64,000 nucleotides of DNA from Streptomyces mirabilis (GTDB lineage Bacteria > Actinomycetota > Actinomycetes > Streptomycetales > Streptomycetaceae), in contig NZ_CP074102.1 in NCBI RefSeq assembly GCF_018310535.1, positions 4,712,001-4,776,000 of the forward strand, given 5' to 3'. Numbering within the stretch: the first letter of the stretch is position 1; every line of letters starts with the position of its first letter. Position numbers and translations under genes: made by a program. Shown here in pieces: positions 1-64,000 of this stretch. The notes under the pieces were generated by a model that worked only from the letters and a program-made list of their open reading frames with translations, had not been told where the DNA came from and searched no databases.

Positions 1-86
1 TGGTCATCGCCGCGAGCATGGGGGCGGTACGGACGCAGGTGGGGCGGGGCAGGGCGAAGAACGTCGGGTCGGTCGGTTCCGTCCGT

Positions 87-707
87 TCAGCCGACTCGGC
101 CCGGTCCGTCGACTCGGTCGAGGGGGCGTAGCAGCCGGAGGATCATCTCCACCGTCCGCTCGACGGGGCGGGCGCGTGCCGTGGCGCCGAACAGCAGCGT
201 GCGGGTCAGGACGGCGCCCAGCAGCATGTCGAACACGTCGTCAGGGTCCACGGTGGGGTCGACGGTCCCGGGTGGCGCGGCGCGCAGGATGTCCAGGAAG
301 TGCGGTCGCGCCGACATGCGCACGTACACCTCCGGAGGGCCGGTCCGGTCCGACGTCTGGTGGTGCGCGAGCAGGCCGGCGGCGGCCGCGCGGGCCGCGG
401 GTGTGCTGAAGGCCGCCAAGTAGGCACGGATGAACCGGCGTAGATCGCGCGGGAGATCCCCCGTCGGCCGCACGCTCAGCGGGCTGAGCCCGGGGAACGT
501 GGCCTCCTCGATCAGCTCGATCCGGGACGGCCAGCGGCGGTAGATCGCGGAGGCGTGCACGCCGGAGTGTTCGGCGACCGCCTGGATCGTCGTCGCGTCG
601 AAGCCGCGCTGGACGAGCAGTTCGCGCGCCGCCGCGAGGGCCCGTTCGTTGATGCTCGTGTCCCGGGGACGACCGGGGCGGCGGCGCGGCTCTGTCATGG
701 CGGACAT
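87..707 (-). CDS. TetR/AcrR family transcriptional regulator
   Basis: This encodes a 206-residue DNA-binding repressor of the TetR type. The N-terminal basic stretch (RRRPGRPRD) is followed by a classic TetR helix-turn-helix (TTIQAVAEHSGVHASAIYRR at about residues 40-60), then a ligand-binding helical domain (GDLPRDLRRFIRAYLAAF and the MLLGAVLTRTLLFG helix near the C-terminus). An upstream in-frame start at 737 exists, but a TATAAT hexamer on this strand (736-741) overlaps it, so the ATG at 705-707 (MSAMTEP) or at 696-698 (MTEP) is more likely. It is divergent from the broken SnoaL-like gene at 829, which it may once have controlled. The ligand cannot be told from the sequence. Confidence 0.9.
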   Translation of the reverse strand: MSAMTEPRRRPGRPRDTSINERALAAARELLVQRGFDATTIQAVAEHSGVHASAIYRRWPSRIELIEEATFPGLSPLSVRPTGDLPRDLRRFIRAYLAAFSTPAARAAAAGLLAHHQTSDRTGPPEVYVRMSARPHFLDILRAAPPGTVDPTVDPDDVFDMLLGAVLTRTLLFGATARARPVERTVEMILRLLRPLDRVDGPGRVG

Positions 708-735
708 CGTAATGACCGGCCGTTCACGGCAGGCC

Positions 736-741
736 ATTATA
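736..741 (-). promoter_or_regulatory. Consensus TATAAT -10 hexamer for the TetR gene
   Basis: Read on the minus strand this is a perfect TATAAT, unusual in such GC-rich DNA. I see no good -35 hexamer at 16-18 bp. It lies about 29 bp upstream of the ATG at 707 and overlaps the only longer in-frame start, which argues for the shorter protein. Confidence 0.5.
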
Positions 742-828
742 GGAGGGCCTCTTCTGTAAATGTCGTTGCGTCGCTACAGTCCGAGTGGGGATCCGGGCAG
801 GGATCCGCGTGGGGAAGGGCTGTGACGG

Positions 829-1346
829 ATGACCGAGACCGAAGAGCTGCGCGCCACCGCCGAGTTACTGGCGGCCAAGGTCCACGCCCCGGAGGACCAG
901 GTCGAGATCATGCAGCTCGTCGCCCAGTACGGGCCCGCCGTCGACAGCGGATCCGGCGAGGCCGCGGCGGACCTCTGGGCCGAGGACGGCGTCTTCGACG
1001 CGGTCCCGCACCTGCGGATGGAGGGCCGGAAGGGCGTCCTCGGATGGTCCACGGCGCCGGTCACCAGAGCGTGATCCACAACGGCTGCGGCCACGTCCTG
1101 ACCGTGCCGCACATCGTCGTCGACGGCGACCGGGCCACCGGCCGCGGCCACGCGCTGCACCTCCGCTGGGACGCCGACGCCGGCCGCTTCTGGGTGTTCC
1201 AGGTCTCCGCGAACACCTGGCGTTGGGTGCGCACTCCGCAGGGCTGGCGCATCGCCGAGCGGATCAACGCCAACCTCGACGCAACCGAGGGACCTCGCGC
1301 GATGCTCGCGCAGCCCGCAGACCGGGTCCACCAGGAGGCGGAGTGA
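829..1346 (+). pseudogene. Frameshifted SnoaL-like (NTF2-fold) protein
   Basis: Two adjacent reading frames together make one SnoaL-like polypeptide. The first frame starts at ATG 829 (MTETEELRATAELL) and carries the family N-terminus (QLVAQYGPAVDSG, LWAEDGVFDAVPH) to about codon GGA at 1042-1044, then stops at 1072-1074. The second frame continues from about 1044 with MVHGAGHQSVIHNGCGHVL, WVFQVSANTWRW and WRIAERINANLD, ending at 1346. The join is a one-base shift near 1041-1046. SnoaL-like proteins are cone-shaped alpha+beta hydratases, isomerases or cyclases of small substrates. It is either a real pseudogene or a one-base sequencing error; the remnant immediately downstream makes real decay plausible. 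Confidence 0.75.
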
Positions 1347-1429
1347 GGATCGGACTGATCGGGCCGGGCCGGATGGGCCGCCCGATGGCGTCTTCCGCTC
1401 CCTGTAGTCCGCGCGGGGCGCCTTCCTGA
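1343..1429 (+). pseudogene. N-terminal remnant of a 6PGDH/3-hydroxyisobutyrate dehydrogenase-like gene
   Basis: GTG at 1343 overlaps the TGA of the preceding frame and has a strong ribosome site (AGGAGG at about 1332). The first residues, VRIGLIGPGRMGRPMA, match the opening Rossmann strand and GxGxMGxPM signature of beta-hydroxyacid dehydrogenases. After about 17 residues the similarity ends and the frame stops at 1429, whereas the family is close to 290 residues. I read this as the 5' end of a deleted gene, originally translationally coupled to the SnoaL-like gene. Confidence 0.6.
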
Positions 1430-1477
1430 AGCCCGCGCGGGACATCTGCTTGTGGTCGGCGCAGCACATCAATTAAT

Positions 1478-1491
1478 GCAAGCATGCTTGC
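1478..1491. promoter_or_regulatory. 14-bp perfect palindrome, probable operator of the downstream operon
   Basis: GCAAGCATGCTTGC is perfectly symmetrical and sits in an AT-richer patch (1471-1500) about 115-125 bp ahead of the GTG of the first gene of the 1.6-11.9 kb operon. The size and symmetry suit a TetR-family repressor. The operon ends in its own TetR gene (11204), so autoregulated control of the operon through this site is a reasonable inference. Confidence 0.5.
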
Positions 1492-1603
1492 TTGTTTCTG
1501 TGCCCGCTGCCATGCTCCAGAGCGCACCGCGAAAGACTCCGCACGCCCGCCGCGCATCGCCGCGCGCCGCCGCACACCGTCGTGCCCCGAGGGGAGCTCC
1601 ATC

Positions 1604-2398
1604 GTGTCCGACCCGTCGTCAGTGATCGACGATCTGCATCGGGAGAGCGAAGAACTCGACCTGCTGGTCAGGGACTTGGCGGAGGGCCGCTGGGCACTCG
1701 CCACTCCCGCCGCCGGCTGGACCGTCGCTCACCAGATCGCCCACCTGGCCTGGACGGACCGTTCCGCCCTGCTCGCCGTGACGGACGCCGAGGCCTTCGC
1801 CAAGGAGGTCGAGAAGGCGATGGCCTCGCCCGGCGGATTCGTGGACGAGGGCGCGGAGGAAGGGGCGCTGCTGCCGCCCGCGACACTGCTCGCCGACTGG
1901 CGGTCGGGACGAAAGGCGCTGGAGGAGGCCCTTCGGGCGGCCCCCACAGGCATCCGATTTCCCTGGTACGGCCCGCCCATGTCGGTCGCCTCCATGGCCA
2001 CCGGCCGCCTGATGGAGACCTGGGCCCACGGCCAGGACGTGGCGGACGCGCTGGGTGTGGCGCGCACTCCCACCGACCGCCTGCGCCACGTGGCCCGCAT
2101 CGGCGTACGGGCCCGGGACTTCGCCTTCCACGTACGGGGACTCACGCCACCCGCCGGGGAGTTCCGCGTCGAACTGCGTGGCCCGCAAGGCGAGTTGTGG
2201 ACCTACGGGCCCGAAGAGGCCCCCCAGCGAGTCACCGGCCCCGCCCTGGACTTCTGTCTCCTGGTCACCCAACGGGCCCACCGCGACGACCTCGCCGTAC
2301 GGGCGGACGGCCCCGATGCCGACCGCTGGCTGGACATCGCGCAGGCCTTCGCGGGGCCACCGGGACAGGGGCGCGAGTCCAAGGGAGACGCCAAGTGA
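1604..2398 (+). CDS. TIGR03084-type protein, DinB/maleylpyruvate isomerase-like fold
   Basis: A 264-residue protein of the DinB/MDMPI-like superfamily. The N-terminal four-helix region shows the family pattern ([35 protein letters not shown] with candidate metal-binding His residues, and [16 protein letters not shown]), followed by a C-terminal domain with [19 protein letters not shown] chose the GTG at 1604 because it has GAGGGG just upstream; a longer frame from 1484 would begin inside the promoter palindrome. It overlaps the next gene by 4 bp (GTGA). From memory this family sits at the head of AtuA/acyl-CoA carboxylase operons in actinomycetes; its reaction is unknown to me. Confidence 0.85.
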
Positions 2399-4092
2399 CC
2401 GTCGCGCCCCTCCGTATAGGCAACGCCTCCGGCTTCTACGGCGACCGCTTCGACGCGATGCGCGAGATGCTCACCGGCGGCCCCCTGGACGTTCTCACCG
2501 GCGACTATCTCGCCGAACTGACCATGCTCATCCTCGGCCGCGACCGCCTCAAGAACCCCTCCGGCGGCTACGCCCGCACCTTCCTGGGCCAGTTGGAGGA
2601 ATGCCTCGGCCTCGCGCTCGAGCGGGGCGTGCGGATCGTGGCGAACGCGGGCGGTCTCAACCCCGCCGGACTCGCCGACGCCGTACGGCAGTTGGCCGAC
2701 CGTCTCGGCATACCGGCGCGCGTCGCCCACGTCGAGGGCGACGACCTGACCGCCGGCCACCCCAGGAGCCTCGCCGCGCACGCCTACCTCGGCGGTGCCG
2801 GGATCGCCGCCTGTCTGCGTGAGGGCGCGGACATCGTGGTGACCGGGCGGGTCACGGACGCGGCGCTGGTCACCGGGCCCGCCGTCGCCCACTTCGGCTG
2901 GGCGCCGGACGCGTACGACCGCCTCGCCGGCGCCGTCGTCGCCGGTCACGTCCTGGAATGCGGCACCCAGGCCACCGGCGGCAACTACGCCTTCTTCACC
3001 GACCACGACCCGACACGCCTTCGCCACCCCGGCTTCCCGCTCGCCGAACTCCACGAGGACGGCACCAGCGTCATCACCAAACACGACGGCACCGGCGGCC
3101 TCGTGGACATCGGCACGGTCACCGCGCAACTCCTGTACGAGACCTCCGGCGCCCGGTACGCGGGCCCCGACGTCACCGCCCGCCTCGACTCGGTCCGCCT
3201 CACCCAGGAAGCCCCCGACCGCGTCCGCATCTCCGGTGTACGCGGCGAGGCCCCGCCCCCCACCCTCAAGGTCGGCCTCAACCGCCTCGGCGGCTACCGC
3301 AACGAAGTCGTCTTCGTCCTCACCGGCCTCGACATCGAGGCGAAGGCCGCCCTCGTCCGGGACCAGATGGAAGCCGCGCTGGATGCCGCGAAGTCCCGCC
3401 CCTCCGAGGTCCGCTGGGACCTCGCCCGCACCGACCACCCCGACGCTCCCACGGAGGAGACCGCGAGCGCCCTCCTGCGCCTCGTCGTACGCGACCGGGA
3501 CCAGGACGCGGTGGGCCGCACCCTCAGCGGCGCCGCCATCGAACTCGCGCTGGCCAGCTACCCCGGCTTCCACGTGATCGCGCCGCCGGGAAAGGGCTCC
3601 CCGTACGGGGTCTTCGAGGACGTGTACGTCCCTCAGGACTCCGTGGAGCACGTGGCGGTCCTCCATGACGGGCGCCGGGTACCGGTCGCTTCGGCCATCG
3701 ACACCCTCGCACTCGAACCCGCGCCCGAGTCCGCCCTGCCCGAACCGCTCCCTCCGGGGCCGACGAGACGCGCTCCTCTTGGTGTGGTCGCGGGTGCGCG
3801 CAGCGGGGACAAGGGCGGGAACGCGAATGTCGGGGTGTGGGTGAGATCGGATGACGCGTGGTGCTGGTTGGTTCATCAGCTGACAGCTGACAGATTTCAG
3901 AATCTGATAACTGAAAGCTGTCATCTGAAAGTTGTCCGTCACACTCTGCCGAACCTCCGCGCCCTCAACTTCGTCGTCGAAGGAATCCTCGGCGAAGGCG
4001 TCGCCTCCCAGCACCGCTTCGACCCTCAGGCCAAGGCCCTGGGCGAATGGCTCCGCTCCCGCCACCTCGACATCCCGGAGGCCCTGCTGTGA
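2395..4092 (+). CDS. Acyclic terpene utilization AtuA-like protein
   Basis: A 565-residue protein of the AtuA (DUF1446) family, found with acyl-CoA carboxylases in citronellol/geraniol-type and other branched-chain catabolic operons; its exact reaction is not established. Family stretches visible are [64 protein letters not shown] and, near the end, [16 protein letters not shown] and [18 protein letters not shown]. Start GTG 2395 overlaps the previous stop; the stop overlaps the next start. Codons for residues about 492-516 are strikingly AT-rich and palindromic (see the 3871-3940 entry), yet the frame is intact. Confidence 0.9.
3871..3940 (+). repeat. AT-rich palindromic island inside the AtuA-like CDS
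   Basis: By my count only 30 of these 70 bases are G or C, inside a gene otherwise well above 70%. It holds a direct repeat of AGCTGAC (3878-3891), a perfect stem-loop CAGATT-TCAG-AATCTG (3891-3906) and further CTGA/TCAG inverted motifs up to about 3930. It encodes [20 protein letters not shown] in frame using codons rare in the neighbours (ATA, ACT, GAA, AAA). Confidence 0.7.
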
Positions 4093-5687
4093 CGGTCCTG
4101 GCGTCCGCTCTGGACACCGCCGCCCCCGATTACACCGCTCACCGCGAGGCCATGCTCGCCAAGCTCACCGAGCTTGACGCCGAGCACGCCAGGGCGCTCG
4201 CGGGCGGCGGCGAGAAGTACGTGGCCCGGCACCGCAAGCGCGGCAAGCTGCTCGCCCGTGAACGCATCGAGCTGCTGCTCGACCCCGACACACCGTTCCT
4301 GGAGCTGTCGCCGCTCGCGGCCTGGGGGAGCGAGTACGCGGTCGGCGCGTCGCTGGTGACCGGGATCGGGGTCGTCGAGGGCGTGGAGTGCCTGATCACC
4401 GCGAACGACCCGACCGTGCGGGGCGGCGCCAGCAACCCCTGGAGCCTGAAGAAGGCCCTGCGGGCCAACGACATCGCCCTGGCCAACCGGCTGCCCTGCA
4501 TCAGCCTGGTGGAGTCGGGCGGCGCCGATCTGCCGTCGCAGAAGGAGATCTTCATCCCCGGGGGAGCGATTTTCCGCGACCTCACCAGGTTGTCGGCGGC
4601 GGGGATCCCGACCGTCGCCGTCGTCTTCGGGAACTCCACCGCCGGAGGCGCGTACATCCCCGGCATGTCCGACCACGTGATCATGGTCAAGGAGCGGGCG
4701 AAGGTCTTCCTGGGCGGGCCGCCGCTGGTGAAGATGGCGACCGGCGAGGAGAGCGACGACGAGTCCCTGGGCGGCGCCGAGATGCACGCGCGCGTGTCGG
4801 GTCTCGCGGACTACTTCGCCGTCGACGAACAGGACGCCCTCCGTCAGGCCAGGCGCGTGGTCGCCCGGCTCAACCACCGCAAGGCGTTCGGCGATCCCGG
4901 TCCGGCCGCGCCCCCCAAGTACGACGAGGACGAGCTCCTGGGCATCGTCCCCGGCGACCTCCGACACCCCTTCGATCCGCGCGAGGTCATCGCCCGCGTC
5001 GTCGACGGCTCCGACTTCGACGAGTTCAAGCCCCTCTACGGGACGAGCCTCACGACCGGCTGGGCAACCCTCCACGGCTATCCCGTCGGCATCCTGGCCA
5101 ACGCCCGGGGAGTGCTGTTCAGCGCCGAGTCCCAGAAGGCCGCCCAGTTCATCCAGCTCGCCAACCAGCGCGACATCCCCCTTCTCTTCCTGCACAACAC
5201 CACCGGCTACATGGTCGGCAAGGAGTACGAGCAGGGCGGGATCATCAAGCACGGCGCGATGATGATCAACGCCGTCTCCAATTCGAAGGTCCCCCACCTG
5301 TCCGTCCTCATGGGGGCCTCCTACGGAGCCGGTCACTACGGCATGTGCGGGCGCGCCTACGACCCGCGCTTCCTGTTCGCCTGGCCCAGCGCCAAGTCCG
5401 CCGTCATGGGCCCCCAGCAGCTCGCGGGCGTCCTCTCGATCGTCGCCCGGCAGTCGGCCGCGGCCAAGGGGCAGCCCTACGACGAGGACGCCGACGCGGC
5501 CCTGCGCGCCATGGTGGAGCAGCAGATCGAGTCGGAGTCCCTGCCGATGTTCCTGTCCGGGCGGCTGTACGACGACGGGGTCATCGACCCCCGCGACACC
5601 CGCACCGTCCTCGGCCTGTGCCTGTCCGCGATCCACACGGCCCCCTATGAGGGTGCGCGCGGTGGCTTCGGCGTCTTCCGGATGTGA
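4089..5687 (+). CDS. Acyl-CoA carboxylase, carboxyltransferase (beta) subunit
   Basis: A 532-residue carboxyltransferase that moves CO2 from carboxybiotin to an acyl-CoA. It has both halves of the crotonase-fold carboxyltransferase: TVRGGASNPWSLKKALRAN, the oxyanion motif STAGGAYIPGMSDH near residue 182, and the second-half motif GASYGAGHYGMCGRAYDP near residue 410. Layout and the HNTTGYMVGKEYEQGGIIKHG segment resemble methylcrotonyl-/geranyl-type subunits more than acetyl-CoA ones, which fits an AtuA operon. The start is GTG 4089, overlapping the previous stop, with GGAG upstream. It works with the biotinylated alpha subunit immediately downstream. The substrate (branched or terpenoid acyl-CoA) is inferred from context. 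Confidence 0.93.
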   Translation: MTVLASALDTAAPDYTAHREAMLAKLTELDAEHARALAGGGEKYVARHRKRGKLLARERIELLLDPDTPFLELSPLAAWGSEYAVGASLVTGIGVVEGVECLITANDPTVRGGASNPWSLKKALRANDIALANRLPCISLVESGGADLPSQKEIFIPGGAIFRDLTRLSAAGIPTVAVVFGNSTAGGAYIPGMSDHVIMVKERAKVFLGGPPLVKMATGEESDDESLGGAEMHARVSGLADYFAVDEQDALRQARRVVARLNHRKAFGDPGPAAPPKYDEDELLGIVPGDLRHPFDPREVIARVVDGSDFDEFKPLYGTSLTTGWATLHGYPVGILANARGVLFSAESQKAAQFIQLANQRDIPLLFLHNTTGYMVGKEYEQGGIIKHGAMMINAVSNSKVPHLSVLMGASYGAGHYGMCGRAYDPRFLFAWPSAKSAVMGPQQLAGVLSIVARQSAAAKGQPYDEDADAALRAMVEQQIESESLPMFLSGRLYDDGVIDPRDTRTVLGLCLSAIHTAPYEGARGGFGVFRM

Positions 5688-5697
5688 GGTCTCCCCA

Positions 5698-7593
5698 GTG
5701 ACCAGCCCAACGACCAGCCCGACGACCAGCCCAGCGATCGGCCGGGTGATCGGCTCCGTCCTCGTGGCCAACCGGGGCGAGATCGCCTGCCGGGTCTTCC
5801 GCACCTGCCGTGAGGCGGGGATCCGGTCGGTCGCCGTGTACTCGGACGCCGACGAGAACGCCCTCCACACGCGTGTGGCCGACGAGGCGGTACGGCTGCC
5901 GGGGGCGGCGCCCTCGGACACGTACCTGCGCGGCGACCTGATCGTGAAGGCGGCCCTGAGCGCCGGCGCGGACGCCGTGCACCCCGGGTACGGCTTCCTC
6001 TCCGAGAACGCCGACTTCGCGCGGTCCGTCCTCGACGCGGGCCTCGTCTGGATCGGGCCGCCGCCCGAGGCCATCGAGGCGATGGCCTCCAAGACGCGCG
6101 CCAAGAAACTGATGGGTCTCGAACCGCTGGAGACGGTCACCGCCGCCGATCTCCCGGTGCTCGTCAAGGCGGCCGCGGGTGGCGGCGGCCGCGGCATGCG
6201 CGTCGTACGCGAACTCGACGCCCTCGACGCCGAACTGACCGCCGCCCGCGCCGAGGCCCTCAGCGCCTTCGGTGACGGTGAGGTCTTCGTCGAGCCCTAC
6301 GTAGAGGGCGGTCGGCATGTGGAAGTGCAGATCCTCGCCGACGCGCACGGCACGGTCTGGGCGCTCGGCACCCGCGACTGCTCCCTCCAGCGCCGCCACC
6401 AGAAGGTCGTCGAGGAGGCCCCGGCCCCCGGTCTCGGAGACCTGACGGAAACCCTCTACGACCTGTCCGTGCGGGCCGCCCGAGCCGTCGACTACGTGGG
6501 CGCGGGAACGGTCGAGTTCCTGGTCGCCGACGGCAAGGCCCACTTCCTGGAGATGAACACCCGACTCCAGGTCGAACACCCGGTGACGGAGGCGGTCTTC
6601 GGCGTCGATCTCGTCGCGCTCCAGATCCAGGTGGCGGAGGGCGCGGCGCTCGCGAACGACCCGCCACGCGCGCGTGGGCACGCGATCGAGGCCCGCCTGT
6701 ACGCCGAGGACCCGGCGCGGGCCTGGGCGCCGCAGACCGGCACCCTGCACCGCCTCGCCGTCCCGGAGGGCGTCCGCCTGGACACCGGTTACACCGACGG
6801 CGACCCGATCGGCGTCCACTACGACCCGATGCTGGCGAAGGTGATCGCGTACGCGCCCACGCGCGCGGAGGCCCTGCGCAAGCTGTCGGGTTCCCTGGAG
6901 CGGGCCGACGTCCACGGCCCGACGACCAACAGGGATCTGCTCGTACGCTCCTTGCGGCACCCGGAGTTCGCCGAGGCGCGCATGGACACCGGGTTCTACG
7001 AGCGCCACCTCGCCGCCCTCACGACGCCGGCCCCGGACCCGTACGCGCCCCTGGCGGCGGCCCTGGCGGACGCGCGGGGCCACTCCCGCTCCCGGTTCGG
7101 CGGCTGGCGCAACCTCCCCTCGCAACCCCAGGTCAAGCGCTACGACCTGGCCGGCACCGAGCACGAGGTGCGCTACCGGCACACCCGTGAGGGCCTCACG
7201 GCCGACGGGGTGCGTGTGGTGCACGCCGACGCCCGTCTCGTCGTACTCGAAGTGGACGGCGTACGGCGGAAGTTCGCGGTGACACGGTACGGCGACCAGG
7301 TGTTCGTGAACGCCACCGCCCTCACCGCCCTGCCCCGCTTCCCCGACCCCACCGCCCAGCAGGCCCCCGGCTCCCTCCTGGCCCCCATGCCCGGAACCGT
7401 CGTCCGCGTCGCCGAGGGACTGGCCACGGGAGCCGCCGTACGGGCCGGAGAGCCCCTCCTGTGGCTGGAGGCGATGAAGATGGAACACAAGATCTCCGCG
7501 CCGGCGGCAGGCACGCTCACGGCCCTCCACGCCATCCCCGGCCAACAGGTCGAGGTCGGGACCTTGTTGGCAGTCGTAGATCCAACTCTGTGA
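5698..7593 (+). CDS. Acyl-CoA carboxylase alpha subunit (biotin carboxylase + BCCP)
   Basis: A 631-residue alpha subunit that carboxylates its own biotin with ATP and bicarbonate. In order: biotin carboxylase N-domain (VLVANRGEIACRVFRTCREAGI), ATP-grasp with the glycine-rich loop AAAGGGGRGMRVV near residue 157, EMNTRLQVEHPVTE near 284, and a C-terminal biotinyl domain with LEAMKMEHKIS near 590, the lysine being the biotin site. After SKTRAKKLM (about residue 135) the usual AGVPV-type segment is shorter than I expect, by perhaps 5-8 residues. GTG 5698 follows a GTGAGG site; the first residues are a Thr-Ser-Pro repeat from in-frame ACC-AGC-CC repeats. It follows the beta subunit by 10 bp and must pair with it. 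Confidence 0.93.
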   Translation: MTSPTTSPTTSPAIGRVIGSVLVANRGEIACRVFRTCREAGIRSVAVYSDADENALHTRVADEAVRLPGAAPSDTYLRGDLIVKAALSAGADAVHPGYGFLSENADFARSVLDAGLVWIGPPPEAIEAMASKTRAKKLMGLEPLETVTAADLPVLVKAAAGGGGRGMRVVRELDALDAELTAARAEALSAFGDGEVFVEPYVEGGRHVEVQILADAHGTVWALGTRDCSLQRRHQKVVEEAPAPGLGDLTETLYDLSVRAARAVDYVGAGTVEFLVADGKAHFLEMNTRLQVEHPVTEAVFGVDLVALQIQVAEGAALANDPPRARGHAIEARLYAEDPARAWAPQTGTLHRLAVPEGVRLDTGYTDGDPIGVHYDPMLAKVIAYAPTRAEALRKLSGSLERADVHGPTTNRDLLVRSLRHPEFAEARMDTGFYERHLAALTTPAPDPYAPLAAALADARGHSRSRFGGWRNLPSQPQVKRYDLAGTEHEVRYRHTREGLTADGVRVVHADARLVVLEVDGVRRKFAVTRYGDQVFVNATALTALPRFPDPTAQQAPGSLLAPMPGTVVRVAEGLATGAAVRAGEPLLWLEAMKMEHKISAPAAGTLTALHAIPGQQVEVGTLLAVVDPTL

Positions 7594-7598
7594 GAAGA

Positions 7599-7675
7599 GC
7601 GCCCCGTCAGGGGCGCGGGGCTGTCACATCATGCGGCTTCGCCGCATGGGCGCGACCAGCCACATACAACCCGCA
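7599..7675 (+). repeat. REP-like dispersed Streptomyces repeat
   Basis: This contains the hairpin GCGCCCC-GTCA-GGGGCGC (7599-7616), a second hairpin ATGCGGC-TTC-GCCGCAT, and then GGGCGCGACCAGCCACA. Related blocks recur at 23953-24000, 31380-31460 and 45628-45660. Lying inside the operon between the carboxylase and the dehydrogenase, it could act as a processing or partial-termination element. Confidence 0.7.
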
Positions 7676-7701
7676 CTTTTCGTACTCAGCAGGAGGCCCC
7701 C

Positions 7702-8835
7702 ATGAGCCCCGCAACAGAGACCGAAGAACACAAGGCCCTCCGATCCGCCGTGGCCGCCCTCGGCAAACGCCACGGCCGCGACTACGACATCAACGCCCTC
7801 TGGTCCGAGGCGGCCAAGCTCGGCTACCTCGGCGTCAACCTGCCGGAGGCCTACGGTGGCGGGGGCGGCGGCATAGCCGAACTCTCCATCGTCCTGGAAG
7901 AACTCGGCGCCGCGGGCTGCCCCCTCCTGATGATGGTCGTGTCGCCGGCGATCTGCGGCACGGTGATCGCCCGCTTCGGCACGGACGCCCAGAAGCAGGA
8001 GTGGCTTCCGGCCCTGGCCGACGGCACCCGCACCATGGCCTTCGGCATCACCGAACCCGACGCGGGTTCCAACTCGCACCGCATCACCACCACCGCCCGC
8101 CGGGACGGCGCCGACTGGCTCCTCAGCGGCCGCAAGGTGTTCATCTCCGGCGTCGACATCGCGGACGCCACCCTCATCGTGGGGCGCACGGAGGACGCGC
8201 GGACGGGCCGCCTCAAGCCCTGCCTGTTCATCGTCCCGCGCGACGCCGACGGCTTCGGGCGGCGCCGGATCGACATGGAACTCCACAGCGCGGAGAAGCA
8301 GTTCGAGCTGACCCTCGACGACGTGCGGCTGCCCGCCGACGCGCTCGTCGGAGACGAGGACGCGGGCCTGCTGCAGCTCTTCGCGGGACTCAACCCCGAG
8401 CGGGTGATGACGGCCGCGTTCGCGATCGGCATGGGCCGCTACGCGCTCTCCAGGGCCGTCGAGTACGCCCGCGAGCGCACCGTCTGGAAGGCGCCCATCG
8501 GCGCCCACCAGGCCGTCGCCCACCCCCTCGCACAGGCCCACATCGACCTCGAACTCGCCCGCCTGATGATGCAGAAGGCGGCGTACCTGTACGACTCCGG
8601 GGACGACGTCGCCGCAGGTGAGGCCGCCAACATGGCCAAGTACGCGGCGGGCGAGGCCTGCGTGAGGGCGGTCGACCAGTCCGTGCACACCCTCGGCGGC
8701 AACGGCCTCACCCGCGAATTCGGCCTCGCCTCGTTGATAACGGCCTCGCGCGTGGCTCGTATTGCTCCGGTGAGCCGGGAGATGATTCTCAACTACGTCT
8801 CCCATCAGACCCTGGGCCTGCCCAAGTCGTACTAG
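7702..8835 (+). CDS. Acyl-CoA dehydrogenase
   Basis: A 377-residue FAD enzyme that introduces an alpha,beta double bond into an acyl-CoA. Family marks are GYLGVNLPEAYGGGGGG, AFGITEPDAGSNSHRI, WLLSGRKVFISGVDIAD, the C-terminal VDQSVHTLGGNGLTREFGLA and the final helix VARIAPVSREMILNYVSHQTLGLPK with the expected glutamate. The ATG at 7702 has AGGAGG 8 bp upstream. It is separated from the carboxylase genes by a REP-like repeat and from the ligase by 33 bp. In the operon it should act after activation of the acid by the ligase. Confidence 0.93.
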   Translation: MSPATETEEHKALRSAVAALGKRHGRDYDINALWSEAAKLGYLGVNLPEAYGGGGGGIAELSIVLEELGAAGCPLLMMVVSPAICGTVIARFGTDAQKQEWLPALADGTRTMAFGITEPDAGSNSHRITTTARRDGADWLLSGRKVFISGVDIADATLIVGRTEDARTGRLKPCLFIVPRDADGFGRRRIDMELHSAEKQFELTLDDVRLPADALVGDEDAGLLQLFAGLNPERVMTAAFAIGMGRYALSRAVEYARERTVWKAPIGAHQAVAHPLAQAHIDLELARLMMQKAAYLYDSGDDVAAGEAANMAKYAAGEACVRAVDQSVHTLGGNGLTREFGLASLITASRVARIAPVSREMILNYVSHQTLGLPKSY

Positions 8836-8868
8836 CCCGTTGCTCCACGAGCCGCTCTAGGAGGAACC

Positions 8869-10476
8869 GTGTTCCGCAGCGAGTACGCCGAAGTCCCGGC
8901 CGTAGAGGAACCCATTCACGAGGCGGTCCTGGGACGCGCCGCCGAGCGCGGCGACACGCCCGCGCTGATCGACGGAGTCGACGGCACCACGCTCACCTAC
9001 GGGCAGCTGGACCGGTTCCACCGCAGGCTGGCCGCCGCGTTCGCCGACGCGGGCGTCCGCAAGGGCGACGTCCTCGCCCTGCACAGCCCGAACACCATCG
9101 CCTTCCCGACGGCGTTCTACGCCGCCACGCGCGCGGGGGCGTCGGTCACGACCGTGCACCCGCTCGCCACGCCCGAGGAGTTCGCCAAGCAGCTGCGGGA
9201 CAGCGCCGCGAACTGGATCGTGACCGTGTCGCCCCTCCTGGAGACGGCGCGGCAGGCCGCCGAGCTCGCCGGTGGGGTACGGGAGATCTTCGTCTGTGAC
9301 AGCGCGCCGGGGCATCGCTCGCTGATCGATCTGCTCGGTTCGACCGCGCCCGAACCGGAGATCGACATCGACCCGGTGACGGACGTCGCGGCCCTGCCGT
9401 ACTCCTCCGGGACGACCGGCATACCCAAGGGGGTGATGCTCACCCACCGGTCCATCGCCACCAATCTGGCGCAGCTGGTGCCCTTCTTGCCGATGGGCGA
9501 GGGCGAGCGCATCCTCGCGGTGCTGCCCTTCTTCCACATCTACGGGCTGACGGCCCTGATGAACGCACCCCTCAGGCAGGGCGCCACCGTCGTCGTACTG
9601 CCCCGCTTCGACCTCGACTCCTTCCTCGCGGCCATCGAGAAACACCGCATCAGCGGCCTCTTCGTGGCGCCGCCGATCGTGCTGGCCCTGGCCAAGCACC
9701 CGGCCGTCGCGCGCTACGACCTGTCGTCCCTGAAGTACATCGTCTCCTCCGCCGCGCCCCTGGACGCCAAGCTCGCGCTGGCCTGCGCCGAACGGCTCGG
9801 GCTGCCGCCCATCGGCCAGGGCTACGGGATGACGGAACTGTCTCCCTGCACGCACCTGGTCCCCCTGGACGCCTCCCAGGACGCGCCCCCGGGAACGGTC
9901 GGCAGGCTCGTCCCGGGCACCGAGATGCGCATCGTCTCCCTCGACGACCCCGACAAGGACCTGGGCGTCGGGGAGGCGGGCGAGATCGTCATCCGCGGTC
10001 CCCAGGTCATGAAGGGCTATCTGGGGCAGCCCGACGCCACCGCCGCGATGATCGACCCGGACGGCTGGCTGCACACCGGAGACGTCGGTCACGTGGACAC
10101 CGAGGGCTGGCTGTTCGTGGTCGACCGCGTCAAGGAGCTCATCAAGTACAAGGGCTTCCAGGTCGCGCCCGCCGAACTGGAGGCACTGCTCCTCACCCAC
10201 CCCGGCATCGCGGACGCCGCGGTCATCGGTGTCTACAACGAGGACAACAACGAAGTCCCGCACGCCTTTGTGGTGCGCCAGCCGTCCGGGGCCGGCCCGG
10301 CCGGTCCGGCGGCGGACCTCTCCGACGTCACCGGCCTCTCCGAAGGAGAGGTGATGATGTACGTCGCCGAGCGCGTCGCCCCGTACAAGAGGGTCCGCGG
10401 CGTCACCTTCATCGACGCCGTCCCACGTGCGGCCTCCGGGAAGATCCTGCGCCGGGAACTGCGAGGCCTGTCATGA
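8869..10476 (+). CDS. AMP-forming acyl-CoA ligase, 4-coumarate-CoA ligase-like
   Basis: A 535-residue ANL-superfamily ligase that makes an acyl-adenylate and then the acyl-CoA. Signature motifs are YSSGTTGIPKGVMLTHRS near residue 177, GQGYGMTELSP near 317, DGWLHTGDVGHVD, VKELIKYKGFQVAPAELE near 426 and the C-terminal catalytic lysine in AASGKILRREL near 521. GTG 8869 follows AGGAGGA. The stop overlaps the enoyl-CoA hydratase start (ATGA). It probably activates the carboxylic acid fed into this operon; the chemical nature of the acid is not readable from the sequence. Confidence 0.93.
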   Translation: MFRSEYAEVPAVEEPIHEAVLGRAAERGDTPALIDGVDGTTLTYGQLDRFHRRLAAAFADAGVRKGDVLALHSPNTIAFPTAFYAATRAGASVTTVHPLATPEEFAKQLRDSAANWIVTVSPLLETARQAAELAGGVREIFVCDSAPGHRSLIDLLGSTAPEPEIDIDPVTDVAALPYSSGTTGIPKGVMLTHRSIATNLAQLVPFLPMGEGERILAVLPFFHIYGLTALMNAPLRQGATVVVLPRFDLDSFLAAIEKHRISGLFVAPPIVLALAKHPAVARYDLSSLKYIVSSAAPLDAKLALACAERLGLPPIGQGYGMTELSPCTHLVPLDASQDAPPGTVGRLVPGTEMRIVSLDDPDKDLGVGEAGEIVIRGPQVMKGYLGQPDATAAMIDPDGWLHTGDVGHVDTEGWLFVVDRVKELIKYKGFQVAPAELEALLLTHPGIADAAVIGVYNEDNNEVPHAFVVRQPSGAGPAGPAADLSDVTGLSEGEVMMYVAERVAPYKRVRGVTFIDAVPRAASGKILRRELRGLS

Positions 10477-11216
10477 CCGTTGAACCGGTTGTCCGCGTGA
10501 CGCACGACCGCGCCGTCACCACGCTCACGCTCGACGCGCCCGCCAACCGCAACGCCCTCTCCGCCGCCCTCGTGGGCGAGCTCGCGGACGGGCTCACCCG
10601 GTGCGGCAAGGACCGTGACGTCCGCGCCGTAGTCCTCGCCCACACGGGGAACACGTTCTGTGCGGGCGCCGACCTGCGCGACCCCCCGCACCCGGACGCG
10701 CTCGTCGCCCTGCTGCGGCAGATCGTCGAGCTGCACAAGCCCGTGGTGGCCCGGGTGACGGGACATGTGCGGGCGGGCGGACTGGGACTCCTCGGAGCCT
10801 GCGATCTGGCGATCGCCTCCAAGGAGGCCACGTTCGCCTTCACGGAGGTACGCATCGGCGTCGCGCCCGCCGTGATCTCCCTTCCCCTGTTGCCCCGGAC
10901 GGACCCCCGCGCTCTCGCCCGCTACTACCTCACGGGCGAACGTTTCGACGCGGCGGAGGCGGTACGGACGGGACTCCTGACGGCGACCGGCGACGACGTC
11001 GACGTCACCCTGGAACCCGTCCTGGACGGCCTGCGCCGCGCCTCCCCCCAAGGCCTGGCCGAGACGAAACGGCTGCTCACGGCTAGGGTGCTGGAGGCCT
11101 TCGACCGGGACGCGGGCGCCCTGACCGCGCTCTCGGCCGAACTGTTCTCCTCCGCGCAGGCGCGCGAGGGGATGACGGCCTTCCTCGAACGACGGGATCC
11201 CGCATGGGTGGTGTGA
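10473..11216 (+). CDS. Enoyl-CoA hydratase/isomerase family protein
   Basis: A 247-residue crotonase-fold protein. Visible are the substrate-binding LDAPANRNALSAALV, the oxyanion segments CAGADLRDPP (about residue 64) and AGGLGLLGACDLAIA (about 102), and FAFTEVRIGVAPAVIS with the glutamate usually used in hydration. It overlaps the ligase by 4 bp and is overlapped by the TetR start. In AtuA-type pathways a crotonase can act as a hydratase or as an HMG-CoA-like lyase partner; hydration of the unsaturated CoA ester is the simplest reading. Confidence 0.9.
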   Translation: MTVEPVVRVTHDRAVTTLTLDAPANRNALSAALVGELADGLTRCGKDRDVRAVVLAHTGNTFCAGADLRDPPHPDALVALLRQIVELHKPVVARVTGHVRAGGLGLLGACDLAIASKEATFAFTEVRIGVAPAVISLPLLPRTDPRALARYYLTGERFDAAEAVRTGLLTATGDDVDVTLEPVLDGLRRASPQGLAETKRLLTARVLEAFDRDAGALTALSAELFSSAQAREGMTAFLERRDPAWVV

Positions 11217-11920
11217 GCACGACGGAAGCCGCGGAGCGCGCGGAGCCCACGGACGCGACCACGGACGCGACCACGCACGCCACGGACGCGTCGACGGACG
11301 CGACAGAGCCTGCCGAAATCGCCCCCCGCAGTCCCCGGCTTCCGCACGTTCCCAAGCAGGACCGCAGTCGCGCCACCCGGCAGCGGCTGCTCGCGGCCGC
11401 CGTGGCCTGTCTCGCCGAGCACGGCTGGGCGGGCTCCACGGTCTCCGTCGTCGCCGAGCGCGCGGGAGTGTCCCGGGGGGCCGCCCAGCACCACTTCCGC
11501 ACCCGCGAGGAGCTGTTCACCGCGGCGGTGGAGTACGTCGCCGAGGAGCGCTCCACCGCGCTGCGCGCCCTGTTCCCGGAGGGTGCCGCCGACCGCCGCG
11601 AGGTGGTCGCGGCCCTGGTCGACCTCTACACCGGCCCCCTCTTCCGCGCCGCCCTCCACCTCTGGGTCGCCGCCTCCAACGAGGAGCAGCTCCGCCCGAG
11701 GGTCACCGAGCTGGAGGCCCGCGTGGGCCGCGAGACCCACCGGATCGCCGTGGAACTCCTCGCCGCCGACGAATCCCGCCCGGGCGTACGCGAAACGGTC
11801 CAGGGACTCCTGGACATGTCCCGCGGCCTCGGCCTCGCCAACCTCCTCACGAACGACGGGGGGCGACGGGAACGGGTGGTGGCGCAGTGGGGCGTACTGC
11901 TGGACGAGGCGCTGGGCTGA
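11204..11920 (+). CDS. TetR family regulator with low-complexity N-terminus
   Basis: This is up to 238 residues. The first 40 are a Thr/Ala/Asp repeat (TDATTDATTHATDASTDATE) encoded by imperfect GACGCGACC repeats. The DNA-binding domain follows (TRQRLLAAAVACLAEHGWAG, STVSVVAERAGVSRGAAQHH), then a ligand domain. The ATG at 11204 lies inside the hydratase gene; an in-frame GTG at 11213 forms a GTGA overlap with that stop and is an equally good start. As the last gene of the operon it is the natural candidate to bind the 14-bp palindrome at 1478. It is convergent with pdxH, 12 bp apart. Confidence 0.92.
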   Translation: MGGVSTTEAAERAEPTDATTDATTHATDASTDATEPAEIAPRSPRLPHVPKQDRSRATRQRLLAAAVACLAEHGWAGSTVSVVAERAGVSRGAAQHHFRTREELFTAAVEYVAEERSTALRALFPEGAADRREVVAALVDLYTGPLFRAALHLWVAASNEEQLRPRVTELEARVGRETHRIAVELLAADESRPGVRETVQGLLDMSRGLGLANLLTNDGGRRERVVAQWGVLLDEALG

Positions 11921-11932
11921 GCCTCGCCGACG

Positions 11933-12694
11933 TCACGGACCGAGGCGCTCCGCCCGCCAGCTGCCGTCCGGCTCCGCCACGTAGCGCAGCCGGTCGTGGA
12001 GGCGGTTCTCGCGGCCCTGCCAGAACTCGACCGTCCGGGGGGCGACGCGGAAGCCGCCCCAGTGCGGGGGCACGGGGACCTGCTCACCCTCCGGGTAGCG
12101 GGCGCTCAACTCCTCGTAGGCGGCGTCGAGCTCGTCCCGGGAGGAGATGACCGAGGACTGGGGGCTGGCCCACGCGCCGAGCTGGGAGCCGTGCGGGCGG
12201 GTGCGGAAGTACGCGGCGGTCTCGTCGCGTCCGGTGCGCCGTGCCGTTCCGGTGACGATGACCTGGCGGGCCATCGGGTGCCAGGGGAAGAGCAGCGAGA
12301 CGTACGGGTTCTCGGACAGCTCGCGGGCCTTGCGGGAGTCGTAGTTGGTGTAGAAGACGAAGCCCTGCTCGTCGTACTGCTTGAGCAGCACCGTGCGTGA
12401 GCTGGGCCGGCCCTCCGCGTCCGCCGTGGAGACGATCATCGCGTTCGGCTCGTACACCATGCCCTGCACGGAGGCCTGCGCGGCCTGCTTGAACCAGCGG
12501 GCGAACTGGTCCATGGGATGCGCGGCGAGATCGGCCTCGACGAGTCCCTCGGCGCGGTAGTGGGCGCGCATCGCTGCAGGGTCGGCGGCGAGTTCTTCGG
12601 CGTCGCCCGTGGCTTCTGCGGCGGCGGCTTCCGCGGCGCGCAGGACGAGGGGCTCGGCGGCGGATTCATCCGGGAAGCGGTCGCGGTCGGTCAC
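11933..12694 (-). CDS. pdxH: Pyridoxamine 5'-phosphate oxidase
   Basis: A 253-residue FMN enzyme that oxidises pyridoxamine or pyridoxine 5'-phosphate to pyridoxal 5'-phosphate. Diagnostic stretches are [39 protein letters not shown], the FMN-binding [29 protein letters not shown], and the C-terminal [20 protein letters not shown] with RLHDR. I chose GTG 12694 ([10 protein letters not shown]); the frame stays open to 12745, but those residues are not family-like. The N-terminal alanine/glutamate-rich helix is longer than in E. coli PdxH. A second, more distant PNPOx-like gene lies at 62175. Confidence 0.93.
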
Positions 12695-12740
12695 GCGGTC
12701 ATCTTGCCGTATCCCGGTACGGCATTGAGTGACAGCGGAT

Positions 12741-12798
12741 GGCACTGAGTGCCGCGGGGCCTCCCCAAAGGTGGCACTCGGGGATATGGTGCTGCCAC
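12741..12798 (+). promoter_or_regulatory. Promoter/hairpin region and C-rich leader of citrate synthase
   Basis: Two perfect dyads lie here: GGCAC-TGA-GTGCC (12741-12753) and GTGGCA...TGCCAC (12771-12798). A TATGGT hexamer (12785-12790) inside the second could be a -10 element. If so, the citrate synthase leader is about 210 nt, with a C-rich, G-poor tract around 12937-12985 just before the AGGAG site. The rest of 12799-13005 shows no gene. Confidence 0.4.
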
Positions 12799-13005
12799 GG
12801 TTGCGGTGGGATGACCGCCGGCCGCACGGGGCATCACCGGGAAGACGTACCGGACCGCGAGTCCACGAGCCGACCGTGGAGCCGGACGTCGACCACCCAT
12901 CACCGACGCACGGTTTCCCCTTCCGACCGCAAGACCCGCCCCCACCACCACCCCCACCGTCACCCCCATAAACCCCCCGTCGTACACATCACGAGGAGCC
13001 GCCTG

Positions 13006-14106
13006 ATGTCCGACTTCGTACCCGGACTCGAAGGAGTCGTCGCGTTCGAGACGGAGATCGCCGAACCGGACAAGGAGGGCGGCGCACTCCGGTACCGGGG
13101 CGTCGATATCGAGGATCTGGTCGGCCACGTCTCCTTCGGAAACGTGTGGGGCCTCCTCGTCGACGGCGCCTTCAACCCCGGACTGCCGCCCGCCGAGCCG
13201 TTCCCGATCCCCGTCCACTCCGGCGACATCCGCGTCGACGTCCAGTCCGCGCTCGCCATGCTCGCCCCCGTCTGGGGCCTCAAACCCCTCCTCGACATCG
13301 ACGAGGCCCAGGCCCGCGAGGATCTCGCCCGCGCCGCCGTCATGGCCCTCTCGTACGTCGCCCAGTCCGCCCGCGGCCAGGGTCGGCCCATGGTTCCGCA
13401 GAGCGAGATCGACAAGGCGCACTCCGTCGTCGAACGCTTCATGATCCGCTGGCGCGGCGAGCCCGACCCCAAGCACGTCGCGGCCGTGGACGCCTACTGG
13501 ACGTCCGCCGCCGAGCACGGCATGAACGCGTCCACCTTCACCGCCCGTGTCATCGCGTCGACGGGCGCGGATGTCGCCGCCGCCCTCTCCGGCGCCGTCG
13601 GGGCCATGTCCGGGCCGCTGCACGGCGGCGCGCCCTCCCGCGTCCTCGGCATGATCGAGGAGATCGAGCGCACGGGCGACGCGGAGGCCTACGTCAAGAA
13701 GGCCCTCGACAAGGGCGAACGCCTGATGGGCTTCGGCCACCGCGTCTACCGCGCCGAGGACCCGCGCGCCCGTGTCCTGCGCCGCACCGCCCGCGAGCTA
13801 GGCGCCCCCCGCTTCGAGATCGCCGAGGCGCTGGAGAAGGCGGCCCTGGAGGAGCTCCACGCGCGCCGCCCGGACCGCGTCCTGGCGACGAACGTCGAGT
13901 TCTGGGCCGCGATCATGCTCGACTTCGCCGAGGTCCCGGCGCACATGTTCACATCGATGTTCACCTGCGCCCGTACGGCAGGCTGGTCGGCGCACATCCT
14001 GGAGCAGAAGCGCACGGGACGGCTCGTACGGCCGTCCGCGCACTATGTGGGCCCCGGCCCGCGCAGCCCCCAGGAGATCAAGGGCTACGAGGACATCGCG
14101 CACTGA
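13006..14106 (+). CDS. Citrate synthase-like protein (short, Gram-positive type)
   Basis: A 366-residue citrate synthase family enzyme that condenses acetyl-CoA (or propionyl-CoA) with oxaloacetate. Key motifs are LRYRGVDIEDLVG near the start, EHGMNASTFTARVIAST with the first catalytic histidine, SGPLHGGAPSRVLGMI with the second, MGFGHRVYRAEDPRA with the oxaloacetate-binding His/Arg, and FTCARTAGWSAHILEQ near the C-terminus. ATG 13006 has GAGGAG 8 bp upstream. At 366 residues it is the compact type related to 2-methylcitrate synthases, so a methylcitrate role cannot be excluded. Confidence 0.9.
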   Translation: MSDFVPGLEGVVAFETEIAEPDKEGGALRYRGVDIEDLVGHVSFGNVWGLLVDGAFNPGLPPAEPFPIPVHSGDIRVDVQSALAMLAPVWGLKPLLDIDEAQAREDLARAAVMALSYVAQSARGQGRPMVPQSEIDKAHSVVERFMIRWRGEPDPKHVAAVDAYWTSAAEHGMNASTFTARVIASTGADVAAALSGAVGAMSGPLHGGAPSRVLGMIEEIERTGDAEAYVKKALDKGERLMGFGHRVYRAEDPRARVLRRTARELGAPRFEIAEALEKAALEELHARRPDRVLATNVEFWAAIMLDFAEVPAHMFTSMFTCARTAGWSAHILEQKRTGRLVRPSAHYVGPGPRSPQEIKGYEDIAH

Positions 14107-14133
14107 GCGCACTGAGTGCGCTGAGTGCATTGA
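14099..14133 (+). repeat. Nine-bp tandem repeat at the end of citrate synthase
   Basis: Four imperfect copies of CACTGAGTG (CACTGAGCG, CACTGAGTG, CGCTGAGTG, CATTGAG) begin in the last codons and stop of the citrate synthase gene and fill the convergent gap. The same GCACTGAGTGC core occurs upstream of the gene at 12742-12752. Confidence 0.7.
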
Positions 14134-14175
14134 GCCCTCGAGCCCTCTGAGCCCACTCACCGGGTCTGCCGGTCA

Positions 14176-15231
14176 TCACGCGGGGGTGAGCAGCTCCGCG
14201 TGATGACGGGTGGCGACCAGCGGGTGGGCCCGCAGCTTGCCCTTCAGCTCGTTGAAGCCGTACTCCGCGAACAGAGGGTTCGCCGGGTCGTCGGTGACGC
14301 CGGGCGCGGCGGAGGTGTGCGGGAAGGGCAGCGGCTCCACGCGCGCGTCCAGGCGCGGGTTGTAGAAGAAGGGCACGGAGAAGCGCTCGGTGGCCCCGGG
14401 CGGACTGACGACCCGGTGGTTGGTGGCGACGAGGTACCCGTTGGTGGCCACTTCCAGCAGCTCGCCCAGGTTGACCACGAACGCTCCCGGCAGCGGCGGC
14501 ACCTCGTGGAAGAGGCCGTCCTCGCGCTGCACCTGAAGGCCGCCGACCTGGTCCTGGAGCAGCAGCGTCAGGAATCCGTAGTCCTTGTGCGCGCCCACGC
14601 CCTGGTCGGCGCCGTCGCCCGCGCTGCCCGGATACCGCACGAGCTTCAGATGCGGATGGGCCCGCTCGCCGAAGACCGGCTCGTAGAAGTCGGCGGGCGC
14701 CCCGATCGCGGTGAGCAGCTCGCGCAGCAGGCGGGCCGCGACCGAGCTGAGCCGGTCGATCCATGCCAGCGCGGCGGTCCGCAGCTCCGGCAGCGCGGCC
14801 GGCCACTGGTTGGGCCCCTCCAGCCACCAGTAGGCGGGCTCGCCCGGACCGGGCCCGCGCGCGGGCCGCTCGGCCCCTATGTCGAGCTGGTCCCGCCAGT
14901 CCCGGCTGCCGCCCGTGCGCTCGTCGCCGGTGCGCGTGTACCCGCGGAAGTGCGGCGAGTTGACGTTGTCGAGGGCGAGCCGCTCGGCCTCGGGCAGCGC
15001 GAAGAACCGGTGCATGGCGTCGAGCAGGGCGGCGGTCTCCCCCTCGGTCACCCCGTGCCCGACGAGCTGGAAGAAGCCCACGTCGTGGGCGGCGCTGTGC
15101 AACTGCGCGTGCAGCAGGGCACGGGCCTGGGGGCCGCGGTCGGCCGCGGAGAGATCGATGATCGGAAGCTGCTGGTACGGCCGGTGCTGCCGGCTCTGCT
15201 GGTACTGAGCAGAAGACGTGTTCGTCGTCAT
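14176..15231 (-). CDS. Isopenicillin N synthase-like 2-oxoglutarate/Fe(II) oxygenase
   Basis: A 351-residue non-haem iron oxygenase of the IPNS/2OG-Fe(II) family. The N-terminal DIOX_N part has LPIIDLSA and VGFFQLVGHGV; the double-stranded beta-helix core has the iron ligands His and Asp in GAHKDYGFLTLL (about residue 213), the distal His in ATNHRVVSPPG (about 272) and the co-substrate-binding RxS in ERFSVPFF (about 283). Length fits the family. No biosynthetic genes are near it, and the neighbour is convergent citrate synthase, so the substrate is open. Start ATG 15231 (MTTNTSSAQYQQ) is followed by a Gln/Tyr-rich stretch before the fold begins. Confidence 0.9.
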   Translation of the reverse strand: MTTNTSSAQYQQSRQHRPYQQLPIIDLSAADRGPQARALLHAQLHSAAHDVGFFQLVGHGVTEGETAALLDAMHRFFALPEAERLALDNVNSPHFRGYTRTGDERTGGSRDWRDQLDIGAERPARGPGPGEPAYWWLEGPNQWPAALPELRTAALAWIDRLSSVAARLLRELLTAIGAPADFYEPVFGERAHPHLKLVRYPGSAGDGADQGVGAHKDYGFLTLLLQDQVGGLQVQREDGLFHEVPPLPGAFVVNLGELLEVATNGYLVATNHRVVSPPGATERFSVPFFYNPRLDARVEPLPFPHTSAAPGVTDDPANPLFAEYGFNELKGKLRAHPLVATRHHAELLTPA

Positions 15232-15467
15232 GAGGTGCGTCCGCAGGGTGTACGGGTGCCCGGGCGGCCGCCAGGGGTGGGGCGGGGGCCACGGGTGCCA
15301 AGGGGAAGAGAGGGGGCCGAGGTCAGGAAGAAGCCCGACAGCCCATGCTTGTGACGCGCACGAAGTCCACGTGTCGGCGTCGAACGAGCATCGGAAGCAT
15401 GGCCCAAGGGTACTGCGGACCCCGCGAAACGCATGTGCCCCACCTCACATGCCCTGCGAAACGCAGA

Positions 15468-15541
15468 CGACCCGCGAGCTCGGGTCCCCCCCGCCTCACG
15501 GCGGAGGAGCCGGCCGGACGTACCGGCGAGCTCGCGGGTCG
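15468..15541. repeat. Long-range inverted repeat with 15-bp perfect arms
   Basis: CGACCCGCGAGCTCG (15468-15482) is the exact reverse complement of 15527-15541. The 44-base loop holds a smaller hairpin CCGCC-TCAC-GGCGG, so a folded transcript would be branched. Just upstream are two copies of GCGAAACGCA (15424-15433 and 15456-15465). The whole stretch 15232-15696 has no convincing gene: weak open frames exist on both strands but resemble nothing I know. It may be a leader structure of the minus-strand oxygenase gene, a terminator, or part of the decayed mobile element next door. Confidence 0.55.
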
Positions 15542-15696
15542 GGTGACTGCTTGGGATTGGGGCCGGCTGCGCGCTCACTTCAAGCGCTGGTCCGGCACCG
15601 CACTGGATGTGGTGACGGGCCGCTAGCCCGCAGCCACCTCGCTAGTCCGGGTTTCATACATGTACCCGATCACCTCCCTTCGGCGTACGGCCCACC

Positions 15697-16103
15697 TTAG
15701 GAACCGATCGAACGCGGCTCAACAGGTTTTTCGAACCTGGTGCCGTACGCGTATCCGTCAGCCCGCTGGAGCAGGCGCAGGTTCTGGTGGCTGGTGCCTG
15801 CGTGGCCGCCTGGGACGGGAATGCCGTGGCACCCGTTGGCGCGGACCGCGACGCGTCCGATGTGGGTTCCCGCGTACTTGCCACGTGGGATGACCGCACG
15901 TACGAGATCACCCGTGGTGAAGCCGTCGATCGTGCCCTCGACTCGGTGCCGCAGGGACGGCGCGAGCCAGCCCGCCGGTCGCCTTCTGTCGTCGAATCGG
16001 GGCGCGCGGTAACGGAGATTCCCGCTGCGCCGCCGACGCCGGGCTTCATGCCGTCGCGGATCTGAGCGCCGCGGTGGTTCAGCTCGACCGCGAACAGGCC
16101 TCG
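15697..16103 (-). pseudogene. Remnant of an IscB-like RRXRR/HNH (OMEGA) nuclease
   Basis: Three minus-strand segments look like pieces of one IscB-family protein. First, LFAVELNHRGAQIRDGMK (about 16100-16047) matches the conserved VELNHRG region; after a frameshift, ARRRRRSGNLRYRAPRF and DDRRRPAGWLAPSLRHRVE (to about 15945) match the arginine-rich RRXRR region and the PSLRHRV motif. Then, with the whole middle (HNH and later RuvC parts) missing, GFTTGDLVRAVIPRGKYAG, THIGRVAVRANG and LRLLQRADGYAYGTRFEK match the C-terminal domain, ending at the stop at 15697. IscB proteins are RNA-guided nucleases of IS200/IS605-type elements and Cas9 ancestors. No transposase, omega-RNA or element end is recognisable. 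The assignment rests on recalled family motifs. Confidence 0.65.
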
Positions 16104-16396
16104 GCGCGCTGAGTGCCCGTGCCCCGCGCAGACCGCCTAAAGGCATCCGTTTGTGCGAATCCAGGTGAATCGTCGAACGGATGGCCGGAGCGGTTGTTAG
16201 GCAGGAGCCTGGGACGGCCACTTCGATGGGTGGGTGGGGCGCGATTCCTGGGGCTGAGGGGGCGAAATCCCTGCGTACAACGATTTCGTCCAATCTTTGG
16301 GGAACACGATGTGGGCTGGGTCACGTTCGAGTTGAATGAAGGCGAGTGAGCGAACTGTCTCGCCGTACGTGCGGACGCAGCCTGCAGGGGGTCCAG

Positions 16397-17782
16397 GTGA
16401 GTGCTTCCCGGCGTAGTGGGACCACCGACGAGCTGGGGCCGGACGAGCCCGAGCCGGCTGGTTCCGATCTGCTTGCCGCGCTGCTGGACGGGATGGACGC
16501 GGCGCTGTGCGCGTTCGACGCCGATGGGGTCGTCACCCATTGGAACCGCGAGGCCGAGCGGATTCTCGGCTGGACCGCGGCCGAGGCCGTGGGGCGGCGC
16601 GGGTTCGCCGGGTGGGCCGTGCGGACCGCGGACGCCGAGGAGGTCGAGGCGCGGCTGCTGTCCGCCATGGAGGCCCCCGGGCGCCAGGTGCACGAGTTCG
16701 CGCTGCTGACCAAGGACGGCGGGCGCGTGCTCGTACGGACCCAGTCCGCCGCCGTGCGCGGAGCCGACGGGAAGCCCGCCGGGGTGTACTGCGCCTTCAG
16801 CGAGGTGCACGCGCAGATCGATCTCGAGCGGTCCATCGCCCTGAGCGAGGCGTTGTTCGAGGACGCCAGCTGGGGTGTGGTCCTGGTCGACGCGGACCTG
16901 CGGCCCGCCGTCGTCAACGCGCACGCGGCCCGAGCCCTGGGGATCGGGCGTACGGCGGTGCTCGGACGGCCGCTGGGGGAGCTGCTCTCCCAAGGGGTCG
17001 AGGAACTGGAGAGCGCGCTCACGCACGTGCTTGCCGAGGGCGCGCCGCCCGCGCCCGCCGAGATGTGGGTGAGCGTGCGGTCGGCCGAGGGCGAGAAGCG
17101 ACGGTGCTGGCGCAGCGGGTTCCTGCGGCTCGCCTCGCCGCTCACGGAAGAACCGGTTCCGCTCGGGGTCGGGTGGCTCTTCCAGGATGTGACCGAGGCC
17201 AAGCACACCGAGCAGGAGGCGGCCCTGCTGCGGTTCAGGGCCAATCAGCTGCACCGGGCCGCACGGGCGGCGGCCGAGTGCGAGGACCCAGGGGAGGCCG
17301 CCACCGTCCACCTCGACTTCGCGCTCGCCGGGTTCGCCGACCACGCGCTGATCGACCGGGTCGCCAGCGGGTGGCCGGCGGGGGACGACGACGGGCCCGT
17401 ACGGCTGGTACGCACCGTCACCACGCCCGCCGGGGCCCCCGGGCCGAGCCTGCTCACCGGGAAGGCCGGACTGCCCGTGCGGTACGCCGAGGGGCATCCC
17501 GCGCTCCAGTGCGTGGAGCGGGCCGGGTCCGTGCGGGCCAGCTCCGGTGAGATCACCCCCGAGCGGATGCGGGAGTGGGCCACGGCCCGCCAGTGGCCGC
17601 CGGACTCGGTGCACGCCCTGTGCGCGGTCCTGCGCAGCCGGGGGCGCACGCTGGGCGTCGTGACGTTTCTGCGGGGTGTGGGGCGCAGCCAGTTCGAGCG
17701 CACGGACGCGACGTACGCGGAGGACGTGGCGGTACGCATCGCCATGGCGCTGGATCTGGAGGGGTTGGCGGGACGGACGTAG
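16397..17782 (+). CDS. PAS-domain sensory/regulatory protein
   Basis: A 461-residue cytoplasmic protein. Two PAS-like domains follow one another: residues about 20-130 (LLDGMDAALCAFDADGVVTH, WNREAERILGWTAAEAVGR, then LLTKDGGRVLVRTQSAAVRG) and about 140-265 (LFEDASWGVVLVDADLRPAV, ARALGIGRTAVLGRPLGELL, WLFQDVTEAKHTEQE). The C-terminal 170 residues resemble a GAF-like domain. There is no kinase, phosphatase or GGDEF output domain, so signalling must go through a partner. I prefer GTG 16397 (preceded by AGGGGG) over GTG 16346, because residues before it are not PAS-like. Its ligand is unknown. Confidence 0.85.
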   Translation: MSASRRSGTTDELGPDEPEPAGSDLLAALLDGMDAALCAFDADGVVTHWNREAERILGWTAAEAVGRRGFAGWAVRTADAEEVEARLLSAMEAPGRQVHEFALLTKDGGRVLVRTQSAAVRGADGKPAGVYCAFSEVHAQIDLERSIALSEALFEDASWGVVLVDADLRPAVVNAHAARALGIGRTAVLGRPLGELLSQGVEELESALTHVLAEGAPPAPAEMWVSVRSAEGEKRRCWRSGFLRLASPLTEEPVPLGVGWLFQDVTEAKHTEQEAALLRFRANQLHRAARAAAECEDPGEAATVHLDFALAGFADHALIDRVASGWPAGDDDGPVRLVRTVTTPAGAPGPSLLTGKAGLPVRYAEGHPALQCVERAGSVRASSGEITPERMREWATARQWPPDSVHALCAVLRSRGRTLGVVTFLRGVGRSQFERTDATYAEDVAVRIAMALDLEGLAGRT

Positions 17783-17807
17783 CACCGCCACGCGTTTCCC
17801 ACCCGGT

Positions 17808-17919
17808 CGGCCCAGCGACGGTGAAAGATCTCGCTCGGCCCAGCGACGGTGAAAGATCTCGCTCGGCCCAGCGACGGTGAAAGATCTCGCTCGGCTCAGC
17901 GGCGGTAGAAGATCCGGTC
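17808..17919. repeat. 28-bp tandem repeat: three exact copies plus one degenerate
   Basis: Units start at 17808, 17836 and 17864 and are identical (CGGCCCAGCGACGGTGAAAG...). A fourth, diverged unit (17892-17919) is the 3' end of the SIS-domain gene, including its stop codon. The array therefore seems to have grown by tandem duplication of that gene's last codons into the intergenic gap. Confidence 0.9.
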
Positions 17920-18651
17920 GCCGTACTCCGTCATCACCCGGCCGTTCCACTCGTGGCCGCCGTCGACGTTGCCCGAGCGGAGCAGGGGCGGCTCGATGCC
18001 CCGGTCGGCCAGCGCGCCCGCGGCCGTGGCCATGACGGCCTGCAGGAGCGCCGTCGTGACCACCGTGGAGGCGGGAGCGAAGGGCGCCCCGATCGTCTCC
18101 AGGGTCAGTTCCGCGTCGCCGACCGCGATCTTCGAGTCGAGGACGATGTCGCAGTGGTCCTTCAGGTACGTCCCCGAGACGTGCCGGGACTTCGTCTCCG
18201 AGGCGTAGGCGACCGAGGTGACGCCGATGACCCTCACGCCCAGGGCCCGCGCGTTCATGGCCATCTCGACCGGGAGCGCGTTGCGGCCGGACAGGGAGAT
18301 GATCACGAGTACGTCGCCGGCGCGGACCGGGCTGGAGTCCAGGACCGCGCTCGCGAGGCCGTCGACCCGCTCCAGGGCCGAGCCCAGCGTCGCCGGCATG
18401 ACGTCGACACCGACCACGCCCGGCACGGCGAGCAGGTTCATCAGGGCCAGACCGCCCGCGCGGTAGACGACGTCCTGCGCGGCGAGCGAGGAGTGCCCGG
18501 CGCCGAAGGCGAAGAGCCGGCCGCCGCCCGCGACGGTGTCGGCGATCAGAGTGCCGGCCGCCTCGATGTCTCCCGCGTCCTCGTCCCGCACCTGCTGGAG
18601 CAGGCCGATCGCCGCGTCGAAGAACTGCCCGGCCAGCTTGCGGTCGCTCAT
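17896..18651 (-). CDS. SIS-domain sugar-phosphate binding protein
   Basis: A 251-residue protein with a single SIS (sugar isomerase) domain: FAFGAGHSSLAAQDVVYRAG (about residues 48-67), the phosphosugar-binding SLSGRNALPVEMAMNARALG (about 118-137) and VIGVTSVAYA. Such proteins bind phosphosugars, often amino-sugar or N-acetylmuramic acid derivatives, as isomerases, lyases or regulators. The C-terminus ends YGDRIFYRR at a repeat boundary. It stands alone between the PAS gene (convergent) and the iron regulator (divergent). The exact sugar cannot be read from the sequence. Confidence 0.88.
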   Translation of the reverse strand: MSDRKLAGQFFDAAIGLLQQVRDEDAGDIEAAGTLIADTVAGGGRLFAFGAGHSSLAAQDVVYRAGGLALMNLLAVPGVVGVDVMPATLGSALERVDGLASAVLDSSPVRAGDVLVIISLSGRNALPVEMAMNARALGVRVIGVTSVAYASETKSRHVSGTYLKDHCDIVLDSKIAVGDAELTLETIGAPFAPASTVVTTALLQAVMATAAGALADRGIEPPLLRSGNVDGGHEWNGRVMTEYGDRIFYRR

Positions 18652-18926
18652 CGGCGAAGCCCCTTAGAAGTCTCGTCGGCGTCGGGTGGGCGCTGGGTCA
18701 CGCTTTGTGCCGCGGATCACGTTGCGGTCTGGACCAGCGTGCTGTCAATACGGCCTGCGGAGGTGTCCGCCGAGGCACCCCGCGGGGCGTCCGCAGGGGC
18801 ACCCGTAACTCCGTGGTTTCAACGGCGAGGCACGCTTGTCAGTGGTATGCGTCAGAATTGAGTTCAGGGCCAGCGCACACGCCGGTGAGCCACCGAGCCT
18901 TCGGCAGAGCTAATCAAGGGGCACGT

Positions 18927-19619
18927 ATGTCCGGACTGATCGACACCACGGAGATGTATCTCCGCACCATCCTCGAGCTGGAGGAGGAAGGCGTGGTCCC
19001 CATGCGCGCCCGGATCGCGGAGCGGCTCGACCAGAGCGGGCCGACGGTCAGCCAGACGGTGGCGCGCATGGAGCGCGACGGTCTGGTGGCGGTCGCCACC
19101 GACCGGCACCTGGAGCTCACCGAGGAGGGCCGTCGTCTCGCCACCCGCGTGATGCGCAAGCACCGCCTCGCGGAGTGCCTGCTCGTCGACGTGATCGGTC
19201 TGGAGTGGGAGCAGGTGCACGCCGAGGCGTGTCGCTGGGAGCACGTGATGAGCGAGGCGGTGGAGCGGCGCGTGCTGGAGCTGCTGCGTCACCCGACCGA
19301 GTCGCCGTACGGCAACCCGATCCCCGGACTGGAGGAGCTCGGCGAGAAGGACGGCGCCGACCCGTTCCTGGACGAGAGCATGGTGTCGCTGGCCGAGCTC
19401 GACCCCGGCCTGGACGGCAAGACCGTCGTCGTACGCCGGATCGGCGAGCCCATCCAGACGGACGCGCAGCTGATGTACACGCTGCGGCGCGCGGGTGTGC
19501 AGCCCGGCTCCGTGGTGAGCGTGACGGAGTCGGCGGGCGGCGTGCTCGTCGGCAGCGGTGGTGAGGCGGCGGAGCTGGAGTCGGACGTCGCGTCCCACGT
19601 GTTCGTCGCCAAGCGCTGA
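18927..19619 (+). CDS. dmdR1: DtxR/IdeR-family iron-dependent repressor (DmdR1-like)
   Basis: A 230-residue metal-dependent repressor of siderophore and iron genes. Residues 1-70 hold the winged helix (RIAERLDQSGPTVSQTVARM). All DtxR metal ligands are at the canonical positions: M10, H79, E83, H98, C102, E105 and H106. A C-terminal SH3-like domain (about 150-230: TVVVRRIGEPIQTDAQLMY to AELESDVASHVFVAKR) completes the IdeR architecture. ATG 18927 has AAGGGG upstream. In S. coelicolor an antiparallel gene (adm) has been described overlapping dmdR1; a long open frame exists here on the opposite strand too. The name is by family and recalled gene order. Confidence 0.9.
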   Translation: MSGLIDTTEMYLRTILELEEEGVVPMRARIAERLDQSGPTVSQTVARMERDGLVAVATDRHLELTEEGRRLATRVMRKHRLAECLLVDVIGLEWEQVHAEACRWEHVMSEAVERRVLELLRHPTESPYGNPIPGLEELGEKDGADPFLDESMVSLAELDPGLDGKTVVVRRIGEPIQTDAQLMYTLRRAGVQPGSVVSVTESAGGVLVGSGGEAAELESDVASHVFVAKR

Positions 19620-19633
19620 CATCCGGTGATCGT

Positions 19634-19664
19634 GGGAGGCCTCGCACCCCGGGTGCGGGCTTCC
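19634..19664. terminator. Hairpin after the iron-regulator gene
   Basis: GGGAGGCCTCGCAC pairs imperfectly with GTGCGGGCTTCCC around a CCCGG loop, starting 15 bp after the dmdR1 stop. There is no T-tract, as is usual in Streptomyces. Confidence 0.55.
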
Positions 19665-20208
19665 CGGCCCTGAGCCCGCGAGGGGCAGCTCCCGGGGGTG
19701 GGCCACGGGGTCCGGCATCCGCCGAACCCCGGGTCGACCTCCGGGCGCCCGCCGACCGTCGTGGGCCGGTGGTGGCCCGGCTCGCCTGTCGTGGTTCGGT
19801 GGTGGCCCGGCTCGCCCGTCATGGGACGGTGGCGCTCCAGACTGCGCACCGCGCGTCGGGGACGACCCGGCGCTCCGTTCGACGCGCCGGGCGCGGGCGT
19901 GGGCGCCATGGCGCGGGTCGCTCGCCGTGGAGCGTGTCGTCCGCCTGCGATGACCCAACACTCCATCCCCTCCCCGCACCTCCGTCGACTCACCCCCGTC
20001 ATGTCAACTCCCGCGACCACAGGGGTAGTTGTGATGTTTTCGCTACATGGCCGAAACCAAGATTCAGTGTGCGGAATCGCAGCGCCGGGACCGTTTGCGT
20101 GCGAGGCTGGCCCGAGAGGCATATGACCTGAGGGCTCTTGACCGTGTCCAAGAGGGATGTCGCACGGTTGGGGAGGGGGCGGGGAGGATGTGCCGTAGAT
20201 GTGGAGAG

Positions 20209-20236
20209 GGCCCCGGCACCTTACGGCGCCGGGGCC
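20209..20236. terminator. Strong GC hairpin in the 19.6-20.6 kb intergenic region
   Basis: GGCCCCGGC (20209-20217) and GCCGGGGCC (20228-20236) form a perfect 9-bp stem. It lies about 590 bp beyond the dmdR1 stop, so it may end an unannotated transcript or a small RNA rather than dmdR1 itself. I see no convincing gene in 19665-20208. Confidence 0.5.
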
Positions 20237-20287
20237 TGTCCTCCCCTGTGCTGACCCGGAGCCCCGAGCTCCCAGGGTCATCCCCTT

Positions 20288-20410
20288 CGGACCGATTTCC
20301 CCGAGCGGTCCGCCTCCCGCTGAAGATCTCCCCTCGGCGGCGGCGGTCAATCCCCGAGTGTGGTCACTCGAACGAGGGGTGTTGCCGCCGAGAGGAGTAT
20401 TTTCGAATAC
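20288..20410 (+). other. Structured intergenic element (three nested/adjacent stem-loops)
   Basis: Going downstream: CGGACCG/CGGTCCG (20288-20294 with 20306-20312, loop containing four C); an outer stem CTCGGCGGC/GCCGCCGAG (20334-20342 with 20384-20392) enclosing CCCC/GGGG and the inner hairpin GAGTG-TGGT-CACTC; and GTATT-TTCG-AATAC, a UUCG-type tetraloop (20397-20410). The density of perfect stems suggests a folded RNA or regulatory region. No match to a known riboswitch class is apparent to me. Confidence 0.45.
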
Positions 20411-20418
20411 CCATTCGA
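20403..20418. promoter_or_regulatory. 16-bp dyad TCGAAT-N4-ATTCGA, LexA-box-like
   Basis: This perfect inverted repeat has the same length and spacing as the actinobacterial/Bacillus SOS box TCGAAC-N4-GTTCGA, differing symmetrically by one base per arm. It overlaps the UUCG hairpin and lies 160 bp before the alpha/beta hydrolase ATG. It may be an operator for a LexA-like or other helix-turn-helix protein. Confidence 0.4.
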
Positions 20419-20578
20419 TAGCCTGGCGGCGTATCACAGGCACATCGGGTACACGTAGAGCAACACATCAGCAGACTCAGCGGCACGGCAGCAGGAAGCG
20501 GCAGGAAGCGGTTACGAGTGGACCGGCCGGCTCGAGCGGGAGCGAGCGGTCCGAGCGAGCTAGGGGGGTGCCAGACCT

Positions 20579-21454
20579 ATGGTGCGGCGCATCGACGTGA
20601 CGGGCGCGGGCGGTCTACGCCTCGCCGCCTGGGAGTTCGCCGATCCTCCCAAGACCGACCCTCCCAGGACCCCGCCCGCCCCCGGCGTGCTGCTTCTGCA
20701 CGGCCTCATGGGCCGCGCCTCCCACTGGGCGTCCACCGCCCGCTGGCTCTCCGAGCGGCACCGCGCCGTCGCCCTCGACCAGCGCGGCCACGGCCAGAGC
20801 GACAAGGCGCCGGAGGGGCAGTACACACGGGAGGCCTACGTCGAGGACGCCGAGGCCGCTCTCGAGCAGCTGGGTCTCGCCCCGACCGTCCTCATCGGCC
20901 ACGCGATGGGCGCGCTGACCGGCTGGCAACTCGCCGCCAAGCGCCCCGACCTCGTCCGCGGGCTGATCATCTGCGACATGCGGGCCTCGGCGTTAGGAGC
21001 CGCGTCGCAGCGTGAGTGGGAGGACTGGTTCAAGGCCTGGCCCATGCCCTTCGCCACGCTCGCCGACGTACGGAAGTGGTTCGGCGAGGACGACCCCTGG
21101 GTGGAGCGCCCGAACCCGTCCCGCGGCGAGTTCTACGCAGAGGTGATGCACGAGTCCGCCGACGGCTGGCGCCCGGTCTTCGAACCCGAGCAGATGCTCA
21201 AGTCCCGCCAGACCTGGGTGTACGACGCCCATTGGGAGGAGCTCGCCCAGGTCCAGTGCCCCGCACTGGTCGTACGCGGCCTCGACGGCGAGCTCGGCCG
21301 GGCCGAGGCCCAGGAGATGGTCCGCGTACTGCCGCACGGCCAGTACGCGGAGGTGGCCGACGCCGGTCACCTCGTGCACTACGACCAGCCGGAGGCGTGG
21401 CGCGCCGCGATCGAGCCCTTCCTCGACGGCGTACTCACCGGCCAGGACCGCTAG
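20579..21454 (+). CDS. Alpha/beta hydrolase-fold protein with Ser-to-Ala nucleophile
   Basis: A 291-residue alpha/beta hydrolase: the oxyanion region is LLLHGLMGRASHW (residues 38-50), then ALDQRGHGQSDKAP, and the C-terminal catalytic histidine is in DAGHLVHYDQPEAW. The nucleophile elbow reads IGHAMGALTG, with alanine at residue 109 (codon GCG) where active members have serine. ATG 20579 is preceded by AGGGGGG. Either catalysis is lost and the protein binds a ligand, or it uses another mechanism. It is transcribed away from the iron regulator behind a long structured intergenic stretch. Confidence 0.88.
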   Translation: MVRRIDVTGAGGLRLAAWEFADPPKTDPPRTPPAPGVLLLHGLMGRASHWASTARWLSERHRAVALDQRGHGQSDKAPEGQYTREAYVEDAEAALEQLGLAPTVLIGHAMGALTGWQLAAKRPDLVRGLIICDMRASALGAASQREWEDWFKAWPMPFATLADVRKWFGEDDPWVERPNPSRGEFYAEVMHESADGWRPVFEPEQMLKSRQTWVYDAHWEELAQVQCPALVVRGLDGELGRAEAQEMVRVLPHGQYAEVADAGHLVHYDQPEAWRAAIEPFLDGVLTGQDR

Positions 21455-21532
21455 GGCCCGTCGTTCGGATCAGGCCTGGGCCGCGGGGCGCCGACCGGAC
21501 AGCTCGCCCTCCCCGCCGTCCTTCCCGTCGGC

Positions 21533-23143
21533 TCAGCCCTTGCTGACCGCCGCCAGGATCTCCGGCAGCCGCCGGGCCGTCCGAGGCGCCGCCATCCGCA
21601 GCCCGAACACCGTGATCAGCGCCCCGTATCCGGCCCCCAGCGGCAGCAGCAGCCAGCTCCACCGGTCCCCGTCCGCCGACACGTTCAGCCAGATCGTGAG
21701 GGCGATGACAGGAGCGGTCAGCAGCGCCGCCGAGACCATTCCGCCGAAGATGGCGATCCAGGCGAGGCCCGCCTGCCCGGGGGCCACGTTCTTGTAGCCC
21801 TCCTGCGGGATCGAGTACGGGAAGCGGGCCGAGGACCAGGCGCCGGTGGCCAGCATCGCGCCGAGCAGCGCGAAGGACAGGCCGAGCACCTCGGGCAGCT
21901 TGGACCAGTCGCCGAGCATCGCCGTCGTCAGCACGGTCACGAGCGTCGCGTACGGCAGGGTGATCATCAGCAGCGCCAGCGCACGCCCGCGCAGTTCGAC
22001 GTACGCGTCGTGCGGGGACGCGATGGTCATCGCGACCATCCAGAACGCGGAGGTGTCCTGACCGAACTGGTTGTACATCTGGATGCCTAGCATCCCGGCC
22101 GCGAAGCACGCGAAGTAGATCGAGCCGGTGCCCTGCAGGGCGTTGAACACGGGCACGATCAGCCCGATCGCCAGCGAGGTCACCCACGCGGCCTTCGTCT
22201 TCGGGTCGCGCCACACGTACCGCAGACTGCGCTCCATCACGGTCCCGGTGCGCCCCGAGGGCAGCAGCCGGCGCAGCCCGCCCGTCGGGACCCGCTCCCG
22301 CGCCGCACTTTCGCCCGCCTGCAACGTCGACCCGTCCGGCGAGGTCATCAGCCGGGTCAGGTGCCTCGACCAGAGCGCCAGCAGCCCCACCAGCGCCGCC
22401 ACGCTCAGGACGAGTTGGGCGACCCCCGACCCGTACGAGCCCCTGCTCATCGAGTCCACGGCGCCGATCGCCGACCCGGGCGGCACCCAGCGCAGCACGT
22501 CCGCCGCCGGGTCGAGCCGGGACAGTCCGCCCGCCGAACCGAGCCGCTGCGCTCCGAAGTTGACGAGCTGCGCGCCGACCGCGATGACGAGGCCGCTCAG
22601 TACGGCCAGGTCGCGGCCCTTGCGGCTGGACAGCAGCCGAATGTTGGCGGCGGCGACGGCCCGCGCGAGGGCCACACAGACGAGCAGCGCCAACGGCACG
22701 GCCACGACCCCGGTGACGTACGCCGCCGTGCCGTGCGCCACGGAGATCACGGAACCGACCAGCAGGCACAGGGTGAACAGCGGTCCGATACCGACCAGCG
22801 AGGCCACGAGCAGCGCCCGGACCAGCGGGTGCGGTCGCAACGGCAGCATGACGAGCCTGGTCGGGTCGAGGGTCTCGTCGCCGCTGGGGAAGAACAGCGG
22901 CATCACGGCCCAGCCGAGCGCCATGACCGCGATCAGCAGGACGGTGACGGACGCGGCGTGCGCGTTGCCGCGCAGGGCGATGAGGCCGAGCAGTTGGAGG
23001 GCGGCGAAGAGGAGGACGACGACGACCGAGGTGATGTACGCGGCCCGCCGCCCGGCCGACTGCCGCAGCCCGTTGCGCAGCAGCGACAGCTTCAGCCGTA
23101 CGACGACGGGGGTGATGGAGGCCTCGGAGACACCCGTGCTCAT
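21533..23143 (-). CDS. ABC transporter permease
   Basis: A 536-residue integral membrane protein with many hydrophobic segments (ITSVVVVLLFAALQLLGLIA and VTVLLIAVMALGWAVMPLFF in the N-terminal half, more in the C-terminal half) and a cytoplasmic stretch in the middle (RERVPTGGLRRLLPSGRTG). Its ATG at 23143 overlaps the stop of the ATPase gene (ATGA), so they form one exporter. This large two-half permease type accompanies single ATPases in actinobacterial export systems. The substrate is unknown. Confidence 0.88.
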   Translation of the reverse strand: MSTGVSEASITPVVVRLKLSLLRNGLRQSAGRRAAYITSVVVVLLFAALQLLGLIALRGNAHAASVTVLLIAVMALGWAVMPLFFPSGDETLDPTRLVMLPLRPHPLVRALLVASLVGIGPLFTLCLLVGSVISVAHGTAAYVTGVVAVPLALLVCVALARAVAAANIRLLSSRKGRDLAVLSGLVIAVGAQLVNFGAQRLGSAGGLSRLDPAADVLRWVPPGSAIGAVDSMSRGSYGSGVAQLVLSVAALVGLLALWSRHLTRLMTSPDGSTLQAGESAARERVPTGGLRRLLPSGRTGTVMERSLRYVWRDPKTKAAWVTSLAIGLIVPVFNALQGTGSIYFACFAAGMLGIQMYNQFGQDTSAFWMVAMTIASPHDAYVELRGRALALLMITLPYATLVTVLTTAMLGDWSKLPEVLGLSFALLGAMLATGAWSSARFPYSIPQEGYKNVAPGQAGLAWIAIFGGMVSAALLTAPVIALTIWLNVSADGDRWSWLLLPLGAGYGALITVFGLRMAAPRTARRLPEILAAVSKG

Positions 23144-23934
23144 CGCGTCGCCCCGCCGCCCAGCCAGTCCAGGTCGGACCCGCGGTCGCGGCCCTGTGCG
23201 CCGACCAGTTCCAGGAACGCCTGCTGGAGGGAGGGCGCTTCGCCGCGGACCTCCGCGAGCGGGCCGTGCGCGCGGATGCGCCCCGCGACCATGACGGCCA
23301 CCCAGTCGCACAGCGATTCGACGAGTTCCATGACGTGGGAGGAGAAGACGACCGTGGCGCCCGATGCCGTGTAGCGCTCCAGGACGCCGCGGATGGTCTG
23401 CGCGGAGACGGGGTCGACGCCCTCGAACGGCTCGTCGAGGAAGAGGACCTCGGGGTTGTGGAGGAGAGCGGCGGCGAGGCCGATCTTCTTGCGCATGCCC
23501 GTCGAGTAGTCGACGACGAGTTTGTGCTGGGCGCCCGCGAGGTCGAGGACGTCGAGGAGCTGGGTGGTGCGCTTGTCGACCTCGGCGCCGGGCAGGCCGC
23601 GCAGCCGGCCGGTGTAGGCGAGGAGCTCACGCCCGGAAAGCCGTTCGAAGAGCCGCAGGCCCTCGGGGAGTATGCCGATCCGGGCTTTGACCGCCGCCGG
23701 GTCGAGCCACACGTCATGGCCGACGACCTCGACGCCGCCCTGGTCGGGCCTGAGCAGCCCGGTCACCATCGAGAGAGTGGTCGTCTTGCCCGCGCCGTTG
23801 GGCCCTACGAGCCCGATGAACCGCCCCGCGGGCAACTCCAGATCGATCCCGGCGACGGCGACCTGCTCCCCGAACCGCTTCCAGAGCCCACGTACGCGTA
23901 CGGCGGGAACGCCTGCCCCTGTTTGCTCGGCCAT
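23140..23934 (-). CDS. ABC transporter ATP-binding protein
   Basis: A 264-residue ATPase with Walker A GPNGAGKTT near residue 40, the signature YSTGMRKKIGLAAALLHNP near 147, and Walker B VLFLDEPFEGVDP directly after it, followed by the H-loop in VVFSSHVMELVE. The signature is the variant STGMRKK rather than LSGGQ, typical of ABC-2-like exporters. Together with the overlapping permease gene it forms a probable export system. A REP-like repeat lies just upstream. Confidence 0.93.
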   Translation of the reverse strand: MAEQTGAGVPAVRVRGLWKRFGEQVAVAGIDLELPAGRFIGLVGPNGAGKTTTLSMVTGLLRPDQGGVEVVGHDVWLDPAAVKARIGILPEGLRLFERLSGRELLAYTGRLRGLPGAEVDKRTTQLLDVLDLAGAQHKLVVDYSTGMRKKIGLAAALLHNPEVLFLDEPFEGVDPVSAQTIRGVLERYTASGATVVFSSHVMELVESLCDWVAVMVAGRIRAHGPLAEVRGEAPSLQQAFLELVGAQGRDRGSDLDWLGGGATR

Positions 23935-23952
23935 GTGAGCACCCTAAGGGGC

Positions 23953-24000
23953 AAGGTTTCAGGGGCGCGAGGAACTGCGCGACCAGCCACGACGAACCTG
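23953..24000. repeat. REP-like dispersed repeat fragment
   Basis: AGGGGCGCGAGGAACTGCGC followed by GACCAGCCACGACGAACC matches the pattern of the 7599 and 45628 copies. Confidence 0.6.
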
Positions 24001-24026
24001 CGGTCGAGAACGGCGCCGAACCACGG

Positions 24027-24680
24027 TCATCGATCCCGGCCGCACGCATAGGCGAGCGGCGAGATCAATTCCTCCGCGTCCGGCAGCCACCGGTTCGCCG
24101 GCGTCGGCCGGCAGGCCCACTGCACCGCACCCCGCGAACCGAACCGGGTGGGCGGAGCCGCCACGTACGAGCCTTCGCCCAGGGTGACCAGATCGAGGGA
24201 GGCGGGCGGCCAGCCCAGTCGGCGTACCAGGTCGGGGACCTTCGTCGCCGCGCCGGGAAGGACGAAGAAGTGCATGCGCCGGTCCGGCGTGCACGTCACC
24301 GGCCCCAGCGTCAGTTCCATCCGCTCCATGCGGGCGAGCGCGAGGAATCCGGCCGTCTCCGGCACATCGATCGCGTCGAACGTACGCCCGGTGGGTAGCA
24401 GGATCGACGCGTTCGGCTGCTTCGACCACATCCGGCGCGCGACGGTCGCACTGCCCGTCGCCTGCGTCGCCCAGTCCTCGCGCGCCGCGTGTGCGCCCGG
24501 CGTGGGGCAGGTGGCCTCGCCGCAGGAGCAGCGTTGCATCCCGTCGACGGCCTCCAGCCACGTGCCCGGGAACACGTCCCAATGGCGCTCTTCGGCATAT
24601 CGCACGGCGGTGTCAAGCAATGATTCGCCACGCTGCTTCGGGATTTGGACGGCCTCGGGCCCCGCGATGGTCTCTTCCAC
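24027..24680 (-). CDS. Bifunctional DNA primase/polymerase (prim-pol) domain-like protein
   Basis: About 217 residues resembling the N-terminal prim-pol domain found in actinobacterial plasmid and phage primases and in stand-alone chromosomal proteins. Visible are LLDTAVRYAEERHWDVFPGT, a Cys-rich CSCGEATCPTPGAH, DWATQATGSATVARRMW, SILLPTGRTFDAIDVPETAG and the C-terminal GEGSYVAAPPTRFGSRGAVQ. In active enzymes the D-x-D after the TGxxFD region helps bind metal; here FDAIDVPE retains two Asp. I chose GTG 24680 (VEETIAGPE), but GTG 24704 is possible; neither has a clear ribosome site. It is divergent from the NsdA-like regulator. There are no phage genes around it. Confidence 0.75.
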   Translation of the reverse strand: MEETIAGPEAVQIPKQRGESLLDTAVRYAEERHWDVFPGTWLEAVDGMQRCSCGEATCPTPGAHAAREDWATQATGSATVARRMWSKQPNASILLPTGRTFDAIDVPETAGFLALARMERMELTLGPVTCTPDRRMHFFVLPGAATKVPDLVRRLGWPPASLDLVTLGEGSYVAAPPTRFGSRGAVQWACRPTPANRWLPDAEELISPLAYACGRDR

Positions 24681-24987
24681 GATGAACACAACTCTAGCTG
24701 CCACAGGGGGTTACGGGGGGCCCGTGCGCGGGGGAGGGGCATCGTTCCCGCGTGTGGGGCGCATGGATGCACGGGCGGGGGCGCGCAGGGGGAACGGCAG
24801 CGGGCGGTGGGTAACCAGGGGTGGGGTCGGGGCAGTCGCCTTTACTCCGGCAATCCTCACATGTCTCGCATCTTCGGTATGTCGGCGGGGCATTGATCTT
24901 CATGGCCGACTTCCTTCGCTGCGGTTGGCCGATGAGGACACGTCAACTCGGTGCGTGGGCAGGCACCGCAGCCACAGGGGGTACGCC

Positions 24988-26373
24988 ATGGCCGCAAGGC
25001 CTCTCGTCGCCAGGCAGCCGAACGAACGGCTGCAGGCGCTCATCCAGGAAGCGGGCTGTTCCAACGCCGGCCTGGCCCGCCGGGTCAACATGTGCGGCGC
25101 CGAACACGGCCTCGATCTGCGCTACGACAAGACGTCGGTGGCGCGCTGGCTGCGCGGTCAGCAGCCGAGGGGACGCGCTCCCGCGATCATCGCCGAGGCG
25201 CTCGGCCGCAAGCTGGGCCGTACGGTCACGATCGACGAGATCGGCATGGCCAACGGCAAGAACCTCGCGTCCGGCGTGGGGTTGCAGTTCTCGCCGACCG
25301 TCCTCGGCGCCATCGAGCAGGTCTGTGAGCTGTGGCGCAGTGACGTCGGACGCAGGGACTTCCTGTCCGGCTCGTCCGTCGCCGCCTCCGCGCTCGTCGA
25401 GCCGAGCCGCGACTGGCTGATCTCCGCGCCGGACTCGCAGGTGGCGCGTGCGGCGGGCCCGCGCGTCGGGCTCTCGGACGTGGCGGCGGTCCGCGCGATG
25501 ACCCAGGCGCTCACGGACCTGGACCACCAGTACGGCAGCGGGCATGTACGCCCGGTCGTCGTGCACTACCTGAACAGCGTGGTCTCCGGGCTGCTCGCGG
25601 GTTCGTACCGGGAGGGCGTCGGACGGGAACTCTTCTCGGCGGTCTCGCGGTTGACGGAACTCGCGGGCTACATGGCCATCGACACCGGTCAACCGGGCCT
25701 CGCCCAGCGGTACTACATCCAGGCGCTGCGGCTCGCCCAGGCGGCCGGGGACCGGGGATACGGCGGGTACGTCCTGGCCGCGTCCATGAGCCACCTGGCG
25801 GCGCAGCTCGGCAACCCGCGTGAGATCGCGCAGTTGGCGCGCGCGGCGCAGGAGGGGGCGCGGGGGCGGGTGACACCGCGCGCGGAGTCGATGTTCCACG
25901 CCGCGGAGGCGCGCGGGCACGCCCTGATGGGCGACGCGCGCGCCGCCCAGGTGGCGTCCGGGCGTGCGATCTCCGCGTTGGAGGGCGCCGACGCGGCCTC
26001 CGGGGACGACCCGACGTGGATCGCGCACTTCGACGAGGCCTATCTCGCCGACGAGTTGGCGCACTGCCACCGTGACCTGGGTCAGGCGGAGGCCGCCGCG
26101 CGCTGCGCCGAGGAGTCCCTCGCCGGGCACCCGGAGTCGAGGGCCCGCCGCCGGGCCATCGGCTACGTCCTGCTGGCCACCGCGCAGGTCCAGCAGCGCG
26201 AGGTGGAACAGGCGTGCCACACAGGTCTGCGCGCGGTCGAACTTCTCGGCACGCTCCGCTCCAACCGCGGCGCCGAGTACCTGGACGACTTCCAGCAGCG
26301 TCTGGAGCCGTACCGGGACGAGCCGGTGGTACGGGAGTTCGGGGCGCGGCTGGAGTTGCAGGCGGCGGCGTGA
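24988..26373 (+). CDS. NsdA-like regulator: HTH plus TPR-like repeats
   Basis: A 461-residue protein. The N-terminal 90 residues form a divergent helix-turn-helix (LIQEAGCSNAGLARRVNMCG, TSVARWLRGQQPRGRAPAII). The rest is alpha-helical with tetratricopeptide-like repeats (YYIQALRLAQAAGDRGYGGY, LARAAQEGARGRVTPRAESM, DELAHCHRDLGQAEAAARCA). This arrangement is that of NsdA and its paralogues, which in Streptomyces affect antibiotic production and sporulation; assignment to NsdA itself is not claimed. ATG 24988 has CAGGGGG upstream; a much longer open frame upstream is not coding-like. The intergenic 24705-24987 shows no gene. Confidence 0.82.
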   Translation: MAARPLVARQPNERLQALIQEAGCSNAGLARRVNMCGAEHGLDLRYDKTSVARWLRGQQPRGRAPAIIAEALGRKLGRTVTIDEIGMANGKNLASGVGLQFSPTVLGAIEQVCELWRSDVGRRDFLSGSSVAASALVEPSRDWLISAPDSQVARAAGPRVGLSDVAAVRAMTQALTDLDHQYGSGHVRPVVVHYLNSVVSGLLAGSYREGVGRELFSAVSRLTELAGYMAIDTGQPGLAQRYYIQALRLAQAAGDRGYGGYVLAASMSHLAAQLGNPREIAQLARAAQEGARGRVTPRAESMFHAAEARGHALMGDARAAQVASGRAISALEGADAASGDDPTWIAHFDEAYLADELAHCHRDLGQAEAAARCAEESLAGHPESRARRRAIGYVLLATAQVQQREVEQACHTGLRAVELLGTLRSNRGAEYLDDFQQRLEPYRDEPVVREFGARLELQAAA

Positions 26374-26484
26374 GCGGATCGTGTGTGCGCCGGTGAACAC
26401 GCGGTGTGCACGGGCGTGAACGCCGGGCAAACGAAGGCGCCTGGAGTGGAAGGAGTCAGATACAGCGCACGGTGGGGCGTATTC

Positions 26485-26514
26485 GTTACCCCGGTCACAG
26501 CGGGCGGGGGTAAC
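26485..26514. promoter_or_regulatory. Inverted repeat GTTACCCC-N14-GGGGTAAC upstream of the membrane-protein gene
   Basis: Perfect 8-bp arms, 84 bp upstream of the GTG at 26599. A plausible -10 TAGCGT lies at 26552-26557. It could be an operator or a leader hairpin of the preceding region. The remainder of 26374-26598 has no gene. Confidence 0.4.
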
Positions 26515-26598
26515 GCCCTGTGCTGCGTGGCACGGGCGCGTGGGGACCCGGTAGCGTGAGCCGACGATTCCGAAGGTCCCCCATTAGTAGGAGTCCCG

Positions 26599-28362
26599 GT
26601 GACGCAGAGTGGACAGGGCGAGCAGCCCTCGGCGCGCACGGCGCGCGAAGGCATCGTGCTGCCCTCCGACGGCGGCGAGCCGCTGTTGCCGGGCATGACG
26701 GGCGACCGGGCCGTTCCGGCGGTCCCGGCGGGCGGTCAGACCTGGGACCAGCCGTGGGGACCGGACCCGTCGGCGGCACCGGCCCCGCAGCCGGCCGAGG
26801 GCTGGGGGGCGCCCGTGAACGGCACCCAGACCTGGGGCGGCTCCGAGCCGGCCCCGTCCAACGCCCCCGCCCCGGACTGGGGCGGTCACGACCCGTCCAC
26901 CCAGACCTGGGCCGCGCCCGCGGAACCGGCGCAGGGCTGGGGCGCCGCCCCGGCCCAGCAGCAGGGCTTCCCGGCCCAGCAGGCACCCGGCGCAGGCCCG
27001 CTGCCGGCCGAGGGCACCCAGCAGCCGTCGTACGGGGACCAGGGGCCGTACGGGGACCAGCAGCCGCCGTCGTACGGCGGTCAGGAGACTTCCTCCTACG
27101 GCGGCCAACAGGATCCGGCGTACGGCGGCCACCAGGGTGGTGCCGCACCCCAGCAGCAGCCCCAGGGCGCGCACGCTGCCGCGCTGCCGCCCGCTGTTCC
27201 CGGGGCGCTGCCGCCCGCCGTCGACGAGGGCGCCACGCAGTACATCCCGCCGGTTCCGGCCGCCCCCGAGGGCGCGACCCAGTTCCTGCCGCCCGTCCCC
27301 GCCACGCCCGACGAGGGGGCCACGCAGTACATCCCGCCGGTGGGCCCGGGTGCGCTGCCGCCCGAGGTGCCTTCGGGACCGCTGCCCCCGGCCGCGCACC
27401 CCGACGCCGAGGCCACGCAGTACATCGCCCCCGTGCCCGCGGAGCCGGGCGCGGCGCCGTACGGGATACGTCCGGGCGGCCCGGAGGACCGGCAGCCGCC
27501 CGCGGAGTTCGACAACCTGTTCCGCAGCGCGCCCGGCGTGCCGAGTGCGTCGGAGGGGCCCGCGTCCACGCAGCAGCTGCCGCGGTTCGAGGCCCCCGCA
27601 CCGCACGCCCCGCAGACTCCGCACGCCCCGTATGCCGCGCAGGCCCCGGGGATGCCCGGAACGCCGGGCGGGCGGGCCGCCACCCGGCGCGGCGCGGCCG
27701 ACGACGGCGGCGGCGGTGGCCGCGGTGGACGCAGCCGCTCGCGCGTCCCGTTGATCGCGGCCGTCGGTATCGGCATCGTCGTGCTCGGTATCGGGGCCGG
27801 CGCCATGCTCAGCGGCGGCGGAGGCAGTGACAGCGGCAAGAACGACAGCAGCAAGAACGTGTCGGCGACAGCCGGGGCCACGGACGGCTCGTCGTCGGCG
27901 GCCGACCCGGCCAAGGCGCAGGCCGTCGCGTTGGACAAGCTCCTCGCGGACAGCAACAACAGCCGCGACTCGGTGATCAACGCCGTGGAGAACGTGAAGG
28001 CGTGCAACAACCTGGACCAGGCGGCCAGTGACCTGCGCGACGCGGCCAAGCAGCGGTCCGGACTGGTGACCAGGCTCTCCGGCCTCTCGGTCGACAAGCT
28101 CCCGAACAACGCCGAGCTGACCGCCGCGCTGAACAGCGCCTGGCAGGCCTCCGCGTCGGCCGACAACCACTACGCGGCCTGGGCCGACCAGGTCAAGGGC
28201 AAGAAGGGCTGCAAGAAGGGCCACGCCCGCACCACCGGCCAGACCGCGGCGGCCACCCAGGCCAGCGGCACCGCGAGCGCGCAGAAGGCGAAGGCCGCCA
28301 GGCTGTGGAACTCGATCGCCTCGACGTACGGACTGACGCGGCGCACGACGACCCAACTGTGA
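26599..28362 (+). CDS. Pro/Gln/Gly-rich single-pass membrane protein
   Basis: A 587-residue protein. The first roughly 390 residues are low complexity and rich in Pro, Gln, Gly and Ala, with four repeats of the type GATQYIPPV / GATQFLPPV / EATQYIAPV and several SYGGQ/YGDQ units. One transmembrane helix follows (VPLIAAVGIGIVVLGIGAGA, about residues 390-410). The C-terminal 180 residues are extracytoplasmic: a Ser/Gly linker, then a helical domain with two Cys (KACNNLDQAASDLRDAAKQR and KGKKGCKKGHAR) that may form a disulphide. GTG 26599 has AGGAG upstream. No function is known to me; the layout recalls actinobacterial envelope proteins whose disordered cytoplasmic tails carry phospho-threonine sites (TQ motifs). 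Confidence 0.85.
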   Translation: MTQSGQGEQPSARTAREGIVLPSDGGEPLLPGMTGDRAVPAVPAGGQTWDQPWGPDPSAAPAPQPAEGWGAPVNGTQTWGGSEPAPSNAPAPDWGGHDPSTQTWAAPAEPAQGWGAAPAQQQGFPAQQAPGAGPLPAEGTQQPSYGDQGPYGDQQPPSYGGQETSSYGGQQDPAYGGHQGGAAPQQQPQGAHAAALPPAVPGALPPAVDEGATQYIPPVPAAPEGATQFLPPVPATPDEGATQYIPPVGPGALPPEVPSGPLPPAAHPDAEATQYIAPVPAEPGAAPYGIRPGGPEDRQPPAEFDNLFRSAPGVPSASEGPASTQQLPRFEAPAPHAPQTPHAPYAAQAPGMPGTPGGRAATRRGAADDGGGGGRGGRSRSRVPLIAAVGIGIVVLGIGAGAMLSGGGGSDSGKNDSSKNVSATAGATDGSSSAADPAKAQAVALDKLLADSNNSRDSVINAVENVKACNNLDQAASDLRDAAKQRSGLVTRLSGLSVDKLPNNAELTAALNSAWQASASADNHYAAWADQVKGKKGCKKGHARTTGQTAAATQASGTASAQKAKAARLWNSIASTYGLTRRTTTQL

Positions 28363-28364
28363 CC

Positions 28365-28394
28365 GCCCGGTCCGAGTGACCGCCCGGACCGGGC
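28365..28394. terminator. Bidirectional terminator between convergent genes
   Basis: GCCCGGTCC (28365-28373) and GGACCGGGC (28386-28394) form a perfect 9-bp stem in the 39-bp gap between convergent stops. Confidence 0.7.
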
Positions 28395-28401
28395 CCGGGT
28401 C

Positions 28402-29730
28402 TCAGTTCGAGTCCGCGTTCTCCAGAGTCTTCGACACGTCGATGAATCCGTTGCGCTCCGAGGCCAGCTGACCCTTGCGTACGACCTGGAAGGTGACGTG
28501 GGCGTTGACCAGGCGCGGGAAGTCGACGGCCGCGATCAGGTCCTCGTAGCGCCAGCTGAGGGTCGGGGTGAGCCGGCCGGTGGTCACCTTGAGGCCGTTG
28601 TCGAGGGCGTGCCGGATCGCGAGCGAGGTCACCTGGCTGTCGCCGAGTGACTCGACGACCGACTTGAGCACGTTGTACGCGATCCAGGTGGTCTGCACGC
28701 CGGCGTCCGCGGGGTCGATCCGGTTGTCGCCGAAGGCCTCCTCCTTGATCACCTTGCGCATCGGGTCCCAGCGCGCGTCGCTCGCCACCGGGTACCAGCC
28801 GGTGACGTGCGCGCCCTCGTACGGGCTCGACTGGCCGCCGGTGGAGTCGATCAGGGACTGGTCGAGGCTGCCCAGCACCGTGCCCGTACCCACCTTCGGA
28901 TATTCCTGGCGGTCGCGCCGGAACGAGTCCATGAAGGTCTCCGTACGGTCCCCGAGCGCGGACACCACGCAGCCCTGCTTCAGCGGGTCCGAGCTCGCGC
29001 GGCCGAGCGCGAACTTCGTCTGCTCCGAGTACTCGGTCGCGTCCTCGGCGGCCCGCTGGTCGGCGGTGGGCGTGTGGCCCTCCGCCTTCAGACCGGCGTT
29101 GAGCAGCACCGGGAGCTGGTCGCCCGCGACGGTGTCGGGGCGCACGAGCGCCACCGGGCCGCACTTCTTGCCCAGCTGCTCCCCGAGACCGGCCAGCAGG
29201 GCGGGCTCGCCGCCGTTGATCGGATAGGAGAGCGGGCTCGAGAACTCGTCGTCGGTGACGCCGTAGCCGCCGATGTACGGGATGCCGGCGGCCTCCAGCG
29301 GGGCCAGGAAGGAACGGCCGTGCTGGCTGTAGGACCCGACGACCGCGACCACGTTCTCGTCGGCCGCGCGCCGGGCGCACTTCGCCGCGTACACGGTGTC
29401 GTTGTGGTCGTTGCAGGTCAGGACCTTGAGCTTGTGGCCGTTGATGCCGCCGTTCGCGTTGATCCAGCGCGCGTAGGCCTCGGCCATGGCGGGCATGCCG
29501 GGCTTGTTGGTCGCGGGGGTGTCCTGCGGCGCCCAGGTCATGACGGTGATCGGGTCGTCCCCGGAGCCCCCCGTGATACCGGGGACGACCCCGCACCCGA
29601 CAGCGATCGACGCACACGCCACCACCGCGCCCGCCAACAGCACTCTGGTCCTGACCTTCGTCGAGACTCTGGTCCCGGTCCGCTGGGGGCGGACGGGTGG
29701 GGTGGTGCTCGTGCGTCGCCTACCGGTCAT
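28402..29730 (-). CDS. Substrate-binding lipoprotein, branched-chain amino acid type
   Basis: A 442-residue type-1 periplasmic-binding-fold lipoprotein. The N-terminal signal ends in a lipobox-like IAVGC after RTRVLLAGAVVACASIAVGC, so the mature protein is probably lipid-anchored. The body has LivJ-like features (YARWINANGGINGHKLKVLT, VVAVVGSYSQHGRSFLAPLE, GIPYIGGYGVTDDEF). No permease or ATPase genes are adjacent, making this an orphan binding protein or sensor. ATG 29730 is chosen because the Arg-rich N-region precedes the hydrophobic core; in-frame GTGs at 29736 and 29751 are possible. Confidence 0.88.
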   Translation of the reverse strand: MTGRRRTSTTPPVRPQRTGTRVSTKVRTRVLLAGAVVACASIAVGCGVVPGITGGSGDDPITVMTWAPQDTPATNKPGMPAMAEAYARWINANGGINGHKLKVLTCNDHNDTVYAAKCARRAADENVVAVVGSYSQHGRSFLAPLEAAGIPYIGGYGVTDDEFSSPLSYPINGGEPALLAGLGEQLGKKCGPVALVRPDTVAGDQLPVLLNAGLKAEGHTPTADQRAAEDATEYSEQTKFALGRASSDPLKQGCVVSALGDRTETFMDSFRRDRQEYPKVGTGTVLGSLDQSLIDSTGGQSSPYEGAHVTGWYPVASDARWDPMRKVIKEEAFGDNRIDPADAGVQTTWIAYNVLKSVVESLGDSQVTSLAIRHALDNGLKVTTGRLTPTLSWRYEDLIAAVDFPRLVNAHVTFQVVRKGQLASERNGFIDVSKTLENADSN

Positions 29731-29853
29731 GGACACGCACGATTCCGTCACATCACTAACCCGCGTGTGACCGGCGGTCAACGTGAGGTGACGTAGAGGT
29801 GAATTGCGGGGGGCGATGATCGCATTTTCGCGGAGAACGTACGATCGTCGACT

Positions 29854-30348
29854 GTGCAAGGTTCGGAGAACTCTTCCCGTCGCGGCCGTCGCTCCTCCAC
29901 CATGGGCGGCATGCCACTGAACGACATGCCCTGGTGGCGCTGGCGCAGCAATGTGCGTTCCGCGCTGCACATGCTCTCCGACCCCACCTTCCAACGCGAT
30001 GTCTGGCTCGCCGGGATCGACGGGTACGGAGACGTCACCGACGCCGTGTACCGCCTGGTCGAGGACACCTGGCTGGACAACTGGTCCGCCGAGAAGTACG
30101 TCGGCACGATCTTCCGGGACTCCCAGGAGGCGGCCCTCGTCGACACCGCCGTGCTCCGCGTCCTGCGGATCATGCACCAGGTCGGGCCCGACGCACCCGT
30201 CTCCGCCTACCTCGACCACCAGGCGTGGCCGGAGGCACTGCGGGCGGCGCGCGACGCGCACGTACGCCTCGCGGTGAGCGACGGCGAGGATCCGGACACT
30301 CCACCGCGGACGCTGGAGATCCTGCGGATCCTGACGCGGTCGGCGTAG
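29854..30348 (+). CDS. Conserved hypothetical protein, probably leaderless
   Basis: A 164-residue soluble protein without a domain I can name. It is Trp-rich near the start (MPLNDMPWWRWRSNVRSAL), then DVWLAGIDGYGDVTDAVYRL, VEDTWLDNWSAEKYVGTIFR and helices to the end. GTG 29854 has no ribosome site, but a TACGAT hexamer (29840-29845) lies 8 bp before it, the spacing expected for a leaderless transcript starting on the GTG. ATG 29902 (MGGMPLND) is the alternative start. It is divergent from the lipoprotein gene and upstream of purU. Confidence 0.8.
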   Translation: MQGSENSSRRGRRSSTMGGMPLNDMPWWRWRSNVRSALHMLSDPTFQRDVWLAGIDGYGDVTDAVYRLVEDTWLDNWSAEKYVGTIFRDSQEAALVDTAVLRVLRIMHQVGPDAPVSAYLDHQAWPEALRAARDAHVRLAVSDGEDPDTPPRTLEILRILTRSA

Positions 30349-30490
30349 CGGCCGGGCCGAGGGCCGCGACCCGAGGGTCGGGACCTGAAGGGTCCTGCCA
30401 CCTGGGAGGGCCGTGCGCCCGGATGCCGTGGGCGTCCGCGTGGCGGGACGGTTCGTCCGGCGCGGTGCCTCGTATGGGACCCTGTCCTGC

Positions 30491-31372
30491 ATGAATGATC
30501 AGTCCACCCGCGCCGCCGCGCCCGCCGAACAATATGTCCTGACCCTCTCCTGCCCGGACAAGCAGGGAATCGTGCACGCCGTGTCGAGCTACCTCTTCAT
30601 GACCGGCTGCAACATCGAGGACAGCCAGCAGTTCGGCGATCACGACACGGGACTGTTCTTCATGCGTGTCCACTTCTCGGCGGAGGCGCCGGTGACCGTG
30701 GACAAACTGCGCGCGAGCTTCGCGGCGATCGGTGATTCCTTCCGCATGGACTGGCAGCTCAACCGGGCCGAGGACAAGATGCGGGTCGTGCTGATGGTCA
30801 GCAAGTTCGGCCACTGTCTGAACGACCTGCTCTTCCGCGCGCGGACCGGCGCGCTGCGCGTCGACATCGCGGCCGTGGTCTCCAACCACACGGACTTCGC
30901 CGAGCTCGTGGCCTCGTACGACGTCCCCTTCCACCACATTCCGGTGACGAAGGACACCAAGGCGCAGGCCGAGGCGCAGCTGCTCGAACTGGTCCGCTCC
31001 GAAGGGGTCGAACTGGTCGTGCTGGCCCGCTACATGCAGGTGCTCTCGGACGACCTGTGCAAGCAGCTCAGCGGCCGGATCATCAACATCCACCACTCCT
31101 TCCTGCCGAGCTTCAAGGGCGCGAAGCCGTACCACCAGGCGCATGCGCGCGGTGTGAAGCTGATCGGCGCGACGGCGCACTACGTCACCGCCGACCTCGA
31201 CGAGGGGCCGATCATCGAGCAGGAGGTCGAGCGCGTCGGCCACGACGTGACGCCCGACGGGCTGGTCGCCATCGGGCGGGACGTGGAGTGCCAGGCACTG
31301 GCGCGCGCGGTGAAGTGGCACGCCGAGCGCCGGATCCTCCTGAACGGCCGCCGCACGGTGGTGTTCGCGTAG
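30491..31372 (+). CDS. purU: Formyltetrahydrofolate deformylase
   Basis: A 293-residue enzyme that hydrolyses 10-formyl-THF to THF and formate, balancing one-carbon pools. The N-terminal ACT domain (YVLTLSCPDKQGIVHAVSSY, residues about 15-95) is followed by the formyltransferase-like catalytic domain: KMRVVLMVSKFGHCLNDLLF, INIHHSFLPSFKGAKPYHQA with the catalytic histidine, IGATAHYVTADLDEGPIIEQ and its catalytic aspartate. Length is as expected. ATG 30491 gives MNDQSTRAAAPAEQ; no strong ribosome site is seen. It is followed by REP-like repeats. Confidence 0.95.
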   Translation: MNDQSTRAAAPAEQYVLTLSCPDKQGIVHAVSSYLFMTGCNIEDSQQFGDHDTGLFFMRVHFSAEAPVTVDKLRASFAAIGDSFRMDWQLNRAEDKMRVVLMVSKFGHCLNDLLFRARTGALRVDIAAVVSNHTDFAELVASYDVPFHHIPVTKDTKAQAEAQLLELVRSEGVELVVLARYMQVLSDDLCKQLSGRIINIHHSFLPSFKGAKPYHQAHARGVKLIGATAHYVTADLDEGPIIEQEVERVGHDVTPDGLVAIGRDVECQALARAVKWHAERRILLNGRRTVVFA

Positions 31373-31379
31373 GGCCGGG

Positions 31380-31509
31380 TTCTTCGGCTGCGGATAGGCG
31401 GGGGTTGCTCGCGCCCACGCGGCGGAGCCGCACAGTGAAAACAGCCCCGCACCCCTGGAAGCCTCACCCCGGCCCGCATCACTCAGCCTGTCCGGCGTTC
31501 GAGGACGAG
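31380..31509. repeat. Two REP-like dispersed repeats back to back
   Basis: The first block (about 31380-31460) reads CTCGCGCCCACGCGGCGGAG...CAGCCCCGCACCCCT, an inverted relative of the 7599 copy. The second (31484-31509) begins CAGCCTGTCCGGCGTTCGAG and is shared with 45678-45703 and 45761-45786. They fill the purU/anti-sigma convergent gap. Confidence 0.75.
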
Positions 31510-31523
31510 GGAGACGGGGCGGC

Positions 31524-32951
31524 CTACATGCGGCTCAGGGACGCGGCGGCGAAGAGTACGTCCCTGATGGCCTCACGGTCGCCCACCTGACCCGCCGCCG
31601 CTTCCTCCGGCGACACGTGCCCCGCGGCCAACCGACAGAACTCCACCCCGTCCAGCGCGACATGCGCGACCTCGTGCTCGGCGGAGGCGACGCTTGCCGG
31701 GGAGTCGAGCGGGATCAGCCACTCGCCCCCACCGGAGCCCTCGATCTCCAGACGCAGACTGCGCCCGGGCGCCCCGGCGGCGACGAGTCGGCGGGGCGCC
31801 GGAGCCGACAGCCCCGCCCGCCGCCGCTCGGCGAGCGACATGGGCAGCATCCGCGCCGCCAGGTCGATCATCCGGTGCAGATGACGCGGCGCGGGCGGCT
31901 CGTACGGATAGTCCACGGCGTCCGCGATGTCCCCCGCGTGCACCCAGCACTCGAAGGCGCGATCCAGCATCGAGTCGCTGAGCGGCAGTTCGAAAGCGCC
32001 GTACGACACGGCGAGCCGCCCGGAGCCTCCGCCCGCGAACGACACCGTACGGACGAGGTGGTGGCTCTGCTCCCGCCAGGGCGCGCGCACGGCCCGGGTG
32101 GGCGGGAAGTGCGAGGCACGCCAGTACGCCTCGGTGCGCTGCGAAGGAGTCGGGGCGCCCGCAGCCGCCCCCTTCGCCCCGGTATTCCCGGCCGTCGCTC
32201 CGCCGAGCGGGTCCTCCAGGCCCAGCGCGACCCCCACCAGCCCGTCCACGGAGAGCAGATGCGCGATGACCCCGGCCACGGTCGTGCGCCGGCTCACGGG
32301 CCCGTCGCCCTCGAACCAGCGCAACCGCACCGGCGCGTGCCACTCCGCGTCTCCTATGTCCTGCAACAGCGCGTCGAGTCGCGCGGCCTCCGCGTCGTAG
32401 GGCGCCGCCCACTCGGGCACCGGGATACGCGCCGGACGCCGGTCCAGACAGCCCTCCAGGACCCGGGTGCGCAGCGTCGGGTCGAGATCGAGGCTCTCCG
32501 GCGGGTGCAGCAGCCCGACCGCCTCGCGCAGCCGCAGCGCCTCGTCCGCGCACGAACCGCACTCCCCGAGGTGCTCCTCGACCGCCGCCGTCTCCTGCGC
32601 CGAGCAGGCGGCCAGCGCCCACGCGCCCAGCAGCGACTTCAGCACCCGGTGCTCCAGGACGAGCGGCGCGGGTTCCGGCAGCGGCAGTCCGGTGTCCTCG
32701 ACGGAGGAACGCGGCATGGGGATGCGCGGTGGCTGCCCCGACCCTGCGGGCCCGGCGGGACCGGTGGGCCCATCGCCGCCACCGTCCCCGTCGGCACCCC
32801 CGCTTCCGTCCCCACCGTCCCCTTCACCGCCCTGCTCCTTCGCCTCCTTCGCCTCGTGCTCCTTGTGCTCCTCGTGTTCGGCGACAGGATTGTCGAAAGG
32901 CTCGTCGAAAGGCTCGTCGAAGGGATCGAACCGGTCTGTTCCTCCGCTCAC
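31524..32951 (-). CDS. Zinc-finger anti-sigma factor fused to a maleylpyruvate isomerase-like domain
   Basis: A 475-residue soluble protein. Residues 1-90 are acidic and low complexity (repeated FDEPFD, then Glu/Lys and Gly/Asp runs). A zf-HC2 anti-sigma zinc site follows, H127-x3-C131-x2-C134 (VEEHLGECGSCADEALRL). From about residue 185 the protein continues as an MDMPI/DinB-like domain (YDAEAARLDALLQDIGDAEW, VAGVIAHLLSVDGLVG, FECWVHAGDIADAVDYPY). GTG 32951 overlaps the ECF sigma stop by 4 bp, so the pair is translationally coupled. I see no transmembrane helix, so this would be a cytoplasmic, possibly thiol- or metal-responsive anti-sigma. MDMPI enzymes usually use mycothiol, which makes a redox link attractive but unproven. 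Confidence 0.85.
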   Translation of the reverse strand: MSGGTDRFDPFDEPFDEPFDNPVAEHEEHKEHEAKEAKEQGGEGDGGDGSGGADGDGGGDGPTGPAGPAGSGQPPRIPMPRSSVEDTGLPLPEPAPLVLEHRVLKSLLGAWALAACSAQETAAVEEHLGECGSCADEALRLREAVGLLHPPESLDLDPTLRTRVLEGCLDRRPARIPVPEWAAPYDAEAARLDALLQDIGDAEWHAPVRLRWFEGDGPVSRRTTVAGVIAHLLSVDGLVGVALGLEDPLGGATAGNTGAKGAAAGAPTPSQRTEAYWRASHFPPTRAVRAPWREQSHHLVRTVSFAGGGSGRLAVSYGAFELPLSDSMLDRAFECWVHAGDIADAVDYPYEPPAPRHLHRMIDLAARMLPMSLAERRRAGLSAPAPRRLVAAGAPGRSLRLEIEGSGGGEWLIPLDSPASVASAEHEVAHVALDGVEFCRLAAGHVSPEEAAAGQVGDREAIRDVLFAAASLSRM

Positions 32952-33529
32952 CGCGCACCTCCGTATTCGGGCGGCGTGCCGGAGAGCCCGGCGTCATGGG
33001 CGGTGGACAGCAGTTGCAGGCCGAGACGGAGCCGGCGGCGGGCCTCGTCCTCGGTGACGCCGAGGTCGGCGGCGGCCTGGCGGTAGTCGCGGCGCTGGAA
33101 GTACGCCAGCTCCAGGGCGGCCCGCAGTGGGGTCGGCATGGACGTGACGATGTAGTCCGCGCGGGCGGCGACGGAGGCGCTGCGCACCTTGCGTTCCAAC
33201 TCCTCGGTGGTGCTGCCGCCGTCCAGGGCGAGCGCGGCGGTCTCGGTGGCGCGCAGCCGCTGCACGGCGAGCCGGTGGGTCAGCGTGGCGATCCAGGAAC
33301 GCAGGGGACCCTGTTTGGGGTCGTACGACTCGGGGCTCTGCCAGACGTGGGCGAACACCTCGCGGGTGATGTTGTCGGCGGACCGCTCGTCGCCGAGTAC
33401 GCGGTGTGCGAGGCCGTGCACGAGCGAGGCGAACCGGTCGTAGAGCTCACCGAGCGCCGCCGCCTCCCCGCGTGCGAGCCGCTGCTGCATCTTGCGGTCC
33501 CAGCGGGGCGGTGCGTCCTTCGTCGCCAT
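32948..33529 (-). CDS. ECF RNA polymerase sigma factor
   Basis: A 193-residue sigma-70-family ECF factor. Region 2: LYDRFASLVHGLAHRVLGDE, NITREVFAHVWQSPESYDP (with Asn-Ile where Ala-Glu-Asp is more usual), and LRSWIATLTHRLAVQRLR. Region 4: PTPLRAALELAYFQRRDYRQ, AAADLGVTEDEARRRLRLGL. Translation is coupled to the anti-sigma/MDMPI gene downstream, and a STAS protein gene lies divergently 395 bp away. It is related to ECF factors with fused zinc-finger anti-sigmas. Target promoters are unknown. Confidence 0.92.
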   Translation of the reverse strand: MATKDAPPRWDRKMQQRLARGEAAALGELYDRFASLVHGLAHRVLGDERSADNITREVFAHVWQSPESYDPKQGPLRSWIATLTHRLAVQRLRATETAALALDGGSTTEELERKVRSASVAARADYIVTSMPTPLRAALELAYFQRRDYRQAAADLGVTEDEARRRLRLGLQLLSTAHDAGLSGTPPEYGGAR

Positions 33530-33924
33530 GCGGCCCCCTCACTCTGCTCCTGCCCGGCGCCTGTCCCTGCGTCCCTGTCCGTACCTGTCGACGGCCGGAG
33601 TCCCCGTCCAGCCTGTGTGCATCGCTGTCTCGAATGTAGTCGGCACGTCCGACAGCGCACGCCCCTTTACGTCAATGTGCGCCCCTGGGCGGGGTGCGGA
33701 TGGTAGAAGCCCATCGCTTCCCCCCTTGGATTCGATCGAACTAGACCGTACGTGACCACTAGACGACCGAAACGGCTCGGTCATCCAGCATTTTCGACCG
33801 TAGACCGACGTTTCATCGATCGCGTACCGGTGTTTCATGGAACGACGGTGGGGCAGCCGCGCTGACAGGAAGCGTAAGAAGTGCTTCCGTTTTTCGGCGG
33901 GCGAGGCGAGCGGGAGGCGTTGCG

Positions 33925-34308
33925 GTGACGCTCAAGGTGACCGACGACGAGTGGGGCGAGTGGGGCGAGTGGGCCGTGCTCCGGGTGTCGGGCGAGATGG
34001 ATCTCGTGACGTCTCCGGTGCTGCGCCGGCGGGTGCACGAGGCGGTGGCGGAGGGTCGCCGCAGTCTGGTCCTCGACCTCTCCGAGGTCCTCTTCTGCGA
34101 CTCCAGCGGCGTCGGCGTTCTCATCGCGACCCGCCGCCTGGTCCGCTCCTGCCAGGGGCGCCTGCGGCTGATCCTGCCGGCGCAGGGCGCGTCGGACGTC
34201 TCTCACGTCAACCGTGTTCTCGGGGCCCTCGGAGTGCGCCGCCTCTTCGACGTCTATCCGGACGTCGTCTCGGCCGTCGACGAGGAGTCGAGCCCGCTGT
34301 CGGCGTGA
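33925..34308 (+). CDS. STAS-domain anti-sigma factor antagonist
   Basis: A 127-residue SpoIIAA/RsbV-type protein. The phosphorylation motif is LFCDSSGVGVLIATRRL with Ser60 as the likely phospho-acceptor. Such proteins bind a serine-kinase anti-sigma when dephosphorylated. GTG 33925 follows GGGAGG by 7 bp. Upstream, 33530-33924 is a 395-bp gap with two copies of GTTTCAT (33809 and 33831) but no gene. It sits next to an ECF/zinc-finger pair that normally needs no antagonist, so its partner may be a kinase elsewhere, for example the ATP-binding protein at 40459. Confidence 0.9.
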   Translation: MTLKVTDDEWGEWGEWAVLRVSGEMDLVTSPVLRRRVHEAVAEGRRSLVLDLSEVLFCDSSGVGVLIATRRLVRSCQGRLRLILPAQGASDVSHVNRVLGALGVRRLFDVYPDVVSAVDEESSPLSA

Positions 34309-34463
34309 ACCCGCGCCACACAGTTGTCCGGGAATTCCCTCGGTCTTGGCACAACCGTCGTTTTCCCGCACCCCGGGTTGCCCGGGCGTCGTACGCTCCG
34401 TGCCAGATGAAACCGCAGTCCGGCTGAGATTCCGGCTGAGTTGTAAGGCGGTCCGAGAAGACC

Positions 34464-34976
34464 ATGGTCAGCACCGAGTACGAGCGCAGGATTGCCGCCC
34501 GCTTCGCCGGCTTCGACCAGGACGGCAACGGCTACATCGACCGGGAGGACTTCAACGCCGCGACGAAGGCGGTTCTCGCCGAGTTCGGTACGCCGGCACG
34601 GTCGGACAAGGGTCAGGCCCTGTACGTCGGCGCGGAGGCGTTCTGGCAGGGCATGGCGGGGATAGCGGATCGTGACGGCGATCAGCGCATCACCCGGGAA
34701 GAGTTCGTGAACGGCGCCGTGAAGCGGCTGCGGGACAACCCCGACCGCTTCGGGGAGATCGCCCGTCCCTTCCTGCACGCGGCCCTCGCCGTCGCGGACA
34801 CGGACGGGGACGGCGCGGCCACGGTCGAGGAGGCCGTCCGCGTACTCAGGGCCCTGGGCGTGCCCGACGGCGTCGCGGCCGTGGCGGCCGCCACGCTCGA
34901 CACGGACGCCGACGGCCGGATCGGCGAAACGGAGGTCGTCACCTCGTTCGCCCGCTACTTCACGGTTCCGGAGTAG
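34464..34976 (+). CDS. EF-hand calcium-binding protein, four EF hands
   Basis: A 170-residue calerythrin/sarcoplasmic-type protein. Four EF loops are visible: DQDGNGYIDRED (from about residue 16), DRDGDQRITREE (about 71), DTDGDGAATVEE (about 112) and DTDADGRIGETE (about 147), all with acidic residues at the calcium positions, though position 12 is Asp rather than Glu in the first. Proteins of this type (CabB/CabC/CabD in S. coelicolor) buffer or sense calcium and affect aerial growth. A likely -10 TACGCT lies at 34391. It is convergent with the acyl-CoA synthetase gene. Confidence 0.9.
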   Translation: MVSTEYERRIAARFAGFDQDGNGYIDREDFNAATKAVLAEFGTPARSDKGQALYVGAEAFWQGMAGIADRDGDQRITREEFVNGAVKRLRDNPDRFGEIARPFLHAALAVADTDGDGAATVEEAVRVLRALGVPDGVAAVAAATLDTDADGRIGETEVVTSFARYFTVPE

Positions 34977-35021
34977 ACCCCTACGGCACCCGCACTCCCA
35001 CTGGCCGTCCGGTCCCCACCC

Positions 35022-36527
35022 TCACCCCTCCCCCGAAAACCGCTCCCTGAGCTTGTACTTGAGTACCTTCCGGAGTGTTTCGTTGCGGGGGAGGGCGTCC
35101 ACCACCTCCAACTGCTCGGGGATTTTGTGGACGGAGAGTCCTTCCCCGCGCAGGTACGAGACCACGACGGCGAGCGTCAGTTCGGCGGCGCCCGGGGGCT
35201 GTTCGACCACGGCGCAGACCCGCTCGCCGCGGTCGGCGTCCGGGAGGCCGATCACCGCGACGTCGCCGACGGCCGGGTGCCGGTGCAGCAGGTCCTCGAT
35301 CTCCTTCGCGGAGATGTTCTCGCCCTTGCGGATGATGACGTCCTTCAGTCGCCCGGTGAGGACGAGGTGCCCGCTCTCCGTCAGACGGCCCACGTCACCG
35401 GTGATCAGGAACCCGTCCTCGTCGAAGGCCTCGGAGGTCTGCGCCGGGTCCAGATAGCCCTGACAGACGGCTTCCCCGCGCAGCCGTACCTCGCCGTCCA
35501 CGATCCGTATCTCCATGCCCGCCGGCGGCCTGCCCTCCGTCGTCGCGAGGTTCTCGGCCGTGTCGTCCGGCGCCCCCATCGTGATCATCGGGACCTCGGT
35601 CATCCCGTACCCGTGGGTGAGCTGCACACCCATCTCCCGTACGACGGAGTGGTACACCTCGGGCGGCTTCGGCGCGCCCCCGCCCGCCAGCAGTCGTAGC
35701 GTGGGGATGACCGGCTCGGACGGCCGCTTGCGCTGCTCGGCGAGGAACATCGAGTAGAACGCCGTCGAACCGCCCGCCACCGTCACCCCGTGCCGCCGGT
35801 ACTCCGCCAGCGCCGCCGGCAGCGCGAAGTGCTCGAACATCACCGCGGGGAAGCCGTACAGCAGCAGCATCACCGTGTAGTCGGGCCCGGCGATGTGCGC
35901 GTACGGGAAGGCCATCGAGCCCACGTCGGCGGCCGACAGCCGCAGCGCGTGGGCGAGGCACGACCCGCCCGCGATCAGCGAACGGTCCGTGTGGAGGACC
36001 CCCTTGGGGTCGGACGTCGTCCCTGAGGTCCAGTAGATCCAGCGGACCGAGGTGCCCTCGGCGGGCGGCGCGGGCAGCACGGCGGGATCGCCGTCCGGCA
36101 GCACGTCGTACGCCTCGAAGACACCCTTCGCACCGAGCCGCCGCGCCATCGCCGTGTGGTCGAACCCGCGCCACTCGCCCGGCACGGCGAAGTACTCGGC
36201 CTTGGACTCCCTGAGCGCGAAGCCGACCTCGCGGTCGCGGTAGAAGGGGATCACCGGGGACTGCACGGAGCCGAGGCGGGCCAGGGCGAAGGACAGCAGA
36301 GCGGTCTCGACACGGGTGGGCAGCTGCCAGGCGACCACCGTGCCGGGGCGTACGCCCATGTCGTACAGGCCCGCCGCCACCCGCTCGGCGCGGTCGCGCA
36401 ACTCGCCGAAGCTCAGGGTGCGGTCGCCCTGGAGGAGGACCGGGCGGTCGGGGGTGAGGTCGGCCCGGCGGGCGACCAGTTCCCAGAGGGTGCGGGATGC
36501 GCTCAGTGCGTGGGCGATGTCGTTCAC
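35022..36527 (-). CDS. AMP-dependent acyl-CoA synthetase
   Basis: A 501-residue ANL ligase. The P-loop reads RWIYWTSGTTSDPKGVLHTD, then LTHGYGMTEVPMITMGAP, DGFLITGDVGRLTESGHLVL and RLKDVIIRKGENISAKEIED; the C-terminal lysine region is ALPRNETLRKVLKYKLRE. It resembles cyclohexanecarboxylate/fatty-acid-type synthetases. GTG 36527 has CAGGGGG at a good distance. Its promoter shares a divergent region with the amidohydrolase operon, where two CTGAC-N5-GTCAG dyads lie (36557, 36647). It is the likely entry enzyme that activates the acid catabolised by this regulon. Confidence 0.93.
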   Translation of the reverse strand: MNDIAHALSASRTLWELVARRADLTPDRPVLLQGDRTLSFGELRDRAERVAAGLYDMGVRPGTVVAWQLPTRVETALLSFALARLGSVQSPVIPFYRDREVGFALRESKAEYFAVPGEWRGFDHTAMARRLGAKGVFEAYDVLPDGDPAVLPAPPAEGTSVRWIYWTSGTTSDPKGVLHTDRSLIAGGSCLAHALRLSAADVGSMAFPYAHIAGPDYTVMLLLYGFPAVMFEHFALPAALAEYRRHGVTVAGGSTAFYSMFLAEQRKRPSEPVIPTLRLLAGGGAPKPPEVYHSVVREMGVQLTHGYGMTEVPMITMGAPDDTAENLATTEGRPPAGMEIRIVDGEVRLRGEAVCQGYLDPAQTSEAFDEDGFLITGDVGRLTESGHLVLTGRLKDVIIRKGENISAKEIEDLLHRHPAVGDVAVIGLPDADRGERVCAVVEQPPGAAELTLAVVVSYLRGEGLSVHKIPEQLEVVDALPRNETLRKVLKYKLRERFSGEG

Positions 36528-36556
36528 GGCGGCGGCCCCCTGTGACCGTGATGCAG

Positions 36557-36571
36557 CTGACGGACAGTCAG
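36557..36571. promoter_or_regulatory. Regulon operator 1: CTGAC-GGACA-GTCAG
   Basis: A perfect 5+5 dyad 30 bp upstream of the acyl-CoA synthetase start. It belongs to a set of eight 15-bp sites found only at catabolic promoters between 36.5 and 56.9 kb. Confidence 0.75.
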
Positions 36572-36646
36572 ATCGTGGGCAGAGCGTAGGGCTCGGCGCC
36601 TTGTCGGTCCAGGGGTGCGGGGCTAGCCTGCTGGGGAAGTGGAAAT

Positions 36647-36661
36647 CTGACGACCCATCAG
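36647..36661. promoter_or_regulatory. Regulon operator 2: CTGAC-GACCC-ATCAG
   Basis: One mismatch to CTGAC-N5-GTCAG; extended as ATCTGA-N7-TCAGAT. It lies 27 bp upstream of the amidohydrolase ATG, facing away from operator 1. Confidence 0.7.
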
Positions 36662-36687
36662 ATATGTACGCCAGGCGGAGGGGAACC

Positions 36688-37881
36688 ATGACCGAACTGC
36701 CCCGCATCATCAGCGTCGACGACCATGTGATCGAGCCCGCGCACCTCTTCGAGACCTGGCTGCCGAAGAAGTACCAGGACCGGGGACCCAAGCCCCTCAC
36801 GGCCGGAATCGGTGAACTCGCCTACGTCGGCGGCAAGTACCAGATCACCATGGACCCGGACGGCCCGCCCACCGACTGGTGGATCTACGAGGACCTCAAG
36901 TTCCCGTACAAGCGCAACATCGCCGCCGTCGGCTTCGACCGCGACGAGATGACCCTGGAGGGCATCACGCGCGCGGAGATGCGGCGCGGCTGCTGGGACC
37001 CCGTCGAGCGGCTCAAGGACATGGACCTCAACCACGTCGAGGGAAGCCTCTGTTTCCCGACCTTCCCCCGCTTCTGCGGGCAGACCTTCGCCGAGGCGCA
37101 CGACAAGGAAGTGGCCCTGGCCTGCGTGCGCGCGTACAACGACTGGATGGTCGAGGAGTGGTGCGGCGACAGCGGCGGCCGGCTGATCCCGCTGTGCCTC
37201 ATCCCGCTGTGGGACATCGAACTGGCGGTCGCGGAGATCCGGCGCAACGCCGCGCGCGGAGTGAAGGCGGTGACGTTCTCCGAGATCCCCACCCACCTCG
37301 GCCTGCCCTCCATCCACTCCGGCTACTGGGACCCGTTCCTCGCGGTCTGCCAGGAGACGGGGACGGTCGTGAACATGCACATCGGTTCCTCGTCGCAGAT
37401 GCCCGCCGCCTCCCCGGACGCGCCGCCCGCCGTGCAGGCCTCGCTGTCCTTCAACAACGCGATGGCCTCGATGATGGACTTCCTGTTCAGCGGGGTGCTG
37501 GTGAAGTTCCCGCGCCTCAAACTCGCCTATTCCGAGGGGCAGATGGGCTGGATCCCGTATGCCCTGGAGCGCGCAGACGACGTCTGGCAGGAGCACCGCG
37601 CCTGGGGTGGCGTCCGGGACCTCATCCCGGAGCCGCCCTCGACGTACTACTACCGGCAGATCTTCTGCTGCTTCTTCCGCGACAAGCACGGCGTCGCCTC
37701 GCTGGACGTCGTGGGACGGGACAACGCGACCTTCGAGACCGACTACCCGCACGTCGACTCGACCTTCCCGCACACCAAGGAGGTCGCCCTCGACCATGTG
37801 AAGGGCCTCGACGACGAGACGATCTACAAGCTGATGCGCGGCAACGCCATCCGCATGCTCGACCTGGACCTCGACAAGTAG
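36688..37881 (+). CDS. Amidohydrolase-family (amidohydrolase_2) metal-dependent hydrolase
   Basis: A 397-residue TIM-barrel hydrolase/decarboxylase-like protein. Metal-site features of the family are ISVDDHVIEPAHLFETWL at the N-terminus, GTVVNMHIGSSSQMP in the middle and NATFETDYPHVDSTFPHT near the end. Relatives act on ring-opened or carboxylated intermediates, including ACMSD-type decarboxylases and CoA-thioester-linked hydrolases. ATG 36688 has CGGAGGGG upstream. It begins an operon with two acyl-CoA dehydrogenase genes 7 and 9 bp apart and has a regulon operator 27 bp upstream. Confidence 0.9.
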   Translation: MTELPRIISVDDHVIEPAHLFETWLPKKYQDRGPKPLTAGIGELAYVGGKYQITMDPDGPPTDWWIYEDLKFPYKRNIAAVGFDRDEMTLEGITRAEMRRGCWDPVERLKDMDLNHVEGSLCFPTFPRFCGQTFAEAHDKEVALACVRAYNDWMVEEWCGDSGGRLIPLCLIPLWDIELAVAEIRRNAARGVKAVTFSEIPTHLGLPSIHSGYWDPFLAVCQETGTVVNMHIGSSSQMPAASPDAPPAVQASLSFNNAMASMMDFLFSGVLVKFPRLKLAYSEGQMGWIPYALERADDVWQEHRAWGGVRDLIPEPPSTYYYRQIFCCFFRDKHGVASLDVVGRDNATFETDYPHVDSTFPHTKEVALDHVKGLDDETIYKLMRGNAIRMLDLDLDK

Positions 37882-37888
37882 CGGGCCC

Positions 37889-39043
37889 ATGGACCTCACG
37901 TACACCCCCGAGGAGGAGGAGTTCCGCGCCCGGCTGCGGGAGTGGCTCGCCGGGGTGCTCCCGGCGCTGCCCCCGAAACCGTCCCCGGACGACTGGCCCG
38001 GCCGGCGGGCGTACGACCTCGGGTGGCAGCGGATGCTGTACGACGCCGGATACGCGGGGCTGCACTGGCCCGTCGACGCCGGGGGCCGGGGTGCCACGCC
38101 GACCCAGCACCTCATCTACCTGGAGGAGACGGAAAAGGCGGGCGCCCCCTACGTAGGGGCCAATTTCGTCGGACTGCTGCACGCCGGGCCGACCATCGCC
38201 TCCGAAGGGACCCCCGCACAGCGGGCGCGCTGGCTGCCGCCGGTGCTGCGAGGCGAGGAGGTCTGGTGCCAGGGGTTCAGCGAACCGGACGCCGGCTCGG
38301 ACCTCGCGGCGCTGCGCACACGCGCGTGGCGGGACGGCGACGACTACGTAGTGAGCGGGTCCAAGATCTGGACCTCCCACGCCGAGGTCGCCGACTGGTG
38401 CGAGCTGCTGGTCAGGACCGACCCGGCGGCCCCGAAGCACCGCGGGATCTCGTGGCTCGCGATGCCCATGGACGCGCCCGGGATCACCGTCCGGCCGCTG
38501 CGCACCCTCGCGGGCTCGACCGAGTTCGCGGAGGTCTTCCTCGACGAGGTGCGGGTGCCCGTCTCACACCGGGTCGGCGCCGAGAACGACGGCTGGCGCG
38601 TGACCATGGTGACCCTGTCGTACGAGCGCGGTACCGCCTTCGTGGGCGAGGTCGTGGCCTGCCGGCGGGTGCTGGGGGAGGTCGCGCGCGAGGCCCGCAA
38701 GAACGGCCGCTGGGACGATCCGGCACTCCGGCGGCGGCTGGGCGGGCTCAACGCCGAGTTCCGCGCGCTGTGGCGGCTCACGCAGTGGAACGTGAGCGAG
38801 GCACAGAGGAACGGGGGAGTGCCGGGAGTCGGCGGTTCGGTTTTCAAACTGAGGTACTCACACGCGCGGCAGGAGCTGTACGACGCCGCCGCCGAGGTTC
38901 TCGGGCCCGAGGCACTGGACCTGGGCAGAGAGTGGACCCTCGACCGGCTCAGCTCCCTGTCGTACACCATCGCGGCCGGCACCTCGCAGATCCAGCACAA
39001 CATCGTGGCCGAGCGGATCCTGGGCCTGCCGAAGGGACGGTGA
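37889..39043 (+). CDS. Acyl-CoA dehydrogenase (large subunit of a probable pair)
   Basis: A 384-residue FAD acyl-CoA dehydrogenase: LYDAGYAGLHWPVDAGGRGA, WCQGFSEPDAGSDLAALRTR, VVSGSKIWTSHAEVADWCEL, AEVFLDEVRVPVSHRVGAEN, and the C-terminal SLSYTIAAGTSQIQHNIVAE with RILGLPKGR. Two adjacent, unequal acyl-CoA dehydrogenase genes in actinobacteria often encode alpha2beta2 enzymes acting on steroid or other bulky CoA esters (FadE28-FadE29 type). The gene downstream is a shorter partner, so a heteromer is likely here. Confidence 0.92.
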   Translation: MDLTYTPEEEEFRARLREWLAGVLPALPPKPSPDDWPGRRAYDLGWQRMLYDAGYAGLHWPVDAGGRGATPTQHLIYLEETEKAGAPYVGANFVGLLHAGPTIASEGTPAQRARWLPPVLRGEEVWCQGFSEPDAGSDLAALRTRAWRDGDDYVVSGSKIWTSHAEVADWCELLVRTDPAAPKHRGISWLAMPMDAPGITVRPLRTLAGSTEFAEVFLDEVRVPVSHRVGAENDGWRVTMVTLSYERGTAFVGEVVACRRVLGEVAREARKNGRWDDPALRRRLGGLNAEFRALWRLTQWNVSEAQRNGGVPGVGGSVFKLRYSHARQELYDAAAEVLGPEALDLGREWTLDRLSSLSYTIAAGTSQIQHNIVAERILGLPKGR

Positions 39044-39052
39044 GTACTCCCC

Positions 39053-39982
39053 GTGGACTTCCAACTCACGGACGACCAGCGAGCCTTGAAGGCGGGCGTG
39101 CGCGAGCTGCTCGCGGCGCGGTTCGGCCGGGAACGGCTGCGCGCCGCCGTGGACGAGGGGCCGAGGCTCGACCGGGCCCTGTGGCGTGAGCTCGGTGAGG
39201 CGGGGTTCTTCGCGCTGCGCCTGCCCGAGGCGGACGGCGGCGTCGGGCTCGGCCTCCCGGAGGCGGTGCTCGTCTTCGAGGAGGCGGGGCGGGTCCTGCT
39301 GCCCGGCCCGCTGATCGCCACGCATCTCGCGGCGGGCGTGGTGGACGGGGCCGCCACCGGGGAGACCGTGGTGACGGCCGTGGACGGCGGCGGCCTGGTG
39401 GAGTGGCTGGCCGAGGCGGACGTCGTACGCGGGGACGCGACCGGCGCCGAGCCGCTGCGGCCGGTGGACCCACTGACGCCGCTGCACCGGGTACCCGTAT
39501 CCGGCGGGGCCGGTCTCACCGGCGTACGCCCCGTGGGTTCCACCGGCGCACTCCCCACGGCTCCCCTCACTTCGCTCTTCACGGCGGCCGAACAGCTCGG
39601 CACCGCCGCCCGCGCCTGCGAGACGGCCGTGCAACACGCCCGGGCCCGCGAGCAGTTCGGGCAGCCGATCGGGGCCTTCCAGGCGATCAAGCACCTGTGC
39701 GCGCAGATGCTGGTGCGGGTGGAACTGGCGCGCGCCGCGGTCTACGCCGCCGCCGTCACGGCCGACCCCGTGGACATCGCGGCGGCCCGGCTGCTCGCCG
39801 ACGAGGCCGCCGTGCGCGGCGCCCGCGACTGCCTCCAGGTGCACGGCGGCATGGGCTTCACCTGGGAGTCCGACGTCCATCTGTTTCTGAAGCGGGCTTG
39901 GACGCGAACCCAACGTACGGGCGGTGTTACGGAGAGTGAGGAACTGTTGGCGGCCGACCTGGTGTCCGCGGTGGGCCGATAG
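39053..39982 (+). CDS. Acyl-CoA dehydrogenase, short partner subunit
   Basis: A 309-residue protein, 60-70 residues shorter than a standard acyl-CoA dehydrogenase. The N-terminal helical domain (FQLTDDQRALKAGVRELLAA, EAGFFALRLPEADGGVG) and C-terminal helical domain (QHARAREQFGQPIGAFQAIK, ARDCLQVHGGMGFTWESDVH, LFLKRAW) are present, but the middle beta-domain is truncated and lacks the usual TEP-AGSD segment. That matches the non-catalytic or complementing subunit of heteromeric dehydrogenases. GTG 39053 is 9 bp after the large-subunit stop. Confidence 0.9.
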   Translation: MDFQLTDDQRALKAGVRELLAARFGRERLRAAVDEGPRLDRALWRELGEAGFFALRLPEADGGVGLGLPEAVLVFEEAGRVLLPGPLIATHLAAGVVDGAATGETVVTAVDGGGLVEWLAEADVVRGDATGAEPLRPVDPLTPLHRVPVSGGAGLTGVRPVGSTGALPTAPLTSLFTAAEQLGTAARACETAVQHARAREQFGQPIGAFQAIKHLCAQMLVRVELARAAVYAAAVTADPVDIAAARLLADEAAVRGARDCLQVHGGMGFTWESDVHLFLKRAWTRTQRTGGVTESEELLAADLVSAVGR

Positions 39983-40458
39983 GGCTCTGCACAGGCACGG
40001 TCCGGAAAGGGGCGCGATGAATGTCGCGGATCGTGGCATACCGGAATTACGGAGCGTTGATATCGGGTTGTGTCCTACGCGTGACTTGTCACGGCCTGGA
40101 GTCGGCGGCGGGCTCGGGTACCTTGTGTGGGATGCGAGTGGTTCCGAGATCGAGCGATCCCGGTGTTGCCCTTGAGGCCGCGCCGGATCCGGCGATGCTC
40201 GCCGCTCGCAAGGCAGTGCGGACCCCCGCGACTGCCTGTTCGACTCCCCGTGGCGAGCGTCGCACAGTATGCCGCACGCGTACTCCTTCGCGCTGGAATA
40301 TGCCCGAAGCGCTTGTTGGGGTGACTGTACGTCAACCATGCTGTCTCTCAAGGGAATCACGTTCCGTGATCCTGGTTCTGGTCATGCAGGTCATGGCCAC
40401 GATCGTGGCCCTCGTGAGGCGCGAGGCGATGTGTCCGCCGGTTCGGATGGTGTGAGCG
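39983..40458 (+). other. 476-bp intergenic region without a firm gene
   Basis: An open frame of about 108 codons from ATG 40132 to 40455 (MRVVPRSSDPGVALEAAPDP...) ends just before the next GTG. Its composition is unusual: Cys-, Thr- and Arg-rich, with lower third-position GC than the neighbours. I cannot relate it to a family and treat it as a long promoter/leader region of the ATP-binding gene. GC content falls visibly around 40040-40090 and 40310-40380. Confidence 0.3.
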
Positions 40459-40941
40459 GTGCAGGTGCTTCAAGTGCAGCTGGAGATCCGGCCCGACCCC
40501 GCGGAGGTGGGGCGAGCTCGGAGGTGGGCCCGTTCGCGGCTCGCCGGGTCCGGGATAGGGGTCGATGAGCCGCTCGCCGAGACGCTGATCCTGCTCGTCT
40601 CCGAACTCGTCACCAACGCCGTGGTGCACACCGGCTGTCCGGCCGTGCTGCGGCTGTCCCTGCCGGGCGTCCTCGGTGAGTCCATCGGGACCGTCCGCCT
40701 GGAGGTGGCCGACTCCAGCGCCCGCCCCCCGGTGCCCCGGCACGCCGAGGGCGACGAGACCAACGGCCGCGGCCTGGAGTTGGTCGACGGTCTGGCGGAC
40801 CGCTGGGGCTGGAATCCCGAGGGTGCCGGCAAGAGCATCTGGTGTGAGGTCGACCGCTGTACGCAGGGTGCCCGGGCGGGGGTCGCGTACGCGGCTTCCT
40901 CCTACGAGGGCTTCGCGTACGAGGCGTACGAGGCGGTCTAG
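40459..40941 (+). CDS. ATP-binding (HATPase_c, RsbW/SpoIIAB-like) regulatory protein
   Basis: A 160-residue GHKL-type ATP-binding protein of the Streptomyces anti-sigma/serine-kinase family. The N-box is LILLVSELVTNAVVHTGCPA (about residues 45-64); the G1 region is LRLEVADSSARPPVPR, lacking the fully canonical DxGxG; the G2-like segment is TNGRGLELVDGLADRWGWNP. A Tyr/Ala-rich tail (YEGFAYEAYEAV) ends it. Such proteins can phosphorylate STAS antagonists such as the one at 33925, but many are orphans. It is followed by a terminator-like hairpin and carries no regulon operator. Confidence 0.88.
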   Translation: MQVLQVQLEIRPDPAEVGRARRWARSRLAGSGIGVDEPLAETLILLVSELVTNAVVHTGCPAVLRLSLPGVLGESIGTVRLEVADSSARPPVPRHAEGDETNGRGLELVDGLADRWGWNPEGAGKSIWCEVDRCTQGARAGVAYAASSYEGFAYEAYEAV

Positions 40942-40956
40942 TCCGCGTCCGCACCC

Positions 40957-40981
40957 GCTCCCGTACCTCTGGTGCGGGAGC
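40957..40981 (+). terminator. Terminator-like hairpin after the ATP-binding gene
   Basis: GCTCCCG (40957-40963) pairs with CGGGAGC (40975-40981), extended inward by ACC/GGT. A second perfect hairpin CGTGCA-TTTG-TGCACG lies at 40988-41003. Confidence 0.65.
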
Positions 40982-41003
40982 ACGGTTCGTGCATTTGTGC
41001 ACG

Positions 41004-41368
41004 CGTTCCGTTTCCACGGCCCGGGTCGGGGCCGAGTGCGCCGGGATGTGCTTCCGTGCGCGCCGTCGCAAAGGGCGCGTAAGTGATAATTCCCCGAACG
41101 GGTGTTGACGTGGCGTGTCCGTTTGATCACGCTTGTGTTCAGCGATTCGCCGCGAGGGGACGGCGAGGGTTTCGGTGACGGGAGCCCTCGGTGAGTGCGG
41201 GTCGCGATTCGGCGTCGGCTCCTACAGGGCCAGAGGGAGCAGGGCGGGTACGCCGGAACCGACTGGCGGCGCGCGATGCCGTGCTCGGGGCGCGCAGTGG
41301 CGCGCCGCCAGCCGACCCTTTCCCCGGCCGCCGGCCGACCTTTCCCCGAAGGCTCCTTGGGGCTCATC
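41004..41368 (+). other. Intergenic region with a possible orphan 5' gene end
   Basis: TTGACG at 41103 may be a -35 element on the plus strand. A GTG at 41191 has a good ribosome site (GGGAG) and opens a frame (VSAGRDSASAPTGPEGAGRV RRNRLAARDAVLG) that runs antisense into the cyclase-family gene to 41589. The first 35 residues look gene-like, the rest does not, so this may be the start of a truncated gene. No family assignment is possible. Confidence 0.3.
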
Positions 41369-42295
41369 TCAGAGGATGGCCACCGGTGCCACGGGGGTGC
41401 CCGTGCCGCCGACGAAGGGTTCCGGCATCGCGGACAGCAGGAAGGCGTAGCGATTCTCTTGTCCACAGGCTGTGGACAACTCTTCGAGATTCCAGTTCTG
41501 GCCCTGCAGCATCCCCATCTCGACCAGGTCGAGCGCATGTACGGGCAGCCACAGGTCCTCGATTTCGGGAGGGAAGATCTCAAAAGTGAGAGTGTCGTTC
41601 GCGACGGCCGCGACATCGCGTGCGTGGAACCACTCCGGTGTGCGGATCGACAGCCCGGGCGACGGATACCCGTACGCGTGCTTGTCGCCGGCCAGGTAGA
41701 CCTGGATCTGCCCGGTCCGTACGAGCGCGATGTCCCCGGACCGCACCCGCGTGCCCGCCAACTCCTCCGCCGCGTCGAGGTCTTCGGGGGTCACGGCGTG
41801 ACCGCCGTCGAGGCGGTCGACGCCCCGCGCGCGCGGGATGTCGAGCAGGACCCCCCGCGAGACGAGGTGCCGGGGCTTGTCGATGCCGCTGAACTCGGCG
41901 CCGCCGTGCGGGGTGATCGTGCCGGCCGGGCGGCCGTTGTAGAGCTTCCCGGAGTGCGAGACATGGGTGAGCGCGTCCCAGTGGGTCGCCGCCTGGAGCC
42001 CCAGAGTCACGGCGTCGTCGCTGCACGCGACCGTTCCCGGGCCGAAGATCTCCTGGTTGATCTGCACCATGACGTGCAGCGGATTGATCCGCCCAGGGAT
42101 CATCCCGGTCTGCACCCCGTCCTGCTGGAGAGGGAGCGCGAGCGGAACACGCCGCCCCGTGCGGACGCAGGCGACGGCCTCTCGTACCACCTCGTCGGTG
42201 ATCAGGTTCAGGGTCCCGATCTCGTCGTCGGCGCCCCAACGCCCCCAGTTGTTCACGCGCTTGGCGATGTCGTGGAACTCGACCGGAAGTGACAT
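41369..42295 (-). CDS. Cyclase-family (kynurenine formamidase-like) hydrolase
   Basis: A 308-residue member of the cyclase/KynB-like metal hydrolase family. The metal motif is ATHWDALTHVSHSGKLYNGR (H-x-D-x-x-x-H), preceded by GTLNLITDEVVREAVACV and followed by LLDIPRARGVDRLDGGHAVT, with DLWLPVHALDLVEMGMLQGQ near the end. Relatives hydrolyse amide, lactone or ring substrates. ATG 42295 has GGAGGA 5 bp upstream. It is divergent from the SDR operon across two regulon operators (42326, 42358). Its 3' end contains a DnaA-box pair. Confidence 0.9.
   Translation of the reverse strand: MSLPVEFHDIAKRVNNWGRWGADDEIGTLNLITDEVVREAVACVRTGRRVPLALPLQQDGVQTGMIPGRINPLHVMVQINQEIFGPGTVACSDDAVTLGLQAATHWDALTHVSHSGKLYNGRPAGTITPHGGAEFSGIDKPRHLVSRGVLLDIPRARGVDRLDGGHAVTPEDLDAAEELAGTRVRSGDIALVRTGQIQVYLAGDKHAYGYPSPGLSIRTPEWFHARDVAAVANDTLTFEIFPPEIEDLWLPVHALDLVEMGMLQGQNWNLEELSTACGQENRYAFLLSAMPEPFVGGTGTPVAPVAIL
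41459..41479. other. Two inverted DnaA boxes inside a CDS
   Basis: TTGTCCACA (41459-41467) and TGTGGACAA (41471-41479) are separated by GGC. TTGTCCACA is the preferred Streptomyces DnaA box. They lie within the coding sequence of the cyclase-family gene (residues ELSTACGQ). Confidence 0.7.
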
Positions 42296-42325
42296 GAGTC
42301 CTCCGCGGGGCTTGTCTCCGGGTAT

Positions 42326-42340
42326 CTGACGGGTCGTAGA
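42326..42340. promoter_or_regulatory. Regulon operator 3 (degenerate): CTGAC-GGGTC-GTAGA
   Basis: The left half-site is perfect and the right has mismatches. It lies 31 bp upstream of the cyclase-family start, in the same divergent region as operator 4. Confidence 0.5.
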
Positions 42341-42357
42341 ATCCGAGGAGACCGAAT

Positions 42358-42372
42358 CTAACGGACCGTCAG
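42358..42372. promoter_or_regulatory. Regulon operator 4: CTAAC-GGACC-GTCAG
   Basis: One mismatch in the 5+5 dyad; the longer near-palindrome TCTAACGG-A-CCGTCAGA surrounds it. It lies 23 bp upstream of the SDR GTG. Confidence 0.7.
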
Positions 42373-42394
42373 AAACTGCGGGAAGGGGCCGGAC

Positions 42395-43309
42395 GTGGGG
42401 AACTTCTTGGCAGGAAAGGTCATCGCCGTGACGGGGGCGGGCCGCGGGATCGGCCGCGCCGTCGCGCTCGCCGCGGCGGCCGAGGGCGCACGGGTCGTCG
42501 TCAACGACTACGGGGTGTCCATCGAGGGCGCCGAGCCGACCAGTTCGATCGCCGACGCCGTGGTCAAGGAGATCGAGGCGGCGGGCGGGGAAGCGGTCGC
42601 GGTGGCCGACGACATCTCCACGATGGCCGGCGGCCAGCGGGTCGTCGACGCGGCGCTGACCTCGTACGGGCGCATCGACGGAGTGGTGTGCGTGGCCGGC
42701 ATCCTGCGTGAACGGATGCTCTTCAACATGTCCGAGGAGGAGTGGGACCCAGTCGTCGCCACCCACCTGAAGGGCACGTTCACGGTCTTCCGGGCGGCCT
42801 CGGCGGTCATGCGCAAACAGGGCGCGGGCACGCTGATCGGCTTCACCAGCGGCAACCACCAGGGCTCGGTCGCGCAGGCCAACTACAGCGCGGCGAAGGG
42901 CGGGATCATCTCGCTGGTCCGCAGCGCGGCACTGGGCCTGCACAAGTACGGGGTGACGGCGAACGCGGTGGCACCGGTCGCCCGTACCCGCATGTCGGCC
43001 AATGTCCCCATGGAGCTGAAGGAGATCGGCGAACCGGAGGACGTGGCCGCGCTGGTGGTCTACCTCCTCTCCGACCGTGCCCGCGAGGAACGCATCACCG
43101 GGCAGGTCTACACGATCGCCGGCCCGAAGATCGCGGTGTGGGCACAGCCGCGGGAGCTGCGCGCCGGATACGCGGACGGCGGCCCCTGGACTCCCGAGCG
43201 GATCGCGGACTTCCTGCCGGGGACCGTGGGCGTGGACCCCATGCCCCTGCTGGAACAGGTGGAGGCGATGGCGCGGGCGGCCGCGCAAAAGGCGCGGCCG
43301 AACGCGTGA
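42395..43309 (+). CDS. SDR-family oxidoreductase, probable 3-hydroxyacyl-CoA dehydrogenase
   Basis: A 304-residue short-chain dehydrogenase. Cofactor motif VTGAGRGIGRAVALAAAAEG; the insert VVVNDYGVSIEGAEPTSSIA after the second strand is the NDxG pattern of multifunctional beta-oxidation-type (MFE-2-like) SDRs; active site Ser in GFTSGNHQGSVAQ and YSAAK. GTG 42395 is preceded by GGAAGGGG. It is the first gene of an operon with an acyl-CoA dehydrogenase and an alcohol dehydrogenase, and has a regulon operator just upstream. It likely oxidises a 3-hydroxyacyl-CoA intermediate. Confidence 0.92.
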   Translation: MGNFLAGKVIAVTGAGRGIGRAVALAAAAEGARVVVNDYGVSIEGAEPTSSIADAVVKEIEAAGGEAVAVADDISTMAGGQRVVDAALTSYGRIDGVVCVAGILRERMLFNMSEEEWDPVVATHLKGTFTVFRAASAVMRKQGAGTLIGFTSGNHQGSVAQANYSAAKGGIISLVRSAALGLHKYGVTANAVAPVARTRMSANVPMELKEIGEPEDVAALVVYLLSDRAREERITGQVYTIAGPKIAVWAQPRELRAGYADGGPWTPERIADFLPGTVGVDPMPLLEQVEAMARAAAQKARPNA

Positions 43310-43351
43310 GGTGCGGCTGAACGCGTGAGGTGCGGCTGAACGCGTGAGGTG
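43295..43351 (+). repeat. Three tandem 19-bp repeats at the SDR stop codon
   Basis: Units at 43295, 43314 and 43333 (CGGCTGAACGCGTGAGGTG; the first has one change) begin in the last five SDR codons and fill the gap to the dehydrogenase gene. Confidence 0.9.
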
Positions 43352-43387
43352 CCGTTGTTCTGTTGGGCCCGCGGGCGAGGGGGACAC

Positions 43388-44533
43388 ATGGAGTTCGGAT
43401 TCGACGCCGAGGACGAGGCCTTCCGGCGCACGGCACGGGACTGGCTGACCGCCCACCCGGTCGGTGAGCCGGTCGTCCGCCAGGACTGGGAACGGGAACT
43501 GGGCCGGGGTGGCTGGATCGGCCTTGGCTGGGCGGAGGACGGATACGGCAACCGGCGGGCGAGCCTGACCCAACAGGTCGTCTGGGCCGAGGAGTACGCC
43601 CGTTCCAGGGCCCCGGCCCGCTCCGGCCATATCGGAGAGAAGCTCCTCGCCCCCACCCTCATCGCCCACGGGACCCCGGAACAGAAGGCACGCTTCCTGC
43701 CCCCGGTCGCCCGCGGCGAGGAACTCTGGTGCCAGGGATACAGCGAGCCGGGCGCGGGCTCGGACCTGGCGGGGATCCGTACGGCCGCGGCACGGGACGG
43801 CGACACGTACCGCGTCACCGGCCAGAAGATCTGGACCTCGCTCGCACACGAGGCGGACTGGTGCTTCGTCCTCGCCCGTACGGAACCGGGGTCGGCCCGC
43901 CACCACGGTCTGTCCTTCCTTCTCGTCCCGATGGACCAGCCGGGTCGCGTCGAGGTCCGCCCGATCCGCCAGCTCACCGGCACGAGCGAGTTCAACGAGG
44001 TCTTCTTCGACGGGGCGGTGGCCCGCGCCGAACACGTCGTCGGCGGTGCGGGCAACGGCTGGCAGGTGGCCATGAGTCTCCTCGGTTTCGAACGAGGGGT
44101 CTCGACGCTGGCCCAGCAGATCGGCTTCGCGGAGGAGTTGGGGCGGGTGATCGAGACGGCCGTCGCCACGGGCGCGGCGGCCGACCCGGTGATCCGGGAC
44201 CGACTCGTACGCCAGTGGGCGGAGCTGCGCACGATGCGCTGGAACGCGCTGCGGACGCTGGGCGGTTCGGGCGACGCGGGCGCGCCCAGCGTCGCCAAGC
44301 TGCTGTGGGGCCGCTGGCACCAGCGGCTCGGCGAACTGGCGGTACGGGTGCGGGGCGCGGAGGCCGCGACCGGTCCCGCGGACTGGTCGGCCTCGGCACC
44401 GTACGAACTCGACTCCTCCCAGCACCTGTTCCTGTTCAGCCGGGCCGACACCATCTACGGCGGCTCGGACGAGATCCAGCGCACGATCATCGCCGAGCGC
44501 GTGCTCGGCCTGCCGAGGGAACCCAAGGGCTGA
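43388..44533 (+). CDS. Acyl-CoA dehydrogenase
   Basis: A 381-residue full-length acyl-CoA dehydrogenase: GGWIGLGWAEDGYGNRRASL, WCQGYSEPGAGSDLAGIRTA, VTGQKIWTSLAHEADWCFVL, FNEVFFDGAVARAEHVVGGA, and the C-terminal FLFSRADTIYGGSDEIQRTI with IAERVLGLPREPKG. ATG 43388 has GAGGGGG upstream; the frame is open further upstream through the tandem repeats but is not coding-like there. It lies in the SDR operon and is the third or fourth dehydrogenase subunit of the regulon. Confidence 0.93.
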   Translation: MEFGFDAEDEAFRRTARDWLTAHPVGEPVVRQDWERELGRGGWIGLGWAEDGYGNRRASLTQQVVWAEEYARSRAPARSGHIGEKLLAPTLIAHGTPEQKARFLPPVARGEELWCQGYSEPGAGSDLAGIRTAAARDGDTYRVTGQKIWTSLAHEADWCFVLARTEPGSARHHGLSFLLVPMDQPGRVEVRPIRQLTGTSEFNEVFFDGAVARAEHVVGGAGNGWQVAMSLLGFERGVSTLAQQIGFAEELGRVIETAVATGAAADPVIRDRLVRQWAELRTMRWNALRTLGGSGDAGAPSVAKLLWGRWHQRLGELAVRVRGAEAATGPADWSASAPYELDSSQHLFLFSRADTIYGGSDEIQRTIIAERVLGLPREPKG

Positions 44534-44543
44534 GGGAGTCGCG

Positions 44544-45593
44544 ATGCGAGGCGTGATCTTCGACGGCAAGCGGACGCAGGTCGTGGACGACCTGGAGATA
44601 CGGGATCCGGGGCCCGGCGAGGTGCAGGTCGCGATCTCCGCGGCCGGCCTCTGCCACAGTGACCTGTCGGTGGTGGACGGGACGATCCCCTTCCCCGTCC
44701 CCGTGGTCCTGGGACATGAGGGCGCGGGGGTCGTCGAGGCGGTGGGCGCGGGCGTCGGCCATGTCCGGCCCGGCGACCATGTCGCGCTCTCCACGCTCGC
44801 CAACTGCGGGGCGTGCGCGGAGTGCGACCGGGGGCGGCCGACGATGTGCCGCAAGGCGATCGGGATGCCGCGGCAGCCGTTCGCGCGGGGCGGGCGGCCG
44901 CTGTACCAGTTCGCGTCCAACTCCGCGTTCGCGGAACGGACGGTGGTGAAGGCCGTCCAAGTCGTCCGCATCCCCAAGGACATCCCCCTCGCGTCCGCCG
45001 CGCTGATCGGATGCGGAGTCCTGACGGGAGTGGGCGCGGTCCTCAACCGCGCGAGGGTGGACCGGGGGGACACCGTCCTCGTCATCGGCACCGGCGGCAT
45101 CGGACTCAACGTTCTCCAGGGCGCGCGGATCGCGGGCGCACTGAAGATCGTCGCCGTCGACGCCAATCCGGCGAAGGAGGCCGTGGCCCGGCGCTTCGGC
45201 GCCACGCACTTCCTGACGTCGACGGAGGCCGTGAAGGACATCCTTCCCACGGGTGCCGACCACGCCTTCGAGTGCGTCGGCCGCGTCGAACTCATCCGCC
45301 AGGCCATCGACCTGCTGGACCGCCACGGCCAGGCGGTCCTCCTCGGCGTACCTCCGGCCACGGCCGAGGCGTCCTTCCTCGTCTCGTCCATGTACCTGGA
45401 CAAGTCCATCCTGGGCTGCCGATACGGGTCCTCCCGCCCCCAGCGTGACATCGCCCTGTACGCCGACCTGTACCGAGAAGGCCGCCTCCTCCTGGACGAA
45501 CTGGTCACCCAGACCTACCCGGTGGAGGACTTCGACAAGGCGGCGCAGGATGCGGAGGGTGGGAGGGTGGCGCGGGCGGTGCTGACGTTCTAG
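44544..45593 (+). CDS. Zinc-dependent alcohol dehydrogenase (MDR family)
   Basis: A 349-residue medium-chain dehydrogenase. Catalytic zinc ligands: C37 (GLCHSD), H58/E59 (VLGHEGAG) and a Cys in ALIGCGVLTGVGAV. Structural zinc lobe: C88, C91, C94 and C102 (NCGACAECDRGRPTMC). NAD fold: VLVIGTGGIGLNVLQGARIA. It resembles class-III-like actinobacterial alcohol/aldehyde dehydrogenases. It is 10 bp after the acyl-CoA dehydrogenase and ends the operon; REP-like repeats follow. Confidence 0.93.
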   Translation: MRGVIFDGKRTQVVDDLEIRDPGPGEVQVAISAAGLCHSDLSVVDGTIPFPVPVVLGHEGAGVVEAVGAGVGHVRPGDHVALSTLANCGACAECDRGRPTMCRKAIGMPRQPFARGGRPLYQFASNSAFAERTVVKAVQVVRIPKDIPLASAALIGCGVLTGVGAVLNRARVDRGDTVLVIGTGGIGLNVLQGARIAGALKIVAVDANPAKEAVARRFGATHFLTSTEAVKDILPTGADHAFECVGRVELIRQAIDLLDRHGQAVLLGVPPATAEASFLVSSMYLDKSILGCRYGSSRPQRDIALYADLYREGRLLLDELVTQTYPVEDFDKAAQDAEGGRVARAVLTF

Positions 45594-45627
45594 GGGGGGC
45601 GGTAAATTCGTCTGCGGGCGGGTGGAG

Positions 45628-45786
45628 GCTGGGCGCGCAGTTCCCCGCGCCCCTCAAGAGCGCCGGCGTGCATCTTTCAGCCTGTCCGGCGCTCGAGGAC
45701 AAGGCCGAGGGCCGATGCCCCACCCACCTGGTCCACCCACCGACCCCGGTCCGCGCCCTCCAGCCCGTCCGGCGTTTGAGGACGAG
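45628..45786. repeat. Cluster of three REP-like repeats
   Basis: GGGCGCGCAGTTCCCCGCGC (from about 45632) belongs to the first family; two cores beginning CAGCCTGTCCGGCG (45678-45703) and CAGCCCGTCCGGCG (45761-45786) belong to the second, matching 31484-31509. There is no gene in 45594-45957. Confidence 0.75.
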
Positions 45787-45896
45787 CCCTTCGGGCGATG
45801 CGGGGGTCCGGGGGCGGCAGCCTCCGGCGGGGTCTGGGAGGGGACGGGTAGGGGCGGCGGGGGCGAGGACCGTTGGGGCGGTGGACGTGGGCCGGG

Positions 45897-45905
45897 TTAT
45901 CCACA
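45897..45905 (+). other. Single DnaA box TTATCCACA
   Basis: A perfect consensus 9-mer 53 bp upstream of the MFS gene ATG, in intergenic DNA. Confidence 0.45.
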
Positions 45906-45957
45906 GGGCGGGGAAATCCCGTGGGGCGTTGTCGGACCGGTCCCCTAACGTCGTCGC

Positions 45958-47256
45958 ATGAGCTACCGAGACGTCGCCAGTAAACAGGTCCTGGCCTGGG
46001 CCGTCGTGGCCATCTGCGCCCGTATGCCGGTCGCCATGACCCCCCTGGCCCTGGTCTTCCTCGTCCGAGAACGCCCCGCCGGCTACACCCTGGGCGCAAC
46101 CCTGGCAGCGGCATACGTGATCGGCGAGATCATCGGCGCCCCCCTCCTCGGCACCCGCATGCACCCCGACAGAGCCCGCCCCCACCTGGCCAGAGGCCTG
46201 GCGATCGGCGCGTCCGGCTTCGCCGCCCTCGCCGCGTTCCCCCACGCGCCCCCACCCCTCCTCGCCGCGTTCGCCGCCCTGGCCGGCGCCGCCCCCGCCG
46301 CGGCCCCCGGCGCCCTCCGTACCCTGCTGACCGGCCTGGTCCCGAAGCGAGCGGCGGCCCAAGCACTGTCCGCCGAGTCGATGCTGACGTTCGGGATATG
46401 GGCCCTGACCCCGGCGGCGGTCACGGGCCTCGCCCTGGGCATCGCCCCCAGAGCCCCACTCCTGCTCGCCGCCGCGCTGATGGCCTTGTCGGTCGCGGGC
46501 CTGTGGCTGCTGCCTGCGGGCTGGGAGGCGGACGACACGGACCGCGCGGGCGAGTCGATGCACCGGGTACTGGCCAGAGCGTGGCCGGCGTATGTGACGG
46601 GCGCGGCCGGCCTGTCCCTGCTCGCCCTCGCCGAACTCGTGCTGCCTGCCCTGCTCGAACAGCGCGGGACGGCCGTCGGCTGGGCGGGCCCACTGCTCAC
46701 GGGCCTGTCGCTGGGCGCGGCGGTGGGCGCGTTCCTGTACGGGCTGCGCTCCTGGCCGGGGCAACTGCGCACCCGGAGCGTGGTGTTGATGTGCGGCATG
46801 GCGGTCTGTCTGACGCTGGTCGCGCTGATACCGACCCTCGCCGGGATGGCGGCCGCGCTCACCGCCGCGGGTGTCCTGCAGGCGGGCGTGATGCTCACCC
46901 GCAACCTGTCGCTGCGCGAGATGCTCCCGCCGAGCGCGCTGGCGGCGGGGTACTCGGTGATGTACGCGGCCGTGGGCGTGGGTTACGCCGCGACGGGCTC
47001 CCTCGCGGGCGCCCTCCTCCGCTTCGTCGCGCCCTCGACCGCGATCCTGGCCGGCGTCGGCCTCACCCTGCTGCTCACGTTGGTGGGCGCACTGGGCGAG
47101 CGCGTTCGGACGAAGACCGTCGTCCCCGGCCCGCGCTCAACGCATGACCCCGAGACGGGCGACGTCCCCCTCGCCGAGGTCCTCGACTCTGGAGGCCCCG
47201 GAGGTCCGGAAAGTGCGCCGATACGCGGTGGGGGTGACCCCGAGCACGGCCTGTAG
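45958..47256 (+). CDS. MFS transporter, probably leaderless
   Basis: A 432-residue major facilitator protein with about 12 hydrophobic helices (MTPLALVFLVRERPAGYTLG, LLLAAALMALSVAGLWLLPA, AAGLSLLALAELVLPALLEQ, AILAGVGLTLLLTLVGALGE). The last roughly 50 residues are hydrophilic and are encoded antisense to the 3' end of the GlxA-type regulator gene. There is no ribosome site before ATG 45958; TAACGT (45946-45951) sits 6 bp upstream, as for a leaderless transcript. The substrate is unknown. Confidence 0.88.
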   Translation: MSYRDVASKQVLAWAVVAICARMPVAMTPLALVFLVRERPAGYTLGATLAAAYVIGEIIGAPLLGTRMHPDRARPHLARGLAIGASGFAALAAFPHAPPPLLAAFAALAGAAPAAAPGALRTLLTGLVPKRAAAQALSAESMLTFGIWALTPAAVTGLALGIAPRAPLLLAAALMALSVAGLWLLPAGWEADDTDRAGESMHRVLARAWPAYVTGAAGLSLLALAELVLPALLEQRGTAVGWAGPLLTGLSLGAAVGAFLYGLRSWPGQLRTRSVVLMCGMAVCLTLVALIPTLAGMAAALTAAGVLQAGVMLTRNLSLREMLPPSALAAGYSVMYAAVGVGYAATGSLAGALLRFVAPSTAILAGVGLTLLLTLVGALGERVRTKTVVPGPRSTHDPETGDVPLAEVLDSGGPGGPESAPIRGGGDPEHGL

Positions 47257-48183
47257 GTGCTGCCGCATCGACTGGGCCGTGCCGAAGCCGGCGTCCCGCG
47301 CGACCTGGTCGATGGACAGGTCGCTGGTCTCCAGCAGGTGCCGGGCCCGCTCGATGCGCTGCTGGGTCAGCCAATGCCCGGGGCTGACGCCGACCTCCTC
47401 GCGGAAGCGGCGCGTGAAGGTGCGTACGGACATGGCTTCCTGTTCGGCCATGTCGCGGAGCTGGATCGGCTCGTGGAGGCGGGCCAGCGCCCAGGCCCGG
47501 GCGGCGGTCGTGGTGGCCGCCTGCGGCTCCGGCACCGGCCGCTGGATGTACTGCGCCTGCCCGCCGTCGCGGTGCGGGGGTACGACGGTGCGGCGGGCCA
47601 CGTCGTTGGCGACGGCGGCGCCGTGGTCACGGCGTACGAGATGGAGGCACAGGTCGATTCCCGCGGCGACGCCGGCGGAGGTGAGGACGTCGTCGTCGTC
47701 GACGAAGAGCACTTCGGCGTCGACCTTGATCTTCGGGAAGAGCCGCTGGAAGTGCTCGGCGTGCATCCAGTGGGTGGTGGCCGGGCGGCCGTCGAGGTAG
47801 CCCGCGGCGGCGAGGACGTAGCTGCCGGTGCAGATGGAGACGAGGCGGGTGCCGGGGCGGATGTGGGCGAGGGCGGCGGCCAGTTCGGGGGTGAGGACGC
47901 CTTCGGCGTGGACGGGGCCGAGTTCGTAGGAGGCGGGGATGACGACGGTGTCGGCGGTGGCGAGGGCTTCGGGGCCGTTCGCGACGAGGACGGCGAAGTC
48001 GGCGTCCGTCTCGACGGGGCCGGGCGGCCGGACCGAGCAGGTGACGATCTCGTACAGCGGGTGCTCGTCCGCGTCGCGTGCCTTGCCGAAGATGCGCTGC
48101 GGGATGCCGAGCTCGAAGGGCAGCAACCCGTCGAGAGCGAGGACGACGACGCGGTGGCGAGGATGCGTACCCTGAGAGGCCAT
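47137..48183 (-). CDS. GlxA-type regulator: DJ-1/PfpI domain plus AraC HTH
   Basis: A 348-residue regulator. The N-terminal amidotransferase-like DJ-1/PfpI domain (VVVLALDGLLPFELGIPQRI to about residue 200) has the cysteine elbow LVSICTGSYVLAAAGYLDGR. The C-terminal AraC domain has two HTH motifs (LRDMAEQEAMSVRTFTRRFR and IDQVARDAGFGTAQSMRQHL). The last 40 codons overlap the convergent MFS gene by 120 bp. Relatives regulate amine, choline/glycine-betaine or detoxification genes. It is divergent from the MFS gene at 48255, its most likely target. Confidence 0.92.
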   Translation of the reverse strand: MASQGTHPRHRVVVLALDGLLPFELGIPQRIFGKARDADEHPLYEIVTCSVRPPGPVETDADFAVLVANGPEALATADTVVIPASYELGPVHAEGVLTPELAAALAHIRPGTRLVSICTGSYVLAAAGYLDGRPATTHWMHAEHFQRLFPKIKVDAEVLFVDDDDVLTSAGVAAGIDLCLHLVRRDHGAAVANDVARRTVVPPHRDGGQAQYIQRPVPEPQAATTTAARAWALARLHEPIQLRDMAEQEAMSVRTFTRRFREEVGVSPGHWLTQQRIERARHLLETSDLSIDQVARDAGFGTAQSMRQHLQAVLGVTPTAYRRTFRTSGASRVEDLGEGDVARLGVMR

Positions 48184-48254
48184 GGCCCGATCCTAGCGAA
48201 TGATGTCCTTCGGGCCACTCGTTCGCGAGAACGGCAGGCCCGAAGCTCTATGTC

Positions 48255-49652
48255 GTGACCCAGACAACCGAAGCCGCCTCCCCGGGGGGCGCCGCAGCCG
48301 CGGAGGACCCCCGCCCCACCGAGCCGACCGACTCCACCGACTCCGTCGAGCCGACCGACTCCACCGAGCCGACCGGCCCCTCCACCCCCCGCGTCCGCAT
48401 CCACCGCGCCTGGTTCGTCGCCGCCGTCACCTTCGTGACGATCATCGGCGCGGCGGCCTTCCGTTCACTGCCGGGTCTGCTGATCGACCCGCTGCACCAG
48501 GAGTTCCACTGGTCGCGCGGCACGATCGGCGCGGCGGTGTCCATCAACCTCGCGCTGTACGGGCTGACGGCGCCGTTCGCGGCGGCGCTGATGGACCGCT
48601 TCGGCATCCGGCGGGTGGTGGCGGTCGCCCTGATGGTGATCGCGCTCGGTTCCGGTCTGACCGTGTGGATGACGGCCGCCTGGCAGCTGCTGCTCTGCTG
48701 GGGCCTGTTGGTCGGACTGGGGTCCGGCTCCATGGCGCTGGCCTTCGCGGCGACGGTCACCAACCGCTGGTTCACGGCGCGCAAGGGCCTGGTCACGGGC
48801 ATCCTGACGGCGGCCTCGGCGTCCGGCCAGCTGATCTTCCTGCCGCTCCTCTCCTGGATCGTCACCGAGCACGACTGGCGCCCGGCCGCAGTGACGGTGG
48901 CCCTCGCGGCGCTCGCGGTCGTCCCCTTCGTATGGCTGCTGCTGCGGGACCACCCGGCGGACGTGGGCGTGAAGCCGTACGGGTCGGCGGAGTTCGTACC
49001 GAAGCCCGCGCCCGTGCAGGGCGCCGCCCGGCGCGCGGTGACGGTCCTGCTCTCCGCGGTCCGCACCGGCCCGTTCTGGCTGCTGGCCGGCACCTTCGCG
49101 ATCTGCGGCGCCTCGACGAACGGCCTGGTCCAGACGCACTTCGTGCCCGCGGCTCACGACCACGGAATGCCCATCACGGCGGCGGCCTCCCTGCTCGCGG
49201 TCATCGGGGTCTTCGACGTGGTCGGCACGGTCGCCTCCGGCTGGTTCACCGACCGCTTCGAACCGCGCAGGCTGCTCGCCGTCTATTACGCGCTGCGCGG
49301 CATCTCGCTCCTCTTCCTCCCCATGCTTCTCGCCTCGTCCGTGCACCCTCCGATGATCTTCTTCATCGTCTTCTACGGCCTCGACTGGGTCGCCACCGTT
49401 CCGCCCACGCTGGCCCTGTGCCGCGAGCAGTACGGCGAGGACAGCGCCATCGTCTTCGGCTGGGTCCTCGCCTCCCACCAGGTCGGCGCCGCCCTCGTCG
49501 CCTTCCTCGGCGGTGTGGCGCGGGACACGTTCGGCTCGTACGACATGGTCTGGTACGCCTCGGGCGCGCTGTGCGCGGCGGCGGCCCTGATGGCACTGGT
49601 GATCCGACGGCGCCCCGCGACGGGCACGCCCGCGGTACCGGCGATCGCCTGA
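48255..49652 (+). CDS. MFS transporter
   Basis: A 465-residue major facilitator protein. A 55-residue hydrophilic N-terminus contains imperfect EPTDST repeats encoded by repeated GACTCCACCGA. About 12 transmembrane segments follow (FVAAVTFVTIIGAAAFRSLP, AVSINLALYGLTAPFAAALM, and others). The sequence resembles OxlT/monocarboxylate-like actinobacterial MFS proteins (FRSLPGLLIDPLHQEFHWSR). GTG 48255 is used. It is divergent from the GlxA-type regulator by 71 bp and convergent with the flavin reductase gene. Confidence 0.9.
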   Translation: MTQTTEAASPGGAAAAEDPRPTEPTDSTDSVEPTDSTEPTGPSTPRVRIHRAWFVAAVTFVTIIGAAAFRSLPGLLIDPLHQEFHWSRGTIGAAVSINLALYGLTAPFAAALMDRFGIRRVVAVALMVIALGSGLTVWMTAAWQLLLCWGLLVGLGSGSMALAFAATVTNRWFTARKGLVTGILTAASASGQLIFLPLLSWIVTEHDWRPAAVTVALAALAVVPFVWLLLRDHPADVGVKPYGSAEFVPKPAPVQGAARRAVTVLLSAVRTGPFWLLAGTFAICGASTNGLVQTHFVPAAHDHGMPITAAASLLAVIGVFDVVGTVASGWFTDRFEPRRLLAVYYALRGISLLFLPMLLASSVHPPMIFFIVFYGLDWVATVPPTLALCREQYGEDSAIVFGWVLASHQVGAALVAFLGGVARDTFGSYDMVWYASGALCAAAALMALVIRRRPATGTPAVPAIA

Positions 49653-49689
49653 CGACTCCGGCACTCCGGCCGGGCGGCCTGCCACCGAG

Positions 49690-50307
49690 CTAGAGGAACC
49701 GCCCTTTGTGGAACAGCAGCGGCGCGGCGTCGTCACCGGCGCTCGCGCCGAGCGCGTCCACCCGTCCCACCACGATCAGATGGTCCCCGCCGGTGTGCAC
49801 CGCGTGGATCGTGCAGTCGACCCAGGCCGCGGCGCCCGCGAGACGCGGCGAACCGGAAACGGGCGCCGCGTCGTACACGACCCCGGCGAACTTGTCCGCC
49901 CCGCTCACCGCGAACCCACGGCACAACTCACCCTGGTGCGCCCCCAGTACGTTCACACAGAACACGCCCGCGCGGGCGATCCGCGGCCAGGTCGCCGACG
50001 TGCGCCCCACCATGAAGCAGACCAGGGGAGGGTCGAGCGAGAGCGACGCGAACGACTGACAGGCGAACCCGGCCGGGCCTCCGTCACCTGCCTCGCCCTC
50101 GACGCCCGGCGCGGTGATGACGGTGACACCCGTCGCGAAGTTCCCCAACACCCGCCGAAACGCGGCCTGATCGACCGGCGCCCGCTCATCGTCCCCCACC
50201 GCGCGCAACTCCGGCCGAGGCAGCGCCTCGACGCGCCCCGCGACGGTGGAAGCCCCGGCCGACCTGAGGTAACGGACGGCGGCTGCCGCCATCCCTGCGT
50301 GTCCCAT
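49690..50307 (-). CDS. Flavin reductase family protein (FMN reductase of a two-component system)
   Basis: A 205-residue flavin-reductase-like protein: FRRVLGNFATGVTVITAPGV, GFACQSFASLSLDPPLVCFM, GVFCVNVLGAHQGELCRGFA and GGDHLIVVGRVDALGASAGD. It would supply reduced FMN to a monooxygenase, such as a partner elsewhere in this regulon. ATG 50307 has GGTGG before it; ATG 50319 is an alternative without a ribosome site. A perfect regulon operator lies 18 bp upstream of 50307. Confidence 0.9.
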   Translation of the reverse strand: MGHAGMAAAAVRYLRSAGASTVAGRVEALPRPELRAVGDDERAPVDQAAFRRVLGNFATGVTVITAPGVEGEAGDGGPAGFACQSFASLSLDPPLVCFMVGRTSATWPRIARAGVFCVNVLGAHQGELCRGFAVSGADKFAGVVYDAAPVSGSPRLAGAAAWVDCTIHAVHTGGDHLIVVGRVDALGASAGDDAAPLLFHKGRFL

Positions 50308-50324
50308 CACACCACCCATTGAAG

Positions 50325-50339
50325 CTGACGATGTGTCAG
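50325..50339. promoter_or_regulatory. Regulon operator 5: CTGAC-GATGT-GTCAG
   Basis: A perfect 5+5 dyad, 18 bp upstream of the flavin reductase ATG. Confidence 0.75.
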
Positions 50340-50411
50340 ATAGGAAGGGGTGGGAGCCGGTACGGAGCCCGGCGGGAACTCCTGGCCCAACCTGCGCGTA
50401 TCTTCGCGACC

Positions 50412-50543
50412 ATGGGGTGGGCAGACACGGCACGCAAGCCGGGACGCACGGGGCTGAAGTGGTCGGACGCCGACGAGCTCCAGCTCTACGTCCTGTTCGG
50501 CGATCCCGGCTCGGGGGATCTGCGCAGGCTGAGGCGGGACTGA
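50412..50543 (+). CDS. Possible 43-residue small protein
   Basis: ATG 50412 opens a short frame (MGWADTARKPGRTGLKWSDA... ending DLRRLRRD) with codon use like real genes. TATCTT (50399-50404) lies 8 bp upstream, consistent with a leaderless start; no ribosome site is visible. It is almost back to back with the convergent enoyl-CoA hydratase stop. No family is recognised. Confidence 0.4.
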   Translation: MGWADTARKPGRTGLKWSDADELQLYVLFGDPGSGDLRRLRRD

Positions 50544-50544
50544 C

Positions 50545-51378
50545 TCAGCGGCCCCGGTAGTGCGGGGTTCTGCGTTCTACGAAGCTTGTCACGCCCTCGG
50601 TCGCGTCCGTCGTGGTCATGTTGATCTCCTGGGCGGCGGCTTCGGCGGCGAAGGCGGTGCTGCGGTCGGTGTCGAGGGAGGCGTTGACCAGCTGTTTGGT
50701 GAGGGCGAGGGCGCGGGTCGGGCCGGTGGCCAGGCGCTCGGCCCAGTCGCGGGCGGTCTTCTCCAGATCGTCCGGCGGTACGACTCTGTTGACGAGCCCG
50801 AGCCGCGCCGCGTCCGCCGCCGTCAGCGCGTCGCCGAAGAACATCAGTTCCTTGGCGCGCTGGGGTCCGACGAGACGGGGCAGCAGATACGCGCCGCCGC
50901 CGTCGGGGACCAGGCCGCGGCGCACGAACACCTCGATGAACTTGGCGGAATCGGCGGCGAGTACGAGGTCGCAGGCGAGGGCGAGGTGGGCGCCGAGGCC
51001 GGCCGCGGTGCCGTTGACCGCCGCGATCACGGGTTTCTCGCAGTCGAGGACCGCGCCGATCAGGCGCTGAGCGCCGAGCCGGATCGTGCGGGCCACGTCA
51101 CCGGCCACCCGCTCCCCGGCCGGCGGCCCCCCACGCAGGTCCGCGCCCGCGCAGAAACCACGTCCGGTCGCCGTGATCACGACGGCCCGTACGTCCGGGT
51201 CGGAGGAGGCGTGGGAGAGGTGCTGGATGAGGCGTTCGCGCTGGTCAGGGGTGATGGCGTTGAGGGTTTCGGGGCGGTTGAGGGTGATCCACGAGACGTG
51301 ATTGTCAGTGGCGTGCAGTACCAATGAGTCGACGGGATCGGCAGATTTCTCGGCAGATTTCTCGGGGGAGGATGTCAT
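50545..51378 (-). CDS. Enoyl-CoA hydratase/isomerase
   Basis: A 277-residue crotonase-fold enzyme: VSWITLNRPETLNAITPDQR, GRGFCAGADLRGGPP (first oxyanion), KPVIAAVNGTAAGLGAHLAL and FIEVFVRRGLVPDGGGAYLL with the second acidic residue shifted (Asp in PDGGG). It would hydrate or isomerise an unsaturated CoA ester. It is downstream of, and same strand as, the CoA ligase gene (73-bp gap), so probably under operators 6 and 7. N-terminal residues EKSAEKSADPVD are low complexity. Confidence 0.92.
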   Translation of the reverse strand: MTSSPEKSAEKSADPVDSLVLHATDNHVSWITLNRPETLNAITPDQRERLIQHLSHASSDPDVRAVVITATGRGFCAGADLRGGPPAGERVAGDVARTIRLGAQRLIGAVLDCEKPVIAAVNGTAAGLGAHLALACDLVLAADSAKFIEVFVRRGLVPDGGGAYLLPRLVGPQRAKELMFFGDALTAADAARLGLVNRVVPPDDLEKTARDWAERLATGPTRALALTKQLVNASLDTDRSTAFAAEAAAQEINMTTTDATEGVTSFVERRTPHYRGR

Positions 51379-51451
51379 GGGGGTGCTCCGGTTCTTACGG
51401 GGGGCGGTGCGGCGGGGGCGGGCGATGGCGCGGGGGCTGGGGCGCTGGGGG

Positions 51452-53677
51452 TCAGCGGCAGACGACCAGCGCGTCCAAGGCCACCGCTCCCTGGCCCCTG
51501 GGCAGCACCATCAGCGGGTTGATGTCGAGCTCGGCGATGTCGTCCCCGAGTTCCAGAGCCATCCGCTGTACGCGCATGACGACCTCGACCAGCGCGTCCA
51601 CATCCACAGGCGGCCCCCCGCGCACGCCCTCCAGAAGGGCCCGCCCGCGCAGCTCGCCGAGCATGCCGCGCGCCTGGTCCTCGCCGAACGGCGGCACGCG
51701 GACGGCCGCGTCCCGCAGCACCTCGACGAGCACACCACCCAGCCCGACGGTCACGGTCGGCCCGAAGAGCTGGTCGTGCGTGACGCCCACGACCATTTCC
51801 ACGCCCCGCTCGACCATCTGGCACACCAGCACGCCGTCGAGCGAGATCCCCTCGTAGCGCGCGATGTCGGTGAGCTCGCGGTAGGCGTCCCTGACCTGGC
51901 TGGCGGAGGTCAGTCCGATCTTCACCAGGCCCAGTTCGGTCTTGTGGGCGATCTGGGCGCCGGACGCCTTCATGACCACGGGGTAGCCGACGAGACTCGC
52001 CGCGCGCACGGCCGCCGCCGCGCTGGTCACCAACTGCTCGCGCGGCACCCGGATCCCGTAGGCGCGCAGCAGCTGCTTCGCCGCGTGCTCGCTCAGTTGC
52101 TGTCCCGGCCGCATCAGCGCCTGCGTCTTGCGGAAGGACGGCGAGGGGGTGCGGGGAGCCTCGTCGAAGGGGGAGCGGTAGGCGGCGACGAACCGGTGAT
52201 GGTCCAGGTAGGCGCGCACGGCCGTGATGCAGTTGGCGAAGGTCCGGAAGGTGGCGACCTTCGACGAGCCGAGCAGCGTCTCGCGGTACGCGGCCTCGGT
52301 GCCGACCGGCGAGCCCCACACCACGCACACCAGCTTGTCCGTCTGTTCCGCCGCGTCCACCAGGTCCTGCGCGAGCTTGTCGCTCATCGGAGGAAAGGGC
52401 CCGGTGATCGGACAGATCAGTACGCCGACCTCGGGGTCGGCGAGGATCGCGTCGATGATCTTCCGCCCGCGCCAGTCGCCGACCGGATGCCCGCCGTTGT
52501 CGACGGGATTGGTCACGCTCAGGTACTCGGGTATCCACTGGTGCAGCTCGGCCTGCTTGACGGCGGAGAGACCCGGCAGCGGCAGCCCCGCCGCCGTCGC
52601 CAGGTCGGCGAAGTGCGCCCCCGTGCCGCCCGAGATCGAATAGACCACGACACCCTCGGCCCGTGGGGCGCGGGCGCGGGCCAACAGGGCGGCGGTGTCC
52701 TGGAGTTCGTCGAGCCCGTCGACGCGGATCACGCCGTACTGCCGCATCGCCGCGTCCACCACCGTGTCGGCGCCGGTCAGCTTGCCGGTGTGTGAGGCGG
52801 CGGTGCGGGCGCCGGTCTCGGTGCGGCCGACCTTGACGGCGACGACGGGAACTCCACGGCGGGCGGCGCGGTCGGCGGCGAGCAGAAAGGAGCGGCCGTC
52901 CTTGAGCCCCTCGACGTAGCAGGCGATCGCGCCGATCTCCGACTGCTCGGAGAAGTAGGAGATGAAGTCGGCGGTCTCGAGGTCGGCCTCGTTGCCGGTG
53001 GGCGCCCAGTGGGAGAGCCGTACGCCCAGCTCCTGCATCGCGAACACCGGCCGGCCCTGGTGTCCGGACTGGGTGATGAGGGCGATCGCGGGACCGTCGA
53101 GATCGTCGCGGAACTTCTCGAAGGCGTTGAGGTTGGTGTTGGGCCCCAGGAGCCGGAGGCCGGAGCGGCGTACGGCGGCGGCGAGGTGGGCCTGTGCGGC
53201 GGCGCCCTCGGCCCCGGTCTCGGCGAACCCGGAGGCGAAGGCGACGGCGAACTTCACCTTGGCCTCGGCCAGTTCCCCGATCACGGGGAGCGGATCACCG
53301 ACGAGGAGCACGGCCAGATCGACCTGCTCGGGCAGGCCGGCGAGGGAAGGGGAGCAGGGGATGCCGAAGACGGACTGACGGGTGGGGTGCACGGGGTGCA
53401 GTCGGGCTCCGACCCGCTCGGCCCAGGCGATCAGCTGCCGGGTGATGCCGGTGTTCGGCCGGCCCTCGGCGTCCGAGGCGCCGACGACGGCCACGGACTC
53501 GGGACGGAAGAAGCGGTCCAGATCGGGTACGTCGGCGTACAGCGGACGGCCGCTGACGTCCAGGTCGTCGACGTCGGCCGGGCGGCCGTGCACGACGGGT
53601 GAGGGCTGCTCGCCGCAGGCGATGACGCGGGCCCGGCGGGAGTCGGTGGTGAGGGTGCCGTGGGTTGATCCAAGCAT
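51452..53677 (-). CDS. ADP-forming acetate/acyl-CoA ligase (CoA-binding + ATP-grasp)
   Basis: A 741-residue NDP-forming acyl-CoA synthetase. Order: CoA-binding Rossmann domain (about residues 50-170: FFRPESVAVVGASDAEGRPN), succinyl-CoA-ligase-like flavodoxin domain (IALITQSGHQGRPVFAMQEL to VVKVG), the phosphohistidine segment ARTAASHTGKLTGADTVVDA with the catalytic His, and a C-terminal ATP-grasp domain (GYPVVMKASGAQIAHKTELG, PTVTVGLGGVLVEVLRDAAV). It interconverts acyl-CoA plus ADP/Pi with acid plus ATP, or activates an acid. Two perfect operators lie 34-72 bp upstream of ATG 53677. Confidence 0.92.
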   Translation of the reverse strand: MLGSTHGTLTTDSRRARVIACGEQPSPVVHGRPADVDDLDVSGRPLYADVPDLDRFFRPESVAVVGASDAEGRPNTGITRQLIAWAERVGARLHPVHPTRQSVFGIPCSPSLAGLPEQVDLAVLLVGDPLPVIGELAEAKVKFAVAFASGFAETGAEGAAAQAHLAAAVRRSGLRLLGPNTNLNAFEKFRDDLDGPAIALITQSGHQGRPVFAMQELGVRLSHWAPTGNEADLETADFISYFSEQSEIGAIACYVEGLKDGRSFLLAADRAARRGVPVVAVKVGRTETGARTAASHTGKLTGADTVVDAAMRQYGVIRVDGLDELQDTAALLARARAPRAEGVVVYSISGGTGAHFADLATAAGLPLPGLSAVKQAELHQWIPEYLSVTNPVDNGGHPVGDWRGRKIIDAILADPEVGVLICPITGPFPPMSDKLAQDLVDAAEQTDKLVCVVWGSPVGTEAAYRETLLGSSKVATFRTFANCITAVRAYLDHHRFVAAYRSPFDEAPRTPSPSFRKTQALMRPGQQLSEHAAKQLLRAYGIRVPREQLVTSAAAAVRAASLVGYPVVMKASGAQIAHKTELGLVKIGLTSASQVRDAYRELTDIARYEGISLDGVLVCQMVERGVEMVVGVTHDQLFGPTVTVGLGGVLVEVLRDAAVRVPPFGEDQARGMLGELRGRALLEGVRGGPPVDVDALVEVVMRVQRMALELGDDIAELDINPLMVLPRGQGAVALDALVVCR

Positions 53678-53710
53678 CGGTCCGCCCGCTCCTGTGTGAC
53701 AGCCAATTAA

Positions 53711-53725
53711 CTGACGCACTGTCAG
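53711..53725. promoter_or_regulatory. Regulon operator 6: CTGAC-GCACT-GTCAG
   Basis: A perfect dyad upstream of the ADP-forming CoA ligase; centres of operators 6 and 7 are 24 bp apart, close to two or more helical turns. Confidence 0.8.
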
Positions 53726-53734
53726 ATTACTTAA

Positions 53735-53749
53735 CTGACGCCGCGTCAG
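53735..53749. promoter_or_regulatory. Regulon operator 7: CTGAC-GCCGC-GTCAG
   Basis: A perfect dyad, tandem with operator 6. Both sit in an AT-richer stretch (AATTAACTGACG, ACTTAACTGACG) that shares the extension TTAACTGACG. Confidence 0.8.
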
Positions 53750-53944
53750 GAACCGTCGTGCAAGCAAAAGGCTGTCCGGCGGGGATCTGGTTCGTACCCG
53801 CCGCATGCGGGGCCGGAACCCGTGGGAGCGGTGCACAACCTTCAACTCCCTTTGATCGTCTATGACATGGCCCTGTCGGCTTACGCCGGCCAAGCCACCG
53901 CTTCTCTCCTTCTCCTCACCTTTCTTCTCACCCTGGGGGATGTC

Positions 53945-55288
53945 ATGAGACCTGTCTCCTTCGGCCGCGCGCTGCGGCTCGGAGCCTGTACGACGCTCGC
54001 GGCCGGACTCGTCACCGTGGGGCTCACCGCCGCCCCCGCGTTGGCCGGCACCGAGTCCGACCAGCTGTGGGTCGACGCACCCTCCGAGCAGACTCTGCCG
54101 CTCGGCACGGACGGCGGCGCGCCGCAGAGCCGGACGGTCGACGTGGGGATCTACCACGACAACGACCACTTCACGGTGACCGACGGCAAGGTGACCGTCG
54201 ATGCCTCCGGGCTGGCCGGGGTCGGCGAGGTGACCTGGCCGGACAACTGCGCACCGAGCGGTGCGACCGCGGTGTGCAGCGTGCCGGACGTGCCCGTGAT
54301 CGGGTCCGGCTACAGCCGGCAGATCCACCTCGGGATCCGCGCGGCCGACGGTGCGCAGACCGGGGCGCAGGGCAGGATCACTTACACGGCGACGGCGACC
54401 GGCGGCCCCGACGGCACGCTCACCGCGCCCGAGGACAGCTTCGAGACCGACTTCACGGTCGCCTCGGGTCCCGACCTCTCCCTCGCCCCCATGGCCGACG
54501 TCGAGCACGCGCAGCCGGGCGGCACCGAGACGATCCCCTTCGCGCTGACCAACAAGGGCAACGAGAGCGCGCACGGCGTCAAGGTGAAGATGACGGCCTC
54601 ATACGGGCTGGACTTCCTGAACAAGTACGACGCCTGCACCTACACGCGGTCGGGCGGTGACGAGTACGCGCCGATGACGGACGCGACCTGCACGTTCGAC
54701 CAGGTGCTGGCCCCCGGCGACTCCTTCGAACTGCCCGCGCCACTGGAGCTGGCGATCGCGCGGCACGCGCTGAACGACCGGTTGGACATCAGTGTCGACC
54801 CGGCCGACGGCGCGACCGACCTGGCGAGCCGCGACAACTACGCGGCGCTGCAGATCGGCACGGACAACACCGCGGACTTCTCGGTGACCGGCGCCGCGGT
54901 CACCGGTACGGCGGGCCAGACGGTGACCGCCCCGCTCACCTTCAAGAACAACGGTCCGGCCTGGTTCGCGAACCTCGGCTCCGGCGACCCGGCCGCCAAG
55001 GTCAGGCTGATCGTCCCGACCGGTACGACGGTCACCGGCGTCCCCGCGGACTGCGTCCCGCACACCCTCACAGGCGGGTACTACGGGCAGCGGACGGGCG
55101 CCCCGCGTTACGACTGCGCTCTCCCGTACTGGGTGTCCGAGAGCACCGAGCGCACCTACGCCTTCCAGCTGCGGATCGACGCGGCGGTGCCCGGCACGAC
55201 CGGTGAGGTCAGTATCCACCCCGAGTTCGGCGACTTCGTCTTCGACCCGGACACCACGAACAACACCGCGGTGCTCGCTGTCAACTGA
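53945..55288 (+). CDS. Secreted protein with CARDB/DUF11-like beta-sandwich repeats
   Basis: A 447-residue exported protein. The signal peptide runs from MRPVSFGRALRLG through CTTLAAGLVTVGLTAAPALA, with cleavage after ALA near residue 34. The mature part is beta-rich, with modules resembling CARDB/DUF11 domains (GGTETIPFALTNKGNESAHG, GQTVTAPLTFKNNGPAWFAN) and disulphide-candidate Cys pairs. No sortase motif or membrane anchor is visible. ATG 53945 has CTGGGGGAT upstream. It carries no regulon operator of its own and may be unrelated to the catabolic genes. Confidence 0.85.
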   Translation: MRPVSFGRALRLGACTTLAAGLVTVGLTAAPALAGTESDQLWVDAPSEQTLPLGTDGGAPQSRTVDVGIYHDNDHFTVTDGKVTVDASGLAGVGEVTWPDNCAPSGATAVCSVPDVPVIGSGYSRQIHLGIRAADGAQTGAQGRITYTATATGGPDGTLTAPEDSFETDFTVASGPDLSLAPMADVEHAQPGGTETIPFALTNKGNESAHGVKVKMTASYGLDFLNKYDACTYTRSGGDEYAPMTDATCTFDQVLAPGDSFELPAPLELAIARHALNDRLDISVDPADGATDLASRDNYAALQIGTDNTADFSVTGAAVTGTAGQTVTAPLTFKNNGPAWFANLGSGDPAAKVRLIVPTGTTVTGVPADCVPHTLTGGYYGQRTGAPRYDCALPYWVSESTERTYAFQLRIDAAVPGTTGEVSIHPEFGDFVFDPDTTNNTAVLAVN

Positions 55289-55331
55289 CGATGGTTCAGC
55301 AGCAGTGAACAACGCTCGGTAATGCGGTGAC

Positions 55332-56633
55332 TCAGTGCGCGGCGCGGGTGTCTCCCGTGTCGCGCGCCCCCGTTTTCGCCCCGGTTTTCGTCGCCGCCTT
55401 CTCCTGCGCCTTGGCCGCCTTCTCCCCCGCCTTGGCCGCTGCCTTCTCCGCCTTCTCCGCGGTCCTCGCGACCGCCTTCGCGATCTTCTCCGCGTCGAGG
55501 GCGAGTTCGCGGAACATGCCGCTGATGGGGTTGGTGAAGCCGGTGAAGTAGAGGCCGGGTGCCTTCTTCGGGCTGCGGGCGCCGTGCACGACCGGGCGGC
55601 CCCGCCCGTCGAGGACGTCGAGGTGGCCGACGATGCCCTCCAGGGCGCGTACATACCCCGTCGCGGCGATCACGACGTCCGGGCCGATCCGCTTTCCGTC
55701 GGCGAGGACGACCTTGCCCTCCTCAAAACCCTCCACCGCGGCCACGACCTCGACCCGTCCCTTGCGGACGGCGTTGATGAGGCCGACGTCCTGGACGGGG
55801 ATGGAGCCTTCGTTGACGCGGGAGTAGAGGCCGGTGTCGGGGCGGGGCAGCCCATGCGCCGACAGGTCCGGCACGCTGACCTTGGCCATCGGTCCGGCGA
55901 GCGCGTCGACGAGACGCACCGGCAGCCGTCGTACGACGATCCCGGTGAACTGGGCGGCCCAGCCGGCCGTGGAGCGGCGCACGATGTGCGGCGCGGTGCG
56001 CACGGCGAGCCGTACCCGGGAGGCGCCGCCCTCGACCAGGTCCACGGCGATCTCGGCGCCCGTGTTCCCGATGCCGACGACGAGGACGTCCCGGCCGGCG
56101 TAGGGGGCGGGGTTGCGGTAGTCGCCGGCGTGCAGGAGTTCTCCGGTGTACGTGTCGCGGCCGGGCCAGTCGGGGAGGCGCGGGGTGTGGTTGTGGCCGG
56201 TGGCGACGACCACGGCGCTGCCGGTCAGCTCACGGCCGCCGGTGGCGTGCAGCAGCCAGCCGTCTCCGCCCGGGGCGGGCTCGACGCGCGAGACCTCGAC
56301 GCCCGTGACGATCTCCAGCTGGTGGTGATCGGCGTACTTCTCCAGGTAGCGCACCACGTTGTCGCGGGAGACCCACCGCCCGAAGTTGCGCGGCATCGCG
56401 AGGCCGGGCAGGCCGGACAGCCGCCGGGTCGTGTGCAGGTGCAGCCGGTCGTAGTGGCGCCGCCAGGATGCTCCGACCTGGTCGGACTTCTCCAGTACGA
56501 CGGCCCGTACGCCCTGGGCGCGCAGCGCGTACGCCGTCGCGAGCCCCCCGGGGCCGCCGCCTATCACGTACACGGGGCGGTCTTCGTGCGACGGCACCGG
56601 GCGGGATGTGGAGGAAGCAGTCGAGTCGGCCAT
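55332..56633 (-). CDS. Flavin-containing monooxygenase-like NAD(P)/FAD oxidoreductase
   Basis: A 433-residue class-B-type flavoprotein. FAD motif VYVIGGGPGGLATAYALRAQ (about residues 21-40); FMO-like YTGELLHAGDYRNPAPY; NADPH motif VLVVGIGNTGAEIAVDL; and VIAATGYVRALEGIVG. The last 40 residues are an Ala/Lys repeat (AEKAEKAAAKAGEKAAKAQE) resembling histone-like tails. It may perform N- or S-oxidation or Baeyer-Villiger-like chemistry. ATG 56633 lacks a clear ribosome site; a GTG nine codons upstream is possible. A regulon operator (56850) lies 217 bp upstream, nearer the divergent DoxX operon. Confidence 0.9.
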   Translation of the reverse strand: MADSTASSTSRPVPSHEDRPVYVIGGGPGGLATAYALRAQGVRAVVLEKSDQVGASWRRHYDRLHLHTTRRLSGLPGLAMPRNFGRWVSRDNVVRYLEKYADHHQLEIVTGVEVSRVEPAPGGDGWLLHATGGRELTGSAVVVATGHNHTPRLPDWPGRDTYTGELLHAGDYRNPAPYAGRDVLVVGIGNTGAEIAVDLVEGGASRVRLAVRTAPHIVRRSTAGWAAQFTGIVVRRLPVRLVDALAGPMAKVSVPDLSAHGLPRPDTGLYSRVNEGSIPVQDVGLINAVRKGRVEVVAAVEGFEEGKVVLADGKRIGPDVVIAATGYVRALEGIVGHLDVLDGRGRPVVHGARSPKKAPGLYFTGFTNPISGMFRELALDAEKIAKAVARTAEKAEKAAAKAGEKAAKAQEKAATKTGAKTGARDTGDTRAAH

Positions 56634-56849
56634 GAGCGCGAGCGTAATCACGTCGTCACTTGATAGGTCTCGGTCAAGCCCGGAATCGGTTGCGAACTGA
56701 TCACGGCTGTAGGAGGAGTGGGTGGGACCGGTGGCGTAGGTCACTTGGTTGTGTTCGAAGGATGGTGAGGAGTGGCGAGGGGCGGTGAGGAGTGAACGGG
56801 AAGGGAGGGTGGCGTACGCCTCTTGCGCGGGCGCCCTCCGTGCGCTGAA

Positions 56850-56864
56850 CTGACGTACCGTCAG
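56850..56864. promoter_or_regulatory. Regulon operator 8: CTGAC-GTACC-GTCAG
   Basis: A perfect dyad 25 bp upstream of the DoxX ATG. The rest of 56634-56888 shows no gene. Confidence 0.8.
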
Positions 56865-56888
56865 ATATCGAAGGGGGCGTGGACTGCC

Positions 56889-57341
56889 ATGGACACGATC
56901 TGGCTCGGCGGGGCGGAGTGGCTGGCCGTGCTGCGGATCGGGCTCGGGCTGTGGTGGCTGGAAAGTTGGCGGCACAAGGACAAGAAGGGCTGGTTCGAGC
57001 GGGGGACCGGGATCGCGTGGGCGGCGGACGTCGCCGGCGAGCACCGGTGGAACGCGGTGCGTTCCGGCTTCGACGTCGTGGTCGCGCCCAGGCCGCGGAC
57101 GATGGCGTACGTCGTCGTGTACGCGGAGTTGGCCCTCGGACTGGGACTGGTGGCCGGGTTCCTGACGCCGATCGCGCTGGTCGGCGGGCTGCTCCTCAAC
57201 GTCCTGTACTTCACCCTCATGATCCACGACTGGGCCGAGCAGGGGCAGAACGCGATGATGGCGCTGATCTCGGTCGTCGCCTTCTTCGGGATGGGGTGGC
57301 AGACGTGGTCGCTGGACAGTGCGATCGGGCTCTTCTCGTGA
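56889..57341 (+). CDS. DoxX-family membrane protein
   Basis: A 150-residue protein with four hydrophobic helices (WLAVLRIGLGLWWLESW, MAYVVVYAELALGLGLVAGF, PIALVGGLLLNVLYFTLMIH, AMMALISVVAFFGMGWQTW). DoxX-type proteins accompany quinone- or thiol-dependent redox enzymes, often in catabolic clusters; a role in membrane electron transfer is a guess. It is under operator 8 and followed 25 bp later by a DUF35 protein gene. Confidence 0.85.
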   Translation: MDTIWLGGAEWLAVLRIGLGLWWLESWRHKDKKGWFERGTGIAWAADVAGEHRWNAVRSGFDVVVAPRPRTMAYVVVYAELALGLGLVAGFLTPIALVGGLLLNVLYFTLMIHDWAEQGQNAMMALISVVAFFGMGWQTWSLDSAIGLFS

Positions 57342-57366
57342 GGCGCCTGCCGATCGGGGTGTGCCC

Positions 57367-57900
57367 GTGAGCGGGGAGCGTGCGTCGGGCGGGGAGCGTC
57401 CGTCGGGCGAAGTGCGTGCGTCGGCCGGGGCGCGTTTCGACCTGCCCGAAGTCGATGCCTTCACCCGGCCGTACTGGGACGCGGCGGCGGCGGGACGGCT
57501 GCTGATCCGCCACTGCGCCGGCTGCGACCGGGCCCACCACTACCCCCGGGAGTTCTGCCCGCACTGCTGGAGCGAGGACGTGCGCTGGCAGTCCGCGAGC
57601 GGTCACGCCACGCTCTACACCTGGTCCGTCGTGCACCGCAACGACCTCCCACCGTTCGGCGAGCGGGTGCCGTACGTCGCCGCGGTCGTCGACCTCGCGG
57701 AGGGGCCGCGGATGATGACCGAGGTGGTGGAGTGCGAGGGCGACGCGCTGCGGATCGGGATGGGGCTGGAGGTCGCGTTCAGGGCGGGGGTGCCCGTGTT
57801 CCGGCCGCGGTCCGGCGCAGTCCCGCCTCCTTCCTCCGCCGTCCACTCCCCTTCCTCCGCCGTCCCATCCCCTTCCTCCGTGTCGAAAACCAGTTCCTGA
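57367..57900 (+). CDS. Zn-ribbon/OB-fold (DUF35) acyl-CoA-associated protein
   Basis: A 177-residue protein with an N-terminal rubredoxin-like zinc ribbon (C-x2-C in HCAGCDRAHHYPREFCPHCW, about residues 50-65) and an OB-fold (ATLYTWSVVHRNDLPPFGER, YVAAVVDLAEGPRMMTEVVE). DUF35 proteins bind acyl-CoA and usually partner thiolase-like enzymes (as in steroid side-chain degradation, Ltp2-ChsH2 type). No thiolase is in view. I chose GTG 57367; GTG 57361 and 57319 are alternatives. The C-terminus is a Pro/Ser repeat (SSAVHSPSSAVPSPSS). Confidence 0.88.
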   Translation: MSGERASGGERPSGEVRASAGARFDLPEVDAFTRPYWDAAAAGRLLIRHCAGCDRAHHYPREFCPHCWSEDVRWQSASGHATLYTWSVVHRNDLPPFGERVPYVAAVVDLAEGPRMMTEVVECEGDALRIGMGLEVAFRAGVPVFRPRSGAVPPPSSAVHSPSSAVPSPSSVSKTSS

Positions 57901-57930
57901 ACCCCTTTGGGCCCCGTGAATAATGGCCGG

Positions 57931-58554
57931 ATGTCCGACGTTCACGAGAAGTCCCTCGCCCACCCCTTCCCCGTGCTCGACGGCCACGGCCTGCGGCTGC
58001 GCCCCTGGGACCCGGAATCCGAGGCCGATGTCGAGACCTGGCTGCGCGGGCTGTCCGACCCGGAGTTCCAGCGCTGGAACACCCCGGTCAAGCTCGTCCG
58101 GGACCTGGACGGCGCCCGTGACTCGCTCCGCTCGCGCGCCGAGAGCGTCGCCGAGGGCACCGCTGTCGCCTTCTGCATCACGGACGCGGCCACCGGTACG
58201 ACCCTCGGTCACATAGGCGTCAACGACATCAACCACGTCATACGCGTCGGCATCGTCGGCTACTGGGTCCTTCCGGAGGCCCGCGGCCACCAGGTCGCCA
58301 CCCGCGCCCTCGCCCTGGCCGCCCGCTACGCCTTCGGCGCCGTCCGTCTGCACCGCATCGAACTGGGCCACGCCCTCGGCCACGACGCGTCCTGCCGGAT
58401 CGCCGAGCGGTGCGGGTTCCCGTACGAGGGGACGCTGCGGGAGGCGATGTTCGAGTCGGGGCGGCACGACGCGTTCCGGGACGTCCACCTGCACGCACGG
58501 ATCGCGACGGACCCGGAGCCGACGCTGCCGGTGACGGGCTCCGGGCTCCAGTAG
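57931..58554 (+). CDS. GNAT-family N-acetyltransferase (RimJ/RimL-like)
   Basis: A 207-residue acetyltransferase: LRLRPWDPESEADVETWLRG, HIGVNDINHVIRVGIVGYWV, the acetyl-CoA-binding LPEARGHQVATRALALAARY, HRIELGHALGHDASCRIAER and CGFPYEGTLREAM. This is the RimJ/RimL-like ribosomal-protein or small-molecule acetyltransferase type. ATG 57931 lacks a ribosome site; AATAAT (57919-57924) lies 6 bp upstream, consistent with a leaderless mRNA. Confidence 0.92.
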   Translation: MSDVHEKSLAHPFPVLDGHGLRLRPWDPESEADVETWLRGLSDPEFQRWNTPVKLVRDLDGARDSLRSRAESVAEGTAVAFCITDAATGTTLGHIGVNDINHVIRVGIVGYWVLPEARGHQVATRALALAARYAFGAVRLHRIELGHALGHDASCRIAERCGFPYEGTLREAMFESGRHDAFRDVHLHARIATDPEPTLPVTGSGLQ

Positions 58555-58605
58555 GACCCGGTCCCGAGTCCTTGACCTGCTGGTCTGCTGGTCTGCCGGT
58601 CTGTC

Positions 58606-58933
58606 TCAGTGGCAGGCGAACGACTTGTGGGTCTTGCTCGCACTCAGCGCGCAGGTCTCGCCCCGTACGGCACCGGCCGTGTCATGGAAGGCGAGCTTCC
58701 AGGTCCCGCCGTTGTCTTCGAGGACCGCGTATCCGAAGACCCCACGCCTCCCGCAGGGTTCACTTTCGCGGTGATCGACTTATGGACGGCCTGCAAGGGC
58801 GTGCCGATCAGCTGTCCGCGATCCGCTGGAAGGGCCGGCCGGTCCGATGGTTCGCGCAGTTCTGCACGGGACCGGTCATCGGGACCTCGCAGCCCGCGTC
58901 ACCGATGACGGCGATCTTGCCGGGACGCGTCAT
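58606..58933 (-). pseudogene. Deleted metallophosphoesterase gene
   Basis: Two disconnected pieces remain. The 5' part (from about 58933) encodes RPGKIAVIGDAGCEVPM, resembling the first metal-binding strand (GDxG) of a secreted-type calcineurin-like phosphoesterase, up to GRPFQRIADS and a stop. After frame changes the 3' part (ending at the stop at 58606) encodes VFGYAVLEDNGGTWKLAFHD and GETCALSASKTHKSFACH, a plausible C-terminus. The central metal-ligand region (GDxHY, GNH) is missing, so the gene is inactive. The whole 58555-59226 interval has no other gene. Confidence 0.55.
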
Positions 58934-59226
58934 CGAGGTCCACTTCGGCAAGGGGAGCCGGCGGTTCGCGGGATGCACCGTGGCCGCTCGGATTGACGTC
59001 CGTTCCAGCACCGCGTCGGAGGCCGGGAGGGGCACCGTCAGCTCACAGACGGTGGTCGGGAACTGTGACCCCATGGGAGTGCTCGGCCGGTGCAGGGAGT
59101 GCGGATTCCGGGTCCCTCCCACGGTGTGGCGCACGGCGGGACACGTCTGGCTGGTGTCCGTGGACACGGCGCGGGTCAGGAAAAACCGGAGGCACCAGGC
59201 ATGCCGTGAGCGGGATCATGCCGGGT

Positions 59227-60126
59227 ATGACTCGTGACGCGCACGGCTGGGTGTTCACCCGTGATCTGGACGAATTCCTCACGAGCGCGGGGGACTTCCT
59301 GCGCTCGCGGCCCGCGGCGCACACCGTGGCGCTGTCCGTGACCGACGCGCTGCGCAGACGAGGGCCGGACGTGTACGGGGAGGAGGCTCCGTTCTTCGGG
59401 CGGCTCGCCGACGCGGATGCGGATGGTGACGGGGTCGGGGCAGGGGGCGGTGGAGTGTCGGCCGTGCTGTTCCACACTCCGCCGTACCAGCTCAACCTCA
59501 CCGACCTCCCGGCGGAGGACATCGACGCGCTGGCCGCGCGGCTCGCGGACGAGGGGTACTCGTTCCCGGGCGTCGGCGGTCCGGTGGAAACGGCCGCGGA
59601 CTTCGCCGCCGCCTGGGAGCGCCATGCCGGCGCGCGGGCCCAACTCAGGAGAAGCGAACGCCTGTACCGGCTCGGCACGCTCACGCCGCCGACGCCCGTC
59701 CCGCCCGGCCGCGCCCGGGTGGCCGGTGAGGGCGACCACGCGCTTGTCGCGCGCTGGTACTCCGAGTTCGCCGGGATCTTCGGGCGGAACGAGAGGCAGG
59801 ACCCGGACCGCTGGGCCGAGAGCCGAATCGCGTACGGCGGCGTCACGCTCTGGGAGACGCCGGACGGTACGCCGGTGGCCATGGCCGGAGTGACACCCCT
59901 GATCGCCGGGCAGATCCGGATCGCCCCCGTCTACACCCCGGCACCCCTGCGCGGACGCGGCTACGCGGGGGCCGCCACCGCCGAGGTCAGCAGGGCCGCG
60001 CTGGCCACCGGAGCGGACGAGGTGCTCCTCTTCACCGACCTCGCCAATCCGACCAGCAACGGCCTCTACCAGCGCATCGGATACCGCCCCGTCGCCGACT
60101 TCGCCGTCCACGACTTCGTGAAGTAG
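59227..60126 (+). CDS. GNAT-family N-acetyltransferase with N-terminal extension
   Basis: A 299-residue protein. The N-terminal 140 residues are helical (WVFTRDLDEFLTSAGDFLRS, VSAVLFHTPPYQLNLTDLPA); the C-terminal GNAT domain has VARWYSEFAGIFGRNE, PVAMAGVTPLIAGQIRIAPV, YTPAPLRGRGYAGAATAEVS and NPTSNGLYQRIGYRPVADFA. ATG 59227 or 59218 are possible starts. It is an aminoglycoside/other small-molecule acetyltransferase type of unknown substrate. Confidence 0.9.
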   Translation: MTRDAHGWVFTRDLDEFLTSAGDFLRSRPAAHTVALSVTDALRRRGPDVYGEEAPFFGRLADADADGDGVGAGGGGVSAVLFHTPPYQLNLTDLPAEDIDALAARLADEGYSFPGVGGPVETAADFAAAWERHAGARAQLRRSERLYRLGTLTPPTPVPPGRARVAGEGDHALVARWYSEFAGIFGRNERQDPDRWAESRIAYGGVTLWETPDGTPVAMAGVTPLIAGQIRIAPVYTPAPLRGRGYAGAATAEVSRAALATGADEVLLFTDLANPTSNGLYQRIGYRPVADFAVHDFVK

Positions 60127-60144
60127 CCGGCTACGACAACCCGT

Positions 60145-61050
60145 CTACGACTGCGTGAAGTAGTGGCCCTCTTCGAGGTCCTCGACGAGGCCGGGCCGCA
60201 CGGGGCGCCATCCCAGTCGCTTCTGCGTGAGGGTGCTCGACGCCGGTAGGTCCATCGAGAAGAAGTGTCCGAGCCAGCCGAAGTGGTCGGCCGCCTCCTC
60301 GCGGGGGACGGCGGCCACCGGCAGCTTCAGGTACCGGCCGACGGCGTCGGCGATGTCGCGGACCGGTACGCCCTCGTCGCCGATCGCGTGCAGCCGCGCT
60401 CCGCCGGGTGCCTCCTCCAGGGCCAGCCGGTACAGGTGCGCGGCGTCGAGCCGGTGCCCGGCGGCCCAGCGGTTGGAGCCGTCGCCGGGGTAGGCGGAGA
60501 CGCCCTTCGCGCGGGCGACGGCGATGATCTGCGGGACGAAGCCGTGGTCCCCCTCGCCGTGCACCGACGGCGGCAGCCGCACCACCGAGGCCCGCACACC
60601 GCGCTCGGCGAACGACAGCGTCTCCGCCTCCGCGCGAATCCGGGCCGCCGCGGGCGACGAGAGATCCTGCTCGTCGTCCTCGGTCGCGACACGGCCCGGC
60701 ACGAGCGTGAGACCGGCGGTCCCGGAGGTCACGACGAAGGGCCGACCGGATCCCACGAGCGTCTCACCGAGCCGCTGGATGGCACGGAGTTCCGACCGGG
60801 CGGCGGCCGCGAAGTCGGAGGAGCCGTGCTGGAACGCCGTGTGGATCACGCCGTCCGCCGCGTCCGCGCCCGCCCGCAGACTGTCGAGGTCGTCGAGGGC
60901 GCCGCGGTGCGCCTGCGCCCCCGCGGCCGTCAGCGACGCGGCGGCCCGGTCCGAGCGGGCGAGGCCGAGAACCCGGTGTCCCGCGTCCAGCAGTTCGCGT
61001 ACGACGGCGCTGCCGACGAATCCGGTGGCTCCGGTGACGAACACACGCAT
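60145..61050 (-). CDS. NAD(P)-dependent epimerase/SDR (extended)
   Basis: A 301-residue extended SDR: RVFVTGATGFVGSAVVREL with the GxxGxxG motif; FVVTSGTAGLTLVPGRVATE is the Ser region, but the usual YxxxK is not evident, as in many NmrA/isoflavone-reductase-like epimerases; a C-terminal substrate-binding part follows (AADHFGWLGHFFSMDLPASS). ATG 61050 has TTGGAGTG upstream. It is divergent from the LysR gene, with a palindrome (61164) between. Confidence 0.9.
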   Translation of the reverse strand: MRVFVTGATGFVGSAVVRELLDAGHRVLGLARSDRAAASLTAAGAQAHRGALDDLDSLRAGADAADGVIHTAFQHGSSDFAAAARSELRAIQRLGETLVGSGRPFVVTSGTAGLTLVPGRVATEDDEQDLSSPAAARIRAEAETLSFAERGVRASVVRLPPSVHGEGDHGFVPQIIAVARAKGVSAYPGDGSNRWAAGHRLDAAHLYRLALEEAPGGARLHAIGDEGVPVRDIADAVGRYLKLPVAAVPREEAADHFGWLGHFFSMDLPASSTLTQKRLGWRPVRPGLVEDLEEGHYFTQS

Positions 61051-61163
61051 GGTGCACTCCAAAAGGGGTGATGAGGTCCGGCCCGGCGGTTCCCCGCCTG
61101 TCGGTTCTCCGTCCGGTGGTTCCGGATCCACCGTGCGGCCACGTGGGGATCCGCGTCCAAGGC

Positions 61164-61177
61164 CTGTTTCGAAACAG
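61164..61177. promoter_or_regulatory. 14-bp palindrome in the LysR/epimerase divergent promoter
   Basis: CTGTTTCGAAACAG is perfectly symmetrical, and TTTCAG recurs at 61185-61190. It is the likely LysR binding site for autoregulation and epimerase control. Confidence 0.6.
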
Positions 61178-61257
61178 TGCATGCGTTTCAGGTATCACCA
61201 CAGCTCAATGCCCGAAGCGTGCTGTCACCCGATGCGTGCGGGGAATACCATGAAGGC

Positions 61258-62238
61258 ATGACGTCCGACTCGTCGCCGCAGCAGCAGCAGCCTTCGCCTC
61301 CGGTCGACCTCGATCTGCGCCTCGTGCGGTACTTCACGGTCGTCGCCGAGCACCGGCACTTCGGCCGTGCCGCCGCCGCCCTGTGCATCGCCCAGCCGTC
61401 CCTGAGCCGGCAGATCCGCCGCCTCGAACAGCAGCTCGGCGCCCGGCTGCTGGACCGCACCCCGCAGGGCAGCCGGCTCACCGAGGCCGGCGAGGTCTTC
61501 CTGCCCCAGGCCAAGGCGCTGCTGCGCTCGGCCACTCAGGCCGCGGCGCGCACCCGGGCCGCCGCCCAGCCCAGCCGTGTCACCATCGGCTACACCTCCA
61601 GCATCATCGTCACCCCGGCGGTGCGCGAGATGCGCCGGCTGCACCCGGACGCCGAGGTGGTCGCCCAGCACCTCGTCTGGAACGACGCCCACGCGGCCCT
61701 GGTCGAGCACCGGGTGGACGTGGCCGTGACCCGCCTTCCGATGCGGACCGACCAGCTGCACGTCACGATCCTCTACGACGAGCCCCGCGTGCTCCTCGTC
61801 CCTGTCGACCACCGCCTGGCCGGCAAGGAATCCGTCACCCTCGACGACATCGCCGACGAACCCCTGCCCCGGGTGTCCGACGCGTCCTGGAACGCGTTCT
61901 GGCGCATCGACCCGCGCCCCGACGGCAGCCGGGCGCCCGACGGTCCGCTCATCGAGGCCCTGGAGGACAAGTTCGAATTCATCGCCTCCGGGCAGGCCGT
62001 GGGCATCGTCCCGGCCGACCCGCGCGTCGACACCATCCGCCCCGACCTCACCACGGTCCCCCTGCACGGCGTCGAACCGAGCCACGTCGTGCTCGCGACC
62101 CGCGCCGACGACCGCAGCCGCCTCGTGACGGCCTTCCGCAAGTGCGCCCAGGCCCACCTGACCGGTCCCGGGTCTCAGGGCCAGAGCAGCTCCTTGCGCC
62201 AGCCTCCGCCCTCCGGAGAGGCTTCCGTACGGCGGTAG
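61258..62238 (+). CDS. LysR family transcriptional regulator
   Basis: A 326-residue LTTR. N-terminal HTH (RHFGRAAAALCIAQPSLSRQ, RIRRLEQQLGARLLDRTPQG), then the periplasmic-binding-like effector domain (SRVTIGYTSSIIVTPAVREM onward). The C-terminal 20 residues overlap the convergent PNPOx-like gene by 64 bp. ATG 61258 is used. It is divergent from the epimerase gene it probably controls. Confidence 0.93.
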   Translation: MTSDSSPQQQQPSPPVDLDLRLVRYFTVVAEHRHFGRAAAALCIAQPSLSRQIRRLEQQLGARLLDRTPQGSRLTEAGEVFLPQAKALLRSATQAAARTRAAAQPSRVTIGYTSSIIVTPAVREMRRLHPDAEVVAQHLVWNDAHAALVEHRVDVAVTRLPMRTDQLHVTILYDEPRVLLVPVDHRLAGKESVTLDDIADEPLPRVSDASWNAFWRIDPRPDGSRAPDGPLIEALEDKFEFIASGQAVGIVPADPRVDTIRPDLTTVPLHGVEPSHVVLATRADDRSRLVTAFRKCAQAHLTGPGSQGQSSSLRQPPPSGEASVRR

Positions 62239-62846
62239 ACGAGCCGTACGTGCCGACGCCTCGCGTCTCCCTGGAAGAACTCCACCTCTTCCGGCCGGAG
62301 GCGGTAGAGGGTCCACGTCGGGGCCGGGGCGTCGGGCTCGCGCTGAGCGCGGTCCCAGGCCTCGTCCGAGACCCGCCCCAACTCCGCTACGGAACCCAGC
62401 ACTTCACTCTGCCCGCCCACGAGCGCGGCGGCCAGCGCCTCCGTCGAACGGGCGTGCAGATCCGCCTGCCCCTCCTCGGCCGGGGCGACCTCGACCGGCC
62501 CCCGCAGCCGGATCTGACGGCCCTGGGCGGGCCAGTAGAACCCCAGAGCCGCGTACGGGCGCGCGGCCAGCTGGCGGCCCTTGCGGCTGGTGACATGGCT
62601 CGCGAAGGCCCAGCCGTCCGCGTCCGCGCCGTGCAGCATCACGATCCGGACGTCGGGGAGCCCGTCCTCGTCCGCCGTCGCCAGCGACATCGTGTGCGGT
62701 TCGCTCTGCCCCGCCGCGACCGCGTCCGCGAACCACTCCGTGAACAGGGGGAGCGGTTCGGCGGGTGTGGATGCCGGGTCGAAGGAGGGCAGCTCTACGT
62801 CCCACACCCGCAGTGACCTGAGCAGCTCGTGAAGATCCGTTCCCAT
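62175..62846 (-). CDS. PNPOx-family FMN protein (pyridoxamine oxidase-like)
   Basis: A 223-residue split-barrel FMN protein: SEPHTMSLATADEDGLPDVR, HVTSRKGRQLAARPYAALGF, YWPAQGRQIRLRGPVEVAPA and the C-terminal LRPEEVEFFQGDARRRHVRL. Compared with pdxH at 11933, it is shorter and differs at the substrate site (VEFFQGD in place of [14 protein letters not shown]), so it need not act on PNP. ATG 62846 is preceded by GATACT and TTGTCGGAC, the same arrangement as for 45958; probably leaderless. Confidence 0.85.
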   Translation of the reverse strand: MGTDLHELLRSLRVWDVELPSFDPASTPAEPLPLFTEWFADAVAAGQSEPHTMSLATADEDGLPDVRIVMLHGADADGWAFASHVTSRKGRQLAARPYAALGFYWPAQGRQIRLRGPVEVAPAEEGQADLHARSTEALAAALVGGQSEVLGSVAELGRVSDEAWDRAQREPDAPAPTWTLYRLRPEEVEFFQGDARRRHVRLVYRRTEASPEGGGWRKELLWP

Positions 62847-62856
62847 GCCCCAAGTA

Positions 62857-63264
62857 TCACTCGGAGGTCCGACAAAGCTGCGCCGTGAGCACCCCGTGCA
62901 GCAGCTCCGCGTCCACGAACTCACCCACCTCCGGTGCGCCATGCCCCCAGCTCAGGGGGTATGTGTTCCCCTCCGGCGCGGGTACGCCCACGTACTCGTC
63001 GTGCGCCGAACGCGTGAACCGGCGGGCGCCGGGCGGCCAGGCGTGCTCCGCGCCCTCGCCGGGTGCCAGCAGGAAGTACGTCCAGCGGCAGCCGTTGGAT
63101 TCCCTGACGACCGGTCCGGGGTGACCGTCGGTGAGCGCGACGAGGTGGTGCAGCACGGCTTCCCCGCGTACGCCGCACACGCGGATGGCGTCGAAGTGGA
63201 CCCCGGCGAGGCGTAGTTGAAGACCGGACCTCGGGACCCAATTCGGGGTGAGTTTGTTCGTCAT
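62857..63264 (-). CDS. Conserved hypothetical protein next to an XRE regulator
   Basis: A 135-residue protein without a nameable domain: WVPRSGLQLRLAGVHFDAIR, VRESNGCRWTYFLLAPGEGA, VGVPAPEGNTYPLSWGHGAP. Similar proteins lie beside XRE/DUF397 pairs in Streptomyces, by recollection. It is divergent from the XRE gene. ATG 63264 or 63270; neither has a ribosome site. Confidence 0.75.
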   Translation of the reverse strand: MTNKLTPNWVPRSGLQLRLAGVHFDAIRVCGVRGEAVLHHLVALTDGHPGPVVRESNGCRWTYFLLAPGEGAEHAWPPGARRFTRSAHDEYVGVPAPEGNTYPLSWGHGAPEVGEFVDAELLHGVLTAQLCRTSE

Positions 63265-63335
63265 GACCATGAGCGTGCCGGTGGTTGCGTAGCGTGACTA
63301 GGTGGACACGGTCCACATTGCCGGTTGTGGGGAGG

Positions 63336-64000
63336 ATGGTGGTCGTTGTGGGGGCGAATGGTGGGGCGTCCGTGGGGCGCAGGTTGGTGGGGGAGCTGTT
63401 GCGCATTCAGCGGGGGGTGCGGGGGCTTACGCAGAAGGAGGCCGGTGAGCTGCTGCTCGTCTCCGAGTCGATCTTCGGAGCGTACGAGAGGGCCGAGCGG
63501 ATCCCGCCGATCGAGTTCCTCAAGGATGCGGACAAGGGGCTGGATGCGAAGGGTGCGCTGCTCGCGTGCATCGAGATCATCGAGAGGGAGAAGTACCCGC
63601 CGACATTCCTTGATTGGGTGCGGCTGGAGCGGCGAGCGCGGGTGATCAGCGCGTACGAAACGATGCTCATCCCTGGGCTGCTTCAGACACCGGCGTACGC
63701 GCGGGCGCTGTACGAAGCGCGGCGACCGGCGTACACCGAGGAGGAGATCGAGCGCCATGTATCGGCTCGGTTGGAACGGCAGTCGGTATTCAGGCGCAAC
63801 CCGCCGCCGTACGTGGGATACGTGATCGAGGAGTCGGTTCTGGAGCGAGATCTCGGGAGCGAGGAAGTGCTGAGGGAGCAGTTAGAGCACATCCTGCAGT
63901 GCAGCCTGAGGATGAAGCACCACCTCACGGTTCAGGTGATGCCGACCAAGCGGTACACGCACGCCGGGCTGATGGGGCCACTGAAGCTGATGAGTACCGA
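63336..64000 (+). CDS. XRE-family regulator with DUF5753 (Scr1-like), 3'-partial
   Basis: The first 221 codons of a helix-turn-helix protein that runs off the window. The HTH is GELLRIQRGVRGLTQKEAGE followed by LLLVSESIFGAYERAERIPP; then the Scr1/DUF5753 domain: ARVISAYETMLIPGLLQTPA, YARALYEARRPAYTEEEIER, and LTVQVMPTKRYTHAGLMGPL. In Streptomyces these usually pair with a DUF397 small protein just downstream, which would lie outside the window. ATG 63336 directly abuts GGAGG, so GTG 63348 may be the true start. Confidence 0.88.
   Translation, partial: MVVVVGANGGASVGRRLVGELLRIQRGVRGLTQKEAGELLLVSESIFGAYERAERIPPIEFLKDADKGLDAKGALLACIEIIEREKYPPTFLDWVRLERRARVISAYETMLIPGLLQTPAYARALYEARRPAYTEEEIERHVSARLERQSVFRRNPPPYVGYVIEESVLERDLGSEEVLREQLEHILQCSLRMKHHLTVQVMPTKRYTHAGLMGPLKLMST

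Follow-up and report, generated by a model that had tools for sequence, protein, structure and literature searches.

The KstR and KstR2 systems are the mycobacterial regulons for cholesterol, in which an autoregulated TetR repressor acts on dyad operators placed before dispersed operons of CoA-dependent catabolism. Their operator sequence differs from CTGAC-N5-GTCAG, the dyad analyzed here. EthR, a TetR regulator of Mycobacterium tuberculosis, is linked to EthA. The locus of Streptomyces mirabilis resembles KstR/KstR2 in having a TetR candidate, dyads before many dispersed CoA-catabolism operons, and a dyad at the start of the TetR gene itself. It departs from them in its enzyme mix, which includes two Amidohydro_2 proteins and LLM oxidoreductases, and in that the KshA_C ring oxygenase was not found. 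Among solved structures, EthR has the fold nearest to that of the TetR model, and an FMO-type monooxygenase belongs to the marked set as well, whereas identity in the structural alignment is only about 19%. KstR and KstR2 do not appear among the 50 structural matches listed, which carries no weight either way. Sequence similarity to EthR covers residues 15-88 only, with an E-value of 4.5e-6. The dyad is very probably the operator of a linked, autoregulated, EthR-like TetR protein, whose repression of a catabolic regulon would end once an intermediate of the pathway binds it. While the kind of regulon is known, this instance appears to be new. No description of the dyad or the regulon, and no paper naming PF19352, the family recorded for the TetR gene, was found in a literature search of titles and abstract openings. 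The rows considered of the operator table in PMC3511530, which covers seven other TetR regulators, do not contain the CTGAC-N5-GTCAG dyad.

The window is the whole stretch of 64,000 nucleotides that was analyzed, bases 4712001-4776000 of a 9.1-Mb contig; positions of genes and sites are given in window coordinates. Orthologues were compared in five other Streptomyces, using 80 kb around the TetR gene in each, and a site was defined as a dyad with at most one mismatch lying at most 350 bp upstream. The original prediction listed eight sites, five of them perfect. All five perfect dyads were recovered, and two further sites stand as one-mismatch dyads. The site at 42326..42340 was excluded from the operator count, being a half-site only: its left half is present, the right half departs from GTCAG at three of five bases, and it is absent among the matches with up to two mismatches. 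The six transcription units that had been announced are seven by the prediction's own naming.

The perfect dyad at 36557..36571 is the candidate operator of a divergent pair, an acyl-CoA synthetase (AMP-binding, PF00501; 35022..36527, minus strand) and an amidohydrolase (Amidohydro_2; 36688..37881, plus strand), with a one-mismatch dyad at 36647..36661 as a second site in the same intergenic region. Sites of this region were found upstream of 5/5 orthologues of the synthetase and 3/3 of the amidohydrolase, and similar paired sites are present in G013, G040, G093, and G096. The amidohydrolase is followed on the same strand by an acyl-CoA dehydrogenase (37889..39043) and a second acyl-CoA dehydrogenase-like protein that has no middle-domain match (39053..39982). 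The one-mismatch dyad at 42358..42372 lies between a divergent cyclase-family hydrolase (PF04199; 41369..42295, minus strand) and a plus-strand operon of a short-chain dehydrogenase (SDR; 42395..43309), an acyl-CoA dehydrogenase (43388..44533), and a zinc alcohol dehydrogenase (44544..45593), each assigned by Pfam. It recurs before 5/5 orthologues of the hydrolase and 4/5 of the short-chain dehydrogenase.

The perfect dyad at 50325..50339 is upstream of a flavin reductase (PF01613; 49690..50292, minus strand) and of 4/5 of its orthologues. It stands 32 bp from the gene if the start is the ATG at 50292, as in the relative G040 from which this start was taken; the gene caller placed it at 50199. 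Two perfect dyads 24 bp apart, 53711..53725 and 53735..53749, precede an ADP-forming acyl-CoA ligase (51452..53677, minus strand), for which NCBIfam ligase models matched below their cut-offs. The 53711 dyad is also present before 5/5 orthologues, and an enoyl-CoA hydratase assigned by Pfam (50545..51324) lies on the same strand. The last perfect dyad of the window, 56850..56864, is 252 bp from a divergent FMO-like flavin monooxygenase (Pfam and NCBIfam; 55332..56597, minus strand) and 24 bp from the plus-strand genes of a 150-aa protein (56889..57341) and a DUF35/ChsH2-like OB-fold protein (Pfam; 57412..57900). It was found upstream of 4/5 and 3/3 orthologues for the monooxygenase and the plus-strand side, respectively. 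The 150-aa protein had been labelled DoxX, a name that did not hold, as no Pfam match was obtained at E 0.001. Three further one-mismatch sites of the window, at 1608, 55285, and 63104, were absent from the original list. The sites at 1608 and 63104 are close to genes for which the compared stretches contain no orthologue, and the dyad at 55285-55299 is at the 3' end of a DUF11 gene, away from any promoter.

The marked set extends well beyond the right edge of the window, spanning 35022 to about 109242. Its right-hand part comprises a thiolase with an ACAD, and an AMP-ligase with a divergent operon of an Ltp2-like thiolase, DUF35, and ECH. Also found there are an amidohydrolase-LLM-SDR group, an LLM-Amidohydro_3-aldehyde dehydrogenase group, and an SDR whose divergent neighbour has no Pfam match.

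Dyads with up to two mismatches are not enriched in the window, with 30 found and 41 expected by shuffling, so the tests were run on perfect or one-mismatch dyads. The 144 kb around the window contain 11 perfect dyads, whereas 59 permuted half-sites gave 0.39 on average and never more than 5. When spacings of 0-12 were scanned in the same 144 kb, hits occurred at spacing 5 only. Perfect dyads lie within 350 bp upstream of 14 of the 114 called genes, whereas the permuted half-sites average 0.08 such genes and reach 1 at most. The genome-wide scan that had been proposed as a check gave 41 perfect dyads and 3 for the reversed palindrome used as control, which bears out the observation on a larger scale than stated.

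Eleven of the 41 perfect dyads occur within one 72-kb stretch, from 4748557 to 4820355 of the contig, which reaches 44 kb beyond the right edge of the window. All 11 are intergenic and upstream of a gene, eight of them divergent and three tandem, with none genic or convergent. By gene calls, the other 30 are 17 intergenic and 13 genic dyads, and four of the intergenic ones (L006, L009, L011, and L028) are more than 300 bp from any called start. A considerable share of these distant dyads may therefore be chance occurrences. The clearest of them precede the same kinds of enzymes as in the cluster: an ACAD (L014), an AMP-ligase and an ECH-DUF35-thiolase-like operon on either side of the dyad (L034), LLM oxidoreductases (L007 and L024, the latter also a thiolase), and a MaoC hydratase and a ferredoxin reductase (L025 and L026, respectively). 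The L028 dyad has a thiolase 475 bp away. The proteins encoded after L002 and L010 have no Pfam match; L029 is between isochorismatase-family and PNPOx-family genes.

In the five compared Streptomyces, gene order is largely kept, and a site was found upstream of 80 of the 85 orthologues of marked genes and of 7 of the 134 orthologues of unmarked genes; these 85 are not independent cases, because adjacent divergent genes have sites in common. Half-sites are constant between genomes and the inner bases of the dyad vary. A fuller consensus, drawn from 98 intergenic sites with at most one mismatch in six Streptomyces genomes, is approximately AtCTGACGGNCCGTCAGaT. The promoter positions, the conservation upstream of orthologues, and the distant sites before the same kinds of enzymes together support the single regulon with one repressor that had been proposed.

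The repressor itself had been expected to be unlinked, since no TetR gene lies inside the set. This is correct for the part of the set within the window. The extended set, however, contains a candidate TetR gene mid-way, at window coordinates 69956-70603 on the minus strand (L016:5956-6603; PF19352), 6 kb beyond the right edge and about 13 kb past the 56850 dyad, so an unlinked repressor is not supported. A TetR gene with the same site in its own promoter had been named as the one to look for, at some other place in the genome; the gene found is linked, and the site at its start is a dyad with one mismatch. The encoded protein has both an N-terminal HTH and a TetR-type C-terminal domain, and its recognition helix is invariant. 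An orthologue was found in 101 of 101 sampled Streptomyces genomes, and most of the named near-identical relatives are from Streptomyces. The one-mismatch dyad at the TetR start is present in 40 of 41 Streptomyces loci, the exception being G217 (L074). The Streptomyces upstream region is conserved as a whole, with 0.93 compared to 0.96 in the non-coding half of the dyad, so the conservation of this dyad at genus level is not specific. A TetR paralogue with 39% identity occurs on the second contig of the same genome (G000:C2:228424-229020), and two close relatives, P0007 and P0066, carry the public names “division inhibitor protein” and “Nucleoid occlusion factor SlmA”.

In the preferred mechanism, a TetR dimer would bind single or paired dyads beside the promoters of CoA-dependent catabolic operons and would also occupy the dyad over its own start, so as to autoregulate. 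Presumed repression would be released once the EthR-like pocket is occupied by an intermediate of the pathway, which is probably a hydrophobic acid or its CoA thioester. It is unlikely that the dyads belong instead to a different regulator, with the linked TetR as a bystander that has a similar site. Two AraC-type regulators, a LysR, and a BTAD regulator are present in the region, and G111, G121, and G130 have a TetR orthologue yet 5-7 dyads only, but the dyad stands at the TetR start in several families and the number of dyads tracks the presence of TetR across genomes. G244 has no TetR orthologue yet 15 dyads. With the linked TetR as the repressor, a candidate regulator and operator are available for a Streptomyces catabolic gene set, offering a direct route to its substrate through the inducer.

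The substrate was approached through the closest solved relatives by sequence. The amidohydrolase of the window is closest to DitZ (1.9e-56) and then PtmU3 (2.1e-37), which we take to be proteins of diterpenoid metabolism. The first ACAD is closest to Tcur3483 and 4x28, and the right-hand thiolase has its best solved match in 6ok1, named “Lipid-transfer protein” (1.5e-100), all three presumably proteins of steroid side-chain degradation. The thiolase-like gene adjoins DUF35 and hydratase genes as in the Ltp2-ChsH2(DUF35) side-chain aldolase systems, a likeness at the level of sequence. TcLtp2 and a C3 side chain are mentioned together in one abstract. The KshA_C domain (PF19298) had no match in the genome, a weak test given that the control genomes yielded a single match below the cut-off. 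On these grounds an alicyclic or terpenoid-type acid is favoured, with low confidence, as the substrate. The earlier guess of terpenoid or side-chain catabolism gains some support from the solved relatives, and a steroid-ring pathway is disfavoured, subject to the same weak control. Despite the Ltp2-like thiolase next to DUF35 and the Tcur3483 and 4x28 relatives, it is very unlikely that these genes form a regulon for steroid degradation of the KstR/KstR2 kind, considering the KshA_C result and that 55 of 57 Streptomyces genomes are reported to lack steroid pathways (PMC4810484), whereas TetR is present in every Streptomyces genome sampled here.

The part most worth following is the pattern in Sporichthyaceae, a family name (for f13) that was taken from labels on several TetR relatives. 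All five sampled genomes have a TetR orthologue and between 232 and 473 perfect dyads, compared to 2-7 for the reversed palindrome, with G112, G134, G151, G166, and G181 containing 296, 248, 232, 253, and 473, respectively. A contig scan with the Sporichthyaceae TetR query returned 11 loci, none of them labelled Sporichthyaceae. The spacing in G112 is strictly 5, with 27 dyads in 400 kb compared to 0-6 at every other spacing of 0-15. In the sampled stretches, the dyads are mostly away from promoters. Across 740 kb of G112 with 42 sites, 14 are convergent (in 2.3-2.4% of the sequence), 17 genic (in 85% of the sequence), 9 tandem, and 2 divergent, and in 15 of the 42 the TGA of the dyad is the stop codon of a gene. 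Small samples agree, with 3/8 and 2/5 sites convergent in G181 and G134, respectively. Over the first 3.48 of 5.5 Mb of G112, 187 sites are distributed in a Poisson-like manner, with a variance/mean of 1.06 per 250 kb. Of 12 genes listed as lying just after Sporichthya sites on the downstream side, the six that were scanned had no catabolic theme.

Inner positions prefer G6 and C10 in G112, as in Streptomyces, and do not covary, pointing to recognition by a protein rather than to an RNA stem. It is extremely improbable that the dyad acts as RNA, in a hairpin or terminator: it could form a stem, and Sporichthya dyads are often at gene ends where they supply the stop codon, but sequence and spacing are strict, the reversed palindrome with an equal stem is rare, positions 6 and 10 show no compensating pairs (98 complementary compared to 102.9 expected at 187 sites), and none of the 11 sites of the Streptomyces cluster is convergent.

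Most simply, the Sporichthyaceae dyads would be protein sites bound by the orthologous TetR, as we infer for Streptomyces. It is conceivable, if doubtful, that this TetR lineage switched its job in Sporichthyaceae from catabolic repressor to chromosome-wide DNA-binding protein as the operator spread to 232-473 places, favouring convergent spaces, while Streptomyces kept the local regulon. A role in nucleoid organisation, division control, or as a transcription roadblock would be speculation. SlmA and RefZ, TetR proteins whose sites are placed along the chromosome (PMC6657595), share the TetR fold and have many sites, as in Sporichthyaceae, whereas the sites of the Streptomyces cluster are promoter-linked. 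Against the SlmA equivalog model, the TetR scores 29 bits compared to a curated cut-off of 120. One repressor lineage with either a local regulon or chromosome-wide sites offers a natural comparison for how SlmA- or RefZ-like proteins arise.

Of 17 TetR loci outside Streptomyces, 12 have a site close to the start and 5 have none within 100 bp. Two Actinomadura loci (L111:3975-6960 and L112:3975-6958) have five dyads each, two perfect and three with one mismatch, packed in 3 kb between the TetR start and an Amidohydro_2 gene.
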